Shown here piece after piece: positions 1 to 64,000 of a DNA stretch of 64,000 bases (position 1 is the stretch's first letter; every line of letters begins with the position of its first letter). The notes beneath the pieces are model-generated. The model saw only the letters and a list, made by a program, of their open reading frames with translations. It ran no database searches and had not been told where the DNA came from. The position numbers were made by a program, and so were the translations under genes. The DNA is from Paeniglutamicibacter quisquiliarum (GTDB taxonomy: Bacteria; Actinomycetota; Actinomycetes; Actinomycetales; Micrococcaceae). The stretch spans positions 62,001-126,000 of the forward strand of contig NZ_JAHRED010000003.1 in NCBI RefSeq assembly GCF_019084045.1, given 5' to 3'.

Positions 1-1915
1 CACGCCCATCACCTGGGCGCAGGCCTTTGCCACCATCGGCGAGCACGTGAACGCGACCACGCCGGACAAGTGCGTCTTCTACACCTCGGGGCGCACCGCC
101 AACGAGACGGCTTTCATGTACCAGCTGCTGGCCCGATCCCTGGGCACCAACAACCTGCCAGACTGCTCCAACATGTGCCACGAGTCCTCGGGATCGGCGC
201 TGAACCCCACCATCGGCATCGGCAAGGGCACCGTGTCCCTGGAGGACTTCGAGCACGCCGAGCTGATTTTCGTCATCGGCCAGAACCCCGGAACCAACCA
301 CCCGCGGATGCTCTCGGCGCTGGCCGATGCGCGCAAGCGCGGCGCCCACGTCGTGGCGGTCAACCCGCTGCCCGAGGCAGGCTTCTTCGGGTTCAAGGAC
401 CCGCAGACCGTCGGCGGCATGCTCGGACGCCCCGACGACGTGAGCAACCATTTCCTGCAGATCAAGGTCGGCGGGGACCTGGCGCTCTTCCAGGCCTTCG
501 GACACCTGCTCTTCGAGGCCGAGGCCAAGAACCCCGGAACCGTGATCGACAAGGCCTTCATCGATTCGGCCACGGACGGCTACGAGGCCTACAGGGAAGC
601 GCGGTCCACGCTGGACTGGGAAGCCACCGAGGAAGCCACCGGACTGACCCGGGCCGAGATCACCACCGTCGCCGAGCTGCTCATCAAGTCCAAGGCCTCG
701 ATCTTCTGCTGGGCGCTGGGACTGACCCAGCAGCCGCACTCGGTGCCGACGCTGAAGGAAATCATCAACCTGCTGCTGGTGCAGGGCAACTTCGGCAAGC
801 CCGGCGCCGGCGCCTGCCCGGTGCGAGGCCACTCCAACGTCCAGGGCGACCGGACCATGGGCATCTGGGAAAAGCCCGGCGAGGCGCTGCTGGCCGCCCT
901 CGATTCCGAATTCGGGATCGACTCCCCGCGCGCCCACGGCTACGACTCCACCGAGGCGCTGCATGCCTTCGAGCAGGACTCCGTTGACGTGTTCGTGTCC
1001 ATGGGTGGCAACTTTGCCCTGGCGAACTCGGAAACCGAGGCGCTGGAGGCGGGCATGCAGCGCGCCAAGCTCACCGTGCACATCTCCACCAAGCCCAACC
1101 GCTCCCACGTGGTGCACGGGCAGACCTCGCTGATCCTGCCCACGCTCGGACGCACGGACCGCGACGACAAGCACCCCGGCGGACCGCAGTTCCTCTCCGT
1201 GGAGGACTCCATGTCCGTCATCCACTCCACGCAGGGCCGGCTCAAGCCGGTCTCGGAGCACCTGCTGGCCGAACCTGTCATCGTGGCCAGGATGGCCACC
1301 GCCATTCTCGGCGAGGACCACGTGGTGGACTGGAAGGCCATGGCCGACGACTACGACGTGGTCCGCGACCACATCTCCCGGGTGCTGCCGGGCTTCGAGG
1401 ACTTCAACCGCAGGGTGCGCGGACGCAACGGCTTTGTGCTGCCCAACCCGCCGCGCGATTCGCGCTCCTTCGCCACCGACATCGGCAAGGGCAAGTTCAC
1501 GGTCTCGCCCTTCGAGGCACTCTACGCGCCGGAGGGCCACCTGGTCCTGCAGACCATGCGCAGCCACGACCAGTACAACACCACGTTCTACGGGCTGGAC
1601 GACCGCTACCGCGGCATCAAGGACGGCCGTCGGGTCATCCTGATCAACCCGCAGGACCTCGTTGAACTCGGCTTGGAGGACAAAGCGCTGGTTGACGTCA
1701 TTTCCACCTTCGGCGGCACCGAACGCCGAGCCAACCGCTTCCGGCTGGTTTCCTACCCGACCGCCAAGGGCTGCGCCGCCGCCTACTTCCCCGAGGCCAA
1801 TGCGCTGGTCCACCGCGACCTGGTGGCCCGCGAATCCAACACCCCCGGGTTCAAGGCCATCATGGTGCGCTTCGTGCCGCACGAGCTGGCCCCGGGCCCG
1901 ACGCTCGACAGCTAG
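1..1915 (+). CDS. YdeP/FdhF-type molybdopterin oxidoreductase alpha subunit, 3' part only
   Basis: The reading frame is already open at base 2, so the N-terminus lies left of the window; about 637 C-terminal residues are visible. The sequence has the molybdopterin-oxidoreductase signature FYTSGRTANE, a Rossmann-like block around GQNPGTNHPRM, a second cofactor-binding stretch with RGHSNVQGDRT, and a C-terminal molydopterin-dinucleotide-binding domain with QTMRSHDQYNTT. This pattern fits the YdeP/FdhF-like branch of formate-dehydrogenase-related enzymes. Known members are cytoplasmic bis-MGD proteins, some linked to acid stress, and their substrate is often unknown. The residue that would bind molybdenum and any iron-sulfur site would be in the missing part, so activity cannot be judged. 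It ends with TAG and no gene follows closely. Sure of the family, not of the substrate. Confidence 0.85.
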   Translation, partial: TPITWAQAFATIGEHVNATTPDKCVFYTSGRTANETAFMYQLLARSLGTNNLPDCSNMCHESSGSALNPTIGIGKGTVSLEDFEHAELIFVIGQNPGTNHPRMLSALADARKRGAHVVAVNPLPEAGFFGFKDPQTVGGMLGRPDDVSNHFLQIKVGGDLALFQAFGHLLFEAEAKNPGTVIDKAFIDSATDGYEAYREARSTLDWEATEEATGLTRAEITTVAELLIKSKASIFCWALGLTQQPHSVPTLKEIINLLLVQGNFGKPGAGACPVRGHSNVQGDRTMGIWEKPGEALLAALDSEFGIDSPRAHGYDSTEALHAFEQDSVDVFVSMGGNFALANSETEALEAGMQRAKLTVHISTKPNRSHVVHGQTSLILPTLGRTDRDDKHPGGPQFLSVEDSMSVIHSTQGRLKPVSEHLLAEPVIVARMATAILGEDHVVDWKAMADDYDVVRDHISRVLPGFEDFNRRVRGRNGFVLPNPPRDSRSFATDIGKGKFTVSPFEALYAPEGHLVLQTMRSHDQYNTTFYGLDDRYRGIKDGRRVILINPQDLVELGLEDKALVDVISTFGGTERRANRFRLVSYPTAKGCAAAYFPEANALVHRDLVARESNTPGFKAIMVRFVPHELAPGPTLDS

Positions 1916-1940
1916 CAATGTGCGGCGGGCGAGGCCGAAC

Positions 1941-1965
1941 CGTGCCGGGACCGGTTCCTGGCACG
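1941..1965 (+). terminator. hairpin after the YdeP-like gene
   Basis: Two 10-base arms (1941-1950 and 1956-1965) pair with one G-T wobble around a 5-base loop, 25 bases after the upstream stop. There is no T-run, so this is a possible terminator only. The rest of 1916-2235 is GC-rich and shows no other gene, repeat or clear promoter. Confidence 0.4.
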
Positions 1966-2235
1966 GCACGGCCTGTCTCCGCGCCCCGGCCGTCCCGACG
2001 CGGAAAGGACGCGTGGATCCCCGCGGGGCAACCACCCGGCTAGCCTCCCGGACCTGTCCGGCCACCTTCTTCTGAAACCCTGGCCAAGCGCTGGTCAAGC
2101 CCGCGTTGCGGGCGACTGTCGAGCACGTGGAACAAGTTCGGTTTGGCGCGCCGGTGCCGATGCCGGCGCACGAATCGTCGGCTAATATCGTGCCTAGCGA
2201 GCACCACGCTTCGCAAGGGCCATTCCGGTGGTCCC

Positions 2236-3411
2236 ATGGCGCATCCCACGTTCCCAAGGAGCTTTGCCATCCGCTTCCCCGCCCTGGTCTTCGCCGCAGC
2301 GCTGGTATTGGCGCTGGTTGCTCCGTCCCCGGCTCCCGCCGCCCACCGGACCGCCGTACCGACGCCCTCCGTTTCCGCCGCGGCGGCGATGCCGTCGGCC
2401 TCGACATCGGGCGGCAGGGTGGCAACCGCTAAGCGGGGCGCCACCTTGAACACCACTTCCACCAAAGGTCGATCGGTCCAGGCCGGTGTCCGCGGCATGA
2501 CCGGATGGTTCCCGCTGGCCAACACGAAACGGCTGCCACGGCACACACATGAGGCACTCAGGAAGACGAGCCTGCGCAAATCACCGGGCAAGGGGGCTGT
2601 GGTGGCGGTTGTGCCCCGGGGCCAAATGCTGGCGGCCACTGGACTAACCAGCCGGGCCCACACCCAGTTCTACATCGCCGGTACGAAGGGATGGGCCCGG
2701 TCTGCCGATATCCGGCGGGCCAGCATGGCAAAATACCAGACCTCCTCCGTCACGGCGCTGTATCAGTCGGCCCGTTCAAGGAAGCAGCTGGCGAGGATCC
2801 CGGCAGACTACACGCTTGGCAGTCCGACCAATGCCAGGTCGAACGGCCGGGTGCAGGTCCAGTACGCAGGCCGGACGGGGTGGGTCAAGTCCTCCCAGGC
2901 AGCCAGGGTTGCCGGGAACGTCCGGATCGGAAGGCTGAGCTGGGAGGCCTCGGCGGCGAAGAACATTGCCAAATGGTGCAGGGGAGTGCCCATCACCGCG
3001 GGCCCGAACCGACCCAACGAGGCCGAGGCCAGTGGTTGGATCGGCAACATGAAGGAAAGAATCAGCCTGGACACGAACGGCTTCCGCGGGAAGAAGCTCG
3101 ACCCGAACCATCCGCTGGCTCTTTCCATCCAGTATCACGAGTGCGCCCACATCCTGCAGTACCGTGCCTACAAGTACGATTTCACCCGGATGGACAAGGG
3201 CATGGACAAGGCCTACGGCAAACCCAGGACCGCCTCCGGGACCGAGCACATGGCGGATTGCATGGCGGTGGCCATGGGCGCCCGGCTGAAGGGTTCGGAG
3301 TATGATCCCCGTTCTGGGTACACGACGACGTGGCGCTCGGGATACGGCGGGGCATGCAAGCCCGGGCACTTGGATGCCGCCAGAAAGATCATCGCCGGCA
3401 GAGCGCTCTGA
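2236..3411 (+). CDS. secreted SH3-domain protein with a C-terminal HExxH metallopeptidase-like motif
   Basis: A 391-residue protein. The start at 2236 is chosen because it puts a good signal peptide at the N-terminus: Arg residues, a hydrophobic run (FPALVFAAALVLALVA), then APAA as a likely cleavage site. The longer frame from 2143 begins with Arg-rich sequence and is unlikely. Two stretches around residues 100-155 and 160-225 look like bacterial SH3 domains, with GWARSAD and GWVKSSQ ends, which usually bind cell wall. The C-terminal part carries HECAH at residues 301-305 and EHMAD at 337-341, the spacing expected of a zinc metallopeptidase whose third ligand is the Glu or Asp of the second motif. 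Similar HExxH...ExxAD pairs occur in YpfJ-like neutral zinc peptidases. Substrate unknown; a wall-linked or exported peptidase is my inference. Monocistronic as far as visible. Confidence 0.7.
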   Translation: MAHPTFPRSFAIRFPALVFAAALVLALVAPSPAPAAHRTAVPTPSVSAAAAMPSASTSGGRVATAKRGATLNTTSTKGRSVQAGVRGMTGWFPLANTKRLPRHTHEALRKTSLRKSPGKGAVVAVVPRGQMLAATGLTSRAHTQFYIAGTKGWARSADIRRASMAKYQTSSVTALYQSARSRKQLARIPADYTLGSPTNARSNGRVQVQYAGRTGWVKSSQAARVAGNVRIGRLSWEASAAKNIAKWCRGVPITAGPNRPNEAEASGWIGNMKERISLDTNGFRGKKLDPNHPLALSIQYHECAHILQYRAYKYDFTRMDKGMDKAYGKPRTASGTEHMADCMAVAMGARLKGSEYDPRSGYTTTWRSGYGGACKPGHLDAARKIIAGRAL

Positions 3412-3661
3412 CCCACGGCCCGTGGCGGGCCCGTGGTCCCGACGGCTGGATCGGAGGGCCGGGGCATGGCCTAAATTCGTCCCCGGGGACTCGAGCCACG
3501 GGAGCCGGTCGCCGCGCGGGGAAGAATCCGGGCCCCCGGGTGGTTATGTCGGTGGCGGGGCCATGCGTATGCTGGCCCACAATCGATGACTTTTTAATTG
3601 CCTCGCGGGATCTTCCGCGTGGTGCGGCAAGACGACCTGGCTGGATGGCGAGAACAAATAC

Positions 3662-5518
3662 ATGAGCATGGAATCTGCGGCCTGGCATTCGTTGTGGCGA
3701 ATGTCCGGGCCGGACAAGGGCAAGGCATACGCGGCCACGACACCGCGGAGGGTAGTGGCCTTTGCCGCGAGCTACAAGAACAGGCTGCTGGTCTTCGTGC
3801 TCTTCTCGGTGATCTCGGCCGTCCTGGCGGTGGTCACCCCGGTGTTGGCCGGCCGCGTGGTCGATGCCATCGTCGCCCAGACCGGGATTCAGGTCGTCTT
3901 GAAACTGGCGGCGATCATTGCGTTGGTGGCCGTGCTGGATGCCGTCGTCTCGCTCGTGGTGCGCTGGTTTTCCTCGAGGCTGGGCGAGGGGATCATTTTC
4001 GACCTGCGCACCGCGGTTTTTGACCACGTGCAGAAGATGCCGGTGGCGTTCTTTACCCGCACCCGGACCGGCGCGCTGGTCAGCAGGCTGAACAACGACG
4101 TGATCGGTGCCCAATCCGCGTTCGCCGGGACCCTCTCGGGCCTGGTGTCCAACACCGTGGCGCTGTTGTTGACTGCGGGCGTCATGTTTTCCACCTCCTG
4201 GCAGGTCACGGCGCTGGCGCTGGTCCTGCTTCCGGTCTTCCTGCTTCCCGCCCGCCACTTCGGAAAGTCCCTGGCGCTGCTGCGCAAGGAATCGGCCGAC
4301 CTGAACGCGTCCATGGGCACCCAGATGACGGAACGCTTCTCCGCCCCCGGAGCCACCCTGATCAAGCTCTTCGGGCGCCCTGCGGACGAATCGGCGCAAT
4401 TTGCAACTCGCGCCGGACGGGTGCGGGACATCGGGGTGAAGATGGCCATGCGCCAGTTCTTCTTTGTCTCCATGCTCACCCTGGTCGCCGCCCTGGCCCT
4501 GGCTCTCGTGTACGGGCTCGGTGGCGTCTATGCGATGCGCGGCGAGCTGGCCGCCGGCGACGTGGTCGTGTTGGCGTTGCTGCTGACCCGGCTTTACGCC
4601 CCGCTCACCGCCCTGGCCAACGCCCGGGTGGAGATCACCAGCGCACTGGTGAGCTTTGACAGGGTCTTTGAGATCCTCGACCTCAAGCCCCTGATCACCG
4701 ACGCGCCCCATGCCAGGGTTCTGGATCCGGGCCCGGTGTCGGTGAAGTTCTCGAACGTGTCCTTTGCCTACCCCAGCGCCGAAAAGGTTTCCCTGGCCTC
4801 ACTGGAAGACGTCTCGGTGCTCGACACCCGGGGCGGGGAAACGGTGCTGCACGGCATCGACTTCGAGATCCCGGCCGGGACCACGGTGGCACTTGTCGGC
4901 TCCTCGGGGGCCGGGAAATCAACCATCGCCTCGCTGCTGGCACGACTCTACGACGTTGATGCGGGCAGTGTGCAGTTGGCCGGGGTCGACATCCGCGAGC
5001 TCAAGCTTGGCTCGTTGCGCTCCACCGTGTCGATGGTCACCCAGGACGGTCACCTGTTCCACGAGACCATCGGATCCAATCTTCGCCTTGCCAAGCCGGA
5101 GGCCAGCGACGCGGAGCTCTGGCAGGCGCTGCGGCGTGCCCGGTTGGAACCCACCATCGAAGCGCTTCCCGACGGGCTGGACACCGTGGTGGGGGAGCGC
5201 GGCTACCGGCTTTCGGGCGGGGAGCGCCAGCGCATGACCATTGCGCGGCTGCTGCTGGCTGCACCGCAGGTGGTCATTCTCGATGAGGCCACCGCGGCAC
5301 TGGATTCCTCCAACGAGGCAGCGGTCCAGGCGGCCCTGGCCGAGGCCCTGGAAAACCGGACCGCGCTGGTTATCGCGCACCGACTCTCGACCATCCGCAC
5401 GGCCGACTTGATCCTGGTCATTGAGGATGGACGGATTGCCGAACGCGGCACCCACGCCGAGCTCTTGGCGGCACGCGGCCGGTACGCCGAATTGCACGAC
5501 ACGCAGTTCGCGCAGTAA
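3662..5518 (+). CDS. ABC exporter, fused membrane and ATPase domains (MsbA/MdlB type)
   Basis: A 618-residue half-transporter. Residues about 35-330 form the six-helix exporter membrane domain and residues about 360-600 the ATPase. Walker A is GSSGAGKS at 413-420, the ABC signature LSGGE starts at 517, Walker B VVILDEATAALD follows near 537-548 and the H-loop histidine is in IAHRLSTIRT. All catalytic residues are present, so a working homodimeric lipid, drug or peptide exporter is likely; the cargo cannot be read from sequence. A stretch of about 20 residues between the nucleotide-binding beta-strands (around 375-395) looks like a small insertion. The gene stands alone and ends 9 bases before the convergent Nudix gene stops. 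The 250 bases upstream contain no other gene. Confidence 0.9.
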   Translation: MSMESAAWHSLWRMSGPDKGKAYAATTPRRVVAFAASYKNRLLVFVLFSVISAVLAVVTPVLAGRVVDAIVAQTGIQVVLKLAAIIALVAVLDAVVSLVVRWFSSRLGEGIIFDLRTAVFDHVQKMPVAFFTRTRTGALVSRLNNDVIGAQSAFAGTLSGLVSNTVALLLTAGVMFSTSWQVTALALVLLPVFLLPARHFGKSLALLRKESADLNASMGTQMTERFSAPGATLIKLFGRPADESAQFATRAGRVRDIGVKMAMRQFFFVSMLTLVAALALALVYGLGGVYAMRGELAAGDVVVLALLLTRLYAPLTALANARVEITSALVSFDRVFEILDLKPLITDAPHARVLDPGPVSVKFSNVSFAYPSAEKVSLASLEDVSVLDTRGGETVLHGIDFEIPAGTTVALVGSSGAGKSTIASLLARLYDVDAGSVQLAGVDIRELKLGSLRSTVSMVTQDGHLFHETIGSNLRLAKPEASDAELWQALRRARLEPTIEALPDGLDTVVGERGYRLSGGERQRMTIARLLLAAPQVVILDEATAALDSSNEAAVQAALAEALENRTALVIAHRLSTIRTADLILVIEDGRIAERGTHAELLAARGRYAELHDTQFAQ

Positions 5519-5527
5519 CGCCGGGCG

Positions 5528-5929
5528 TCAAAGTCCCAGCAGGCCGGGAAGGACCTTCTCGCGCAGTAGCGGCGCGATGTCGGATCGGGCCATCGCCGCT
5601 GCCGGGTCGAGCCACAGCATCTGCTCGATTTCGGCCTGGATCCTCGGCGTGTCAAGGGTTCGGGCGGCGAACAGGTGGGCGTGGATGTCGGTGTCGGCTT
5701 CGTTGGCCGCCGGCCCGATCCACAGGCCCATGGAGGTGACCTGGCCGGGAGTGAAAACCAGGTCCAATTCCTCCTGCACTTCGCGCAATACTGCGGCCAA
5801 TGGGCTTTCGCCGGGTTCGAGCTTCCCTCCCGGTTGCATGAACATGGTGGTCCCCTCCTTGCGCACCAGCAGGATGCGTCCGGAGGGGTCTAGTAGCTGC
5901 AGGGCTGCGATGGTAAGAATCTTTGGCAC
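5528..5929 (-). CDS. Nudix hydrolase
   Basis: A 133-residue single-domain protein. The Nudix box runs from GGKLEPGES to REVQEELDL and has the catalytic Glu pair; the usual late Gly is Asp, a tolerated change. Nudix enzymes split nucleoside diphosphates linked to another group; here the clean-up of damaged or signalling nucleotides is possible but the substrate is open. The GTG at 5929 is used; no ribosome-binding site is visible, but a TAAGCT box six bases upstream would give a leaderless message. Its stop lies 9 bases from that of the convergent ABC exporter. Confidence 0.85.
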   Translation of the reverse strand: MPKILTIAALQLLDPSGRILLVRKEGTTMFMQPGGKLEPGESPLAAVLREVQEELDLVFTPGQVTSMGLWIGPAANEADTDIHAHLFAARTLDTPRIQAEIEQMLWLDPAAAMARSDIAPLLREKVLPGLLGL

Positions 5930-6137
5930 AACTTGAGCTTAACAAGCACCAAAAGCACAGTTGGTGGTGGTAGCGTGCTTTGAGGACAAGTCTCGGGGCG
6001 CGTTTTTCCATTTAATCGTGGATACTGGAGTCAATTCGTTAACGCGCCATGTTCACGGAACCTCACTAGTCATTGGGGACAGGTGGTTCAGGTACGGCCG
6101 ATGGGGGATCAAATGTGGATCTACAAATGGAGAATTG

Positions 6138-7367
6138 ATGCAGCGGGGCACCAACTTAGGTCGACTCGGGGATTTTAATCAGGCGGTCATTTTTGAATCG
6201 ATCCGTCGTGCGGTCGACGGGGTCAGTCGCGTAGAGCTTGCAGGCTCCACCGGACTTTCCCCGCAAACCATTTCAAACGTCGTGCGCCGTCTTCTTGACG
6301 AGGGCCTGGTCCGCGAGGACCGCACGATTGTGTCGGGACCGGGCAAGCCGCGTACCGTCTTGGAGCTCGAGGCAAATCGCATGGTTGCCGTGGGCATCCA
6401 CCTCGATCCCGGTGTTATCACCGTGGTGATCTTGAACCTGCGGGGTGAAATCCTGCACTCGCGTCGCCTGGATATCCCCGCCGTCGAGAATCCGGAAAAG
6501 ACCATCGAAACCATGGCCCTGACCGTGGACGAGATCATTGCCGAATCGGGCGTTCCACGCGCCAACGTGCTGGGCGTCGGCGTCGTCGTCCCCGGCCCCC
6601 TCGATCCCGAACGCGGAGTCATGATCGACCCGCCGCTGCTCGACGGATGGAAAGACGTCGACATGGTCGGGCCACTGCACCGGCTGCTCAAGCTCGACGT
6701 CGTCATTGAAAAAGACACCATTGCCGCCTCCATCGCGGAACAGTGGAAGGGCAACGACGCCGAACGAGACAACTTCGTCACGATGTATATCGGTGCCGGA
6801 ATCGGCGCAGGCATGGTCCTGAACGGGGAAATCCACCGCGGGATCAGCAACAACGCAGGCGAGATCGGGCATTTCTCCACCGGCGTTGTCGCCCAGGAAT
6901 GCGACATTTGCGGACGCAACGATTGCTTGCATGCCTCCTTGGCGTTCAACATGATCGCGCAGAAGGCCCGCGATCGCGGCCTGAACCTCACGGTGCCCGA
7001 TGACGGCAACGCGGCAGAACGTGCGGCCGGAATGGTCGAGCTCGTGCGCCTTGCGAAAGCCGGGAACGAAGCCGCCGTGGAACTGATCCGCGAATGCATG
7101 GGTCACGTGGGCCAGGTTGCCGGGCAGCTGTGCAACACCCTCGACATCGGATTGGTGATCCTGGCCGGCCCCTTGTGGTCCGAGGTCGGCGAATGGTGCC
7201 TCGAAGACCTGCGTGCGATCATCAACGACCGCTTCAGCTCCAAGAACGTCCACACGATCGAGGTTCGTTCCTCGACACTGGGCCACGAAGTCGGGGCGAT
7301 CGGCGGGGCCTGTGCCATCATGGACGCGAGCCTTTCGCCCAAGGCCGCGGCGCTGTTGTTGCGCTAG
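6138..7367 (+). CDS. ROK-family transcriptional regulator (NagC/XylR type)
   Basis: A 409-residue protein with an N-terminal winged helix (residues about 15-75; recognition region GLSPQTISNVVRRLLDEGLV) and a C-terminal ROK sugar-kinase fold (about 85-400). The zinc site normally written CxCGxxGCxE appears as a variant, with Cys at 255, 258 and 263. The ATG at 6138 has GGAG a suitable distance upstream; a longer frame from 5961 is rejected because its extra 59 residues look like intergenic sequence. Such regulators usually repress sugar-uptake or amino-sugar genes and respond to a sugar or sugar phosphate. No sugar transport genes lie next to it, so it probably acts elsewhere. It ends before a strong hairpin. 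Confidence 0.85.
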   Translation: MQRGTNLGRLGDFNQAVIFESIRRAVDGVSRVELAGSTGLSPQTISNVVRRLLDEGLVREDRTIVSGPGKPRTVLELEANRMVAVGIHLDPGVITVVILNLRGEILHSRRLDIPAVENPEKTIETMALTVDEIIAESGVPRANVLGVGVVVPGPLDPERGVMIDPPLLDGWKDVDMVGPLHRLLKLDVVIEKDTIAASIAEQWKGNDAERDNFVTMYIGAGIGAGMVLNGEIHRGISNNAGEIGHFSTGVVAQECDICGRNDCLHASLAFNMIAQKARDRGLNLTVPDDGNAAERAAGMVELVRLAKAGNEAAVELIRECMGHVGQVAGQLCNTLDIGLVILAGPLWSEVGEWCLEDLRAIINDRFSSKNVHTIEVRSSTLGHEVGAIGGACAIMDASLSPKAAALLLR

Positions 7368-7383
7368 GCCGTCGCATATTACG

Positions 7384-7422
7384 TCAAAGGGTCGTTCATT
7401 ACCGTTTTGAACGACCCTTTGA
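7384..7422 (+). terminator. perfect 15-bp inverted repeat after the ROK regulator
   Basis: Arms 7384-7398 and 7408-7422 match perfectly around a 9-base loop, 16 bases after the ROK stop. The bases that follow are A/T-rich but hold no long T-run. It probably ends the ROK message and separates it from the promoter at 7442. Confidence 0.7.
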
Positions 7423-7441
7423 CTTATTACTCACGGGTCAG

Positions 7442-7470
7442 TTGACAAACTTTCTCTAATGAATTTAGAT
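7442..7470 (+). promoter_or_regulatory. strong sigma-70-type promoter with no protein gene behind it
   Basis: TTGACA at 7442-7447, a 17-base spacer and TTAGAT at 7465-7470. The -35 box is perfect and the spacing ideal. Transcription would begin near 7477. The next feature downstream is a hairpin with a T-run ending at 7661, so this promoter appears to serve a short untranslated RNA. Confidence 0.6.
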
Positions 7471-7476
7471 GACCAA

Positions 7477-7661
7477 TAAGAGTTGGTGGCAACCGAGCTG
7501 CCCACCGTTGTTTTCGCATAGGTCTTGTTTATCAGCGAAGGCAGTGCGTGGGGGAACGGCAGGTCGGCTGCTGGGGACCCGGCTCTTAACGCCGTCGACC
7601 GGTGCCGTAGGATGTAATGGGAGTTATCCCACGGATTCACCGGTCGACGGCACCTCTTTTT
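7477..7661 (+). ncRNA. candidate small RNA with its own promoter and terminator
   Basis: About 185 bases between the promoter at 7442-7470 and a large 3' hairpin. The hairpin has 14-bp perfect arms (7591-7604 and 7638-7651), an inner CCGT/ACGG helix, and a terminal TGGGA/TCCCA hairpin (7618-7631). It is followed by a T-run ending at 7661. A further GGTGG/CCACC hairpin lies near the 5' end. I do not recognise it as tmRNA, SRP RNA, RNase P RNA or 6S RNA. A 64-codon frame inside it begins within the -10 box and ends in the T-run, so I do not call it a gene. The 386 bases after it (7662-8047) hold nothing I can support. Confidence 0.45.
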
Positions 7662-8047
7662 AACCCTCACCCTCGAGTCAAGGTCCGGCCGATGGACCAC
7701 AAAACGGGTTTGTACGTTGCTGCCAGGGGCCGAAGCCCCGAGATGGACGACGTGCCCCGCATTTCTGCGACAGGGGCATCCGCAACCGGCCGACGAGGTG
7801 GCCGGACCGCGCAACCAGCGCGCGTGAGGCATCCGCGCCGCACCCTTTGGACCCTTCGGCACAATTCGCCCAGGGGGTCATCCGGTCGGCTGCCCGCATC
7901 GGGCCAGCTCGCTGCGGTGGCGCGGGCGGTCGAGAGAGGGAAACATCCCTCCGCGGGGCCACGGACGACTTCGGATCAGGGTTGCCCTCATGCCCGGACG
8001 TCCCCGGGGCAGGAATATGGATTGGGTCGCAAGTCTGTTGCTTAAAC

Positions 8048-8081
8048 GAGACGCGACCTGCATGTATGCAGGTCGCGTCTC
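8048..8081 (-). terminator. terminator of tRNA-Arg
   Basis: Perfect 15-bp arms (8048-8062 and 8067-8081) around a 4-base loop, 5 bases past the 3' end of the tRNA on the minus strand, followed by GTTTAAG. It serves the tRNA gene. Confidence 0.75.
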
Positions 8082-8086
8082 CGTGG

Positions 8087-8160
8087 TGCCCCTGGCCGGA
8101 ATTGAACCGACGGCCTACTCTTTAGGAGAGAGTCGCTCTATCCAACTGAGCTACAGAGGC
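8087..8160 (-). tRNA. tRNA-Arg (anticodon CCT)
   Basis: The minus strand folds into a full 74-base cloverleaf. The acceptor stem is GCCTCTG with CAGGGGC, the D stem GCTC/GAGC, and the anticodon stem ACTCT/AGAGT carries the loop CTCCTAA, giving anticodon CCT, which reads AGG. The T stem is GTCGG/CCGGC with loop TTCAATT. The discriminator base is A and CCA is not encoded. AGG is a rare codon in such GC-rich genomes, so this is a minor arginine tRNA. A terminator follows directly. Confidence 0.95.
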
Positions 8161-8260
8161 CCGTTTCGTCAAAAACGATCCGAATCAATTCTAACGGCAT
8201 TTTGCCGAAGCTTGGTTAATGCGACACCGCGTGCCGAGCCGGCGCCGCATAACCGTCGGC

Positions 8261-8896
8261 CTAGAGCAGGCCCCGCTTGGACAATTCCCACTTCTCGCGG
8301 AACGTCCGCCCAAACGAAGCGATGAGCACCGCGAACAAGATTGCCGCCGTTGCAAAGAGCAGGAGCCACCGGCTCGTGGTCAGCGTGGAGGCCAGGGACA
8401 CCGCGGCCGGGTCCAGCGTGCCGATGAACAAGGCGTCGATGGCCCGGTTCTCCCACAGGTCCACTACCGCGAAGGCCATGGGCACGGCCCACAGGATCCA
8501 GCGGACCGCGCCGCGGGCGGTATTGATGTTCACCGCCAGCATGGTGATCAGTGCCAGGAAAAGCGGGAAGAGCAGGCCGGCGGTCTTGTGCACGTAGTTC
8601 AACTGCCCGGCGGCGTCGGCATCCATGGCCTGGCGCAACGCCTCGATATGCTCAACCGCGTAGCCGCCGACCATTTGGTCGGGCATGGTCAGCCCGTTGG
8701 ACAAGTCGGTCATCTGGTTCAGGACCAGCAGGTGGAAGTATCCGAAGAGGAAGAGCGTGACGACCAACCCGGCAATCAGGATCAGGTTGGCGTTCCCCGC
8801 TGCCTTCTCCGGCGATCGCTGTGTGGAGGGATTGGCCGGTGGGGCAACCGGGGCAGGACGGTTGTACTGTTTCTTTTTCTTCTGTGACTTGGCCAT
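8261..8896 (-). CDS. small membrane protein of unknown function
   Basis: A 211-residue protein starting MAKSQKKKKQ, with a basic, Pro-rich cytoplasmic tail of about 45 residues followed by four predicted membrane helices (near residues 48-68, 110-130, 140-160 and 180-200). There is no enzyme motif. The ATG at 8896 is preferred to a longer frame reaching into pcrA, because that would overlap the divergent pcrA gene. The two genes start 73 bases apart and share a promoter region. Function unknown; similar small membrane proteins sit beside pcrA in related actinobacteria, which is from memory. Confidence 0.7.
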   Translation of the reverse strand: MAKSQKKKKQYNRPAPVAPPANPSTQRSPEKAAGNANLILIAGLVVTLFLFGYFHLLVLNQMTDLSNGLTMPDQMVGGYAVEHIEALRQAMDADAAGQLNYVHKTAGLLFPLFLALITMLAVNINTARGAVRWILWAVPMAFAVVDLWENRAIDALFIGTLDPAAVSLASTLTTSRWLLLFATAAILFAVLIASFGRTFREKWELSKRGLL

Positions 8897-8953
8897 AACC
8901 CCAATTATGCCGCCAATCGAACGGAACCCGGCCAACCCGTGGCCGCACCGCCG

Positions 8954-8959
8954 TAGACT
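8954..8959 (+). promoter_or_regulatory. -10 box of a leaderless pcrA promoter
   Basis: TAGACT lies 10 bases before the pcrA ATG at 8970, so transcription would begin at or within three bases of the start codon. Leaderless messages are common in actinobacteria. This also supports the start chosen for pcrA. Confidence 0.45.
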
Positions 8960-8969
8960 AGGGCGCATC

Positions 8970-11375
<2,406 letters not shown>

Positions 11376-11614
11376 CCAATTCATGGCCATTGCCCGCAGC
11401 GGCGCCGGGGCCCGTGCGGGAGGGCTTGTGGCAGTGGTCACGCACCCGTTGGCTCTACGGATTGTAGAACTGTGTCAATGGGCGCGAACGCGTTAGGCTG
11501 AGGACGGAGCCTGGCCTTATCCCAGGCGGGGCTCTACCCCCTCGATGCATGGAATCGTATCTACGGAGCCATGCCTTGAGTCAGCATAGACTTCGACAAG
11601 AAGGACACAAGCCC

Positions 11615-12784
11615 GTGGACCTGTATGAATACCAGGCGCGCGATATGTTCGAGTCGCACGGCGTACCCGTGCTGGCCGGCATCGTTGCCTACACTCCTGA
11701 AGAAGCCAAGGCCGCAGCCGAGAAAATCGGCGGCGTCGTGGTTGTTAAAGCCCAGGTAAAGGTCGGAGGCCGCGGCAAGGCCGGCGGCGTCAAGGTCGCA
11801 AAGACCGCCGACGAGGCATTCGCATACGCAACCGACATTCTCGGCATGGACATCAAGGGCCACACCGTGAACAAGGTCATGATCGCCCAGGGCGCCGACA
11901 TCGCCGAGGAGTTCTACTTCTCGGTGCTGCTGGACCGCGCGAACCGCAACTACCTGGCCATGTGCTCGGTTGAGGGCGGCATGGAAATCGAGGACCTCGC
12001 CGTTGAGCGTCCCGAGGCCCTGGCCCGCATTGCAGTTGACCCGGCCGTGGGCATCGACCAGGCCAAGGCCGACGAAATCGTCGCCGCGGCAGGCTTCGCC
12101 CCGGAGCTGACCGAAAAGGTCGCCTCCGCCATCCTGAAGCTGTGGGACGTCTTCAAGAAGGAAGACGCCACCCTGGTTGAGGTCAACCCGCTGGTTCGCA
12201 CCGGCGCCGGCGACATCGTCGCCCTCGACGGCAAGGTCTCCATCGACGAGAACGCCGAGTTCCGCCACCCGCACCACGTCGAGCTCGAAGACAAGGACGC
12301 AGCGGATCCGCTCGAGGCCAAGGCCAAGGCGATGGACCTGAACTACGTCAAGCTGGACGGCGAAGTTGGCATCATCGGCAACGGTGCAGGCCTGGTCATG
12401 TCGACCCTGGACGTCGTTGCCTACGCCGGCGAAAACCACGGCAACGTGAAGCCCGCCAACTTCCTGGACATCGGCGGCGGAGCCTCTGCCGAGGTCATGG
12501 CCGCTGGCCTGGACGTCATCCTGAACGACAAGCAGGTCAAGTCGGTCTTCGTGAACGTCTTCGGCGGCATCACCGCATGTGACGCCGTTGCCAAGGGCAT
12601 CGTCGGCGCACTGGCCGAACTCGGTTCCTCCGCCAACAAGCCGCTGGTCGTGCGCCTCGACGGCAACAACGTCGAAGAGGGCCGCCGCATCCTGGCCGAG
12701 GCCAACCACCCGTTGGTCACCCTGGCAGCAACCATGGACGAGGGCGCCGACAAGGCCGCCGAGCTCGCCAACGCAGCGAAGTAA
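11615..12784 (+). CDS. sucC: succinyl-CoA synthetase, beta subunit
   Basis: A 389-residue ATP-grasp subunit, the usual length. The start is the GTG at 11615 ([18 protein letters not shown]), 10 bases after AGAAGGA. A frame starting at 11549 adds 22 residues foreign to the family. Typical motifs are [16 protein letters not shown], the nucleotide-binding EVNPLV and the phosphohistidine-contacting GGGA region ([10 protein letters not shown]). With SucD it converts succinyl-CoA to succinate while making ATP or GTP in the TCA cycle. The 239 bases upstream (11376-11614) hold no gene; a GCCTGG/CCAGGC hairpin at 11509-11527 lies in what would be a leader, and TAGGCT at 11494 may be a -10 box. sucD follows after 16 bases. 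Confidence 0.96.
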
Positions 12785-12800
12785 GTAGGGATACGCGAAC

Positions 12801-13703
12801 ATGAGCATTTACCTTAACAAGGACTCCAAGGTCATCGTTCAGGGCATCACCGGTGGCGAGGGCACCAAGCACACCGCACTGATGCTCAAGGCCGGCACCA
12901 ACATCGTCGGCGGCGTCAACGCCCGCAAGGCAGGCACCACCGTGCTGCACGGCGACAAGGAAATCAAGGTCTTCGGCGCAGTGGCGGAAGCCATGGCCGA
13001 AACCGGCGCAGACGTTTCCATCGTCTTCGTTCCGCCGGCATTCACCAAGGATGCCGTCGTTGAGGCCATCGAGGCAGGCATCGGCCTGGTCGTTGTCATC
13101 ACCGAGGGCGTTCCGGTCCAGGATTCGGCCGAGTTCTGGGCACTGGCCCAGTCCAAGGTCGACGCCGACGGCAACCAGGTCACCCGCATCATTGGCCCGA
13201 ACTGCCCCGGCATCATCACCCCGGGCGAGGCACTGGTCGGCATCACGCCGAACAACATCACCCAGAAGGGCCCGATCGGCTTGGTCTCCAAGTCCGGCAC
13301 CCTGACCTACCAGATGATGTACGAACTGCGCGACCTGGGCTTCTCCACCGCCATCGGCATTGGCGGCGACCCGGTCATCGGCACCACCCACATCGACGCC
13401 CTGGCTGCGTTCGAGGCGGACCCGGAGACCAAGGCCATCGTGATGATCGGCGAAATCGGCGGCGACGCCGAAGAGCGTGCAGCCGACTTCATCAAGGCCA
13501 ACGTCACCAAGCCGGTCGTCGGCTACGTGGCTGGCTTCACCGCACCGGAGGGCAAGACCATGGGCCACGCCGGCGCCATCGTCTCGGGCTCGGCCGGTAC
13601 CGCACAGGCCAAGAAGGAAGCACTTGAGGCTGCAGGCGTGAAGGTCGGCAAGACCCCGTCGGAAACCGCAACGCTGCTGCGCGAAGTTTTCGCCGCCCTC
13701 TAA
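12801..13703 (+). CDS. sucD: succinyl-CoA synthetase, alpha subunit
   Basis: A 300-residue subunit with an N-terminal CoA-binding Rossmann domain ([13 protein letters not shown]) and a C-terminal ligase domain. The active-site histidine that is phosphorylated is in the [12 protein letters not shown] stretch, and the phosphate loop is around [12 protein letters not shown]. It forms one operon with sucC, 16 bases downstream, and is followed by a terminator. Length and motifs are normal. Confidence 0.96.
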
Positions 13704-13719
13704 GGCAATAGCACTATCC

Positions 13720-13769
13720 GCCGACGGCGGTTGGACACCCGGGGTTCCGGATGGCCAACCGCCGTCGGC
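13720..13769 (+). terminator. hairpin ending the sucCD operon
   Basis: Perfect 15-bp arms at 13720-13734 and 13755-13769 with a 20-base loop, 17 bases after the sucD stop. There is no strong T-run, so strength is uncertain, but position and stem quality suit a terminator. Confidence 0.6.
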
Positions 13770-13898
13770 CGTTAAGCACCGTCCGGCCGCCGGCCCTTCC
13801 CGCCCTGCGGGATCGCGGGTTGTTCGCCGGGCCGCAGCGATGCCTAGGATGCGGGGGAGGAAAGTGTCCCCGCATCGAAAGGCAGGCGGCCCCGCGTC

Positions 13899-15116
13899 AT
13901 GAAACGTTCGCTCACCAGGCTTCCGGCGGCGCTGGCCCAGCTGAAGTTCAAGCCATTTCCGAAACCCGGCACGAGCCCGGCGCGCGGGGCGCTGAACATG
14001 GAAGACCTGCGGCAGCTGGCCAGGCGCCGCACCCCCACCGCGGCCTTCGACTATGCGGATGGCGGTTCCTACGCCGAAGAGGCCCTGGAACGGAACTACC
14101 GCGCATACCGGAACACGGAATTGCTCCCCGGGATCCTGCGCGACGTCAGCGCGGTGGACCCCTCCGTGGCCGTGGCCGGCGGGCGATTCTCGTTGCCCGT
14201 GGGCATCGCCCCCACCGGGCTGACGCGCCTGATGCATGCCGCCGGTGAACGCGCCGGGGCAGCAGCAGCGGCAAGGCACAACATCCCCTTCACCCTTTCC
14301 ACCATGGGCACCGTGTCCATCGAGGAAACCGCCGCCGCGGCGCCACAGGGCACCCGCTGGTTCCAGCTGTACCTCGGCCAGGATCGTGCGGTCTCCGTTG
14401 ACATGATGAGCAGGGCCCGGGAGGCCGGCTACAGCGCCCTGCTCCTGACGGTGGACACCGCCGTGACGTCCACCCGCGTTCGGGACCAGCGAAACGGCAT
14501 GACCCTGCCGCCGACCCTCGGTGCGCGAACCATGCTCGATGCGCTCAGGCGCCCCGGCTGGTGCCTGGACTTCCTCACCACCGAACCCCTGGGCTTCGCC
14601 AACTTTCCGCACAACACGGGAAATATCAGCGCCCGGTTCGACACGATGTTTGACGCATCCCTGAACTACGCCGACCTCGCCTGGGTGCGGGAGGCATGGC
14701 CGGGCACGTTGATCGTCAAGGGCGTGCAGGGGCCCGAGGACGCGGTGGCATGCTTCGGGCACGGTGTCGACGGCGTGGTGGTCTCCAACCATGGCGGACG
14801 CCAGCTGGACAGGGCGCCGGTGCCGGTGTTGCAGCTTCCGGCCATCCGCGCCGCGGTGGGGCCGGACCGGCTCCTCATCGCCGATTCGGGAATCATGAGC
14901 GGGGGCGACGTGGTGGCGACGCTGGCCGCGGGGGCGAACTTCACCCTCATCGGCAGGGCCTACCTCTACGGCTTGATGGCCGGGGGACAGGCAGGGGTGG
15001 AACGCACCCTGGAGATCCTGGAACGGGAGATCCGGCAAACCATGGCCCTGCTGGGCGTGCGCACCCTGGCGGAACTGGGCCCGCAACACGTGCGCATGGG
15101 CGTGGGCGAGGGGTGA
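13899..15116 (+). CDS. FMN-dependent alpha-hydroxy-acid oxidase/dehydrogenase (LldD family)
   Basis: A 405-residue TIM-barrel flavoenzyme. The family's key motif SNHGGRQLD places the catalytic histidine at residue 298 and the substrate Arg at 301. The FMN-binding ends are seen in GIAPTGLTRLMH, LSTMGTVSIEE and ADSGIMSGGDVV. Members oxidise L-lactate, glycolate or mandelate to the 2-oxoacid, passing electrons to quinone or oxygen. An N-terminal part of about 45 residues precedes the domain, and KPFPKP could sit near the membrane. Lactate is the most likely substrate, but neighbours do not help. It ends before a terminator shared with the convergent P450. Confidence 0.85.
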   Translation: MKRSLTRLPAALAQLKFKPFPKPGTSPARGALNMEDLRQLARRRTPTAAFDYADGGSYAEEALERNYRAYRNTELLPGILRDVSAVDPSVAVAGGRFSLPVGIAPTGLTRLMHAAGERAGAAAAARHNIPFTLSTMGTVSIEETAAAAPQGTRWFQLYLGQDRAVSVDMMSRAREAGYSALLLTVDTAVTSTRVRDQRNGMTLPPTLGARTMLDALRRPGWCLDFLTTEPLGFANFPHNTGNISARFDTMFDASLNYADLAWVREAWPGTLIVKGVQGPEDAVACFGHGVDGVVVSNHGGRQLDRAPVPVLQLPAIRAAVGPDRLLIADSGIMSGGDVVATLAAGANFTLIGRAYLYGLMAGGQAGVERTLEILEREIRQTMALLGVRTLAELGPQHVRMGVGEG

Positions 15117-15137
15117 ATCCGCCGGCAGCCGGCGACC

Positions 15138-15184
15138 GACCGGCACGTTGTCCCCGCGAACCGCTCGGGGACATCGCGCCGGTC
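15138..15184. terminator. nested hairpins between the flavoenzyme and the P450
   Basis: An outer GACCGGC/GCCGGTC pair (15138-15144 and 15178-15184) encloses an inner GTCCCCG/CGGGGAC hairpin (15150-15156 and 15166-15172). It lies between two converging genes and can work in both directions. Confidence 0.55.
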
Positions 15185-15207
15185 GCTTCCTAAAAGGCCG
15201 TGGCCGC

Positions 15208-16416
15208 CTAGGCGGCGGCGACCCGCACCGGAATGGATTTCCAGCCGCGCAACGTGGTGTGCATGAATTGCTCCGGCTCGGCCGTCAACTCGATGGACTT
15301 CACCCGGCGCGCCAGTTCGGTGATGAGCACATCCATTTCGAGTCGCGACAACGGCTGGCCCACACACTGGTGGATGCCCATGCCGAAGGCCAGGTGCCCG
15401 CCCGCGGCCCGGGTGATGTCGTACTCGTTCGCGGTCGGCCCCCAGCGCCGCTCATCGCGGTTCGCGGCGCCAACGAATACCGCAACCTTGGTCTCGGCCG
15501 GGATGGCCATGCCCCCGATTTCCGCGGGCTGGCTCGTCGTGCGGTAGAAGGACTGAAACGGCGACTCGTAGCGGAAGGCCTCGTCGATGGCGAACTTCAC
15601 GAGCTTGGGATTCTCGTGGACCTTCGCGTATTGCCCCGGGTGGCGGACCAAGGCCAGCAATGTTGCTCCCAGCGAGAAGATCGTGGTGTCGAGGCCCGCC
15701 GAAAGCATGGCGCGCACCAGCAGCGGGGCCTGGTCCGCGGTGATCTCGCCGCGGTCCGCGTAGTCCCAGATCTGCGCACCCAGGCTGCCGGGGCTCAGCC
15801 GTTCACGGGCGGTGTTGGCCATGGCCCAGTCGTTGGTGCCGGCCCCCGCGGAAAAGTGCTCCCGGGCCAGCGGCGTGTCGGGTCCGAAGGTGGAGAAGTT
15901 GGCCGCGCCCAGCGCCAGGAGGTTCTCGGCCCGGCCCTCGCGCGGAATGCCGACGGCATCCCCGAAGGCGCGCAGGGGGAAGACCTCCGACATGTCCTTG
16001 ACCAGATCGAATTCCCCGCGATCCAGCAGCTCGTCGACGAGTTCGGTCGCATATTGCTCGAAGCCCGCGCGCAGCGAACGGACCCCGCGGGGCGAAATGA
16101 CTCCCGCTATGGCATGGCGCATCTGGGTGTGGATCGGGGGATCCGACTCCATGATGCCCTGGGCCCGCCAGCTGGGTTCGCGGTGAAGGTTCCGCGGCCC
16201 GGCTCCCGCGCCGGAGATAAAGGTGCGGTAGTCCTCCAGGACTTCCTTGCACTCATCGAAGCGCGTCACGGCCAGGACGTCGTGTTCCTCGAGCCGGACC
16301 ACCGGGCCGGCGTCGCGCATGCGTTCGAAGAGCCCGTATGGTTCGGCCAAATGTGCCAGGGAATAGGGGTCTTCCGTAAATAGCGGCGCCGTGGCAGCGG
16401 CCAGGGTCGAGTCCAT
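15208..16416 (-). CDS. cytochrome P450 monooxygenase
   Basis: A 402-residue soluble bacterial P450. The heme-binding loop AFGMGIHQCVG places the thiolate Cys at residue 351. The I-helix motif AGLDTT gives the acid-alcohol pair for oxygen activation and the K-helix ExxR is EAFR. A PPIHTQMR stretch near residue 90-100 is typical of class I P450s. An AGGAGG-like site (GGGAGGAACCC) precedes the ATG at 16416. The gene is divergent from the IclR regulator and is the only P450 in the window. A PDR-type reductase with its own iron-sulfur centre closes the neighbouring operon at 22986-23993 and could be its electron donor, as in split versions of P450RhF-like systems. Substrate unknown; aromatic or N-/O-methylated amino-acid-derived compounds are possible. 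Confidence 0.9.
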   Translation of the reverse strand: MDSTLAAATAPLFTEDPYSLAHLAEPYGLFERMRDAGPVVRLEEHDVLAVTRFDECKEVLEDYRTFISGAGAGPRNLHREPSWRAQGIMESDPPIHTQMRHAIAGVISPRGVRSLRAGFEQYATELVDELLDRGEFDLVKDMSEVFPLRAFGDAVGIPREGRAENLLALGAANFSTFGPDTPLAREHFSAGAGTNDWAMANTARERLSPGSLGAQIWDYADRGEITADQAPLLVRAMLSAGLDTTIFSLGATLLALVRHPGQYAKVHENPKLVKFAIDEAFRYESPFQSFYRTTSQPAEIGGMAIPAETKVAVFVGAANRDERRWGPTANEYDITRAAGGHLAFGMGIHQCVGQPLSRLEMDVLITELARRVKSIELTAEPEQFMHTTLRGWKSIPVRVAAA

Positions 16417-16484
16417 GGGTTCCTCCCGAGATCGTGGTGACTGCCCTCAACCTAGCGCGCAGCGGTTCAGCGGGTAAGCGTGGT

Positions 16485-16499
16485 TCTCACTATGTGAGA
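16485..16499. promoter_or_regulatory. candidate operator between P450 and IclR regulator
   Basis: TCTCAC-TAT-GTGAGA is a perfect 6-bp palindrome with a 3-base centre, midway in the 187-base divergent region. It is the best candidate site for the adjacent IclR regulator to control both directions. No experimental motif is known to me for this regulator. Confidence 0.4.
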
Positions 16500-16603
16500 G
16501 TCGGAATTGTTCTTCGCTCCCGCAGCATGCAACATCGAATCAGTGCCCGAGCATATGTCGCGCATCACATCTCATCTTGGGTTGGAAGGGAGGCTTGGGA
16601 CAC

Positions 16604-17389
16604 ATGTCAACGTCTTTTGAACGGGGTTTGAGAATCCTGTCCGAGGTCATAGAACACGGGGACGCCTCGGTCGAGGCCGTGGCCAGGAAGCTCGGCATTC
16701 CAGCAAGCTCCGCATACCGGTATTTCAAGGTGTTGCGTGAACAGAATTTCGTCTGCGAGGAAGACGGGCGCTACCGGCCGGGACCGGTGCTTCTCAAGTC
16801 CGCCGGCCGCCACCATGCCCAGTCCTACCTCGCCGAGGTGGGCAATGCGGTGCTTCGCGAAATCGTGGACCAGGTCGGGGAAACGGCAGTGATGATCGTG
16901 CGGATCGGATCCCAGGCCATGTGCCTTCGGCGCGTGGAGCCGGAGAAGTCCCTGAAATACTCCTTCGCCGTCAACGAATTGCTGCCGCTGCATGCGGGGG
17001 CGGGGCAGCGCGTGTTGCTGGCCTGGGCACCCCCCGAAGTGGTTCATGAGGTGCTCTCCGGATCCATGACCCGGTTCACCGCCAAGACCATGAACCGCGA
17101 GCAAATCCTGGCGTCCATTCCGCAGACCCGGTCCTCCGGATATGTGCTGTCCCGCGGCGAATTGGATCAGGGATCGCTGTCCATCGCCATCCCGGTGACC
17201 AGCCACGGAGAAGTCGTCTGCTCGATCAACGTCGCCGGTCCCGAGGGGACTTGCAGTTCCCGCTTCTGGATTTCCTCCACGCTGCGCACCATGCAGGAAT
17301 CGGCCAACAAACTTACCCAGGCATTGCAAGAGTGCACGCCGAACAAATCAACCAGGGAGACCCTTGATGACTACAGCAGTATTGGCTGA
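16604..17389 (+). CDS. IclR-family transcriptional regulator
   Basis: A 261-residue regulator: a winged helix at residues about 5-65 (RGLRILSEVIEHG through SSAYRYFKVLREQ) and an IclR effector domain at about 80-250 (LPLHAGAGQRVLLAW; GYVLSRGELDQG). The ATG at 16604 has GGGAGG nearby. IclR proteins bind small carboxylates or aromatics and control catabolic operons. This one overlaps the ammonia-lyase start by 23 bases and is divergent from the P450, so it very likely controls this island. The last 20 residues lie over the next gene's start, suggesting translational coupling. Confidence 0.88.
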   Translation: MSTSFERGLRILSEVIEHGDASVEAVARKLGIPASSAYRYFKVLREQNFVCEEDGRYRPGPVLLKSAGRHHAQSYLAEVGNAVLREIVDQVGETAVMIVRIGSQAMCLRRVEPEKSLKYSFAVNELLPLHAGAGQRVLLAWAPPEVVHEVLSGSMTRFTAKTMNREQILASIPQTRSSGYVLSRGELDQGSLSIAIPVTSHGEVVCSINVAGPEGTCSSRFWISSTLRTMQESANKLTQALQECTPNKSTRETLDDYSSIG

Positions 17390-19043
17390 AACGGCACCGG
17401 TGACCATTGGCCTTCACCGTGCCACGCTCGACGACCTCATTCAGGTGGCCCGGCATCGACGCCCCGTCATCATCGACGATGCTGTCTTCGGCGCCATGGC
17501 CCCCAGCCGGGAATGGCTGGACGGCATCGTCGATGCGATGGGACCGGGCAAGCAGACACCGCCGATCTATTCCATCAACACCGGCTTCGGGTCATTGGCC
17601 GGACGCAAGGCCTTCGCCGAGCCGGCCGACGCCGCCGAACTGTCCCGGCGCCTGGTGCTCTCCAACGCCGCGGGCGTGGGCAGGTACGTCGACGAGGAAG
17701 TCGTGCGCGCGACGATGTTCATCCGCATCGTCAGCCTGACCCAAGGACACTCGGGGGTGCGGCCCGAAATCGTCACCACCCTGGCCCGGATGCTCAACGC
17801 GGGGGTCTGCCCGGCGATTCCGGAGTACGGCTCGCTCGGCGCTTCCGGGGACCTCATCCCGCTGGCGCACGTGGCCATCGTGATGTCCCGGTCGCACACC
17901 GGGGAGGACCTGGAGCTGGATTCGGGGGAGGCCCTGGTGGACGGCAACGTGGTCAGCGGCATCGCCGCGATGCGCCACGCCGGCATCGAGCGGCTGCCGC
18001 TGGGGGCCAAGGACGGACTCGCCCTACTCAACGGCACCTCGTTCTCCTGCGCCCAGGCGGCCCTTGCCCTCTACGACGCACAGAACCTGCTGGAAACGGC
18101 GCAAATCACCGCGGCCATGACCATCGAGGCGCTCATGGGGTTCGGCGACGCCTTCATTGACGAGTTGCACCAGGCCCGCGGCCAGCGGGGGCAAATCGAG
18201 GTTGCCGCGCGCATCCGCGAATTGCTGTCGGGGTCCACCCTCATCGACGGCAACGCGTCAACCGACCCGGTCCGCCAACCGCCCCAGGATGCCTACTCGC
18301 TGCGCTGCATCCCGCAGGTCTTCGGCCCGATCAAGGACACCCTGGCCTTCGCGGCCGGGATCATCGACAACGAAATCAACGCGGCCACGGACAACCCGCT
18401 GATCTTCCCGTCGCTGCCCGACACCCGCAAACTCAAGGCCGTCTCGGGCGGGAACTTCCACGCCGAGTACGTGGCCTTCGCCGCCGACTTCATTTCCATA
18501 GTCGTCACCGAGATCGGCAACATCACCGAGCGCCGGCTCTTCCGCCTCGACGACGGAACGCTGAACCGGGGGCTGCCCGACATGCTCATCGACAGCGAGC
18601 AAACGGGCATGGACTGCGGCTACATGCTGCCGCAATACCTGGCCGCTGCCCTGGTGTCCGACTGCAAGACCCTGGCCCACCCCGACTCGGTCGATTCCAT
18701 CCCGACCTGCGCCAACCAGGAAGACCACGTCTCAATGGCCAACAACGCCGGACGACATGCCCGGCAGATCGTGGCCAACATCGAATCCGTGGTCGGCATC
18801 GAATTGCTCATGGCCGCCCAGGCGCTGGAGCTGCGTGCCGCGCACCCGGACACCGGGGACGCCCGCCCGGGCGCGGCTAGCGCCGCGGCCCTGGCGCTGG
18901 TGCGCGGCAGCAATTCGGCCGACGGACGGCCGATCGACCACATCCGCGCCGACGTGGTCATGTACCCACGGGTCAGGATGGCCCTTGACCTGGTGCACAG
19001 CGGGTTGGTCGTTGAAACCGTGAACAAGGTTCTCGCCGGCTAG
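17367..19043 (+). CDS. MIO-type aromatic amino acid/histidine ammonia-lyase family enzyme
   Basis: A 558-residue enzyme, about 45 residues longer than typical HutH (around 510). The Ala159-Ser160-Gly161 triad in GSLGASGDLIPL would form the MIO cofactor. Other family elements are Tyr68 in YSINTGFG, SLRCIPQVFGP, NEINAATDNPL, GNFHAEYVA and NQEDHVSMANNAG. The last of these is the histidase-type ending rather than the phenylalanine/tyrosine-lyase type. At the selectivity pair, classical histidases have Ser-His, but here it is Ser99-Asn100. The protein therefore probably removes ammonia (or an amine) from an amino acid that is not plain histidine, giving an acrylate. The ATG at 17367 follows AGGGAG. 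It begins inside the IclR gene and is followed after 159 bases by the ABC importer. Family certain, substrate open. Confidence 0.88.
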   Translation: MTTAVLAETAPVTIGLHRATLDDLIQVARHRRPVIIDDAVFGAMAPSREWLDGIVDAMGPGKQTPPIYSINTGFGSLAGRKAFAEPADAAELSRRLVLSNAAGVGRYVDEEVVRATMFIRIVSLTQGHSGVRPEIVTTLARMLNAGVCPAIPEYGSLGASGDLIPLAHVAIVMSRSHTGEDLELDSGEALVDGNVVSGIAAMRHAGIERLPLGAKDGLALLNGTSFSCAQAALALYDAQNLLETAQITAAMTIEALMGFGDAFIDELHQARGQRGQIEVAARIRELLSGSTLIDGNASTDPVRQPPQDAYSLRCIPQVFGPIKDTLAFAAGIIDNEINAATDNPLIFPSLPDTRKLKAVSGGNFHAEYVAFAADFISIVVTEIGNITERRLFRLDDGTLNRGLPDMLIDSEQTGMDCGYMLPQYLAAALVSDCKTLAHPDSVDSIPTCANQEDHVSMANNAGRHARQIVANIESVVGIELLMAAQALELRAAHPDTGDARPGAASAAALALVRGSNSADGRPIDHIRADVVMYPRVRMALDLVHSGLVVETVNKVLAG

Positions 19044-19108
19044 CCGCCCCCGAAAGGTTCCCCCCAGCACACCGCCGAAGTCGGTGGCTCTACTTCCCAT
19101 GCCCAAAA

Positions 19109-19129
19109 AATCCGTGAACGCCACGGATT
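19109..19129 (+). promoter_or_regulatory. hairpin between the ammonia-lyase and the importer genes
   Basis: AATCCGTG and CACGGATT pair perfectly around a 5-base loop; a weaker CACCG/CGGTG pair (19070-19086) lies just upstream. In the 159-base gap it may end part of the transcripts or protect the 5' end of the importer message. The role is a guess. Confidence 0.35.
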
Positions 19130-19202
19130 CCGCGGGATTCACCCCCAAGAAAGTCCCATCCGCTCCAGCAGTTCAGAACGCATCCATCAGGAGGAAAACA
19201 TC

Positions 19203-20102
19203 ATGAAAAACTCCACTCGCACCATCCGTTCCGGCGCACTTGGTGCACTTGCCCTGGCAGGCCTGCTCGCGCTTTCCGCCTGCGGCGGGACCGCGGAGGC
19301 CGAAAAGCCGGCCGCGGCCAACGCCAGTGCGCCCCTGTTTGGCCAGCTGCCGGAGAAGATCCAAAAGGCCGGGGCCATCAACGTGGCCAGCAACGTCGAA
19401 TATCCGCCGTTCGAGTCCTTTGACACGGACGGCACCACCGTCATCGGCATCGACAGGGAAATCGCCGACGAGCTGGAGAAGCAGTTGGGCGTCACCATGG
19501 ACTTCGACAACATCGCCTTCGACGCGATCATCCCGGGACTCGCCTCGGCACGCTACGACATGGCCATGTCGGCGATGTCCGACACCGTCGAACGCCAGAA
19601 GCAGGTCAACTTCATCGACTACTTCTCCGCGGGAGGAGGCGTCATGACCTCGGCAGCAAACGCCGAGAAGCTCAAGACGCTCGATGACCTGTGCGGCGCC
19701 CACGTGGGCATCGTGAAGGGCACCACCGAGGACGCCGACGCCGCCGAGGCCTCCAAGAAGTGCGAGGAAGCCGGCAAACCGAAGGTCGAGGTGACGATCT
19801 TCGCCGGACAGAACCAGGCGGTGCTGGCCCTGCAGTCAAACCGCGTGGACGCCTTCCTGGTCGATTCGACCTCCGGGTCGGTCATTGCCGCCGAGTCCAA
19901 GGGCGCCCTGGCCATGGGCGAGCGCTACCAAGACCTGGCCTTCGGCATCGTCTTCCCCAAGGACCAGGAACAGCTCATGATCACCATCCAAAAGGGACTC
20001 GAGGCCATCAAGGCCGACGGTAGCTACGACAAGATCCTGGCCAAGTACAACATGGCCGACCACACCATGGAGTCCTTCCCCGTCAACGGGGTCAAGCAAT
20101 GA
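19203..20102 (+). CDS. polar amino acid ABC importer, substrate-binding lipoprotein
   Basis: A 299-residue protein with a lipoprotein signal: basic N-terminus, hydrophobic run and lipobox LSAC, so Cys at about residue 27 would be lipid-anchored outside the membrane. The rest is a family 3 solute-binding protein (YPPFESFDTDGTTVIGIDREIADELEKQL is split here by spacing of motifs: YPPFESF, GIDREIA, FDAIIPGL, SDTVERQKQVNF). Such proteins bind amino acids or small amine-containing acids. AGGAGG at 19189-19194 sits 8 bases from the ATG, a strong start. The permease gene overlaps it by the ATGA type of coupling. Confidence 0.9.
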   Translation: MKNSTRTIRSGALGALALAGLLALSACGGTAEAEKPAAANASAPLFGQLPEKIQKAGAINVASNVEYPPFESFDTDGTTVIGIDREIADELEKQLGVTMDFDNIAFDAIIPGLASARYDMAMSAMSDTVERQKQVNFIDYFSAGGGVMTSAANAEKLKTLDDLCGAHVGIVKGTTEDADAAEASKKCEEAGKPKVEVTIFAGQNQAVLALQSNRVDAFLVDSTSGSVIAAESKGALAMGERYQDLAFGIVFPKDQEQLMITIQKGLEAIKADGSYDKILAKYNMADHTMESFPVNGVKQ

Positions 20103-21055
20103 CCACGCGGACCCCTGAACCGCAGGAGAACGGTCTGGTCATCGTGCCGGCCCGCTATCTGGGCCGCTGGATTGCCGCGGTGGCAGTCGTCGGCATCCTC
20201 CTGATGCTGATCTACTCGATGTTCGCCAACGAACGCTTCCACTGGGACGTGGTGGGCGAGTACCTCTTCGCGGCGCCGGTGATGGCCGGCCTGGGCCGGA
20301 CCCTGATGCTCACCGCCATCTCCATGCTCATCGGCATCGTGCTGGGGATCGTGGTGGCGGTCTGCAGGCTCTCGGCAAACCCGATCCTGTCCACCGCGGC
20401 CTGGGCGTACTCGTGGTTCTTCCGCGGGACGCCGCTGATGGTGCAGCTGCTGTTCTGGTTCTTCCTGGCGGCGCTGATCCCCAACATCGGGCTCGGCATC
20501 CCCTTCGGGCCCCAGCTACTGAGCATCGACACCAACTCGGTGATCTCCCCGTTCACCGCCGCCCTGCTGGGCCTGAGCCTCAATGAGGGCGCCTACATGG
20601 GCGAGATCGTTCGCTCGGGCATCCGGTCCATCGCCGCGGGCCAGACCGAGGCGGCCAAGGCGATCGGCATGTCCCGCCTGCAGACCATGCGCCGGGTGAT
20701 CCTGCCGCAGGCCATGCGCGTGATCATCCCGCCGACCGGCAACGAAACCATCGGCATGCTCAAGTACACCTCGCTGGTCATCGTCATCGGGTACTCGGAG
20801 CTGCTGACCAGCGTCTCGATCATCTACTCGCGCAATTTCCAGACCATCCCGCTGCTCATCGTGGCGGCCATCTGGTACCTGGCGGTCACCGCGGTGCTCT
20901 CCGTCGGCCAGTACTTCGTCGAACGCCACTTTGAACGCGGCTTCACGCCCATCAAGGGCAAGAAGCCAGCGGCGCCCGCGGCCTCGGCGACCGGCCCCGT
21001 CACGGGGCCGACCCCAGCGCCAAGCATCGAGCCGGAATTGGAGCCGAGCAAATGA
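20099..21055 (+). CDS. polar amino acid ABC importer, permease
   Basis: A 318-residue HisM/GlnP-type permease with about five membrane helices. The conserved EAA loop reads [20 protein letters not shown], the contact point for the ATPase. The C-terminal 40 residues are a Pro/Ala-rich cytoplasmic tail ([16 protein letters not shown]) not found in typical family members. Start and stop overlap both neighbours by four bases (ATGA), so binding protein, permease and ATPase are translated as a unit. A single permease gene suggests a homodimer. Confidence 0.9.
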
Positions 21056-21819
21056 ACGAACCAGTCCTGCGCGCCCACAATGTGCGCAAGTCCTTCGGCC
21101 ACCTGGAAATCCTCAAGGGCATCACCCTGGAGGTGCAGGCCGGACAGGTCGCCTGCCTGCTGGGGCCCTCCGGCTCGGGAAAAAGCACGTTCCTGCGGTG
21201 CATCAACCACCTGGAAAAAATCAGCGACGGGGAAATGTGGGTCCACGGGGATCGCATTGGATATCGCCGGGCGGGGAACAAGTTGCACGAACTGAAGGAA
21301 AACGAAACGGCCAAGCAGCGTGCGTCCGTCGGCATGGTCTTCCAGCAATTCAACCTGTTCCCGCACCGGACCGCCCTGGAGAACGTGATCGAGGGACCGA
21401 CAATCGTGCAGCGCAAATCCCGGGCCAAGGCCATGGCCGAGGGCATGGAACTGCTGGACCGGGTGGGATTGGCCGACAAGTACCAGCACTACCCCTCGCA
21501 GCTTTCCGGGGGCCAGCAGCAACGCGTGGCCATTGCCCGGGCCCTGGCCCTGAAGCCGAAGCTCATGCTCTTCGACGAGCCGACCTCCGCGCTCGACCCG
21601 GAGCTGGTGGGGGAGGTGCTGGAGGTCATGACCTCCCTGGCGGCCTCGGGGATGACCATGATCGTGGTGACCCACGAAATGGGCTTCGCCAAGGAAGTAG
21701 GGGACGTCGTCCACTTCATGGCGGACGGGCAGCTGGTCGAGTCCGGCAGCCCCCGACAGGTCCTTGAAGACCCCCGCGAACCCCGAACCCAGGCCTTCCT
21801 GTCCAAGGTCCTGGCCTAG
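21052..21819 (+). CDS. polar amino acid ABC importer, ATPase
   Basis: A 255-residue GlnQ/HisP-type ATPase: Walker [11 protein letters not shown]-loop in [11 protein letters not shown], signature LSGGQQQR, Walker [13 protein letters not shown] and the switch histidine in [11 protein letters not shown]. All residues for ATP turnover are present. It overlaps the permease by four bases and is followed 18 bases later by the aminotransferase, showing that import and breakdown are co-expressed. Confidence 0.93.
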
Positions 21820-21837
21820 AAGCGAAGGAAAGACCCG

Positions 21838-22989
21838 ATGTCCAACGAGCAATCCGGCGCCGGCGAGGCGACGCCCCGGCCGCGCACCCTGGTGCAGATG
21901 CTGCCGAGCTATTCGCGCTCGCCGGCCGCCGGAAAGGCGCGGTGGGTGGCCTCCTCCAACGAATCCTGGATGTCGCCCTCGCCCGCCGCCCTTGCGGCCA
22001 TGGCGGACAGCGTGCAACGCTCCAACCGCTATCCGAGCCTGGCCGGGGACCGGTTGGTGGCCGCGCTGGCCGACACCCTGGGACTATCCGAGACCCAGGT
22101 TGCGGTGGGGGCAGGGTCCCTGGCCCTGCTGGGCCAGGTCCTCGCGGCTTTCGCGGGCCCGGGCGACGAGGTGCTGTACGCCTGGCGCAGCTATGAGGCG
22201 TATCCGATCCTGGTCACGCTGGCAGGGGCCAGGAGCGTCGAGGTGCCGCTGGATGCGGCCCATCGCCACGACACGGCGGCCATGCGCCGGGCCATCACCG
22301 AACGCACCACGGTGGTGCTGCTGTGCAATCCCAACAACCCCACCGGAACGGTGCTGGCGATCGGCGAGGTCGAATCCTTTCTCGCGGGGGTTCCGGGCCA
22401 CGTACTCGTGGTGCTCGACGAGGCCTACGTCGAGTTCTCCGGATCCAGTGGGGACACCGTGCCGCTGCTGACCAAGCACCCCAACCTGGTGATCCTGCGG
22501 ACCTTCTCCAAGGCCCATGCACTGGCCGGGGCGCGGGCCGGATACCTGCTGGGGCCGGAGGACGTCGTCCGGGCCATCCGCAAGGTGGCTCCGCCCTTCG
22601 GGCTCAGTGCGGTGGCAGAGGCCGGCGCCGTGGCGGCCCTCGCCGACACCGACTACCTGCTCGGCACCGTGGCCGCGGTGTCGGGGGAACGCGAATTCCT
22701 GCACCGGGAACTGGAGGCCCTCGGCCTGCGCGTCCCCGACAGCGGGGGCAACTTCCTCTGGATCCCGGAAAACGGGCGGCGGGCCGCGGACATCGAACGC
22801 GCGTGCGCAGCACACGGGGTGTCGGTCCGTGCCTTTGACGGCGAGGGGGTGCGGGTGACCATCGGCCCGCGCCAGGCCTCGCTGGCGGTCCTGGCCGCGC
22901 TGGACGAGCCGGGAACGGCACGGTGCGCGGAAACACGGCAGGCAGTACCCACCACATACCCACACCACAGCACTGGAGGTGCATCGTGA
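21838..22989 (+). CDS. HisC-like PLP aminotransferase (class I/II)
   Basis: A 383-residue fold-type I PLP enzyme. The cofactor lysine is K225 in TFSKAHALAG. NPNNPTGT holds the Asn that contacts the pyridine ring and VVLDEAYVEFSG the Asp/Tyr pair. The best family match is histidinol-phosphate aminotransferase, but the gene sits in a catabolic operon rather than in a his operon. A role on a histidine-like or aromatic amino acid, or its breakdown product, is more likely than biosynthesis. The stop overlaps the GTG of the reductase. Substrate not provable here. Confidence 0.85.
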   Translation: MSNEQSGAGEATPRPRTLVQMLPSYSRSPAAGKARWVASSNESWMSPSPAALAAMADSVQRSNRYPSLAGDRLVAALADTLGLSETQVAVGAGSLALLGQVLAAFAGPGDEVLYAWRSYEAYPILVTLAGARSVEVPLDAAHRHDTAAMRRAITERTTVVLLCNPNNPTGTVLAIGEVESFLAGVPGHVLVVLDEAYVEFSGSSGDTVPLLTKHPNLVILRTFSKAHALAGARAGYLLGPEDVVRAIRKVAPPFGLSAVAEAGAVAALADTDYLLGTVAAVSGEREFLHRELEALGLRVPDSGGNFLWIPENGRRAADIERACAAHGVSVRAFDGEGVRVTIGPRQASLAVLAALDEPGTARCAETRQAVPTTYPHHSTGGAS

Positions 22990-23993
22990 TCAGCACAAGT
23001 GAAAAGCATGCCATCGGGGAACCGGGGCCAGTCATCCGGATGGCCGAGGACGGATTCTTCGTCGTGGACGTGGTGGACATCAAGCGGGAATCGGAGTCTG
23101 TGCTCTCCCTGGGCATTGCCCGCCCCGACGGGCTCGCGCTGCCGGACTGGAGTCCGGGATCGCACATCGACGTCCTGCTTCCCAACGGGCTGCTGCGCCA
23201 GTATTCCCTGTGCTCCGCCCCCGGGGACCGGCACTGGCGATTGGGGGTGTTGCGGGAACCCGCCGGCCGCGGCGGATCCGCCTACGTCCACGACCAGCTG
23301 AGGCCCGGCGCGCAACTGCGGGTCAGGAGCCCGCGCAACAACTTCGTGCTCGGGCCGGCGCCCGAATACATGTTCATCGCCGGCGGCATCGGCATCACGC
23401 CCATCCTGCCCATGCTGCGCGCGGCCGAGGCCTCCGGAGCAGCATGGCGGCTGCTCTACCTGGGGCGCAGCCGCGATTCCATGGCATTCCTCGGCGAACT
23501 GGCGCACTACGGGGACAAGGTCCACGTGCACGCCGACGACGAATCCGGGCTCTATCCCCTGGCCGAGCTGCTCGGTGACCCGGAGGCGGGATTCCACGCC
23601 TATGTGTGCGGCCCCGGACCGCTGTTGGACTACATCGCCACGCTCACCTCCGGCTGGCGGAACCCCGCGCGGTTCCACTTCGAACGCTTTGTCGCCGACC
23701 CTGCCGCGAGCGCGCCGGCCGCGGGGGACCACGAATTCACGGTGGAAACCACCGGCGGCCTCCAGGCACGGGTGCCGGTGGGCACCAGCATCCTGGCCGC
23801 CTTGGAGGACGTCGGGGTGCAGGTGCTGAACTCCTGCCGGGAGGGAATCTGCGGGACCTGCGAGACCCCGGTGGTCTCGGGGGAGATCGACCACCGCGAT
23901 TCGCTGCTCAGCGAGGAGGAGCGGGATGCCGGAGACACCATGATGATCTGCGTGTCGCGCTGCAAGGGCGGGCGCCTGGTGCTGGATATCTAG
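22986..23993 (+). CDS. PDR/VanB-type flavin and [2Fe-2S] oxidoreductase
   Basis: A 335-residue electron-transfer protein with three parts in order: a flavin-binding barrel (RQYSLCSAP near residue 76-84), an NAD(H)-binding domain (IAGGIGITPILPM) and a C-terminal plant-type ferredoxin domain with Cys284, Cys289, Cys292 and Cys322 holding the iron-sulfur centre. This order is that of phthalate dioxygenase reductase and VanB. It carries electrons from NAD(P)H one at a time to an oxygenase. No Rieske oxygenase is present in the window, but a P450 is (15208-16416). The GTG at 22986 lies six bases after GGAGGT and overlaps the aminotransferase stop. It is the last gene of the operon. Confidence 0.9.
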   Translation: MISTSEKHAIGEPGPVIRMAEDGFFVVDVVDIKRESESVLSLGIARPDGLALPDWSPGSHIDVLLPNGLLRQYSLCSAPGDRHWRLGVLREPAGRGGSAYVHDQLRPGAQLRVRSPRNNFVLGPAPEYMFIAGGIGITPILPMLRAAEASGAAWRLLYLGRSRDSMAFLGELAHYGDKVHVHADDESGLYPLAELLGDPEAGFHAYVCGPGPLLDYIATLTSGWRNPARFHFERFVADPAASAPAAGDHEFTVETTGGLQARVPVGTSILAALEDVGVQVLNSCREGICGTCETPVVSGEIDHRDSLLSEEERDAGDTMMICVSRCKGGRLVLDI

Positions 23994-24027
23994 CGCCTGC
24001 GCCCCCGGGGCATCAGGCGCGCAGGCG
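23994..24027. terminator. hairpin ending the catabolic operon
   Basis: CGCCTGCGC (23994-24002) pairs with GCGCAGGCG (24019-24027), with CCCC/GGGG in between. It starts right after the reductase stop and overlaps the end of the convergent small gene, so it may serve both. No T-run on either strand. Confidence 0.45.
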
Positions 24028-24297
24028 GAAGAACGAGCTTCCGACAAGCTCGTGCGCACCGGGGAGCAGTGCCACCAGCAGCTCGGGGTTGAACTGGACC
24101 TCGACGGGGCCGCGGCCCGCCAGTGCCGCCGAGAGCTTGTGCGGGGCGAGTGCCTCAAGCACCCACTCGTCGGGACCGGCCCCCACGTGCAGCAGGTCGG
24201 TCTCGGGGTCGAGGTCAAGCCAGGCAGTGATCCAGTCGCCGGTGAAGCGCGGCAGCGGATTCCTGGTGGGGGATGAGTCCAGGGTGGGGCTGTACAT
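24013..24297 (-). CDS. small protein of unknown function behind a SAM-IV-like leader
   Basis: A 94-residue acidic, non-membrane protein (MYSPTLDSSP ... ending SSFFRLRA) that I do not recognise. The ATG at 24297 is chosen because AAGGAC lies a reasonable distance upstream; the GTG at 24306 is too close to that site. Upstream on the same strand, at 24357-24452, lies the structured RNA element described separately, so its expression is probably controlled by a metabolite. A second small gene at 40205-40477 has the same kind of leader. The two proteins share only a faint C-terminal resemblance (LPGAHELVG against LPDATLVG). Coding is supported mainly by the leader and the start, so confidence is moderate. 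Confidence 0.55.
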   Translation of the reverse strand: MYSPTLDSSPTRNPLPRFTGDWITAWLDLDPETDLLHVGAGPDEWVLEALAPHKLSAALAGRGPVEVQFNPELLVALLPGAHELVGSSFFRLRA

Positions 24298-24356
24298 GAT
24301 GTGCACACGTCCTTGAAGATCGTTGTCCTTGCCCCTGCGTGCGGGATGCGCGCCAA

Positions 24357-24452
24357 GGCCGCTTCGTCATCCGAACCACCCGCCGTGCAACTATGGGGTT
24401 GGTGCCTGGTCAGTCGGAGCTTTGCGCAGTGCAACCAGATCTCGTGAAGCTG
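24357..24452 (-). promoter_or_regulatory. SAM-IV-like riboswitch variant, copy A
   Basis: Reading the minus strand, helix P1 is GCTTC with GAAGC, and the junction holds ACGAGA. A second helix CTGGT/ACCAG encloses the loop AAGCTCCGACT. The junction CACCAACCCC follows, then a third helix with GGGTGGTTCGG and ATGA leading back to P1. Four blocks of 11-15 bases are identical to the element at 40526-40609, while the second helix differs in sequence but still pairs, which is covariation. The order ACGAG, hairpin with AAGCyCCGrCT, CAACCC, GGTGG and CGGrTGA matches the SAM-IV riboswitch of Mycobacterium as I recall it. The recalled SAM-IV core GGCAACC is changed. It precedes the small gene starting at 24297. 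Confidence 0.6.
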
Positions 24453-24680
24453 TCTCCAGCCTACGGCGGGGCGGGGACGGTTGGCCACCGCGGGGCTGCG
24501 GGGAGCAACAAACCGTCATCTGCGACGGCCAGTGACCCCGCCCTCCCGAGGCGGGCCCGCAGCACCGCCGTCACCGGTTCCTGCTGGGTGATGCAGTGGA
24601 TGCCGCCGCCGCGGGCCAAGAGCCCGCTGGCATAGGCTGGAAGCGACACCCGCCAGCCCCCACACCCTGCGGAGGAACAC

Positions 24681-25736
24681 ATGCGCGCCACCCTGATCCA
24701 CGGACCGCGGGACATCCGCGTCGAGGACTGCCCCGAGCCGACCTTGCGTGCCGACACCGACGCCATCGTGCGCGTCAGCGCCGCCTGCGTCTGCGGTTCC
24801 GACCTCTGGCCGTACCGCGGCGTCAGCCCCACGCCCAGGCCCCGGCGCATCGGGCACGAATTCATCGGCCGCATTGAGGCGGTTGGCCCGAGGGTCTCGA
24901 CCCTGGCTGTGGGCGACTTCGTGGTGGCCCCGTGGGCCAACAGCTGCGGCACCTGCCCGCCGTGCCGCGACGGCGTGCAGGTCGCCTGCGAACACCGGGC
25001 GCACTGGGGCGGGGCCGACGAGAACGGCCTGCCCGTCGACGGCGGGCAGGGCGAGGCGGTGCGGGTCCCCAACGCCGACGGCACGCTCGTCGCTGTCCCC
25101 GGGGTGGCCGAGCCCGACGAAGCCCTGTCCAAGTCGCTGCTGGCACTCTCGGACGTCATGGGCACCGGGCACCACGCCGCGCTGGGTGCGCGGGTTGCGC
25201 CCGGCCGGAGTGTGGTCGTGGTCGGCGACGGGGCAGTGGGATTGTGCGGGGTGCTCGCCGCCAAGCGGCTGGGCGCCACGCGCATCATCGCCATGTCCCG
25301 GCACGCCGACCGTGCGGCCCTGGCCCGGGACTTCGGGGCCACCGATGTGGTCGCCGAGCGCGGGGCCGATGCCGCAGCCAAGGTGCGCGAACTGCTCGGG
25401 GGAGTGCTGGCGGACTCGGTGCTCGAATGCGTGGGCACCGCCGAGTCCATGGACCAGGCATTGCGCTGCACCCGACCCGGCGGGTCGCTGGGCTTTGTGG
25501 GCGTCCCGCACGGCGATGACCCGCTGCCGATCTCCGTGCTCTTCGCGAAGAACATCTCGGTGGCCGGAGGCGCGGCCAGCACCCGGGCGTACCTGCCCGA
25601 ACTGCTTGCCGACGTGTTGGCCGGCAGCATCAACCCGGGACTGGTCTTCGATGCCGTCATGGGGCTGGAGCAGGCGCCGGAGGCCTATGCGGCGATGGAC
25701 GAGCGGCGCGCGATCAAGGTCATGCTCGTGCCCTAG
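24681..25736 (+). CDS. zinc-dependent alcohol dehydrogenase family protein
   Basis: A 351-residue medium-chain dehydrogenase. The catalytic zinc site is seen in CVCGSDLW and GHEFIGR. The structural zinc loop has its four cysteines in CGTCPPCRDGVQVAC. The NAD(P)-binding Rossmann motif is VVGDGAVGLCGVLA. Genes annotated as threonine-like or sorbitol-like dehydrogenases in this family share this layout. GGAGG lies 8 bases before the ATG. There is no operon partner, so the substrate (an alcohol, polyol or aldehyde) is open. Confidence 0.9.
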   Translation: MRATLIHGPRDIRVEDCPEPTLRADTDAIVRVSAACVCGSDLWPYRGVSPTPRPRRIGHEFIGRIEAVGPRVSTLAVGDFVVAPWANSCGTCPPCRDGVQVACEHRAHWGGADENGLPVDGGQGEAVRVPNADGTLVAVPGVAEPDEALSKSLLALSDVMGTGHHAALGARVAPGRSVVVVGDGAVGLCGVLAAKRLGATRIIAMSRHADRAALARDFGATDVVAERGADAAAKVRELLGGVLADSVLECVGTAESMDQALRCTRPGGSLGFVGVPHGDDPLPISVLFAKNISVAGGAASTRAYLPELLADVLAGSINPGLVFDAVMGLEQAPEAYAAMDERRAIKVMLVP

Positions 25737-26046
25737 CGGCGTTCTTGCCGGCGGTGGCGCGACGCCCCGGGGGCTGAACTGCAGCCGGGCATTCCGGCGT
25801 CGTAGGTGCCCCTGCGCCGGGTCCGGCCCTTGCGCTATGCTCGTTGTGAAGCGGCGCGGCCGATCCGTTGACATTTTCTCCTGGGGCGACGTCGAGACGA
25901 AGGCAACTGGCGGGCAGTCGTCGAACGGCTTCGCAGCGACTTCCGGGCTATGGCTGCAACGCCGTTGTTGCAAGTCTCACGAATGCGAGTCTTGTCATCG
26001 TGATCATTTTGTGACATTTGCGGCGATGTACTAGCGTTGGGCATCG
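25737..26046. other. 310-base intergenic region without a gene
   Basis: Base composition becomes less GC-rich towards the right. An imperfect CAAGTCTC/GAGTCTTG pair with one mismatch lies near 25970-25998, and a TGTCA...TGACA pair near 25995-26016. This is the promoter region of the exopolysaccharide genes, but I cannot point to a convincing promoter. Confidence 0.3.
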
Positions 26047-26637
26047 ATGCCAGCTTTTACTGAAAATCATGTCCTAGGATCGTCCAGCGCCACCAATGAA
26101 CCCGTATTCGTCGACCCGTCGGGTAGGCGCCTGCAGCGGGCCAAAAAGGTCGGCGTCGTGGTCATCGGGCTGATGTTCCTGTATGTGCTGTTGCTCTTGT
26201 TCTCGTTCCTTGGCGGTTCCACGAACGCGGCACCGCACCTGCCCAAGTCGGCCAAGTCCGGGGCGGATTCGACGGTTTCGGAGCCAACGACAAGTCCGCG
26301 CCCGACCCCGTCGCCGACACCGACGCGTCAAGAGGCGGCAGCGGCGATGGCGACAGGCAGTGCCGAGACCACTACCGCAGCCGAGGCCACGACTGCGTCC
26401 GGGAGCACCGCCGCGACCAAGGGCACCGCGGCGGCCGAGACCACGGCAAGCACCGCGGATCCCAGCCCCACTGCCGCCACGCAGGCCGCGCCGAGCACCG
26501 ATTCCGCGAACGCCACCCCGAGCCCCAGCGAATCGGCGGCCCCCGCCACCGGCGAAACGGCCCCGGGCAAAAGTGCAACCGCTCCGGGCCGTGGCGAGAC
26601 CGGACCGGGCAAGCCGACCCGGCCGTCCCGCCCGTGA
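26047..26637 (+). CDS. single-pass membrane protein with long Ala/Thr/Pro/Ser-rich tail
   Basis: A 196-residue protein: a short cytoplasmic N-terminus with RRLQRAKK, one membrane helix (residues about 37-57, VVVIGLMFLYVLLLLFSFL) and an extracytoplasmic tail of low complexity rich in A, T, P and S. It has no enzyme motif. Its stop overlaps the GTG of the deacetylase/glycosyltransferase gene, so it is probably an accessory of that exopolysaccharide system, perhaps a wall spacer. The tail may be glycosylated, which is inference. Confidence 0.7.
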   Translation: MPAFTENHVLGSSSATNEPVFVDPSGRRLQRAKKVGVVVIGLMFLYVLLLLFSFLGGSTNAAPHLPKSAKSGADSTVSEPTTSPRPTPSPTPTRQEAAAAMATGSAETTTAAEATTASGSTAATKGTAAAETTASTADPSPTAATQAAPSTDSANATPSPSESAAPATGETAPGKSATAPGRGETGPGKPTRPSRP

Positions 26638-28796
26638 GCCCTGGACGCAGGTCCGCCCGCACCGGTGGCATCGGGGCGCACTGGATTCTGATGGTGACCG
26701 TCGTGCTGACGCTGGGACTGTCAATGGCGGTCCAGGGGTACATGAACCACCTCTCCGGCATCGACGAGCCCCGGGGGCAAGTGAGTCGTGCCACCGGAGG
26801 CGTCCCCGGGGCCGTTGCCGAGGGTGGCCCGGTTGTGGACCCCCGTGGCGACGGCGTCCGCACGGCGACCCCGTCCGACCACACCGTGGCCTTGACGTTC
26901 GACGATGGGCCGGACCCGGTATGGACGCCACGGATCCTGGATGTCCTGCGTGAACACGGGGTCCACGCCACCTTCTTCGTTACCGGATCCTCGGCGATCA
27001 AGCACCCCGAGATTGTCCGGCGCATGGCCGCCGAGGGCCATGAGATCGGCATCCAGACACTCACGCACACCGACCTGTCCGCTGCGCCCTCGTGGCGGCT
27101 CCAGCTCGAGACCAGGGGTGCCCAAAAGGTCGTGGCGGGGATCACGGGGAACTCGCCGTCCTTGCTGCGACCGCCGCACACGTCCACCAACGCAACCACC
27201 ACCGACGGCCAGTGGTCGGCCATGGACGCCGCCGCGGACCAGGGATTCCTCACGGTCCTCAATACCGTCAACAGCGGCGACTGGCGTCGCCCTGGCGCGG
27301 AGGTGATCACTGGCCTCTTGCTGCAGCCTGGGGTGCAGGGGCAGGTGGTCCTGATGCACGACGGTGGCGGAAACCGGTCCCAAACCGTCGACGCCCTGTC
27401 CGCCGCACTGGAGCGCCAGGAAAAATCCGGCATCAGCTTCACCTCGGTCGGTGACTCCATCGGCATTGACAGCACGCGGAAAGCGTCGGTCGGCGATGCG
27501 ATCCTGGGCAAGGCCTTCGTCTGGGGGATTCGGCTCACCGACGCCGTGGTCGCTGCAATCTCGTGGGGTCTCGTGGCCGCCGGGATCGTGACGCTCCTGC
27601 GGGCCGTGCTGGTGATGGTCGTCGCCGCAAGGCACAGCCGCGCCGTGCGCAAAAGCCGCGAGGCCGAGCGCAATCGCGGCTGGTTCGAACCGCCACTTCG
27701 CGTCGAGGTGACCGAACCGGTCAGCGTGATCGTCCCCGCATACAACGAATCGGCCGGGATCGAGGCGGCCGTGAGGTCGATCGCCGCGTCGACCCATCCG
27801 GTCCAGGTCATCGTGGTCGATGACGGATCCACGGACGGCACCGCCGACATCGTCGAGGCGCTGGAATTGCCGAACGTCCAGGTCATCCGCAAGGAGAACG
27901 GCGGGAAGCCCTCGGCACTGAACGCCGGCATCGCCGCGGCCCACCACGAACTGGTGGTGATGGTCGACGGCGACACCGTCTTCGAGCTCGACACCGTCCA
28001 CGTCCTTATCCAGCGCTTCGCCGATCCGCGGGTTGGCGCGATCTCGGGCAACACCAAGATCGCCAACCGCGGAGGCATCCTCGGCGCCTGGCAGCACATC
28101 GAATATGTCGTCGGGTTCAACCTTGACCTCCGCCTGTTCGACGTCGCCGAATGCATGCCCACGGTTCCCGGCGCGATCGGCGCTTTCCGCCGCGAGGCCC
28201 TGGCCCGGGTGGGCGGGGTCAGCCACGACACCCTGGCCGAGGACACCGACCTGACCATGGCCCTGTGCCGCGACGGCTGGCGGGTTGTGTACGAGGACGA
28301 CGCCCTGGCCTGGACCGAGGCCCCGGCCACCCTCGGTGCCCTGTGGAAGCAGCGCTACCGCTGGTGCTACGGAACGCTGCAGGCCATGTGGAAGCACCGC
28401 GGCGCCATTGCCCAGTCGGGGCCGGCGGGCAAGCTCGGGCGCAGGGGGATCGGCTATCTCTTTGTCTTCCAGGTGCTGCTGCCCCTGTTCGCGCCCATCG
28501 TCGACGTCTTCGCGATCTACGGACTGGTCTTCCTGGATCCCGTCCGTATCGCCGTGGTCTGGGGGATCTTCCTGCTGATCCAATTCATCATGGCTGCCTA
28601 CGCGTTCAGGCTCGACCGCGAGCCGATGCGCGCCCTGTGGACGCTCCCGCTCCAGCAGTTCGTCTACCGGCAGCTCATGTACCTGGTGGTGATCCAGTCG
28701 GTGGTCACCGCGCTGGCGGGCGTTCGCCTGCGCTGGCACCGGATGGAACGGTACGGCAGCCTGCGCGTCCCGGCGGCGACCCAGGAACGGTCCTAG
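26634..28796 (+). CDS. polysaccharide deacetylase-like/family 2 glycosyltransferase fusion
   Basis: A 720-residue membrane protein. After an N-terminal anchor (about residues 20-40) comes a NodB domain (85-270) with TFDDGP (Asp90 and Asp91), RPPHTSTN and LMHDGGG. Then come a membrane helix, a processive GT2 domain (360-600) and C-terminal helices. In the GT2 part VIVPAYNES, VDGD (Asp445, Asp447), AEDTDL and QRYRW (573-577) are intact, as in hyaluronan, chitin and PgaC-type synthases. In the NodB part the metal-binding HxxxH reads Q141-T-L-T-H145, so one ligand is lost, and the usual VDSxDW is VNSGDW. The synthase should work; the deacetylase may be weak or dead. It starts with GTG overlapping the preceding gene. 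Confidence 0.88.
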   Translation: MSPGRRSARTGGIGAHWILMVTVVLTLGLSMAVQGYMNHLSGIDEPRGQVSRATGGVPGAVAEGGPVVDPRGDGVRTATPSDHTVALTFDDGPDPVWTPRILDVLREHGVHATFFVTGSSAIKHPEIVRRMAAEGHEIGIQTLTHTDLSAAPSWRLQLETRGAQKVVAGITGNSPSLLRPPHTSTNATTTDGQWSAMDAAADQGFLTVLNTVNSGDWRRPGAEVITGLLLQPGVQGQVVLMHDGGGNRSQTVDALSAALERQEKSGISFTSVGDSIGIDSTRKASVGDAILGKAFVWGIRLTDAVVAAISWGLVAAGIVTLLRAVLVMVVAARHSRAVRKSREAERNRGWFEPPLRVEVTEPVSVIVPAYNESAGIEAAVRSIAASTHPVQVIVVDDGSTDGTADIVEALELPNVQVIRKENGGKPSALNAGIAAAHHELVVMVDGDTVFELDTVHVLIQRFADPRVGAISGNTKIANRGGILGAWQHIEYVVGFNLDLRLFDVAECMPTVPGAIGAFRREALARVGGVSHDTLAEDTDLTMALCRDGWRVVYEDDALAWTEAPATLGALWKQRYRWCYGTLQAMWKHRGAIAQSGPAGKLGRRGIGYLFVFQVLLPLFAPIVDVFAIYGLVFLDPVRIAVVWGIFLLIQFIMAAYAFRLDREPMRALWTLPLQQFVYRQLMYLVVIQSVVTALAGVRLRWHRMERYGSLRVPAATQERS

Positions 28797-28809
28797 GGCA
28801 ACGCTCTAC

Positions 28810-28832
28810 CCCGCCCGTAACCTAACGGCGGG
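28810..28832 (+). terminator. possible terminator of the exopolysaccharide genes
   Basis: CCCGCC at 28810-28815 pairs with GGCGGG at 28827-28832, 13 bases after the glycosyltransferase stop. No T-run follows. The 158 bases up to the next gene are unusually A/T-rich. Confidence 0.35.
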
Positions 28833-28990
28833 CAGTGGCCGTATATTTGTTTACGAGGCGCGTGGCAAATATCATACTTATTGGTTCTTTTGGCGATCGT
28901 TACACGAGGTCAATGACCTTCCGGGGCAAGACTCGGCGGGGAGCCAAGGATTTCGGCCGTTGGGCCGGTTGCACACCTCAAAGGAGCGGT

Positions 28991-30397
28991 ATGTCTGTCA
29001 GCACCCCCGCGTCGCACCATCTGGGCGACGAGACCAAGGATCCGTACGCGCTGGATCCCTCCTCGATCCAGGATCCGCCCACCCGTTGGCGGGACAGGTT
29101 CAAGTTCCTGGGCCCGGGCATGATCACCTCTGCCGCCGTCGTCGGATCCGGCGAGCTGCTCACGGCCACGACCCTCGGCGCCAAGGCCGGCTTCATGCTG
29201 CTGTGGCTGGTGCTGGCCTCCACCTTCATCAAGGTGTGGGTGCAGGTCGAACTGGGCCGCTGGTCCATCTCCACCGGCAAGGTCGCGGTGACCGGCTACG
29301 ACGAGGTCCCGCCGCGGATCGGCAAGCGCGGCTGGATGGCCTGGCTCATCCTGCTGATGTTCGTGCAGTTCCTGACCAGCCAGGCCGGCGTCATCACCGC
29401 CTCGGCCTTCGCCTTCTCCTCGCTGATGCCCTTCGGGCCCGACCCGTACTCGTTCATGTCGATCGGGATCTGGGTGGCCATCCTGGTGGTCATCGCCATC
29501 GCGATCCACCTGGGCAACAAGTACGTCGTGGTCGAGGGCATCTCCACGGTGTTGGTCTTCCTGGTGACGATCTTCGCCGTGGTGATGGTCTTCGCCATCC
29601 AGGGCACCGAATTCAGCTGGAACGCCGGGGACCTGGCCGACGGCATGCGCTTCCAGATCGCCCTGGGCTCCATGGGTGTGGCCCTGTCCATGTTCGGCCT
29701 CACCGGCGTGGGCGCCGGGGAAATCACCGCGTACACCTACTGGTGCGTGGAAAAGGGCTACGCGTCCTGGACCGGCCCGAACGACGGCTCCGAGGCCTGG
29801 GTCAAGCGCGCCCGCGGCTGGATCTCCGTGATGAAGCTCGACGCCTGGGTCTCCTGGGTCGTCTACACCGTGTCCACCGCCGCCCTGTACATGCTCGGCG
29901 CCGCGGTGCTGCACCCGCAGGGCCTGGAGCCCAAGGGGGACGAGGTCATGACCACGATCTCCTCCATCTTCTCCACGAACGTGGGCCAATGGGGAGCCGT
30001 GGTGTTCCTCGTCGGCGCCGGCATCGCGCTGTTCAAGACCATCATCGCCAACGTCCCCTCGCTGGGCCGCCAGGTCGGCAACACCCTCGCGGTCTTCGGC
30101 GCCTTCGACTGGAACAACCGCAAGCAGCGCGACCGCTGGATGCGCGTGATCATGATCGTGCTGCCCATCGTCTGGGGCCTGTTCGGCACCGTCGTCTCCT
30201 CGCCGCTGGCGCTGGTGATCTTCGCCGGAATCCTCAACGCCATCTTCCTGATGGGCGTCGCCGCGGCAACCATCTACCTCTCGCACAAGCAGACCGACCC
30301 GCGGGTCAAGGACGGCAAGGCCTTCACGGCAATGCTGATCCTCTCGGCCGCGGCCGTCTTCTTCGTCGGCGTCATGGGTCTGGTCAACACGTTCTAG
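28991..30397 (+). CDS. Nramp-family transporter lacking the metal-site motifs
   Basis: A 468-residue integral membrane protein with about 11 helices and Nramp-like topology. The ATG at 28991 follows AAGGAG; the longer frame from 28835 adds non-family sequence. True Nramp metal importers have DPGN in helix 1 and MPHN in helix 6. Here helix 1 reads GPGMITSAAVVGSGEL (Gly52-Ser53-Gly54-Glu55) and helix 6 reads GLTGVGAGEITAYTYW, so both metal motifs are replaced. The pair of GxGE motifs is symmetrical. It is followed 34 bases later by an idonate-dehydrogenase-like gene. A role in sugar-acid or other organic import is therefore more plausible than manganese import, but this is inference. Confidence 0.8.
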   Translation: MSVSTPASHHLGDETKDPYALDPSSIQDPPTRWRDRFKFLGPGMITSAAVVGSGELLTATTLGAKAGFMLLWLVLASTFIKVWVQVELGRWSISTGKVAVTGYDEVPPRIGKRGWMAWLILLMFVQFLTSQAGVITASAFAFSSLMPFGPDPYSFMSIGIWVAILVVIAIAIHLGNKYVVVEGISTVLVFLVTIFAVVMVFAIQGTEFSWNAGDLADGMRFQIALGSMGVALSMFGLTGVGAGEITAYTYWCVEKGYASWTGPNDGSEAWVKRARGWISVMKLDAWVSWVVYTVSTAALYMLGAAVLHPQGLEPKGDEVMTTISSIFSTNVGQWGAVVFLVGAGIALFKTIIANVPSLGRQVGNTLAVFGAFDWNNRKQRDRWMRVIMIVLPIVWGLFGTVVSSPLALVIFAGILNAIFLMGVAAATIYLSHKQTDPRVKDGKAFTAMLILSAAAVFFVGVMGLVNTF

Positions 30398-30431
30398 GGC
30401 GCCACCCGGCGCAGTAAAGGAGTACCCTCGC

Positions 30432-31475
30432 ATGCAGGCAGTTGTGGTGCACGGCAAGGACGACCTGAGGGTCGAGGAGATCGCGGACCCCGTCTGCGGC
30501 GACAGCGCGGTCCTGGTGGCCATGGAGTGGGGCGGGATCTGCGGTTCGGACATCGCCTACTGGAAGACGGGGGCCTCGGGCACCGCGGTGCTCTCCGCGC
30601 CCCTGGTGCTGGGCCACGAGGTCTCCGGCACCGTGGCGCAGATCGGCGCCGGGGCCGCCGCGTCGCTGGCGGCACGCGGGATCCGGGTCGGCACCCCGGT
30701 GACGATCCACCCCGCGACGCTGGTCGGCGAGCACCAGGTGCCCGCGGAAACCGCGGACCGCACCAACCTGTGGCCCGAGGTCCGCTACTTCGGCTCCGCG
30801 GCATTCGAGCCCCACGAGCAGGGCGGCTTCAGCCGCTTCCGCGCGGTGCGCCCGGACCAGTTGCGCGTGGTCCCGGACGGGGTCTCGCTCAAGGCGGCGG
30901 CGCTGGCCGAACCCTTCGCCGTGGCGCTGCACGCTGTCTCCCGGGCCGGGGACGTGGCGGGGAAGACCGTGCTGGTCAACGGCGCCGGGCCGATCGGCGC
31001 GCTTGCCGTTGCCGCGGCCAAGGCCGCCGGCGCCGCACGCGTCATCGCCGCCGACCTCTCCGCCGCCGCCCTGGACATCGCCGGGCGGATGGGCGCGGAT
31101 GTGTGCGTGAACCCGGCCGAGGGGGGCGTGCTGCCCACCGACGTCGATGTTGCCATCGAGGCCTCCGGCGCCCCGCGCGCCCTGGGCCCGGTGATCGCCG
31201 CGGTGCGCCGCGGCGGGGTCATGGTGCAGGTCGGGAACCTGCCCGCCGGGGAAATCCCCGCGGCCCTGGGCAACATCGTGACCCGCGAGATCGACTACCG
31301 CGGCTCCTACCGCTTCGTCGAGGAGATCTCGGCGGCCCTGGATCTCATGGCCGGAGGCATCGACCTGTCGCCGCTGATGACCCACGAGGTGGTACTGGCG
31401 CAGGCGGTGGCCGGGTTCGAGCTGGCGGCGGACCGCTCCTCGGGCTCCTCGAAGGTCATGATTTTCCTGGGCTGA
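30432..31475 (+). CDS. L-idonate 5-dehydrogenase-like zinc-family dehydrogenase
   Basis: A 347-residue medium-chain dehydrogenase. It resembles E. coli IdnD in GGICGSD, LGHEV, RYFGSAAFEPHEQGGF, LAEPFAVALHA and the Rossmann motif GAGPIGALAV. The catalytic site is present (Cys37, His62, Glu63). However, the structural-zinc cysteines found in IdnD are absent: the region reads IHPATLVGEHQVPAE. AAGGAG precedes the ATG. IdnD interconverts L-idonate and 5-ketogluconate; this enzyme may act on a related sugar acid or polyol. It forms an operon with the Nramp-like transporter. Confidence 0.82.
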   Translation: MQAVVVHGKDDLRVEEIADPVCGDSAVLVAMEWGGICGSDIAYWKTGASGTAVLSAPLVLGHEVSGTVAQIGAGAAASLAARGIRVGTPVTIHPATLVGEHQVPAETADRTNLWPEVRYFGSAAFEPHEQGGFSRFRAVRPDQLRVVPDGVSLKAAALAEPFAVALHAVSRAGDVAGKTVLVNGAGPIGALAVAAAKAAGAARVIAADLSAAALDIAGRMGADVCVNPAEGGVLPTDVDVAIEASGAPRALGPVIAAVRRGGVMVQVGNLPAGEIPAALGNIVTREIDYRGSYRFVEEISAALDLMAGGIDLSPLMTHEVVLAQAVAGFELAADRSSGSSKVMIFLG

Positions 31476-31501
31476 TCCCTCCGGACCGATGCCCCCAAGG
31501 C

Positions 31502-31534
31502 AGTGGCCGCCCCCTTTTCGAGGGGGCGGCCACT
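31502..31534. terminator. bidirectional terminator between idonate dehydrogenase and helicase
   Basis: Perfect 13-bp arms (31502-31514 and 31522-31534) with a 7-base loop containing TTTT. It lies between converging genes and is followed by CTTTCTTC on the plus strand. Confidence 0.8.
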
Positions 31535-31553
31535 GCTTTCTTCACGCAGGTTC

Positions 31554-34500
31554 CTAGCGCAGCAGCGCGCGGATGTCGTCCGCGTTGAGCACCTTGCCGA
31601 AGCCCGCGCCCTCGTCCATGACCGAGGAGATCAGCTGGCGCTTGGAATCCTGCAGGGCCACCACCTTCTCCTCGATGGTGTTCTTGGCGACCATCCGGTA
31701 GACCATCACGTTGCGGGTCTGCCCGATGCGGTGGGCGCGGTCCACCGCCTGGGACTCCGCGGCGGGGTTCCACCACGGGTCCAGCAGGAAGCAGTAGTCG
31801 GCCTCGGTGAGGTTCAGCCCGAAGCCGCCGGCCTTCAGCGAGATCAGGAACACCGGCGCCTGGCCCGACTTGAAGGAGTCGATGACCTCGGCGCGCTTGC
31901 GCGTGGAGCCGTCCAGGTAGGCGTAGGGCACCCCCGCTGCATCCAGCCGGTCCGCGGCCTTCTTCAGGAAGGAGGTGAACTGGGAGAAGATCAGCGCGCG
32001 GTGGCCCTCGGCCAGCACGTCCTCGAGCTGCTCGAAGAGCACATCCAGCTTGGCGCTGGGCACGTGCGCGTACTCAGGGTCCACCAGCGAGGCATCCAGC
32101 GAGAGCATGCGCAGCAGGGTCAGCGACTGGAAGATCGTGAACCGGTTCTTGTCCATGTCATCGACCAGGCGCAGCACCTTCTGGCGCTCGCGCTGCAGGT
32201 GCGTGTCATAGACCCGGCGGTGCTCCTCGCCCAGCTCCACGTGCAGGACCTGTTCCTGCTTCGGCGGCAGGTCGGTGACCACCGCGTCCTTGGTCCGCCG
32301 CAACATGAACGGGCGGATCCTCCGGCGCAGCCGCACCAGCGGCTCGTCAAGCCCCTGGCGTTCGATGGGCCGCTGGTAGTTCTCCGCGAAGCGCACGGCC
32401 GAGGGGAAGAGGCCGGGGGAGACGATGGCGAAGATCGACCAGAGCTCCATGAGGTTGTTTTCCATCGGCGTGCCGGTGATCGCCAGCTTGAAGCGGGCGG
32501 GCATGTCCCGGGCCACGTGGTGCGCCTTGGTGGCCTTGTTCTTCACGAACTGGGCCTCGTCCAGGATCAGCCCGGCCCAGGCGATGTCCGCATAGGCGTC
32601 GTCGTCAAGGCGCAGCAGCGTGTAGGAGGTGACCACGACGTCGTAGTCCCTGGCCAGCTGCGCCAGCGAGGCAGCGGCGCGCGACTCGGTGTCGGTGACC
32701 GCCACGACCCGCAGGGACGGGGCGAAGCGCGCCGCCTCGTCCTTCCAGTTGGAGACCACCGAGGTCGGGGCGACCACCAGGAAGGGTGCCCGCTTGCCGG
32801 CCTGGGGGCTGATGCCCTCGAACGCCGCGGGGTTCGCCCACACCTGGTGCGCGTGCAGGATCAGCGCCAGGGTCTGCAGGGTCTTGCCCAGGCCCATGTC
32901 ATCGGCCAGCACCCCGCCCAGCCCGTTGCGCCAGAGCGTGGCAAGCCAGCCGAAGCCCTCCACCTGGTAGGGGCGCAGCGTCGCATTCAGCGTCGGGGGC
33001 AGGTCGGCGACCGCCGTGGTCTTCAGGTTCACCAGCGAGTTCAGCGCGCCCACCCACGCGTCCGGGCCCTCGATGCGGGAGGCCAGGTCCTCGAGTTCCT
33101 CCCACATGGAGAACTGGTAGGGGGTCAGCGAGATGTCCGCTTCCTTGTCCTTCATGTCCCGCAGGCCGCCGGCCTCGGAGACCAGGGCGCGCAGCTTGTC
33201 AAAGAGCGGGTCGGTGAGGGAGAAGTAGCTGCGGTCCGGCATCAACAGCTTGGTCTGCCCCTGGATCAGGGCGCGCAGGATGTCGGCGAAGGGGATCTGG
33301 CGGTCCCCGATGGAAATCAGCAGGCCCAGGTCGAACCAGTCGCGGCGGTCCGATTCCACGGTGGTGATGACCAGCTCGGGCGCCTCGGTGAGCTCGTGGA
33401 ACTCCGGGCGGATCCCGCTCTCCTGGAGCACCAGGTCCTTGACCGCGGCAAGTTCGGGCAGCACCCGGCGCACGAAGTCGATGACCTCCAGGCCCTGGAA
33501 GTGCCGGGGCCCGAGCACCGAGGACTCGAAGGCGGGGTGCCGGTTCAGGATCTGCAGCACCTCCGATTCCAGGGCGGTTTCCACGAGGGTGTCGCGGTCC
33601 GCCGCATCGACGACCATGCCGTTGTAGTCGAAGACCCAGTCCACGTCGACGGTTTCCCGCGAGCCGTAGCGGATCTTGGCCACCAGCTTGGGCGGCAGCA
33701 CCGCGGGCAGCGCAACGGAGGCATCAGGGCTGGTGACCCGCAGCTTGCGGGCCAGGCGCGGGAAGACGCGGGAGAAGAACTCCTCGGTTTCCGCCTCCGG
33801 CACGTTCAGGGTCTCGGGATGTTCGAGCATGGCAAGCTCGCTGTGGCCCAGCCCGCCGGGGACCTGGCCCAGGAAGATCTCCGTGTGGTCCTCGTTGGCC
33901 ACGTAGACGCCGTGGTTGCCGATGGACCCGGCGGCGCTGTGGGCATCGAGGATGAAGCCGTGTCCGCCCAGGGACACCGAGGGCGCCAGGGCCAGGCCGT
34001 CCTCGGTGGCCCGCGTGCCCAGGGACACCTGCGCGGGGGAGGCCAGCAGGATCCTGGTGTAGGTCCGGGTGCCGACCAGCGCCACGCCCAGGGACTTGGC
34101 CTCGGCCAGCAGTTCCCAGAGCAGGGCGGAGGAGTACTCGTCGAGGTAGAGCCAGTCGTTGTCCTCGCCGAAGTAGAGTTCCCCCTTGGCGCGGTAGAGC
34201 GGCACGAACTGGCAGAACCAGCGGTGCTGTTCAACGTCCAGGTTCAACCCGAAGGTCTTGAAGCTGATGGTGTTCCAGCGCAGGTTCGACCGCGCCCAGC
34301 GATCGTCGGCGGAACGCACCACCGGGCGCACGCCCAGGCGCCAGCGCCGGGAGGCGGCCTTCAGCTGCCCCACCCCGGAGCCCGGTGCCCACTGCTGGTG
34401 GGCCGAAAGCGTGGTGTCCTGCAGCTCGAACTGCAGGCCCATCTGCAGCACCGGGTGCTTGGAGTTGGGGCCGCCCAGGGACTTGGCCGCCGCCGGGGCC

Positions 34501-34886
34501 GGGGCGAGCAGCTGCTGCAGGGACTGCTGCCAGGCGGGGACCGCGACGGCGGTGTTGCGGTACACCACGTCCTTGGCGCGCAGGTGCATCGAGTTGGAGT
34601 AGATGAGCACCGCCGCCACGTGCCGGCACTTGGGTGCCTCGCCGCAGGGGCAGGTGGCGTCGTCGATGACGCGCTCGCCCTTTTTCACCGCCAGCGTGAT
34701 GTGCACGGCGCATGCGGGCTCCCCGTCCTCGGACACCGTCCCGGAGAGGATCTGGTGATCCGGATCCCACAGGAACTCGCTCAGCGCGGCGTCGGTGGCC
34801 AGCACCTTGCCGCGGGTGAAGGAGACACCGCCGACGACACGCAGGATTTCACGCGCATCGACCATGGGAAAAGCAGATTCGGTCAT
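31554..34886 (-). CDS. SNF2-family helicase with N-terminal SWIM zinc finger
   Basis: A 1110-residue protein. The SWIM motif has Cys79, Cys81, Cys87 and His89. A long middle region of unknown fold follows. The SNF2 ATPase occupies about residues 640-1100, with Walker A DDMGLGKT (Lys668), Walker B-like LILDEAQF and the C-terminal helicase motifs KAGGFGLNL and DRAHRIGQTR. Bacterial SNF2 proteins such as RapA remodel protein-DNA complexes; the SWIM-containing kind has an unproven role in repair or transcription. All ATPase motifs are intact. It stands alone and starts 104 bases from the divergent LOG gene. Confidence 0.9.
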   Translation of the reverse strand: MTESAFPMVDAREILRVVGGVSFTRGKVLATDAALSEFLWDPDHQILSGTVSEDGEPACAVHITLAVKKGERVIDDATCPCGEAPKCRHVAAVLIYSNSMHLRAKDVVYRNTAVAVPAWQQSLQQLLAPAPAAAKSLGGPNSKHPVLQMGLQFELQDTTLSAHQQWAPGSGVGQLKAASRRWRLGVRPVVRSADDRWARSNLRWNTISFKTFGLNLDVEQHRWFCQFVPLYRAKGELYFGEDNDWLYLDEYSSALLWELLAEAKSLGVALVGTRTYTRILLASPAQVSLGTRATEDGLALAPSVSLGGHGFILDAHSAAGSIGNHGVYVANEDHTEIFLGQVPGGLGHSELAMLEHPETLNVPEAETEEFFSRVFPRLARKLRVTSPDASVALPAVLPPKLVAKIRYGSRETVDVDWVFDYNGMVVDAADRDTLVETALESEVLQILNRHPAFESSVLGPRHFQGLEVIDFVRRVLPELAAVKDLVLQESGIRPEFHELTEAPELVITTVESDRRDWFDLGLLISIGDRQIPFADILRALIQGQTKLLMPDRSYFSLTDPLFDKLRALVSEAGGLRDMKDKEADISLTPYQFSMWEELEDLASRIEGPDAWVGALNSLVNLKTTAVADLPPTLNATLRPYQVEGFGWLATLWRNGLGGVLADDMGLGKTLQTLALILHAHQVWANPAAFEGISPQAGKRAPFLVVAPTSVVSNWKDEAARFAPSLRVVAVTDTESRAAASLAQLARDYDVVVTSYTLLRLDDDAYADIAWAGLILDEAQFVKNKATKAHHVARDMPARFKLAITGTPMENNLMELWSIFAIVSPGLFPSAVRFAENYQRPIERQGLDEPLVRLRRRIRPFMLRRTKDAVVTDLPPKQEQVLHVELGEEHRRVYDTHLQRERQKVLRLVDDMDKNRFTIFQSLTLLRMLSLDASLVDPEYAHVPSAKLDVLFEQLEDVLAEGHRALIFSQFTSFLKKAADRLDAAGVPYAYLDGSTRKRAEVIDSFKSGQAPVFLISLKAGGFGLNLTEADYCFLLDPWWNPAAESQAVDRAHRIGQTRNVMVYRMVAKNTIEEKVVALQDSKRQLISSVMDEGAGFGKVLNADDIRALLR

Positions 34887-34976
34887 CCTGCCATCGTTTC
34901 ACGTTCTGCACCCCCAGCACGAACCCGGATGGGTTGAAGTGCAACAAGTTTGCGCGCCAGGGACCCGAAAGTCGCC

Positions 34977-34982
34977 TAGTCT
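34977..34982 (+). promoter_or_regulatory. -10 box of a leaderless promoter for the LOG gene
   Basis: TAGTCT ends 8 bases before the ATG at 34991, so the message would begin at or very near the start codon; no ribosome-binding site is visible, which fits. Confidence 0.4.
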
Positions 34983-34990
34983 AGGGTGTC

Positions 34991-36196
34991 ATGAACAGCA
35001 CTCCGGCCCTGCACCCGCTCCCGCGCGTCATTGAGATTGCGTCGCTGGCCGATTTCGACAGGCATGCAGCCAATGCGCTTGCCCTCACCGACAGGCGCCT
35101 GGCCGCCTCCATGCACGGCTGGCACGTGCAGTCGGTTGACCTGCGCGCACGCGGCGCGGTGCTGGAAAAGCTGCGGTCGGCCGGCTCGGTGTTCATGGGG
35201 TGCGAGATGGAGGGCAAGACCGAGCGCCGCCTGCGCGGGGGCGGGGCGCTGGTCTTCCCCGAGATCCCCGGGCTGCCCTTCGACCCGTATCGCGGGGAGC
35301 TGTACACCGGGGCCGAGCTCTATGCGGGTCTGGATGCCGGGCCCTACGAATCGGTGCCCGACGCGCGGATCTATGCCTGGCTCTCGCACCGCTACGGGGC
35401 CGGGGCCCACGACGCGCTGAATGCCGCGTTGTCCTCCACGCTTCACGACCACGCCATCGGCTCCCGGCTGGACTCGCAGATCCGCGACGGCGCGCTGGCC
35501 CACGCCCCGTTGGTCGGTGTCATGGGCGGGCACGCCCAGCAACGCGGCAGCGCTGGCTACGAGCGGGCCGCGCGGCTTGGCCATGCCCTCTCCGGCGCGG
35601 GATTCATCGTGGCCACCGGGGGCGGGCCCGGGGCCATGGAGGCCGCGAACCTGGGTGCCTACCTGGGCGCGGGCAGCACCCAAAACCTGGTCGAGGCGCT
35701 GAAAATTCTGGAGACGGAGCCCGGCTTCGCCCCGTCGGTGACCAACTGGGCGCGCGCCGCCGCACGCGTGCGCGAACGCTGGCCCGCGGGCCTGCCGAAC
35801 CTGGGGATCCCCACCTGGTTCTACGGGCACGAGCCGCCGAACATGTTCGCCACCCACATTGCCAAGTTCTTTGCCAACGCCACCCGCGAATCCGTGCTGC
35901 TGGAAAAGTGTTCGGGCGGAGTGGTGTTCCTGCCCGGGGCCGCCGGGACGGTGCAGGAAATTTTCCAGGATGCCTGCGAAAACTACTACGGTGCCGCAGG
36001 CAGCATCAGCCCGATGGTGCTGGTCGGCGTCGAACACTGGACCAAGACGCTGCCCGCCTACCCGCTGCTTGCCGAGTTGGCCGCGGGCCGGGCGATGGAG
36101 GAGAAGATCTTCCTGGTCGACGATGCGGCCGAGGCGGTGCGCATCCTGGTGGAGCTGAACGACGGCTCGATCTCCGGCGTGCGGGGGCTTGCATGA
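34991..36196 (+). CDS. LOG-family Rossmann nucleotide-binding protein, long form
   Basis: A 401-residue protein. The C-terminal 250 residues form the LOG/lysine-decarboxylase-like fold, with GVMGGHAQQRGS, ATGGGPGAMEAANLG and the PGAAGTVQE motif, which is PGGxGTxxE with one Gly changed to Ala. LOG proteins split nucleoside monophosphates to the base and ribose phosphate. The N-terminal 150 residues look like a degenerate extra half (MEGKTERRLRGGGALVFPEIPGLPFDPYR), as in the longer nucleosidases of the PpnN kind. It overlaps the ROK kinase gene by four bases, suggesting a joint role in sugar or nucleotide turnover. Confidence 0.8.
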   Translation: MNSTPALHPLPRVIEIASLADFDRHAANALALTDRRLAASMHGWHVQSVDLRARGAVLEKLRSAGSVFMGCEMEGKTERRLRGGGALVFPEIPGLPFDPYRGELYTGAELYAGLDAGPYESVPDARIYAWLSHRYGAGAHDALNAALSSTLHDHAIGSRLDSQIRDGALAHAPLVGVMGGHAQQRGSAGYERAARLGHALSGAGFIVATGGGPGAMEAANLGAYLGAGSTQNLVEALKILETEPGFAPSVTNWARAAARVRERWPAGLPNLGIPTWFYGHEPPNMFATHIAKFFANATRESVLLEKCSGGVVFLPGAAGTVQEIFQDACENYYGAAGSISPMVLVGVEHWTKTLPAYPLLAELAAGRAMEEKIFLVDDAAEAVRILVELNDGSISGVRGLA

Positions 36197-37155
36197 GTGC
36201 CGCGGAACCTGCCATCGGCATCGACATCGGCGGCACCAAGATTGCCGCCGGACTGGTTGACGGCCACGGGAGGGTATCCCGGCGCACCAGGCATGCCACC
36301 GTCGGGCACGAGCCGGACGAGGTCCTGGACACCGTGGCCGCCCTGGTCGCCGAACTCGGCGCGGGCTATCCGGAGGCCGCGGTGGGCGTGGGGGCGGCCG
36401 GCTGGCTGGACCCGGCCGGGCGCACCGTGCTTTTCTCCCCGCACCTGGCGTGGCGCAACGAGCCGCTGCATGCGAAGCTCGAGGCAGCCACCGGCAGGCC
36501 CGTGCTGCTGAGCAACGACGCGGATGCCGCCGGCTGGGCCGAGTACCGTTTTGGTGCCGCCCGCGGACAACAGCATGTGGTCTGCCTGACCCTCGGCACT
36601 GGGATCGGCGGGTCGATTGTGATCGACGGGAAACTGCAGCGCGGAAGGTTCGGGGTCGCGGCCGAATTCGGCCACCAGATCATCGTGCCCGGCGGACAGC
36701 GCTGCGCCTGCGGCAACCGCGGATGCTGGGAACAGTACGCGTCGGGCAATGCGCTGGCACGCGAGGGAAGGAGCCTCATGGCAGTGCACTCGCCGGTGGC
36801 CCATGCACTTCGCGAGGCGGCAGGGAACGACCCCCGCCTGGTGACTGGTGAACTTGTCACCACCCTTGCCGCCGCCGGGGATCCGGCCTGCCGCGAGTTG
36901 CTCATCGAAGCCGGCCAATGGCTGGGCCGGGGGATGGCCAACCTGGCCGCGGTGCTGGATCCGGGCATCTTCGTCATCGGCGGCGGGCTGGGTGCCGCGG
37001 TTCCGTTGCTGGTGGAAACGGCCGAGGCGACGTATCGCGAAAACCTCAGTGGGCGGGGCTACCGGCCCTTTGCCCAGGTGGCCCGCGCAGAGCTTGGGCC
37101 GGATGCAGGGTTGGTGGGTGCCGCGGACCTGGCCCGCGGGGCGCTCGCCGGCTGA
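36193..37155 (+). CDS. ROK-family sugar kinase (glucokinase-like)
   Basis: A 320-residue kinase without a DNA-binding domain. It has the ATP-binding IGIDIGGTKIA, LSNDADAAGWAEY with the catalytic Asp, LTLGTGIGGS and the zinc motif CACGNRGCWEQ, all normal for ROK kinases. Glucose or an amino sugar is the likely substrate. The ATG overlaps the LOG stop (ATGA), so both are made together. Confidence 0.88.
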   Translation: MSAAEPAIGIDIGGTKIAAGLVDGHGRVSRRTRHATVGHEPDEVLDTVAALVAELGAGYPEAAVGVGAAGWLDPAGRTVLFSPHLAWRNEPLHAKLEAATGRPVLLSNDADAAGWAEYRFGAARGQQHVVCLTLGTGIGGSIVIDGKLQRGRFGVAAEFGHQIIVPGGQRCACGNRGCWEQYASGNALAREGRSLMAVHSPVAHALREAAGNDPRLVTGELVTTLAAAGDPACRELLIEAGQWLGRGMANLAAVLDPGIFVIGGGLGAAVPLLVETAEATYRENLSGRGYRPFAQVARAELGPDAGLVGAADLARGALAG

Positions 37156-37257
37156 TTCGTGGCCTCGCGCGTCCATGGGCGCAGGGCCGTTCCGGGGATG
37201 CGTGGGTGCATCCCCGGTGGCGTGGGGCGTGGGTTTTCCGCGCGTTGCGGAGGGCGG

Positions 37258-38661
37258 CTATTTTCGCTGAAGTGGCCGGCCCATGCCGGTCGTTGGCCGC
37301 GGTGGCGGAGCCGTGGAAGTGTAGCTGTGGCCGCTGGGGGTGGTGATCCTGAAGGAATGGCGGCCCCGTCCGGGCAATGGTTCCTCGTCCCAGCCGGGTG
37401 CTTCCTTGGTTTGGTTGCACGTACGACAGCGACCAGCGGCATTGAGCTCGGTGGTCTTGCCGTTGCGGTGCACCTGCACGACGTGGTCGAGTTCCTGGAT
37501 GCGGCCGTTGCAGTGCGGGGTGCGACAGCGTTGGTCGCGGAAGGTGATGAAGCGCTTGAGATTTCCGGCGAAGTTGCGGGCCGCCGAGTCCATGGCGACC
37601 AGCTTGCCGGTGTCCGGGGCGGCGTAGAGGCGCCGGCACCAGGTGTCCAGGGGGTGCTCCGGATCGCCAGCCACCAGTGACCTGGCCTTGGTGGCGCTGA
37701 TGTATCCGTGGCCCGGGATCAGCGCCGGTTCGTCGCCGTCGCCGGTGAGGCTCTCTGCGTCCATCATCAGCAGCAGCTCCACCGGCCGGGAACCGGTGGC
37801 CTTGGTGTCGGTAATCGCCTCGAAGACGGTGTCTGCCGCGACCTGCGCGTTGGTGCGGTCGTCCCCGGGCTTTCGGGGACGACCGGTTTCGCGGCTGAGG
37901 ACCTGCAGGATCGGAACGCCTTGGTCCAGGGGGAACTCGCCAATGATCCTCACGGTGTTTTCATTCACCCGGTAGCCGCTGGCGTATCGCTTTTCGGTGG
38001 CGTCCGCTTCCTCTTGCTCGGCAGTTTCCGGTTCGAGGACGAGAGCCCAGTAATTGACCATTTCACGCAGGGCCGCGGTCCCGGACTGGAAGCACGTGTG
38101 GGTGTCCTCCCACAACAGCTCATCGATCATTCTCCGGTTTTCGATCTTGAGGTTCCGGGTGCCGCTGACAACCACGCGTGCCTGGTCCCAGGTCATGATG
38201 CCCTGGCGCAGCCCCTGATGGGAGAGTGGCAGGTCTTCGGCGAGGATCCGGAAGTCGCTGGTGCGTTTGGACCCGCTGTGCGGGGACAGGTGCATCGCCA
38301 GGGCGACGTCCCCGCTGGATCCCCAGGCCGGGTTCTTCTCCCTGACGCCTGTGCACTGTCGATGGGCGATCAGGGAGTCCTGGTAGGCGACGCTGTGGTC
38401 GGCCTGTTTCGCCGTGGCGGCGCATTTCAAGGTTTCCAGTGCGCCGACGGCGGACACCGCCTCATGGACACCCGTCAGCACCGGGGCGTCGTTCACCGCG
38501 GCGGCCAGGGACAGGATTCCGTCTGTGCCGGTGCGGGCAAGATGCTCGGCAACCAGTGCGTCCATGTCCGCCCCGTCGGCCAGCAGTGCATCGTAGCCCA
38601 GGTCCTTTCCGGCACCAGAGGTGCCGGCGGAAGGGATGCCGCTCGATGACGTCGTTGCCAT
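37258..38661 (-). CDS. DUF222 protein with C-terminal HNH nuclease domain
   Basis: A 467-residue protein: a DUF222 (13E12 repeat-like) N-terminal domain and an HNH domain near the C-terminus. The HNH domain shows RDQRCRTPHC, then LDHVVQVHRNGKT, then CRTCNQTKE. The two CxxC pairs bind zinc and the Asp-His pair is catalytic. Such genes occur in many copies in actinobacterial genomes, and their role is unsettled. A 13-bp palindrome sits just upstream of the ATG at 38661. There is no sign of an intron or integrase near it. Confidence 0.85.
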   Translation of the reverse strand: MATTSSSGIPSAGTSGAGKDLGYDALLADGADMDALVAEHLARTGTDGILSLAAAVNDAPVLTGVHEAVSAVGALETLKCAATAKQADHSVAYQDSLIAHRQCTGVREKNPAWGSSGDVALAMHLSPHSGSKRTSDFRILAEDLPLSHQGLRQGIMTWDQARVVVSGTRNLKIENRRMIDELLWEDTHTCFQSGTAALREMVNYWALVLEPETAEQEEADATEKRYASGYRVNENTVRIIGEFPLDQGVPILQVLSRETGRPRKPGDDRTNAQVAADTVFEAITDTKATGSRPVELLLMMDAESLTGDGDEPALIPGHGYISATKARSLVAGDPEHPLDTWCRRLYAAPDTGKLVAMDSAARNFAGNLKRFITFRDQRCRTPHCNGRIQELDHVVQVHRNGKTTELNAAGRCRTCNQTKEAPGWDEEPLPGRGRHSFRITTPSGHSYTSTAPPPRPTTGMGRPLQRK

Positions 38662-38693
38662 GCTTCCATTATAGAACGGGTCGCCGACAATTG

Positions 38694-38727
38694 GAACATA
38701 GTTTCTTTAAAAATAGAAAATATGTTC
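38694..38727. promoter_or_regulatory. A/T-rich inverted repeat upstream of the DUF222/HNH gene
   Basis: Arms 38694-38706 and 38715-38727 pair over 13 bases with one mismatch and an 8-base A/T loop, 33 bases before the ATG. The stretch is far more A/T-rich than its surroundings. It could be an operator or a promoter overlapping a palindrome. The other bases of 38662-38859 show nothing else. Confidence 0.4.
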
Positions 38728-38859
38728 TACTGCTTGCGAGGGGCGCCTGACCTTACCTGCAAACAACATCCCGCGCGGGCGCCGGAAGCCAAAAGGGTGC
38801 CGCCGAATCCCGGATCCAGGGAAATGGCGGCACCCGGCGTTGAGTCCGTCGTGGGACCG

Positions 38860-39963
38860 TCAGGCCACGGAGCCGCCGAAGAGCAGGCCGAGGGCGTAGG
38901 TGACCGCCGCGGCGCCCAGGCCGATGGCCAGCTGGCGCAGGCCGCGCTTGGCCGGGGACGCGCCTGAAAGCAGGCCCACGATGCCGCCGGTTGCCAGCAG
39001 GGCCAGGCCGACCAATGCGGCGGAGAGCAGGATCGCCGGCGTGCCGCCCATGCCGAAGATGAACGGCAGGATCGGGATCACCGCACCGGAGGCAAAGAAG
39101 CAGAACGATGCGGAGGCGGCACCCATGGCGGAGCCGATTTCCTCGTGCTCGACCTTGGCGGATTCCTGCTCGAGCTCGGGATGCAGGGAGAGCGAGGCGT
39201 TGCAGTCGCAGGAGTAGATGCCCATGCGCTCGGCCGCACGGTGCGCCGCATCCTCGTCGCTCATGCCGCGGGCCTTGTAGACCAGCACCAGTTCGTTGGC
39301 ATCCAGGTCCAGGTCCGGGGCGGCGGAAAGGGTCACCTGGGTGGGCTTCGACGCCGAGAGCAGTTCGCGCTGCGACCGGACCGAGACGTATTCGCCGGCG
39401 GCCATCGACAGGGCGCCCGCGAGTAGGCCGGCGATGCCGGAGAAGAGCACCATGGAGGTGGCGACGCCGGTCGCTCCGATGCCCATGACCAGGGCCAGGT
39501 TGGACACCAGACCGTCGTTCGCGCCGAAGACGGCGGCACGGAAGTTGCCCGAGAGCCGGTTGCGGCCGCGGGTGGCCAGGCCGCGGACGACCTCTTCGTG
39601 GACGAGCTCGTCGGCGGCCATTTGGCGGCTGGCGTCGGTGTCCGCGGCGTAGGGGGAGTTTCCCTCGGCGCGCTGGGCCAGGGCCAGGACGAAGACCGAG
39701 CCGAAGTGGCGGGCCAGGAAACGGAGCATGGTGCGCCGGATCGAGGGCCGGGTCCGCTTCCCGGCGTGCTCGCCCAGCAGCGAGCGCCAGTGTTCCTCGT
39801 GGCGGGTTTCGGCGGCGGCAAGTCCCAGCAGGACCGCGCGTTCCTCGCCCTGGCGCTTGTTGGCAAGTTCGCGGTAGACCGCGCCCTCGGCGATTTCGTC
39901 GGCCAGGTACTGGCGCCAGCGTTTGATCTGGGCGGGAGTGGGGGTTGGCGCTGTTTGCGTCAT
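38860..39963 (-). CDS. ferritin-like/VIT1 (CCC1) family metal transporter
   Basis: A 367-residue protein in two parts. Residues about 10-150 form a ferritin-like domain with ExxH metal ligands (EERAVLLGLAAAETRHEEHW and HEEVVRG). Residues about 155-367 form the VIT1/CCC1 membrane domain (FGANDGLVSNLALVMG) with five helices. The eukaryotic family moves iron or manganese into vacuoles; bacterial fusions such as MbfA export iron. The ATG at 39963 has GAGGATGAGAG upstream; the frame from 40062 is longer but rejected. Monocistronic. Iron or manganese export under overload is a reasonable inference. Confidence 0.85.
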   Translation of the reverse strand: MTQTAPTPTPAQIKRWRQYLADEIAEGAVYRELANKRQGEERAVLLGLAAAETRHEEHWRSLLGEHAGKRTRPSIRRTMLRFLARHFGSVFVLALAQRAEGNSPYAADTDASRQMAADELVHEEVVRGLATRGRNRLSGNFRAAVFGANDGLVSNLALVMGIGATGVATSMVLFSGIAGLLAGALSMAAGEYVSVRSQRELLSASKPTQVTLSAAPDLDLDANELVLVYKARGMSDEDAAHRAAERMGIYSCDCNASLSLHPELEQESAKVEHEEIGSAMGAASASFCFFASGAVIPILPFIFGMGGTPAILLSAALVGLALLATGGIVGLLSGASPAKRGLRQLAIGLGAAAVTYALGLLFGGSVA

Positions 39964-40204
39964 GCTCTCATCCTCATGTGGGCGTTCACGGCCCCGCGGG
40001 ACCGTGTGATGGGGAGGCCCGGCATGAATGCTTTTTGGGTGCGTTGAGCCTCGGGCCACCAATGTGTGGACCGAAGGTCTCGTTCGCCTGGGGCCGGACG
40101 GGAATGCCCGTTGCCGCAGGTGGTTTGCCGGGTTACCGCGTTGTAACCAGTATGTCGACGCACCGCTTTCCCGCCGGGTGGGCGGGTTTGGGAACTACTC
40201 CCCT

Positions 40205-40477
40205 TCAACCCACGAGTGTAGCGTCCGGAAGGGCAAGGGAGAATTCGCTGAGACTAAAAACCAGGGCCTGGCCAGCGGGGTTGCCTGCCCGGGGGATCCG
40301 CACCGACAGCTGGCCGGCGGCAGGGTCCCATCGCGGGGAACCGGCGGCGTTGGCCAGCGCCGCGGCCAGCGCGGGGGCGTCGGCAACGTGGTAGCTGTGC
40401 CAGCAACCCGCGAGGCGCAGTTCAACGACCGCACGGTGGACATCGAGCAGGGGCAACACGAGGATGGAACGTGCCAT
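40205..40477 (-). CDS. small protein of unknown function behind the second SAM-IV-like leader
   Basis: A 90-residue protein, rich in Ala and Leu, with no membrane helix or known motif that I can recognise. It starts at the ATG 40477 (MARSILVLPL), 48 bases after the RNA element at 40526-40609. AAAGG lies somewhat far upstream and a short GGTC/GACC hairpin in between would bring it closer. Its C-terminus (SLALPDATLVG) is faintly like that of the 94-residue protein at 24013-24297. Coding potential is judged by start, composition and leader only. Confidence 0.5.
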   Translation of the reverse strand: MARSILVLPLLDVHRAVVELRLAGCWHSYHVADAPALAAALANAAGSPRWDPAAGQLSVRIPRAGNPAGQALVFSLSEFSLALPDATLVG

Positions 40478-40525
40478 GGCGGGGTCGAAGACCTTTCGTC
40501 AGCTCTTGCCGCGCCTTGTGGCCAC

Positions 40526-40609
40526 GGCCGCTTCTTCATCCGAACCACCCATGAACCTGGGGTTGGTGCGCGTCTTAGTCGGAGCTTGCCGACGCGTCTC
40601 GTGAAGCTG
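40526..40609 (-). promoter_or_regulatory. SAM-IV-like riboswitch variant, copy B
   Basis: Same architecture as copy A on the minus strand: P1 GCTTC/GAAGC, junction ACGAGA, second helix CGCGTC/GACGCG enclosing AAGCTCCGACT, junction CACCAACCCC, third helix with GGGTGGTTCGGATGA. The second helix differs completely from copy A's CTGGT/ACCAG yet stays paired. The tail GCGCGGCAAG that follows also resembles the 3' part of the recalled SAM-IV sequence. Copy B is 11 bases shorter. It precedes the small gene starting at 40477. Confidence 0.62.
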
Positions 40610-40618
40610 GGAACTACA

Positions 40619-41197
40619 TTACCGCGATTCGGAGGCCCGCAGGATGTTTTCGTGCAATTGGGTCCAGCCCGCAGGATCGTAGGGAGGTATGTTCGTGTTC
40701 TCTTGGCGCATTCCGGTGGAGCCGTCAATGAGCTCCCGCAGGATGTCTGCATGCCCCGCGTGGCGTGCGGTCTCCACATTCATGTGCAGCAGCAGGCGAC
40801 CGAGGGTCGTGTCGCGCTTTTCCGGCTTCCACCAGGGAATCGTGGCCGGGGCATCCAGCGGCAATGCGGCAATGTTGTGGTTTGCCGCGTCGATGGCCCG
40901 GCGGTAGAAGGCGAGGATCTCGGAGCACGGGACGTCGCCGGGAACCCACATGTCGGCGCTGGCCTCGGGGTCGGCCATCAGCGCGTCGTAGCGTTCGTCG
41001 TCAACCGTGAATCCGAGGCATTCGACGAAGTAGCCGTACTCGACCGAGGCCAGGTGCTGGATGAGGCCCAGGATATTGGTGCCGGAGCCGACCATGGGGC
41101 GGGTCATTTCCCTGTCGCTGAGTCCCTCGACCTTCCAGAGCATGGCTTCGCGGGTGTGGTTCAGGTACGTGGAGAGGTGGTCCTTGAGATCGTCCAT
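40619..41197 (-). CDS. DinB-family protein (DUF664-like)
   Basis: A 192-residue four-helix-bundle protein. The probable metal ligands are His in LIQHLASVEYGYF, and His in LLHMNVETARHAGHAD, the DinB three-histidine arrangement. Actinobacterial members include mycothiol-dependent transferases, so a thiol-linked detoxification role is possible. The ATG at 41197 comes 7 bases after TAGGGT on the minus strand, so the message may be leaderless; a GTG three codons earlier is an alternative. No operon partner. Confidence 0.82.
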   Translation of the reverse strand: MDDLKDHLSTYLNHTREAMLWKVEGLSDREMTRPMVGSGTNILGLIQHLASVEYGYFVECLGFTVDDERYDALMADPEASADMWVPGDVPCSEILAFYRRAIDAANHNIAALPLDAPATIPWWKPEKRDTTLGRLLLHMNVETARHAGHADILRELIDGSTGMRQENTNIPPYDPAGWTQLHENILRASESR

Positions 41198-41253
41198 GGT
41201 ACCCACCCTAGGAGCGCCGGGGCATGGCTGGGAAGGGGGAACCGTGGCAAAAG

Positions 41254-41294
41254 GGGAGCCCGTCGCCGCGCATGGTGCGCGGGGACGGGCTCCC
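41254..41294 (-). terminator. terminator of the SSS transporter gene
   Basis: An 18-bp stem with one mismatch (41254-41271 and 41277-41294) and a 5-base loop, 33 bases after the transporter stop, followed on the minus strand by CTTTTG. Confidence 0.75.
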
Positions 41295-41327
41295 TCAACC
41301 GGGATTTTCCGGGGTCAGGGTCCGGTG

Positions 41328-42854
41328 CTAGCGTCCGGCAACCTCGGTGAGGTCCGCGCCCTCGGCGTCCGCCTGGCCGGCGACCCGCGCATTCCAGCGG
41401 GTGATGACCGCCGGGTTGGTGGGACGCGTGAGCAGGGAGACGACGACGAAGGTCAGCGCCGAGGCAATCAGCCCGAAGTAGATCGGCTCGTTGGCGTAGA
41501 TGCCATCGAAGCGCTCTTCGGCCTGGATTTCCAGGACGATCATGGTGCCCAGGGTGACGATGGAGCCGGCGGCCATCGAGGCGGCGGCCCCCAGCCCGTT
41601 CCCGCGCTTCCAGACCAGACCGCCGATGATGGCCACCAGCAGGCCGCCCACCAGGATGTCATAGGCGATGGTCAGCGCCGCGACCACGTCGGAAACCATG
41701 ATGGCCAGCACGATTGTGACCACTCCCAGCAGCAGCACCCAGATGCGGTTGGCGCGCACGTCGTGCTCGGGGTTCTCGTTGGTGTTGACGTGCAGCTGCT
41801 TGCCGAACCAGCTGGCCACGAACGGGGTGACGTCGGTGCGGGCTACGGTTGCAGCGGCAATCAGCGCGCCGGAGGCGGTGGACATCATGGCTGCGACAGC
41901 GGCCGCCAGCACCAGACCGCCGACGGCGACGGGCAGCAGCTGCGTGGCGACCTCCGCGTAGACCACGTCCTTGTTGGTGTCCGCGCCGATGATGTCCGGC
42001 AGGGCGACCTTGGCGGCCATGCCGATGATGGCGCCGGCGGCCCCGTAGAGCACGCAGTAGATGCCGGCGGTGGTGCCGCCCCAGCGGGCCACCTTCGGCG
42101 TCTTGGCGGTGAAGACGCGCTGCCAGATGTCCTGGCCGATGAGCAGGCCCAGGGTGTAGACCACGAAGTAGGTGATGATCGTCTGCACGCCGATGCCGGT
42201 GAAGCTGAAGAACTCGGCCCCGACGCGTTCGCGGATCCCGGACATGCCCCCGGCGGCGTTCAGCGCGAAGGGCAGCATCAGGAAGAAGATGCCCACGGTC
42301 TTGATGACGAACTGGACCTGGTCGGCCAGGGTGATCGACCACATGCCGCCGATGGTGGAGTAGATGACCACGATGACCCCGCCGATGGCGATGGCCATCC
42401 AGCGTTCCCAGCCGAAGAGGACCACGAAGATCGTCGCATAGGCGCTGGTGGAGGTGGCGCAGAGCATCAGCGTGTAGGCGAGCATGACGATGCCGGAGGT
42501 GTTCGTCGCCGACTTGCTGCCGTAGCGCAGGGTGAGCATCTGCGAGACGGTGAAGATCTTCAGGCGCTGCAGGGTCGGGGCAAAGAGCAGCGAGAGCAGG
42601 ATGACGCCGGCGCCGATTGCCACGACCAGCCACATGCCGGAGATTCCGAACTTGTAGCCCAGGCCGACGCCGCCCACGGTGGATGCCCCGCCCAGGACGA
42701 CCGCCGCCATCGTGCCCGTGTACAGGAACGGGCCGAGGCGCCTGCCTGCCACGAGGTAGTCGCTGCTGTTCTTGGTGCGCGATTTTCCCCACCAGCCGAA
42801 GATGAGCATGGCCGCCAAGTAGGCGGCGACGATCGTGCCATTGATGAATTCCAT
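41328..42854 (-). CDS. sodium:solute symporter (SSS family)
   Basis: A 508-residue protein with about 13 membrane helices. Family marks are the TVGGVGLGYKFG and STASGALIAAATVARTD stretches, the latter near the sodium site. SSS proteins import sugars, amino acids, pantothenate or organic acids with sodium. The start MEFINGTIVAAYL is used; longer frames extend into the divergent regulatory region. The gene is divergent from an XRE-cupin regulator (163 bases between starts), which probably controls it. The substrate is unknown; the ureohydrolase operon nearby (47116) makes a guanidino compound or polyamine conceivable. Confidence 0.88.
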   Translation of the reverse strand: MEFINGTIVAAYLAAMLIFGWWGKSRTKNSSDYLVAGRRLGPFLYTGTMAAVVLGGASTVGGVGLGYKFGISGMWLVVAIGAGVILLSLLFAPTLQRLKIFTVSQMLTLRYGSKSATNTSGIVMLAYTLMLCATSTSAYATIFVVLFGWERWMAIAIGGVIVVIYSTIGGMWSITLADQVQFVIKTVGIFFLMLPFALNAAGGMSGIRERVGAEFFSFTGIGVQTIITYFVVYTLGLLIGQDIWQRVFTAKTPKVARWGGTTAGIYCVLYGAAGAIIGMAAKVALPDIIGADTNKDVVYAEVATQLLPVAVGGLVLAAAVAAMMSTASGALIAAATVARTDVTPFVASWFGKQLHVNTNENPEHDVRANRIWVLLLGVVTIVLAIMVSDVVAALTIAYDILVGGLLVAIIGGLVWKRGNGLGAAASMAAGSIVTLGTMIVLEIQAEERFDGIYANEPIYFGLIASALTFVVVSLLTRPTNPAVITRWNARVAGQADAEGADLTEVAGR

Positions 42855-43017
42855 GGGTGAGCCTTTGCTGGGAACGAAACCGGGTGCGCACCTCTGGGAT
42901 GCCTGATAGTAAACTTTTGTTGTTCTATAGGCTAATGTGAGGTGTCGCACACGTCAATTGCACCTAAGCTGGATGAACGCATTATTTCCTTCGAGCCCAC
43001 CCTGGAGACCCGCGCCG

Positions 43018-43593
43018 ATGAAAGCCCTGCCCGTTGAGCCCAGCAGTGCTGCCCTCGCCATTGGCTCGCGGATCCGGGCGGCGCGTCACGCCCAGCGCCT
43101 GACCATCGACCAGATCGCCGAATCCACGGGATTGACCAAGGGTTTTCTCTCCCGGGTGGAGCGCGACTTGACCAGCCCCTCGGTGGCATCGCTGGTGACG
43201 CTGTGCCAGGTGCTGTCCCTGGAGGTAGGGGAGCTTTTCACCCAGCCGGACACCCACGTCGTCAGGCTTGCCGAGGCGCCGCGCATCTCACTGGGCGGCG
43301 AAGGCATTGTCGAGAGGCTGGTGACGGCGCGTTCGGAGCGGCGCCTGCAGGTGATTCGCGCCGTCATCGCCCCGCACGGCGAGGGCGAAAAGGAACTTTA
43401 CTCGGTGGATTGCGAGGTCGAGGTGCTCCACGTCCTCTCCGGGCGCTTCGTGCTGATTTTCGCCAACGAGCGGTTTGACCTCGACGCGGGGGACACCGTG
43501 ACCTTCCCGGGGCGCGAGCCGCACAGCTGGAAGAACCCGACGGGCGAGGAAGCCATCGTCACCTGGACGCTGGTCCCCGCCGCGTCGCGTTAA
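43018..43593 (+). CDS. XRE-family regulator with cupin sensor domain
   Basis: A 191-residue protein with a helix-turn-helix (about residues 12-68; [21 protein letters not shown]) and a C-terminal cupin barrel (about 105-185; [28 protein letters not shown]). PuuR-like members sense polyamines; others sense amino acids. The ATG at 43018 has GGAGA about nine bases upstream. Its stop shares TTAA (43590-43593) with the stop of the convergent permease. The divergent region to the SSS gene contains TTTTGTTGTTC, and the ureohydrolase leader contains GGTTGTTTC and GAGCAACAAGG. A common operator is possible. Confidence 0.85.
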
Positions 43594-45557
43594 CCCACGT
43601 GCACCCAGGGCCGCTTGCCGATTGCCGGTTCGGCCTCGCGCAGCACCTCGCGCGTCAACGGGGCGATCTCGCCCTGGCCCAGGAACAGGAAGCGCAACAG
43701 GTTGTGCACCGGGTTGCCCTCGGTCCAGCGGAAGTAGATGTGCGGCATCACGCCGGTCCGGTCGCGGATTTCAAGGCAGATCGCGGCAATCGCGGTGGGC
43801 ACCGAAGGGGCCTCCGCCTGCAGGATCTTGTAGCCGTGCCGGGTGGTCCCGGAAACCACGATGTCCTGGGCGAAGTCCGAGAAGTCCGAGACCCTGATCT
43901 CGATGAAGACCACCGGGGCATCCTCGGGCAGGTGGCTGGCCATTTTGGCGTGGGCCAGCTTGTGCCGGTAGCGGGCGGCCGAGAGGCGGACCGGCTCGTG
44001 GGCAATGATCCGCACCATTGAATCCCGGCTGGAGGTCTCGATGATCTTCAGGGCCTCCTCGTCCAGGGTCACCGAGGTGGCGCGCAGTTCCGTGGAGCGC
44101 CGGAAGCGCGAAACCATGGAGACGATGATGATCCCCGCGATGAAGAACCCGGCTATCCGGATGCCGTCGGGCCGCTCCACGACATTGGCGCCGGTAGTGT
44201 AGATGAAGATGGCCGAAATGATCCCGAAGCCCATGGCCCGCCACCGCTGGCCCTTGCGCTTGGCGGAAATGGTGACTGCCACCGCTGCCGAGACCATGAG
44301 CACCAGCACGCCGGTGGCGTAGGCGGCGCCCTGGGCGTCCACGCTTGCCTCGAACAGGAGGGTGATGACCACTGCAATGCCGATGAGTACCAGCACCAGG
44401 GGGCGGATGGCACGTGCCCACTCCGGGGCCATGCCAAAGCGGGGCAGGTAGCGGGGGATGAGGTTGAGCATCCCCGCCAGGGCCGAGGCGCCGGCAAACC
44501 ACAGGATCAGGATGGTGGACAGGTCATAGACGCTGCCGAAGCCGTCGCCGAGCATCGAGTGGGCGAGGAACGACAGGGCGCGGCCATTTGCCTCTCCACC
44601 GGGCTGGAATTCCGGGGCGGGTATCAGCAGGGTGGTGACGATCGAGGAGGAAACCAGGAACACGCTCATGGTCAGTGCCGCGGTAAGCAGGAGCTTCTTG
44701 GCCCCGGCGATGCGTGCGCGCGGATTGGCCTCGGTGTCCCCGGGTGCCTTCCGGATCTGGGGCATCACTGCAACGCCGGTTTCAAAGCCGGACAGGCCCA
44801 AGGCCAACTTGGGGAAAACGAGCAGGGCAATGGCAACCATCATCCAGGGGTTTGAATGCGTGGCCGTCAGGTTCAGCCACCAGTGATCCACGGGGGCGGG
44901 GTCGTGCACCAGTGACGCCACTGCGACGGCAATGACGACGAGGTTGAGGAACAGGTAGGCGGCGACCAGGCCAACGGCCAGCCAGATGACCTCGTGGAAG
45001 CCGCGCAGGAACAGTGCCCCCAGCAACAGGATGAGAACCAGCGTAATAATGACTTGCTGCCCGTGGAACGCGTCGGGGGTGAAGGGGTTTTCGATGATGT
45101 GCGCCGTGGCATCGGCCGAGGACAGCGTAATGGTGATCATGAAGTCCGTGGCCGCGAAACCCAGCAGCACCAGGACAAAGACCTTGCCCTTCCAGTGCGG
45201 CAGCAGGCGCTCGAGCATCGCGATCGACCCCTGGCCGTGCGGGGATTCGCTGGCCACGCGGCGATACACCGGCAGCGCCGCGCCCAGAGTGACGGCGACG
45301 AGCAAGAGCGTTGCAAGCGGGGCCAGGGCGCCGGCCGCCAACGCGGCAATGGCCGGCTGGTAGCCCAGCGTCGAAAAGTAATCCAGGCCGGAGAGGCACA
45401 TGACCTGCCACCAGCGGTGTCCCGTCGGCTTGGTGCCGGGGGTTTCGGCGTGTTCCTGGCCTGCGTCGGTGTCCTGGAGCCACCCCGACAGGCGGGCGTT
45501 GAGGGGTTTGGTCCGTGTGGGCGACGCAGGTCTGGAAACGCCCGATAATTTCTTCAC
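43590..45557 (-). CDS. APC-superfamily amino acid permease with soluble C-terminal domain
   Basis: A 655-residue protein. Residues about 45-450 hold 12 membrane helices of the amino acid-polyamine-cation type ([20 protein letters not shown] near the start; [13 protein letters not shown] in the sixth helix region). Residues about 460-655 form a cytoplasmic domain of unknown role. The GTG at 45557 (VKKLSGVS) gives a sensible N-terminus; the frame reaching 45926 would run through the next gene's leader. The cytosolic tail is unusual for amino acid permeases and could be regulatory. No clear ribosome-binding site. Cargo unknown. Confidence 0.8.
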
Positions 45558-45735
45558 GAATGGGAACGCTACGCCTACACCGAGCGGTCTGGATATAGCT
45601 GGTGACAAATAGTTTTGGTGATGTGCGCGACAGTTTCCGCTTTGACATTCAGCCTGTGAAAAGCAACCATTTTGTAGCGGCATACGCAGGGAAGTCCTTC
45701 CCTCGGTTGCACCCGCCTGCTTAAGGACATTGCTT

Positions 45736-46179
45736 GTGAGTTCCCTGCCCGAAGACCCCGCCTCGGTTCCCTGGCGACCCAAGCGGCTCTGGGCGCCATG
45801 GTGGCTGGCACTGATCCTGGGTACGGCAGTGGGGGTCACGCTGACATTGCTGCGGGCCTCAAGGGCATTTGTGATTCCCGGGGCGATTGCCTTGGCCATG
45901 ATCATTATCGTGATCAGCGTCGCCACGATCCTGCGCCGGCAATTTCATCCCGAGGCCCTGGAGCCCCCGATGTCGTTGTCCTACGTGCTGTGGATGGTGC
46001 TGCTGATTTTCCTGGTGGGGCCCATCCAGGTGATGCTACTGCCCATGAATCCGCAGGAAATCGCCGCCAAGGCCTTGGCCTTGTCCCTTGGCATCTCCGT
46101 CTGCATGTATGCGGCGGACCGGGCCTTGTTTTCCGGGTTTTCGCGGCGCACTAGTCCCAAAGAGACGCCCGGGGCTTGA
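45736..46179 (+). CDS. small membrane protein of unknown function
   Basis: A 147-residue protein with four likely membrane helices (around residues 20-40, 46-66, 80-102 and 110-130) and no known motif. The GTG at 45736 has AAGGAC eight bases upstream; a TTG six bases earlier is less likely. It is followed by the double palindrome at 46180-46219. Confidence 0.65.
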
Positions 46180-46219
46180 CTTTCCGTTGTGGAAAGGCAA
46201 GTCTTTCCACAACGGAAAG
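46180..46219. promoter_or_regulatory. double CTTTCC-N5-GGAAAG palindrome, probable operator
   Basis: Two 17-base sites (46180-46196 and 46203-46219) are perfect inverted copies of each other, 6 bases apart. Each is itself a palindrome of the form CTTTCC-N5-GGAAAG. The spacing of site centres is 23 bases, about two helical turns, so two dimers could bind the same face. It lies 11 bases before the small membrane gene that overlaps the winged-helix regulator gene, the obvious candidate binder. It could also fold as a hairpin ending the upstream gene. Confidence 0.6.
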
Positions 46220-46230
46220 AGAAATCTGGG

Positions 46231-46695
46231 ATGCCTGACGAAGCGCGCTGGCCCGCCGACTTCGATCCTCGCGCGGCGCTCGCCGAAGCCAGCGGTGCCT
46301 CCGGTGCCATGGTGGACAATACCGAAGCCCCCCGATCCTTTGCTGCCGCGATGGCCGCGATTGTTTCGGCGATCTTCGCCCTGATCCATGCTGTCCCCTG
46401 GGGCGCTACGTTGGGTGTGGCCGCTCTTCTGCTCCCGCTGGGAATTTGGTATTACCTGCTGGTGCGGGGACGGCCAAAGCCACGCACCGTTCTCAGCCAC
46501 TCCGGAACGTACGTGGGTCACTGCCTGCTGATGGGCCTGGGCCTGCAGGTGGCCAGGTTCTGGGAAGCGCTGTCGTGGTGGGAAGTCGGGGCCAAGTGGC
46601 TCCTGCTGTTTGTGGTGCTCTACTTCTGCCTGTCCCGCATGCGCTCCGCTGCCATCAGGAACCGACTCGAGGACGCCAATGAACGTCCCGTCTAG
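46231..46695 (+). CDS. small membrane protein preceding the winged-helix regulator
   Basis: A 154-residue protein with three to four likely membrane helices (around residues 40-58, 60-80, 95-112 and 118-138) and no enzyme motif. It begins 11 bases after the double palindrome, and its last 17 bases overlap the start of the regulator gene. Regulated together with its repressor, it is probably the effector protein of that small unit. Function unknown. Confidence 0.6.
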   Translation: MPDEARWPADFDPRAALAEASGASGAMVDNTEAPRSFAAAMAAIVSAIFALIHAVPWGATLGVAALLLPLGIWYYLLVRGRPKPRTVLSHSGTYVGHCLLMGLGLQVARFWEALSWWEVGAKWLLLFVVLYFCLSRMRSAAIRNRLEDANERPV

Positions 46696-46984
46696 CCCCG
46701 CTTCGTTCGATGACTTGATCCATGCCCCGGTGCGCTTGCGCATCTGCGCCAGCCTCGCCCCGGTCCAGTGGGTCGAGTTTGCGCAATTGCGCGGTGCGCT
46801 CGCGATTGCCGACTCGGTCTTGAGCAAGCACCTCAAGCAGCTGGCCGATGCGGGATACGTCGACATCGAAAGATTCGCCAAGGGCGGGCGCAGCCATGTC
46901 AGGGTCGCTCTGACCGTTACCGGGCGCAAGGCCTATGTGGGACACGTGGCAGCGCTGCGAAACATGCTCGAGCCCGACGCGTAG
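46679..46984 (+). CDS. winged-helix transcriptional regulator (HTH_27/MarR-like, short)
   Basis: A 101-residue protein that is almost only a winged helix (FDDLIHAPVRLRICASLAP, LAIADSVLSKHLKQLADAGYV, wing RFAKGGRSHVRVALT). Short proteins of this kind bind palindromes as dimers. The ATG at 46679 has GAGGAC upstream and overlaps the preceding gene. The best operator candidate is the double palindrome at 46180-46219, which would make this an autoregulated three-gene unit at most. Confidence 0.85.
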   Translation: MNVPSSPASFDDLIHAPVRLRICASLAPVQWVEFAQLRGALAIADSVLSKHLKQLADAGYVDIERFAKGGRSHVRVALTVTGRKAYVGHVAALRNMLEPDA

Positions 46985-47005
46985 TTCCCCAAGCCAGGCC
47001 AGCGC

Positions 47006-47034
47006 CTTGACTGTTGCGCGCGCCACAAATAGCA
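47006..47034 (+). promoter_or_regulatory. promoter of the ureohydrolase-TPP enzyme operon
   Basis: TTGACT at 47006-47011, a 17-base spacer and TAGCAT at 47029-47034. Transcription would begin near 47041, giving a leader of about 75 bases. A CAAC-G-GTTG palindrome and a TTGTT/AACAA pair lie around 47041-47070, a plausible operator. Confidence 0.55.
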
Positions 47035-47115
47035 TACAGGGCAACGGTTGTTTCATATTGAGCAACAAGGCATGTTCGGCGCTCGGTGCTGCCGGAAACC
47101 CTGAGGGAGAAGAAC

Positions 47116-48105
47116 GTGGAAGAAATCCGCATTGAAGAAAACGGAAACATCGGGCCCATCGATGCCTCAAGGATTCCGCGTTTTGCCGGGCTGGGCACCT
47201 ACGCCCGGCTCCCGCGCATCGACCAGGTCCCGGACGCCGACATCAAGGTGGTGGGTGTGCCTTTCGACGCGGGCGTCTCCTACCGCCCCGGTGCGCGCTT
47301 CGGATCCACGCACATCCGTGAATCCTCCCGGCTGCTGCGCCCGTACAACCCGGCACTGGATGTCTCGCCCTTCGCCCGGACCCAGGTCGTGGACGCCGGC
47401 GACATGGCCGTGAACCCCTTCAACATCAACGAGGCCATCGAGACCATCCAGCAAAACGCGCTGGACCTCACGGCCGACGGCTCCACCCTGGTGACCCTGG
47501 GCGGGGACCACACCATCGCGTTGCCGCTGCTGCGCGCCGCCGCCGAACGCGCGGGAAACCCAGTGGCGATGCTGCACTTCGATGCGCACCTTGACACCTG
47601 GGACACCTACTTCGGTGCCGAGTACACCCACGGCACCCCCTTCCGCCGCGCGGTGGAAGAGGGCATCCTCGACACCGAGGCCATCTCCCACGTGGGCACC
47701 CGCGGCCCGCTCTATGGCAAGAAGGACCTCGAGGACGACAAGCGCTTCGGCTTCGGCATCGTCACCAGCTCGGACGTCTACTACCAGGGCGTGAACGAAA
47801 TCGTGCACAAGCTGCGCGACCGCATCGGCAACCGTCCGCTCTACATCTCGGTGGACATCGACGTGCTGGACCCGGCCCACGCCCCGGGCACCGGGACCCC
47901 CGAGGCAGGCGGCATCACCAGCCGCGAGCTGCTCGAGATCATCCGCGGACTGCGCGGCATGAACATCGTCGGCGCCGACATCGTCGAGGTCGCCCCCGCC
48001 TACGACCACGCGGAGATGACGGGCGTTGCCGCCTCCCACGTCGCCTACGACCTGATTTCGCTGATTGCCGACAAGCGCGCCAACGACAAGGCAGGGAACG
48101 CATGA
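47116..48105 (+). CDS. agmatinase/guanidinobutyrase-family ureohydrolase
   Basis: A 329-residue binuclear manganese enzyme. All six metal ligands of the family are present: His132 (GGDHTIALP), Asp156, His158 and Asp160 (HFDAHLDTW), and Asp247 and Asp249 (SVDIDVLDP). It hydrolyses a guanidino group to urea and an amine. Agmatine, guanidinobutyrate and related acids are possible; the loops that decide cannot be judged by eye. The GTG at 47116 follows AGGGAG; a longer frame from 47086 is less likely. It overlaps the TPP enzyme gene by four bases. Confidence 0.9.
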
Positions 48106-49784
48106 GCCAGCAGGAGCAGGGCACGGTCTCCGAGCGCAACGGCGGGGACCTGGTCATCGAGACCCTCGAGGCGCTCGGCGCCCACACGGTTTTCGGCATC
48201 CCCGGACAGCATGCGCTGGGCCTATTCGATGCACTCTCACGCTCGAGGCTGCACTTCGTCTCCTCCCGAGTGGAAAACAACTCCGCCTTCGCCGCCGACG
48301 GCTATGCCCGGGCCACCGGCGAGGTCGGGGTGCTCTTCCTGTCCACCGGGCCCGGCGCGCTAACCTCCCTTGCCGGGTTGCAGGAGGCCTACGCCACTTC
48401 CGTGCCGATGGTCGTGGTGGCCAGCCAGATCCCGCTGGACGGGCTCGGCGCCCGCCGCAAGGGCATGCTGCACCAGCTCGATGACCAGAAGGCCTCCGCG
48501 GCGAACGTCACCAAGTCCCAGCGCACCGTCCACCACGCCTCCGGCATCCCCTCTGCCATCCAGGACGCCTGGGCCGACGCGATCACCGTGCCGCAGGGCC
48601 CGGTCTGGGTCGAGGTCCCGCAGGACGTCTTGCTGGCCCCGGTGCTGGTGCCGCCGGTCATCGACGCGCTGGCCGAAGCCTACGAGCACCCGCCGCGCGT
48701 GGAACTCATCGACGAAGCGGTCCGCTGGCTCGCCAAGGCGGCCCGCCCGGTCATCGTGGCCGGCGGCGGCGTGCGCCGCGCAGGTGCCAAGGACGCGCTG
48801 CTGGCGGTGGCCGAGTCCCTGGGCGCCCCCGTGGTCTGCTCGCCCGGCGGCAACGGCGCCTTCCCCTGGAACCACCCGCTGTCCCTGCAGTCCTGGGTCG
48901 AGGACCGGCACGTCACCGAGGTCCTGGAGGACGCCGACGTGCTGATCGTGGTGGGCTCCGCCCTGGGCGAGGTCACCAGCAACTACTTCACCCTGGAACC
49001 GCGCGGGCACCTGATCCAGATCGACGCCGAGCCGCGCGTGCTCGAATCCAACCGTCCCGCCCTGGGCATCCGGGCCGACGCCAAGGCCGCGCTCGAATAC
49101 CTGGGCGAGGCGCTGGGCAGACTCGAGGGCGGAACCGGGGCCGACTGGCACGGGCAGGGACCCGAAAAGGTGGTTGCCGACACCCTGGCCAAGGTCTACG
49201 CACGGCTCGACGCGCAGGACCTGGCCAAGGAACGCACCTTCATGGCCGACATCCGCGCCGCGGTTCCCGATGACATGCAAACGTTCTGGGACATGACGAT
49301 TTCCGCCTACTGGGGCTGGAGCTGCTGGGATGCCAAGAGCGGGGAATTCCACTCCGCGCAGGGCGCCGGCGGTCTGGGCTTCGGCTTCCCCTCGGCCATC
49401 GGCGGGGCGCTGGGACTGCAGGTCGCGGGCAAGACCCCGGCGCAGGCGCGCGTGCTGGCGGTCTCCGGCGACGGCTCGGCCATGTACTCGATTGCCGAGC
49501 TGGCCACCGCCAAGCAGCACCAGGCCCCCGTCACCTGGCTGATCGTCGACGACGGAGGCTACGGGATCCTGCGCGAATACATGGAAGGGGCCTTCGGGAA
49601 GGCCACCGCCACCGAGCTGGCCCGCCCGGACTTCGTGGCGTTGGCCGAATCCTTCGGGATCCCGGCCCGCCTGGTGGAGCCCGAAAACGTGCGCGAGGCG
49701 CTCGAGGAATCCTTCGCCGCCGACGGCCCCAACGTGGTGGTGGTGCAAACGCTGCTGAAGATGTTCGCGCCAACGCACCTGTAG
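48102..49784 (+). CDS. thiamine-diphosphate-dependent enzyme (acetolactate-synthase/decarboxylase fold)
   Basis: A 560-residue three-domain enzyme. The catalytic Glu58 that activates the cofactor is in [15 protein letters not shown]. The middle domain has the [13 protein letters not shown] edge. The cofactor-binding motif begins GDGS (Asp457) and reaches VDDGGYG (Asp483-Asp484). At the position 27 after the first Asp, where most of the family has an Asn holding magnesium, this protein has Asp484. It is translationally coupled to the ureohydrolase. By analogy with the arginine transaminase route it could decarboxylate a guanidino-2-oxoacid, but close likeness to AruI was not evident. Not a biosynthetic acetolactate synthase by context. 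Confidence 0.85.
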
Positions 49785-49812
49785 CAGGCGGCACGCCTCC
49801 CTGCGGTGGTGC

Positions 49813-49848
49813 CGGCCCCGGATCGATGGATGCATCGATCCGGGGCCG
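49813..49848 (+). terminator. Rho-independent terminator of the ureohydrolase operon
   Basis: A perfect 16-bp stem (49813-49828 and 49833-49848) with a 4-base loop, followed by TTTTT at 49852-49856. It sits between the TPP enzyme and the convergent MerR gene and is one of the best terminators of the window. Confidence 0.9.
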
Positions 49849-49859
49849 CACTTTTTCGG

Positions 49860-50621
49860 CTACGGCATCGTCTTGCTGTAGATCGCCAGGGCGTCGCGCA
49901 CGAAGGTTGCGCCCTCGATGCCGCCGTAGTTCGCGGCGAAGCGCTCGTCGGCCACGTACATCTCCGCCAGGCCCAGGACGTACCCCTTGGTGTCGCCGCC
50001 CGGGTCCGCCGCCGGGGTTCCCGGGATGCCGGTGAGCCACTGGACGTGGCGCCGGGCCAGGTCCTGGGCCTGCGGGGAATCCGGGGTGATACCGGCATCC
50101 CGGGCCGCGGCGATCCAGTCGTTCCCCAGTTCCTTCAACCGGAGCTTCCAGTCCTCCTGTCCGTCCTTGCCCAACCCGCGCCACCAGGCGTCGGAGCGGG
50201 CATAGGCTTCCTTGCCCCAGCGCTGCTCCACCTCGTCCCGGTGCACCGTATGGTCAAATCCGTCGAACATGTTTTTTGCCATGAGCGTTCCCCTTCCTTT
50301 CAGTGAATCGATGGTGTGCTGCACCGCGGCAATCCGTCGGGCGAGGCGGTCTTGTTCGGCGCGCAGCAGGGCCAGATGCGTTCCCAGCGCCGCGGCCTCG
50401 TCCGCCTCGGCCTCGATGACCTGGTGGATCTGCGGCAGGCCGAGTCCCAGCTCGCGCAGCAGCAGCACGCGCTGCAGCCGGATCAGGGCCGCCTCGTTGT
50501 AGTACCGGTACCCGTTGTGTCCGATGCGGCTGGGCGGCAGCAGGCCGATGTCGTCGTAGTGGCGCAGCGTGCGGCTGGTGGTGCCGGCGAGCCTGGCGAC
50601 CTGTTGTATCGACCGTTCCAT
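49860..50621 (-). CDS. MerR-family regulator with TipAS-like drug-binding domain
   Basis: A 253-residue protein. The N-terminal winged helix and dimer helix (residues 1-110; QQVARLAGTTSRTLRHYDDIGLLPP is the recognition part split as QQVARLAG, TTSRTLRHYDDIGLL) is followed by a TipAS domain (about 120-253; RWGKEAYARSDAWW, AEMYVADERFAANYGG). TipA of Streptomyces responds to thiopeptides. Within the gene an ATG at 50282 has a strong AGGAAGGGG site and would produce a free 140-residue TipAS protein, as in Streptomyces. The ATG at 50621 is used; a frame from 50936 is not credible. Confidence 0.88.
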   Translation of the reverse strand: MERSIQQVARLAGTTSRTLRHYDDIGLLPPSRIGHNGYRYYNEAALIRLQRVLLLRELGLGLPQIHQVIEAEADEAAALGTHLALLRAEQDRLARRIAAVQHTIDSLKGRGTLMAKNMFDGFDHTVHRDEVEQRWGKEAYARSDAWWRGLGKDGQEDWKLRLKELGNDWIAAARDAGITPDSPQAQDLARRHVQWLTGIPGTPAADPGGDTKGYVLGLAEMYVADERFAANYGGIEGATFVRDALAIYSKTMP

Positions 50622-50737
50622 GGAATCAACGGTAAATCTTGACGCAACGTCAATGTCAAGAGGTGCGCCGAGACGCAGTTGGCGCCCACCCCGGTGGGGA
50701 TGGGTGCCAACCGCGCGGGTCGCCGGGGCCGTGCCGG

Positions 50738-52879
50738 CTACCGCCTGCGGTCCGCCTCGAGGCCGGCGCCGGGGCGCAGGTCCAGACGGCGCAGCAACTG
50801 CGCATTCAGGGCCACCACGACGGTGGAAACCGACATCAGCACCGCACCGACGGACATCGGCAGGACGAAGCCGATGCCGGCAAGCGCCCCGGCGGCCAGG
50901 GGAACGGATACCAGGTTGTAACCGGCCGCCCACCACAGGTTCTGCTTCATCTTGCGGTAGCTGGCCGCCGAGAGCTCCAGGACGGAGAGCACCGAGCGCG
51001 GATCGTCGCTGGCCAGGATGACCCCGGCCGAGGCAATGGCCACGTCGGTGCCGGCCCCGATGGCTATGCCAACATCGGCCTGGGCCAGCGCCGGTGCGTC
51101 ATTGACGCCGTCCCCGACCATGGCGACCTTCTGCCCCTCGGCCTGCAGGCCGGCGACCTTCGCTGCCTTGTTTTCCGGGCGCACCCCGGCAAGGACCCTG
51201 TCGATGCCCAGCTCGCTGGCCACCGCGTCGGCCACCTCCTCGGCGTCACCGGTGATCATGACCACCTGAATCCCCCTGGCGTGGAGCGCGTTGACGGCCT
51301 CGCGGGATTCGGGGCGGATCTCATCGCTCAGGGCCAGTGCCCCGATGACGCGGCCGTCGGCGATCACGTGCAGGATGGTCGCCCCGCGGGCCTTCCAGAC
51401 CTCGCTTGCCTCCAGTGGTTCAAGGGAATGGGTGGCCAGGAGGTGCGGTCCGCCGACCCCGATGGCGGCGCCGTCCACCGAGGCCCGGACGCCCTCGGCG
51501 GGCGAGGAGTGGAAGCCGGTGGTCGGGGAGAGGTGCAGCGAACGTTCGCCCGCGGCCCGCGTGATGGCCTTGGCCAGGGGGTGTTCGGAGTCGGATTCGG
51601 CGGCCGCTGCCAGGGCCAGGACCTGGTCCTCGGAGTGGCCGAGCACGGTGGCAACATCGATGACGACGGGTTCGCCGACGGTCAGGGTGCCGGTCTTGTC
51701 GAAGAGCACCGTTCCCACCTGGCGCATGCCCTCCAGAGCAAGCCGGTCCTTGATGAGCACCCCGCCCTTGGCTGCGCGCTCGGTTGCGATGGAAACCACC
51801 AGCGGAATGGCCAGCCCCAGGGCGTGCGGGCAGGCAATGACCAGCACCGTGACGGTCCGGATGACCGCTGCGTCGGGATCGCCCAGCAGCGACCAGACGG
51901 CGGCGGTGCCGAGGGCCGCGCCCAGGGCGAACCAGAACAACCAGCCGGCGGCCGTGTCGGCCACGCGTTGTGCCCGCGAGCTCGAGGCCTGTGCGTCCGA
52001 GACCAGGCGCTGGATGCCCGCCAGCGCCGTGTCGGCGCCGATCGCGGTGACCTGCACGCGGACCGCGGTGTCGGTGGAGACTGTCCCCGCCACCACGGGG
52101 GCGCCGGGTCCGCGGGACACCGTGCGGGACTCTCCGGTGATCATCGATTCATCCATTTCGGCGGTTCCGTCGGTGATCTTCCCGTCGGCCGGGATGCGTC
52201 CGCCGGGGCGCACGACCACCACGTCGCCCAGTTCCAGCTCGCCGGGGGCGACCTGCTGGATGCCGCCGTCAACGACGCGTTCGGCGGTGTCGGGCAACAG
52301 CGCGGCCAGCGAATCCAGCGCCGAAGCGGTTTGGGCCAGCGAGCGCATCTCGATCCAGTGGCCCAGCAGCATGATGACGATCAGCAGGGCGAGTTCCCAC
52401 CAGAAGTCCAGTCCGTGGTCCAGGAGGCCGAGGCTCGCACCCCAGGAGGACAGGAAGGCGACCGTGATGCCCAGGGAGATCAGCAGCATCATCCCCGGCT
52501 TGCGGGCCTTGAGTTCGTCCTTGGCGCCGGAGAGGAACGGCCGCCCGCCCCAGAGGTACATGAGCGTGCCCAGGACGGGGGAGACCCACGGGATCCACGC
52601 AGTTCGGGGCAAGGTGACGCCAATGAGCATGGTGAACATGGCGTTGAAGGCCAGAACCGGGATCGAGATGGCCAGCATGACCCAAAAGAGCTTCCTGAAG
52701 ACCGCAACGTGGTCTCCGTGCCCGCCGTGGCCCGAGTGGTCACCCTGCCCGGGGCCGGCATGTTCATGGTGGACCATGCTTGCGTGGTCGTGTTCCGGAT
52801 GTGCCGAATGCGGTCCATCGCCAAACCGGCGGTTTTCCGGTTCCGGCGGGGCCGCCGTGCTGTGCTGGTGTTCGTTCAT
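50738..52879 (-). CDS. copB: copper-exporting P-type ATPase, CopB type (CPH motif)
   Basis: A 713-residue P1B ATPase. It has a His-rich N-terminus (HSAHPEHDHASMVHHEH and GHGGHGDH) in place of a CxxC domain. The membrane metal site is CPH (Cys350-Pro-His352), phosphorylation is at DKTGT (Asp394), and other motifs are TGES and GDGVNDAP. CPH-type ATPases with His-rich tails export Cu(I), Cu(II) or Ag(I). The ATG at 52879 is 9 bases from a CsoR-type operator, and the -10 box lies so close that the message is leaderless. No csoR, copper chaperone or copZ gene is in the window, so the sensor acts from elsewhere. Confidence 0.92.
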   Translation of the reverse strand: MNEHQHSTAAPPEPENRRFGDGPHSAHPEHDHASMVHHEHAGPGQGDHSGHGGHGDHVAVFRKLFWVMLAISIPVLAFNAMFTMLIGVTLPRTAWIPWVSPVLGTLMYLWGGRPFLSGAKDELKARKPGMMLLISLGITVAFLSSWGASLGLLDHGLDFWWELALLIVIMLLGHWIEMRSLAQTASALDSLAALLPDTAERVVDGGIQQVAPGELELGDVVVVRPGGRIPADGKITDGTAEMDESMITGESRTVSRGPGAPVVAGTVSTDTAVRVQVTAIGADTALAGIQRLVSDAQASSSRAQRVADTAAGWLFWFALGAALGTAAVWSLLGDPDAAVIRTVTVLVIACPHALGLAIPLVVSIATERAAKGGVLIKDRLALEGMRQVGTVLFDKTGTLTVGEPVVIDVATVLGHSEDQVLALAAAAESDSEHPLAKAITRAAGERSLHLSPTTGFHSSPAEGVRASVDGAAIGVGGPHLLATHSLEPLEASEVWKARGATILHVIADGRVIGALALSDEIRPESREAVNALHARGIQVVMITGDAEEVADAVASELGIDRVLAGVRPENKAAKVAGLQAEGQKVAMVGDGVNDAPALAQADVGIAIGAGTDVAIASAGVILASDDPRSVLSVLELSAASYRKMKQNLWWAAGYNLVSVPLAAGALAGIGFVLPMSVGAVLMSVSTVVVALNAQLLRRLDLRPGAGLEADRRR

Positions 52880-52887
52880 GCCGTCAA

Positions 52888-52910
52888 CATATACCCCTAG
52901 GGGGTATATG
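52888..52910 (-). promoter_or_regulatory. CsoR-type copper operator over the copB promoter
   Basis: A perfect palindrome with 10-bp arms CATATACCCC and GGGGTATATG around TAG. This matches the TACCC-N-GGGTA core known for CsoR sites. On the minus strand it lies between TTGACA and TATATG, so bound CsoR would block RNA polymerase, and copper would release it. Transcription would begin at the copB start codon. Confidence 0.75.
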
Positions 52911-52957
52911 TCAACGGCTCGCAAGGAAGTTCAGGAGGGCGTCCCGCGCATTAAACG

Positions 52958-53001
52958 CCTTCGGGCCGGCGGGAACCCGAAGGATCCCGCCGGCCCGAAG
53001 G
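52958..53001 (-). terminator. terminator of the sarcosine operon after purU
   Basis: A perfect 17-bp stem (52958-52974 and 52985-53001) with a 10-base loop, 24 bases beyond the purU stop, followed on the minus strand by CGTTTAA. It shields the copB promoter from read-through. Confidence 0.8.
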
Positions 53002-53025
53002 TCGGAACGCATGGTAGTGCGTTTG

Positions 53026-53892
53026 TTAGCGCAGCACCACGGTGCGGTTGGAGTAGAGGAACACGCGTCCCTCGCAGTGCCACTTGACCGCGTTGGACAG
53101 GGCCTTGCATTCGGTGTCGCGCCCTGCCGCCACCAGGTCCGCGGGGGAGTAGGTGTGGTCGACGTCCTGGACCTGCTGGGAGATGATCGGGCCCTCGTCG
53201 AGCTCGGCGTTGACGTAGTGGGCGGTGGCGCCCACGGTCTTGACCCCGCGGTCCCAGGCCTGGTGGTAGGGCTTGGCGCCCTTGAAGGACGGCAGGAACG
53301 AGTGGTGGATGTTGATGGTCTTTCCGGTGAGCTTGCGGCTGAGCTCGTCGCTGAGCACCTGCATGTAGCGGGCCAGCACCACCAGTTCCACGTCGAACTC
53401 GTCGATGAGTTCGAGCAGGCGCGCCTCGGCGGCCGGCTTGGTGTCCGGGGTGACCGGCACGTGGAAGAAGGGGATGTTGTGCCACTGCGCCAGGGACTGG
53501 TGGTCGGTGTGGTTGGAGACCACCGCAACCACGTCGATCGGCAGCTCGCCCAACCGCGCGCGGTGCAACAGGTCGTTGAGGCAGTGGTCGAACTTGGAGA
53601 CCATGATCAGCACGCGCTTCTTGGTGCCCTTGGGCGCCAGCGTCCAGTCGATGCCGTATTCGTCGGCCAGCGCCGCGAAGTCGGCGCGCATGGACTCGGT
53701 CAGGCCCGGTGCGTCGGGTCCGGCAAAATCTACGCGCATGAAGAACTGCCCGGCGCGGCGGTCCCCGAAATGCTTGAGCTCGACGATGTCGCGGCCCTGG
53801 GCAAGCAGGAACCCGGCCACCGCATGGACGATGCCCGGGCGCTCCGGGCAGGCGACGGTGAGGATGTGTTCGACTTCAGTTTGTGTTTCCAC
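53026..53892 (-). CDS. purU: formyltetrahydrofolate deformylase
   Basis: A 288-residue enzyme with an N-terminal ACT domain (about residues 5-80) and a C-terminal formyltransferase-fold hydrolase (85-288). The catalytic Asn, His and Asp are in NIHHSFLPSFKG and in the AHYVNAELDEGP stretch. It releases formate from 10-formyl-tetrahydrofolate, freeing the carrier. The GTG at 53892 is favoured because GGAG lies 8 bases upstream; the GTG at 53901 overlaps that site. It is the last gene of the glyA-sox operon in Arthrobacter too, and removes surplus one-carbon units from sarcosine. Confidence 0.93.
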   Translation of the reverse strand: METQTEVEHILTVACPERPGIVHAVAGFLLAQGRDIVELKHFGDRRAGQFFMRVDFAGPDAPGLTESMRADFAALADEYGIDWTLAPKGTKKRVLIMVSKFDHCLNDLLHRARLGELPIDVVAVVSNHTDHQSLAQWHNIPFFHVPVTPDTKPAAEARLLELIDEFDVELVVLARYMQVLSDELSRKLTGKTINIHHSFLPSFKGAKPYHQAWDRGVKTVGATAHYVNAELDEGPIISQQVQDVDHTYSPADLVAAGRDTECKALSNAVKWHCEGRVFLYSNRTVVLR

Positions 53893-54034
53893 TTTCGGCA
53901 CTCCGATGCATGCGCGGCCGCCGGGGCCGCGCGAAGGGTGGTCTGTTGATTGCTGCTGGTATTCCGCTCGTTATCTTAGGTGCCGCTCGCCCGCAACCCC
54001 GCATCCTTCGCGGCGGTGTTGCGTCCACGGCCGC

Positions 54035-54079
54035 GGGCGGGCGGCCCCACCCCCGGTGAGGGGAGGGGGCCGCCCGCCC
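54035..54079 (-). terminator. hairpin between soxG and purU
   Basis: Perfect 14-bp GC-rich arms (54035-54048 and 54066-54079) with further CCCC/GGGG pairing inside, in the 216-base gap between soxG and purU. There is no T-run, so it may only lower purU expression or protect the sox message. Confidence 0.5.
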
Positions 54080-54108
54080 AAGGGGCGGCTTGCCGGAAAG
54101 GCGGGCGC

Positions 54109-54726
54109 CTAGTCGATGGGGGCGGAAGCGAATTCCGCCATGGCATCGAGCAGCCAGCGCGCCGTGTAGTCGGCGAAGGACGCACGCGGCAGCACCCGGA
54201 AGGTGTCCTCGGCGCTCTTCCACAGCACCACCGGGACCGGGCCGAGTACCGTGGTGATCGCCGTTCCCGCGGTGAAGCTGCGCGGGTGCAGGTCCGCCGG
54301 GCAGCCCTTCTCCAACACTTCTCGGGCACTGGGGCCCGAGAGCTCGATGACGGTGCGGTTGGCCGAGAGGTCGACCACCTGCCCCGGGGCCTGTCCCAGC
54401 GCCTGGACCAGGTCGGCGAACAGCTCGGTGCCCTCCGGGGCCACGGCCAGGAACTCGTCCGGACCGCTCCAGATCACCGCGGTGCCCTCCGGGTTCCCGG
54501 CGACCTGGCCCACCGAGGCGGGCAGGCCCACGCCGGTTGCCGCGGACAGCGCCGCGTGCGCCTCGGTCCCCGGCTCGGCGCGCACCCCGATCTGGGTGGT
54601 GAACGCGATCTCGCGCAGCTTCACGCCGCGTTCGCCTTGCACCGAGCCCTGCTCGAGTGCGGATGCCAGGTGCGCCAGCGGACTGGTGCGCAACACGGAA
54701 ATATCAGTCAAAACCTGCTCAGCCAT
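54109..54726 (-). CDS. soxG: sarcosine oxidase, gamma subunit
   Basis: A 205-residue subunit of the heterotetrameric sarcosine oxidase. Family features are the N-terminal [11 protein letters not shown] and the ending [12 protein letters not shown]. The ATG at 54726 overlaps the end of soxA by 8 bases with GGGAG upstream. It is required for the assembled enzyme, which is cytoplasmic. Confidence 0.92.
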
Positions 54727-57631
54727 CTCGACGGCTCCCTTCGGAATCAAAAAGTACGGTATCGCCCACGACGACGTCGACCAGCTGGCCGTCGACGTAC
54801 GCCTGCAGTTCCTCGCCGATGCGGTTTCGGCCGTTGGAAATCAGCGCCATCGCAAAGCTGCGGCCCAGCGCCGGGGAGTGGTAGCTGGAGGTGACGAAGC
54901 CCTGCATCTTCACCGGAGCGATCTCCGGGGTGATACTGGTTCCGGCGTTCACCAGCTGGGTTCCCTCGGGCAGGCGGAACGACTTGTCCGCGGGCAGCAC
55001 GGTGACCAGCTGCTTGCGGTCCTCGCGCTGGTTGTCCTTGCGGTCGAAGGACCGCTTGCCCACGAAGTCCTTGACCTTGGACACGACCCATTCCATCGAG
55101 GCGTCCTGCGGGGTCACGGTGCCGTCGGTGTCCTGGCCGACGATGATGAAGCCCTTCTCCGCGCGCAGCACGTGCATGGTCTCGGTGCCGTAGGGGGTGA
55201 TGTTGAATTCCTCCCCGGCCGCCGCCACGTCTTCCCAGACCTTCAGGCCGTACCAGGACGGCACGTTGATCTCGTAGGCGAGTTCGCCGGAGAAGGAGAT
55301 GCGGCAGACCCGGGCGGCGATGCCCGAGGCCAGCACGGTCTCCTTGAAGGCCATGAAGGGGAAGGACTCGTTGTCCAGGTCCAGCTCCGGGGCGAGCTTG
55401 GCCAGCACGGCGCGGGACTTCGGCCCCACGACCGCGACGGTCGATACCTGCTCGGTGACCGAGGTGCACTTGACGTCCAGTTCCGGCCATTCGGTCTGCA
55501 GCCATTCCTCCAGCCAGTCCAGCACTCCGGCGGCCCCGCCGGTGGTGGTGGTCATGAAGAAGCGGTCCTCGTCCAGGCGCAGGGTCACCCCGTCGTCGAA
55601 GATCATGCCGTCGGCCTTGCACATCAACCCGTAGCGGGCCAGCCCGGGCTTGAGCTTCTTGAACGCGTTGGTGTACATGCGGTTCAGGAACTCGCCGGCG
55701 TCCTTGCCGCGGATCTCGATCTTGCCCAGCGTGGAGGCGTCCATGAAGCCCACCGAGTCGCGCACGGCCTTGGACTCGCGATACACCGCGGTGTCCATGT
55801 CCTCGCCTTCCAGCGGGTAGTACCAGGGGCGCTTCCACTGCCCGACGTCCTCGAAGAGAGCGCCGCGGGCCACGTGCCACGGGTGCATGCTGGTCAGGCG
55901 GGCCGGGTCGAAGAGCTCCCCGCGCTCGCGCCCGGCCAGGGCCGCGAAGGCCACCGGGGTGTAGGGGGCGCGGAAGGCGGTGGTGCCGATGCCCGCCACG
56001 TCGGTGGTGCCCAGCGCCGCGGCGATCACGCCGATGGCGTTCACCCCGCTGGTCTTGCCCTGGTCGTTGGCCGTGGAGATGGAGGTGTAGCGCTTCACGT
56101 GCTCCACCGAGCGCATGCCCGCGCCGGTGGACCGCAGCACGTCGGCCACGGTCTGGTCGCGCTGGAAGTCCACGAAGTGGTTCTTGTAGTCCGCGGCCTC
56201 GCCCTTCAGCGAGGGCACCAGCCACAGGGCGCGGGAAGCGCCCGGGGTCTCCACCGGTGCGCTGGGCACCGAGGCGGTGGTGCTGAACCCTGCGGCGGTT
56301 GCCGCGTCGGCGCCGGCGCGGGCGCCCTCGGCCAGCGCGGAGGCCAGCTCGAAGCGACCGTTCATGGCGCCGGCCGTCTGCTGGTTGGCCACCGGGTGCG
56401 CCGGGACGAAGGCGGAGATCGCCTCGTTCCAGCCCAGCCGGCGCTCGCGCTGGGAGTGCAGGTGGACCACGGGGTTCCAGCCGCCGGAGACCGCCAGGAC
56501 ATCCGCGTGGATGGTCTCGGTGTCCCCGGCCAGCGCACCCTCGGCATCGAGCCGGGCGACGGTGAGCGAGGCCAGCGAGCCGTCGGTGCCGGCCGCGGTG
56601 TCGGCAACGACGGAGCCGAGGATCACGCGCACGCCGCGGGCCGAGAGCTCGGTGGCGCGGACCGAGGGTTCGGTGCGGGCGTCGATGACCGCGGCGACCG
56701 CGGTGCCGGCGGCCAGCAGGTCCTCGACCAGCGCGTAGGCCGAGTCGTTGGTGGTGGCCACGACGATGTTGCCGCCCACCAGCACGCCGTAGCGGTTCAG
56801 GTAGGAGCGGGCCGCGGCGGCCAGCATGATGCCCGGGCGGTCGTTGTTCTCGAACACCAGCGGGCGTTCGTGGGCGCCGGTGGCCAGCACGACCTGCTTG
56901 GCGCGGATGTGCCAGATGCGCTCGCGGGAAACCCCGGCGCCCAGCTCGCCGGTGAGGTGGTCGGTGCGGCGCTGGACGGCCACGAAGTAGTTGGCGTCGT
57001 AGCTGCCGAACGCGGTGCTGCGCGAAAGGTGGGTGAACTCCTCGGCTTCCGCCAGTGCCTTTCGGGTCTCGGCGATCCACTGCGCGGCGCTCTTGCCGTC
57101 GATGGTTTCGGTGGAGGCCGAAAGCAGCGAGCCTCCGGCCTCGGGCTGCTCGTCGATGAGGATGACGCGGGCGCCGGACTTGGCCGCCTCGCGGGCGGCC
57201 GCCAGTCCGGCGGGGCCGGCCCCGACGATGAGCACGTCGGTGTGCACGTGCTTGCGGTCGTAGATGGCCGTATCGGTGCGCGGGTCAAGCTGGCCCAGGC
57301 CCTGCAGCAGGGTCACGTCCATGCCGTCGGTGAGCTCCACCGTGGTGGCAGGGAGCATCGATTCGTTCACATGGCCGGCCCAGCGGGCGCCGATCTTGAC
57401 CAGCGCGTTGGATTCCTCGACGCCGGCGGAGACGATGCCGCGCGGGCGCTTGAGGTAGAGCGAGTCGCCGCAGGAGCGGATGCCGGCGCCGAGCATGGCC
57501 GAGGCCACGGTGTCCCCGGCGAAGCCGGAGAAGGACTTGCCGTCAACGGTGAAGGAGAGTTCGCGGGTGCGGTCGATGCGGGCCGAAGCCGTTGCTTCCG
57601 CGCCGAGTCGGTGCGAAGAGGTGGTGCTCAC
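54719..57631 (-). CDS. soxA: sarcosine oxidase, alpha subunit
   Basis: A 970-residue subunit. The N-terminal 100 residues resemble a ferredoxin-like domain ([14 protein letters not shown]). Next is an NAD-binding oxidoreductase domain ([17 protein letters not shown], near residues 130-145). The C-terminal 400 residues form the folate-binding GcvT-like domain ([17 protein letters not shown] and [15 protein letters not shown]). It takes up the one-carbon unit from sarcosine onto tetrahydrofolate, giving methylene-folate. GTG start at 57631 with GGGAGG upstream and overlapping soxD. Length is standard. Confidence 0.96.
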
Positions 57632-57936
57632 TTGGTTCCTCCCTGTGCCGGGGCGTTGGTGGTCTTGAGGGGCTGGGGCTCGCCGGGCTTGTAGACGGCC
57701 TTGAATTCATAGGTCACGGTGTCGCGCACCGCGTTGAACCAGCGGCGGCAGCCGGCGGAGTGGACCCAGCGTTCGGCGAAGAGCCCCTTGGGGTTCTGCC
57801 GGTAGAACAGGTACTTGGCCCATTCATTGTCGTTCAGGGCCGAGGGGTCTGACGGGTAGGCCACGTGGGCTTCGCCGCCGTAGCCGTATTCGGTCTCGTT
57901 TCGGGGCCCACACCAGGGGCATTCGATGAGCATCAT
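57628..57936 (-). CDS. soxD: sarcosine oxidase, delta subunit
   Basis: A 102-residue protein with the zinc-binding site [16 protein letters not shown] at its start and HSAGCRRWF further on, so three Cys and a His hold zinc. Two ATG codons in tandem (57936 and 57933); the first is listed. Stop and soxA start overlap by four bases. It is needed for assembly of the complex. Confidence 0.95.
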
Positions 57937-57953
57937 TTTGTGTGGATCCCTTT

Positions 57954-59171
57954 CTAGTGGGCCACGGCTGCGGCGCCGTGTTCGTCGATGAGGTGGCCGG
58001 TCTCGAAGCGCTCGATGGAGAAGCCCGCGTTGAGCTCGTGCGCCTCGTCGTTGGCTATGGTGTGGGCGAAGGTGTAGCCGGCGCCCGGGGTGCCCTTGAA
58101 GCCGCCGGTTCCCCAGCCGCAGTTCACATAGAGCTGGTCGATCGGGGTCTTGGAGACGATCGGGGAGGCGTCCATGGTGGTGTCCACGATGCCGCCCCAG
58201 GTGCGCAAAACATGCGCCCGGGCGAAGATCGGGAAGAGCTCGACGGCCGCGGCCATCTGCTCCTCGATCACGTGGAAGGCGCCGCGCTGGCCGTAGCCGT
58301 TGTAGCTGTCGATGCCCGCGCCCATGACCAGTTCGCCCTTGTGGGCCTGGGAGACGTAGACGTGCACGTGGTTGGACATGACGACCGTCGGGTGGACCGG
58401 TTCGTGCAGTTCGGAGACCAGTGCCTGCAGCGGGTGGGACTGGATCGGCAGGTCGAAGCCGGCCTGCTCGGCCAGCACCGAGGAGTGCCCGGCGCCGCAG
58501 AGCGCGACCTTGCCGGCGTTGATGGTGCCGCGGCTGGTCTTGACCCCGGTGACCCGGTTGCCGTCCTTGATGAAGCCGGTGACTTCGCAGTTCTGGATGA
58601 TGTCCACGCCCATCTCGTCGCACTTGCGGGCGAAGGCCCAGGCGACGTGGTCGTGCTTGGCGATGCCCGCACGCGGCTGGTAGGTGGCGCCCATGACCGG
58701 GTAGCGGATGTCGTCCCCGATGTTGATGATCGGGCACAGCTCCTTGACCTGCTCGGGGGTGATCCACTCGGCGTCCACGCCGTTGAGCTGGTTGGCCCCG
58801 ACCCGGCGCATCGATTCGCGCACATCTCCCAGGGTGTGGGCCAGGTTCATGACCCCGCGCTGGGAGAAGAGGAAGTCGTATTCCAGTTCCTCGGGCAGCT
58901 GCTCCCAAAGCTTCAGGGAGTGCTCGTAGATGCCCGCGGATTCGTCCCAGAGGTAGTTGGAACGAATGATGGTGGTGTTGCGGGCCATGTTGCCGCCGGC
59001 CAGCCAGCCGCGTTCCAGGACGGCGATGTTTGTCATGCCGTGGTTCTTGGCCAGGTAGTAGGCGGTGGCCAGGCCGTGCCCGCCGCCGCCGACGATGACT
59101 GCGTCGTAGGAGGACTTGGGTTCCGGGTTGCGCCAGAGGAATTCGGGGTGCTCGGGGAGGATGTCGGCCAT
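57954..59171 (-). CDS. soxB: sarcosine oxidase, beta subunit
   Basis: A 405-residue flavoprotein with the FAD-binding [13 protein letters not shown] at residues about 28-40 and the covalent-flavin histidine region NHVHVYVSQ. It oxidises sarcosine to glycine and makes hydrogen peroxide. The ATG at 59171 has GGAG 9 bases upstream; a start 15 bases earlier is less likely. It begins 4 bases after glyA and is followed by soxD after 17 bases. Confidence 0.96.
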
Positions 59172-59175
59172 GTTC

Positions 59176-60498
59176 TTATGCTCCAATCGGGGCGAGATTT
59201 GGGTAGAGGGGGTGTGCGTTGGCCAGGGCGTGGACGCGGTCCTTCAGGGCCGCGAGCGTTGCCTCGTTGTTTTCCTGGGTGCCGGCGATGAGGGTCTCGG
59301 CGATGATGTCCGCGACCTCCACGAAGGCGGCCTCGGAGAAGCCGCGGGTGGCCAGCGCCGGGGTGCCGATGCGCAGCCCGGAGGTGACCATCGGCGGACG
59401 CGGGTCGAACGGGACCGCGTTGCGGTTCACCGTGATCTCCACCTTTGCCAGCAGGTCCTCGCCCTGCTGCCCGTCCAGCTCCGAGTTCCGCAGGTCCACC
59501 AGGACCAGGTGCACGTCGGTGCCGCCGGTCAGCACGCTGATGCCCACGGCCGCGACATCCGCGGCGCCCAGGCGCTCGGCCAGGATCTTCGCCCCGGCCA
59601 GGGTGCGTTCCTGGCGCTCCTTGAATTCCTCGGTCGCGGCGATCTTGAACGCCACGGCCTTGCCCGCGATCACGTGCTCCAGCGGGCCGCCCTGCTGGCC
59701 GGGGAACACCGCCGAGTTGACCTTCTTGGCGATGTCCGCGTCATTGGTCAGGATGATCCCGCCGCGCGGACCTGCCAGGGTCTTGTGCGTGGTGGAGGAC
59801 ACCACGTGGGCGTGCGGCACCGGCGAGGGGTGCAACCCGGCGGCCACCAGGCCGGCGAAGTGCGCCATGTCCACGAACAGGTACGCACCGACCTTGTCGG
59901 CGATCTCGCGGAACCGCGCGAAGTCCAGCTGCCGCGGGTAGGCGGACCAGCCGGCGACGATCATCTTCGGCCGGTGCTCCAGGGCCAGGGCCTCGACCTT
60001 GTCCATGTCCACCACCAGGGTGTCCTCCTCGACGCCGTACGGGACGATGTTGTAGAGGCGGCCGGAGAAGTTGATCTTCATGCCGTGGGTCAGGTGCCCG
60101 CCGTGGGCCAGGTTCAGGCCCATGACGGTGTCGCCCGGGCGGATCAGCGCGTGCATCACCGAGGCGTTGGCCTGCGCGCCGGAGTGCGGCTGCACGTTGG
60201 CGAACTCGGCACCGAAGAGCGCCTTGACGCGTTCCAGGGCGAGGGTCTCGACGACGTCGACCTCCTCGCAGCCGCCGTAGTAGCGCTTGCCCGGGTAGCC
60301 CTCGGCGTACTTGTTGGTCAGCACCGAACCCTGCGCCTGCATCACCGCAAGGGCCGTGTGGTTCTCCGAGGCGATCATCTCCAGCCCGCGCTGCTGGCGC
60401 GCCAGCTCCGCGTCGATGCGCTCCGCGATCTCCGGATCCAGGGTGGCAATGCTTTGGGTCAGCGTTGACTCGACAAGCGTGGTGTTCAGGGCCGTCAT
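59176..60498 (-). CDS. glyA: serine hydroxymethyltransferase
   Basis: A 440-residue PLP enzyme with the cofactor lysine in [13 protein letters not shown]. It joins the glycine and methylene-folate made by the sarcosine oxidase into serine. It is the first gene of the operon glyA-soxBDAG-purU, the order known from Arthrobacter. AAGGAG lies 10 bases before the ATG at 60498. A further housekeeping glyA probably exists elsewhere. Confidence 0.96.
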
Positions 60499-60535
60499 CC
60501 AGTATTCACTCCTTGAAGTACAAGTTGTTTATGAT

Positions 60536-60545
60536 TGATATATCA
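60536..60545. promoter_or_regulatory. candidate GntR operator between glyA and its regulator
   Basis: TGATATATCA is a perfect 10-base palindrome in an A/T-rich island of an otherwise GC-rich stretch, 38 bases upstream of glyA. Palindromes of this type are typical for FadR-like GntR regulators, and the regulator gene starts 119 bases away in the opposite direction. Confidence 0.5.
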
Positions 60546-60663
60546 GAACTGGTTGCAATGCTATGATGGGGATCACATGGTGTCAATGGCCATCGCAAAT
60601 AAGTCGTGAAGCCGATCGAACTACAGTGAATCCGTACCTCGGCAAAGTGAAGGAGACATCCGC

Positions 60664-61335
60664 ATGAGTACTGTCACCGCAAGCCCGGAGGTGTTGGGCG
60701 AACGCGTATCCCTGGCCGAGCAGTCCTACCGCGACATCCGCGACCGCCTGATCATGCTCGACATCCGCCCCGGGGAGCCGATCAACGACGGCCAGCTGGC
60801 CCTCGAACTGGGGGTCGGGCGCACCCCGGTGCGCGAGGCGCTCAAGCGCCTGGAGATCGACCACCTGGTCATTTCCTATCCGCGCCGCGGCACGTTTGCC
60901 ACGATCGTGGACATCACCGAACTTGCCGACGTCTCCGAGCTGCGCCGTTCCCTCGAGCCGCTGGCCGCCCGCAAGGCCGCGCTCAGCGCCTCGGACGCGG
61001 ACCGCGACGCTCTCCGCGCGTTGGCCAAGGACATCGGACGGCTGGGGGACAAGAAGGTCGACAAGCGCGGATTGATGCAATATGACCTCAGCGTCCACCG
61101 ACTGATCTACCGGGCCGCGGGAAACCCCCACCTCGAGGAAACGCTGATCCGCCTGGACAACCTGGCCACCCGCATCTGGTGCCTGGTGCTGGACAAGGTC
61201 CCGTCGGTCTCCGGGCACATTGAGGAACATGTCGACCTGCTCGAAGCCATCGTCGCCGGCGAGGCCGACAAGGCCGAGGCCATGGCGCTGGATCACATCA
61301 CCAGCTTCGAGCGGACGATTCGCGCGGTGCTGTAG
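60664..61335 (+). CDS. GntR-family regulator (FadR/FCD subgroup) of the sarcosine operon
   Basis: A 223-residue regulator with a winged helix (about residues 15-80; LALELGVGRTPVREALKRLE) and an FCD ligand-binding domain (about 90-215) with Asp and His residues that could hold a metal (DLSVHRLIYRAAGNPHLEE; VPSVSGHIEEHVDLLEA). AAGGAG lies about eight bases before the ATG. Divergent from glyA, it most likely controls the sox operon in response to sarcosine or a relative. That link is inferred from position. Confidence 0.88.
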   Translation: MSTVTASPEVLGERVSLAEQSYRDIRDRLIMLDIRPGEPINDGQLALELGVGRTPVREALKRLEIDHLVISYPRRGTFATIVDITELADVSELRRSLEPLAARKAALSASDADRDALRALAKDIGRLGDKKVDKRGLMQYDLSVHRLIYRAAGNPHLEETLIRLDNLATRIWCLVLDKVPSVSGHIEEHVDLLEAIVAGEADKAEAMALDHITSFERTIRAVL

Positions 61336-61349
61336 GGCGGGAACTGTCG

Positions 61350-61377
61350 GCGCGGACGCGGGGAGAAGAGTCCGCGC
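61350..61377. terminator. terminator between the GntR and PucR genes
   Basis: GCGCGGAC (61350-61357) and GTCCGCGC (61370-61377) pair perfectly around a 12-base loop, between two converging genes. It could serve both. Confidence 0.55.
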
Positions 61378-61387
61378 GGCGGGGAAC

Positions 61388-62890
61388 CTACTTTCCGCCG
61401 GCCATGTTGGACGTGGCCAGCTTGGTGGCCAGTTGCAGGGCCGCGAGGCGCGAGGTGCCGCGGGGATCGCCGCCCAGCAGCTCGAAGATCTTGTTCAGCC
61501 GCTTGTGCAGCGTCTGGCGTTCCATGAAGAGGGACGCGGCGGCGGCCGTGGAATTGCACCCCGAGGTAAGCCACGCATCCAGGGTCGCCACCAGGTCGCC
61601 GGCGCGCATGGTGTCGTGGCCGATCAGGTCCGAAAGGTTCTCCTGGACAAAGCGGTCCACCGAGTCGCGCCCCAGCTCCCGGACGCAGAGGCGTTCAAGG
61701 ACCACTTCCCCGCAATCACGCAGCCCGCCGGAATCCGGCATGGGCAGGGCCAGCCGCTCGGTCAGGAACGCCTCCTGCAGCGACCACGAACCGTGCGTGG
61801 CATCGGCTACCCATGGACCAAAGACGCCTTGAACGGGCACCGCACCGATTTCACCGCGCAACCCCCTGAGGATCTTCCGCCTCTCATCTTTGGGGGAGCG
61901 GCCCCTGAGCGGGATGAGCCCATAGAGGTAGTCGCCATCGAGGTACGTCTTGATGTCCGGGCTGTTGCGCCGCAGGATCCGTTCCAGGGTACTGCGCATC
62001 CGGCCCAGCTCGACGCCGCGGAAAATGACCACGGCCACCGGGACATTCACCTCGAGCCCGACCCTCGTGCACAGGTCCTTGACCTCGCCGTCGCCCGAGT
62101 TGCGGATGATGGCCTGCATCAGTGCCGAATCGGCGATTTGCGAGCGCGTGGGCCGGTGGTGCTGGGAAAGGGCCAATGCCAGGATGCTGCCCAGCCTCTC
62201 GGCAACCGTGGTCAGCAGTTCCCGCTCGGACGGGTGCCGGCTTTCCAGGTGCAGCCTGGCGCCGACCACGTTGCTGACGAAGATGTCGGAGACGATTTCC
62301 ATCCCGATCTCGTCCTCGGGGAGCGCGCGGCTGCTGGCCAGGGTGATGCCGCCCAGGTCCACCAGAAGGGCGTTCGCCTCCAGGGCCTCCGCGATCAACG
62401 AAATCAACGGAGCCAGGTTGGGGCCGGAGGTGGCGATCTGGTGGGCCAGGCGCTGGGAGATCTCGTCGGCACGCTGCAGCGCCAAGGCATGGGCGGAGAC
62501 GATGCTGCGGTTGATGGTTTCCGCGAGTTCCACAAAAGGAACCGTGGCGCGCAATTCGATCAGGGGCAGTCCGGCGGCTTCCGCTGCATCTATGAGCTCT
62601 CGGGAGAGGCTCTTGTTCAGTCCGGCGGTCTCAATGGCCAGCGCCGCGACCTTTCGCTCCGCCAGGCTCTGGATGTATTGGACCTGGGCTTCGGGGCGCA
62701 GAGCCAGGAGCGTCTGGCCGCCACTGAGCAATAGTTCCTCACCCCGTAACAGTGGCGCAATCTCGAGGACCTCGCTGGAGTGCACCCAGCGGACCCCGTT
62801 GTGCGGGACCTGGTCGGCGCCGGCGACGACGCGCGGCCGCGCCTTGGCGAAGAGGGGACTGGCCAGAACGTCCTTGAGGCGGAGAAGCAT
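61388..62890 (-). CDS. PucR-family transcriptional regulator
   Basis: A 500-residue protein. The N-terminal PucR domain covers about residues 5-125 (KDVLASPLFAKARP; LLSGGQTLLALRPE). The middle is a GGDEF-like regulator fold, and the C-terminal HTH_30 domain has NSTAAAASLFMERQTLHKRLNKI. Members activate purine, allantoin, proline or GABA use. The ATG at 62890 has AAGGAT upstream. Divergent from the NCS1 permease gene, which it probably controls. Confidence 0.87.
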   Translation of the reverse strand: MLLRLKDVLASPLFAKARPRVVAGADQVPHNGVRWVHSSEVLEIAPLLRGEELLLSGGQTLLALRPEAQVQYIQSLAERKVAALAIETAGLNKSLSRELIDAAEAAGLPLIELRATVPFVELAETINRSIVSAHALALQRADEISQRLAHQIATSGPNLAPLISLIAEALEANALLVDLGGITLASSRALPEDEIGMEIVSDIFVSNVVGARLHLESRHPSERELLTTVAERLGSILALALSQHHRPTRSQIADSALMQAIIRNSGDGEVKDLCTRVGLEVNVPVAVVIFRGVELGRMRSTLERILRRNSPDIKTYLDGDYLYGLIPLRGRSPKDERRKILRGLRGEIGAVPVQGVFGPWVADATHGSWSLQEAFLTERLALPMPDSGGLRDCGEVVLERLCVRELGRDSVDRFVQENLSDLIGHDTMRAGDLVATLDAWLTSGCNSTAAAASLFMERQTLHKRLNKIFELLGGDPRGTSRLAALQLATKLATSNMAGGK

Positions 62891-63065
62891 GCACGGATCC
62901 TTGGGGTGGAAACGGAACGATTGATGGGCGGAAGCGCCGCTAGGTGACACTTTGTCACCGAGACTGGATTATAAATATACATTTTGAGTGTACTAGGTGG
63001 TGAAGATCACTCCTACGCTGGTGGGTAAGTTCTTGTCGAACCACCGCAGTCGAGAGAGTGAACCA

Positions 63066-64000
63066 ATGAGTAGAGATGTTGCCAGTTCATCTGAAAGCGT
63101 GACCCATGAGGTCGAGGACTCCCTTCAGCCGATACCCGAATCCGCCAGGACCACCAAGCTTTCCGGGCAGTTCTGGATCTGGGCCGGGGCCAATGTCGCC
63201 CCCATCAACTGGATCCTCGGAGCCTTGGGCATCCACCTGGGCCTGGGCCTTGCCGATACCCTGACCGTGCTGATTGCCGGAAACGTCATCGGCATGCTCG
63301 GCTTCGGATTCTTCGTCGTTCTGGGGCAGAAGACCGGCGCCACCGGCATGCTGCTGGCCCGAGGCGCATTTGGCCGCCGCGGGGCCTACCTGCCGGCCGC
63401 CATCCAGGCTGTCATTGCCATCGGCTGGTCCGCGGTCAACACCTGGGTCATCCTCGACTTGATCATGGCCCTGTTCGGCATGATCGGTTGGGTCGATCCG
63501 ACCGCAGGCAACCTGCTGTGGAAGATCTCGACGGCGGCGGTCATCATGGCCATCCAAGTGGCCATCTGCTACCGCGGCTACAAGGCCATCGCCCGCTTCG
63601 AGCGCATCACCATGCCGCCGACCATCATCGTGCTGATCGCCATGTCGATTCTCGCCTGGACCCAGCTCGACATCGACTGGAGCTACCAGGGCCCCGTCGG
63701 CGAGGTCCTCACCGGCATGCCGCGCATCGCGGCAATGTCCTCGATCATGACCGCCATCGGGATTGGCTGGGGAATCGGCTGGTTCACCTACGCACCGGAC
63801 TACTCCCGCTTCGTCTCAAAGCGCATCAAGACCCACAAGCTCTACCTCGTCAGTGTCCTTGGCCAGTTCCTCCCGGTCGTCTGGCTCGGCATCCTGGGCG
63901 CCAGCCTCGCCACCAAGAACGGCACCGCCGATCCCGGCCAGCTGATCGTGGAATCCTTCGGCACCCTGTCGATCCCCGTGATCCTGCTGGTCATCCACGG
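63066..64000 (+). CDS. NCS1-family nucleobase/hydantoin permease, 5' part only
   Basis: The frame is open from the ATG at 63066 to the right edge, so about 311 N-terminal residues are seen; the rest lies outside. It has a soluble N-terminus of about 30 residues, then membrane helices typical of the NCS1 (cytosine, allantoin, hydantoin, creatinine) family: WIWAGANVAPINWILGALGI, GQKTGATGMLLARGAFGRRGAYLP, the IGWSAVNTWVILD helix and YAPDYSRF. A GAGAG stretch lies upstream of the start. It is divergent from the PucR regulator, and the sarcosine operon is next door. Confidence 0.85.
   Translation, partial: MSRDVASSSESVTHEVEDSLQPIPESARTTKLSGQFWIWAGANVAPINWILGALGIHLGLGLADTLTVLIAGNVIGMLGFGFFVVLGQKTGATGMLLARGAFGRRGAYLPAAIQAVIAIGWSAVNTWVILDLIMALFGMIGWVDPTAGNLLWKISTAAVIMAIQVAICYRGYKAIARFERITMPPTIIVLIAMSILAWTQLDIDWSYQGPVGEVLTGMPRIAAMSSIMTAIGIGWGIGWFTYAPDYSRFVSKRIKTHKLYLVSVLGQFLPVVWLGILGASLATKNGTADPGQLIVESFGTLSIPVILLVIH

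Follow-up and report, generated by a model that had tools for sequence, protein, structure and literature searches.

Two SAM-IV riboswitches precede small-protein genes

The window, the whole stretch of 64,000 nucleotides analysed here, carries on its minus strand two complete SAM-IV riboswitches, copy A (24320..24449) and copy B (40497..40606), which belong to a distinct sub-type and each precede a gene for a small protein. We consider it probable that both are working switches whose SAM-bound fold blocks ribosome entry, with the small protein made only at low SAM.

In cmscan, both copies matched the Rfam model RF00634 over its full length (positions 1-116), with 46.1 bits for copy A and 65.9 bits for copy B. 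Both scores exceed the gathering score of 38 bits, at or above which we assigned SAM-IV membership; cmscan reports only the best model of a clan, here RF00634. The matches agree with a sequence-only reading of this DNA, which had recognized the SAM-IV order on the minus strand. That reading had also described four identical blocks of 11-15 bases, and we found exact minus-strand blocks of 13, 11, 12, and 15 bases, along with a fifth of 9. As it had stated, the second helix, P2a, differs between the copies yet stays paired (CTGGT/ACCAG in one, CGCGTC/GACGCG in the other). Its altered core proved to be a change of GGC to ACC matched by GCC to GGU in P3, with the C-A-A and U-G letters intact. Nor is the 3' segment shortened, since the Rfam matches continue beyond the 3' ends given there, for 37 nt in copy A and 29 nt in copy B, and take in both P5 and the PK2 3' strand.

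Placed on the sequence (minus strand throughout), P1 of copy A pairs 24446-24449 with 24362-24365, PK1 pairs 24414-24418 with 24370-24374, and PK2 pairs 24388-24391 with 24322-24325; an extra small hairpin lies between P2a and P2b at 24423-24433. In copy B, P1 occupies 40603-40606/40534-40537, PK1 40579-40583/40539-40543, and a candidate PK2 40553-40557/40501-40505. The latter is weak when copy B is taken alone, depending as it does on two G-U pairs.

The CUUC sub-type is supported by covariation

Copies A and B carry P1 CUUC/GAAG, P3 NCC/GGN, and PK1 UCCGA/UCGGA, and we refer to this combination as the CUUC sub-type. Within the genus Paeniglutamicibacter, we collected 82 SAM-IV matches, three of them under the cut-off and one (L083) cut by a contig end; a further candidate (L006, 22.1 bits) was rejected, having no cmscan report at E up to 1. 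P1, P3, and PK1 separate 35 sub-type copies, paired at 418 of 420 positions, from 46 ordinary copies, paired at 551 of 552, in a per-class table in which the PK1 5' strand was chosen as the best-pairing 5-mer and a few rows (three TTTGG, one CTC, one GCA) are artefacts of the search expression.

An alignment of 43 distinct sub-type sequences upheld the earlier claim of a structured RNA. Pairs form in 96.9% of pair cells, against 36-48% in slid registers, and a change on both sides affects 132 cells, where shuffles gave 37.4. P1, P2a, P2b, P3, and PK1 are paired in 97.3-100% of cells per helix, PK1 in 43/43 sequences, and the base of P5 in 99.2%. Two of the five covariation measures are modest: 12 pairs show a both-side change against 9.5 in shuffles (reached by 13 of 500), and there are 33 further pair types, where shuffles gave 29.8 (reached by 36 of 500). 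Within the sub-type, P1 and PK1 do not vary; they differ only in comparison with ordinary copies. PK2 is paired in 84.7% of cells in the same alignment, and its complementarity across 146 of 151 distinct sequences was 11.24, compared with a permuted mean of 9.74 (sd 0.16, maximum 10.14; 200 permutations). The CUUC sub-type is thus a distinct, covariation-backed form of SAM-IV. Our searches of openly licensed PMC papers, with passages of PMC6890682 and PMC3774663, turned up no description of it or its regulon.

The sub-type is linked to a superfamily of small proteins

Gene A (24013..24297, minus strand, ATG at 24297) encodes 94 aa (97 aa if translation starts at an alternative GTG, 24306), and gene B (40205..40477, minus strand, ATG at 40477) encodes 90 aa. 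Both are small, uncharacterised non-methionine genes, as had been noted from the sequence, and neither matched a sulfur or methionine family. Searches with the gene A protein were negative in Pfam and NCBIfam (E up to 1) and in PADLOC (E up to 0.01). For the gene B protein, the sole Pfam match was AlkZ-like, with E 0.02 and a score of 15 bits that falls short of the 25.9-bit cut-off. None of 10 proteins tested with PADLOC gave a match.

The two proteins represent families A and B, and a protein of family A, B, or C lies behind 35 of the 36 sub-type copies in Paeniglutamicibacter, the 36th being cut by a contig end, compared with none of the 46 ordinary copies. The window genome itself holds a third sub-type copy besides A and B; the three ordinary copies found there precede Cys/Met-metabolism, flavin reductase-like, and OsmC-like genes. 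Outside the genus, we examined 35 of 53 family-B matches, and 34 had SAM-IV within about 155 nt upstream; L133 had none. Sixteen of 25 family-A matches outside the genus were examined: the sub-type was present at nine loci, seven by cmscan with E of 0.1 or less (three of these below the gathering score) and two (L150, L156) by core letters only, while the other seven, all from Glutamicibacter (L157-L163), had no SAM-IV upstream.

A pattern scan of genome contigs returned at least 127 sub-type matches, near-duplicate species included, mostly from Micrococcaceae and mycobacteria. The scan pattern fixes PK1 and much of P3, leaving P1 alone as independent; the P1 3' strand is GAAG in 125 of the 127 matches listed, although the pattern did not demand it, and these range from Micrococcaceae to Mycobacterium and Rhodococcus. 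Classified with profiles built partly from the same rows, the 127 matches listed have downstream a superfamily member in 58, a short VapB-like protein (in some cases with a VapC-like gene behind it) in 25, recognised methionine genes in seven, and other or unreadable sequence in 37, five of which have under 250 nt of sequence.

Compared directly by hhalign, families A, B, and C are only weakly similar, with probabilities of 1.0, 5.9, and 1.4%. The protein L292 was nevertheless matched by all three profiles, at 20.7, 12.7, and 21.6 bits (A, B, C), where the best of 2200 shuffled sequences reached 8.6, 7.6, and 12.4 bits, and L235 and L187 were matched by both the A and B profiles at 17.2-18.9 bits. 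By profile similarity, these intermediates join the three families as homologs into one superfamily of proteins of about 85-200 aa, found in Arthrobacter-type bacteria and mycobacteria. The weak direct alignments, and the fact that nearly all examined copies score as SAM-IV, would also suit an explanation in which the sub-type arose from ordinary SAM-IV by neutral drift and the small proteins form a mixed SAM-responsive set lacking a common function. We regard this as unlikely, given both the retention of GAAG across such a range of genera and the shared intermediates above the shuffled scores.

The searches made here brought up no credible Pfam or PDB relatives of the superfamily. Foldseek returned no match with E of 0.001 or less, either for two models against the PDB or for one model against viral models. 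A sequence search of the PDB returned nothing at E up to 1 for set A7 and, for set A6, three long RecA chains only (E 0.006-0.06, over 21 positions); Pfam on 24 A7 members gave two single weak matches only (E 0.0094 and 0.048).

Downstream of gene B lies a conserved neighbour, an ORF with a VIT1 domain (38860..40062, minus strand, Pfam PF01988). A VIT1 gene occurs near gene B in many genera, separated by a gap of 18-60 nt in seven Glutamicibacter-group loci, so ORF B might serve mainly as a leader cistron with this metal transporter gene as the real target. This is very unlikely: at other loci, roughly 0.15 to 4 kb separate the two genes, and no VIT1 match appeared within flanks of about 1.5 kb at the loci L134-L179, which belong to families A and C. 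Moreover, the protein profile finds family B in 68 of 245 Micrococcaceae genomes and 13 of the 32 genera sampled, and the AlphaFold2 model of the gene B protein is confident (pLDDT 88.1).

Pocket letters and downstream genes argue for SAM as the ligand

The sub-type keeps the pocket letters of the SAM-I/SAM-IV core, the individual SAM contacts being those of SAM-I. We aligned the copies to the numbering of PMC6890682, using its list of pocket positions, and found C-A-A-C, U-G, G-A, and U3-C4 kept. In the same alignment and numbering, two positions within 5 Å of SAM differ: position 2 is U in the sub-type and G or A in ordinary copies, and position 65 is G rather than C, both having changed along with their pairing partners. 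Because of these differences, the affinity or specificity of the sub-type could have shifted.

In Kocuria, Arthrobacter, and a Mycobacterium, methionine-pathway genes lie behind the sub-type. Cys_Met_Meta_PP genes follow it at L202, L217, and L272, and at L252 with a 144-aa ORF in between, and a cobalamin-independent methionine synthase-type gene follows it at L181. These genes argue that SAM remains the ligand. One alternative is that the sub-type binds another molecule, such as S-adenosylhomocysteine or a different SAM derivative; this would account for a non-methionine regulon that differs from what ordinary copies precede in the same genus. Class-wide, the P1 pair beside the conserved U-A pair is replaced (U-A for G-C or A-U), as are outer P3 pairs near the pocket, and real pocket letters are altered in some family-B leaders of other genera (AA to UU in L128 and L131, for example). 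The class-defining changes are, however, Watson-Crick swaps that leave the C-A-A, U-G, G-A, and U-C letters unchanged, and together with the methionine-pathway genes they make a different ligand improbable. If the ligand did prove different, the sub-type would represent a natural re-tuning of the SAM-I/SAM-IV pocket.

SAM most likely represses translation of the small proteins

Returning to SAM as the ligand, its binding would stabilize P1, P3, PK1, and PK2. A Shine-Dalgarno-like AAGGA (24310..24314, minus strand) lies 7 nt after the PK2 3' strand of copy A and 12 nt before the ATG of gene A. For gene B, AAAGG (40492..40496, minus strand) follows the candidate PK2 3' strand by 4 nt and precedes the ATG by 14 nt, a long spacing. 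Similar stretches recur in homologous leaders. Because the PK2 3' strand would sit only 4-7 nt before these sequences, the SAM-bound fold is expected to block ribosome entry, and low SAM would allow the small protein to be made. SAM thus most likely represses translation of the small proteins.

In a simple scan, the stretch from aptamer to start codon contained no terminator-like site, and we rejected transcription attenuation on this basis. The scan's two sites near copy B lie inside the aptamer on the opposite strand (40518-40531, plus strand) and inside gene B (40273-40259, minus strand).

Since many related bacteria show the same pairing of switch and small protein, the proteins are probably made at low SAM and may have a role in low-SAM physiology. 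A more far-reaching version, which we consider a long shot, casts the sub-type as an alarm for SAM collapse: ordinary SAM-IV copies would tune methionine synthesis, and the sub-type would keep stress or defence modules in check (VapBC-like pairs, the orphan small proteins, and, in mycobacteria, operons with ADP-ribosylglycohydrolase or phosphatase genes), releasing them at a sharp fall in SAM, such as that caused by a phage SAM-degrading enzyme.

The ligand of a riboswitch is a direct clue to the function of the genes behind it. In this case a superfamily of small proteins is marked by a single sub-type of a well-studied riboswitch, and tying these proteins to SAM supply makes their function testable.

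Comparison with known systems

According to PMC6890682, SAM-I/IV (RF01725) has its SAM-binding core in common with SAM-IV, lacks PK-1, and has P4 and an undivided P2. The sub-type differs from SAM-I/IV in its PK1, paired throughout the 43 aligned sequences.

In Rothia, Kocuria, and Arthrobacter, some sub-type leaders precede a protein of 60-78 aa followed by a VapC-like ORF, an arrangement resembling VapBC modules. Pfam detected a PIN domain in two of five such ORFs tested (L238 and L187; not L188, L210, or L237), and the short protein of L188 had no Pfam or PADLOC match. The window differs in having no VapBC-like pair, and toxin activity is putative. If the linkage holds, it would place a toxin-antitoxin module under direct metabolite control.

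With SAM-IV (RF00634), the window copies share a full-length match over the cut-off, the elements P1, P2a, P2b, P3, P5, PK1, and PK2, and the pocket letters C-A-A, U-G, G-A, and U-C. They depart from ordinary SAM-IV in the sub-type letters of P1, P3, and PK1 and, in copy A, in the extra hairpin. SAM-IV typically controls sulfur or methionine genes, families that the genes behind the window copies do not match, although such control is not required for membership. The sequence-only reading had itself named a perfect match to an existing SAM-IV model with normal core residues as removing the novelty; by that measure any claim to a new aptamer class falls, since both copies match SAM-IV. What remains, and lay beyond the reach of that reading, is a consistent sub-type that has a dedicated regulon of uncharacterised genes.

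A SAM-IV sub-type with compensated changes

A cmscan search against all of Rfam assigned both window leaders to RF00634 (SAM-IV) on the minus strand, as the sequence-only reading had suspected, each over the full model (1-116) and above the gathering score of 38. Copy B (40606-40497), ahead of the 90-residue gene B, scored 65.9 bits, and copy A (24449-24320), ahead of the 94-residue gene A, scored 46.1 bits. Copy A has an extra hairpin between P2a and P2b, at a place where the cmscan output shows an 8-nt insertion, and more inserts near P5; these probably account for its lower score. The four identical blocks common to both copies (13, 11, 12 and 15 bases) were verified. The 3' segment, previously described as shortened, is complete: both the P5 hairpin and PK2's 3' strand are present, and the end had seemed short because the spans first read stop ahead of both.

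Across 15 Paeniglutamicibacter genomes, 82 SAM-IV matches (E up to 0.001; 3 below cut-off) sorted by sequence into 46 ordinary copies and 36 of a CUUC sub-type, whose letters were tabulated from 35 copies, one being cut by a contig end. Ordinary copies have GGUC/GACC, AAUC/GAUU or GAUC/GAUC in P1, GGC, CGC or AGC with a matching partner in P3, and CCCGG/CCGGG, CCUGG/CCAGG or UCUGG/CCAGA in PK1, whereas the sub-type has CUUC/GAAG, ACC/GGU (rarely GCC) and UCCGA/UCGGA, respectively. The differences that define the sub-type are compensated base pairs. The C-A-A and U-G of P3, the G-A after P1 and the U-C of P1, which by reference to SAM-I we take to be direct SAM contacts, have the same letters in both groups, and the proposal of an altered core, in the sense of lost contacts, does not hold. 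PMC6890682 places positions 2-4, 7-8, 63-65 and 77 within 5 Å of SAM; in our alignment to the numbering given there, the sub-type changes at positions 2 and 65, with their partners changed too.

The earlier claim of a covarying structured RNA was supported by an alignment of 43 distinct sequences of the sub-type, drawn from Paeniglutamicibacter and from further genera. Pairs were formed in 96.9% of cells, 132 cells carried changes in both partners (37.4 on average in shuffles), and covariation scored 0.315 versus 0.146 shuffled; each value was reached by 0 of 500 shuffles. The remaining two covariation measures were weaker (reached by 13 and 36 of 500). Sliding the partner by 1-3 columns left only 36-48% pairing. 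P2a, P2b, the outer P3 pair and the base of P5 covary; within the sub-type, P1 and PK1 do not vary. PK2 is 84.7% paired overall, A-type sequences being misaligned there. Scored per sequence, the P3 loop matched its own PK2 3' strand at 11.24 versus 9.74 (sd 0.16) for the strands of other sequences (200 permutations; 146 of 151 distinct sequences).

A separate set of downstream genes

Within the genus, an open reading frame of small-protein family A, B or C lies downstream of 35/36 sub-type copies versus 0/46 ordinary ones, with chosen start codons 14-25 nt past the end of the RF00634 match. The ordinary copies in the window's genome precede genes for a Cys/Met PLP enzyme, a flavin reductase-like protein and an OsmC-like protein. 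The first search of that genome gave five SAM-IV copies above cut-off; a third sub-type copy, absent from those five, lies on the minus strand at G000:C23:169167-169291 (L170 1947-2071; 41.9 bits). Some 43 kb beyond the window, it stands 14 nt ahead of a matched family-C gene. The aptamer class is ordinary; what is unusual is a sub-type with an orphan regulon of its own.

Family B occurs in 68/245 Micrococcaceae genomes (13/32 genera), and outside the genus 34 of the 35 loci examined, from 53 matches, have SAM-IV within about 155 nt upstream. Family A occurs in 34/240 genomes; among 16 loci examined outside the genus, from 25 matches, nine have the sub-type (seven by cmscan, two by core letters), and no sub-type was found at the other seven, all in the Glutamicibacter group. 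These seven homologs (L157-L163), which lack their own SAM-IV, lie about 5-7 kb from a riboswitch-controlled family-B gene. Family C occurs in 16/240 genomes, with the sub-type at all four loci examined, one being in the window's genome.

Several family-B leaders have genuine changes in the core: AA becomes UU in the P3 internal loop of the identical L128 825-936 and L131 1296-1407, PK1 and the UGA segment are changed in L127, and UGA becomes UGC in L116, L120 and L132. In these leaders, ligand binding may be altered or lost altogether.

The small proteins themselves gave few database matches: gene A had none in Pfam (E up to 1), gene B a sub-threshold match, and a 24-member alignment two single weak matches; searches of NCBIfam and PADLOC gave none. 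The AlphaFold2 models, predicted with confidence (pLDDT 88.1 and 83.5), are small alpha/beta structures with no match to PDB or viral models at E up to 0.001. Direct profile comparison among A, B and C is weak; intermediates join them into one superfamily. The protein at L292 is matched by the A, B and C profiles at 20.7, 12.7 and 21.6 bits, versus 8.6, 7.6 and 12.4 for the best of 2200 shuffles. Among the longer C-type members, many have in common C-x4-P-G-H-x2-H-W-I close to the N-terminus, a central W-x-H and a late Cys. A VIT1-domain metal transporter gene (window 38860-40062 and homologs) is close to gene B in many Micrococcaceae genera, at 18-60 nt in seven Glutamicibacter-group loci. 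At two mycobacterial loci, the gene after the C-type gene encodes an ADP-ribosylglycohydrolase (L241) or a metallophosphatase (L279).

Distribution and ligand

A pattern scan of species genomes gave at least 127 matches at at least 118 loci. The matches listed include Arthrobacter, Paenarthrobacter, Glutamicibacter, Kocuria, Rothia, Paeniglutamicibacter, Mycobacterium and relatives, Rhodococcus, Tomitella, Speluncibacter and one strain labelled Curtobacterium. Of the 127 listed, 125 have GAAG as the P1 3' strand, which the pattern left free. When 296 genomes were sampled evenly across the phylum, the window's own genome was the sole match. The occurrence of this actinobacterial sub-type on a contig titled Vibrio cholerae strain 35D (L280) probably reflects a contaminated or mislabelled assembly.

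Downstream of the 127 listed matches are 58 superfamily genes, 25 short VapB-like genes, 7 methionine-pathway genes and 37 others, five of which offer <250 nt of readable sequence. The methionine-pathway genes encode Cys_Met_Meta_PP in Kocuria (L202, L217 and L272 by Pfam, L285 by BLAST cluster) and, behind a 144-aa ORF, in a Mycobacterium (L252), and Meth_synt_2 at L181 and, by BLAST cluster, L207. This placement is the strongest argument that the sub-type may still sense SAM. Each of 12 named genomes with the sub-type also has at least one SAM-IV match of at least 99 bits, far above the sub-type copies read; from their scores, we infer these to be ordinary copies.

Paired sub-type leaders a few hundred bases apart were seen in Kocuria and Arthrobacter (L187, L219, L229, L238, L247, L250), one preceding a superfamily protein and the other, where readable, a VapB-like protein or VapC-like ORF. 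At L229, L238 and L247, the next gene after the superfamily gene encodes about 1190 aa, with RNase H-like and helicase domains at L238. In Arthrobacter L185 and L274, about 200 nt separate a sub-type leader from the gene downstream of it, which encodes a family-5 solute-binding protein (SBP_bac_5).

Proposed mechanism

In copies A and B, a Shine-Dalgarno-like sequence follows the PK2 3' strand after 7 and 4 nt, respectively, and a simple scan found no terminator-like site between aptamer and gene. Together these features point to translational control, in which SAM would repress translation of the downstream gene. The boldest reading, that the sub-type acts as an alarm for SAM collapse, is improbable; phage SAMases are described as counter-defence in PMC7877911.
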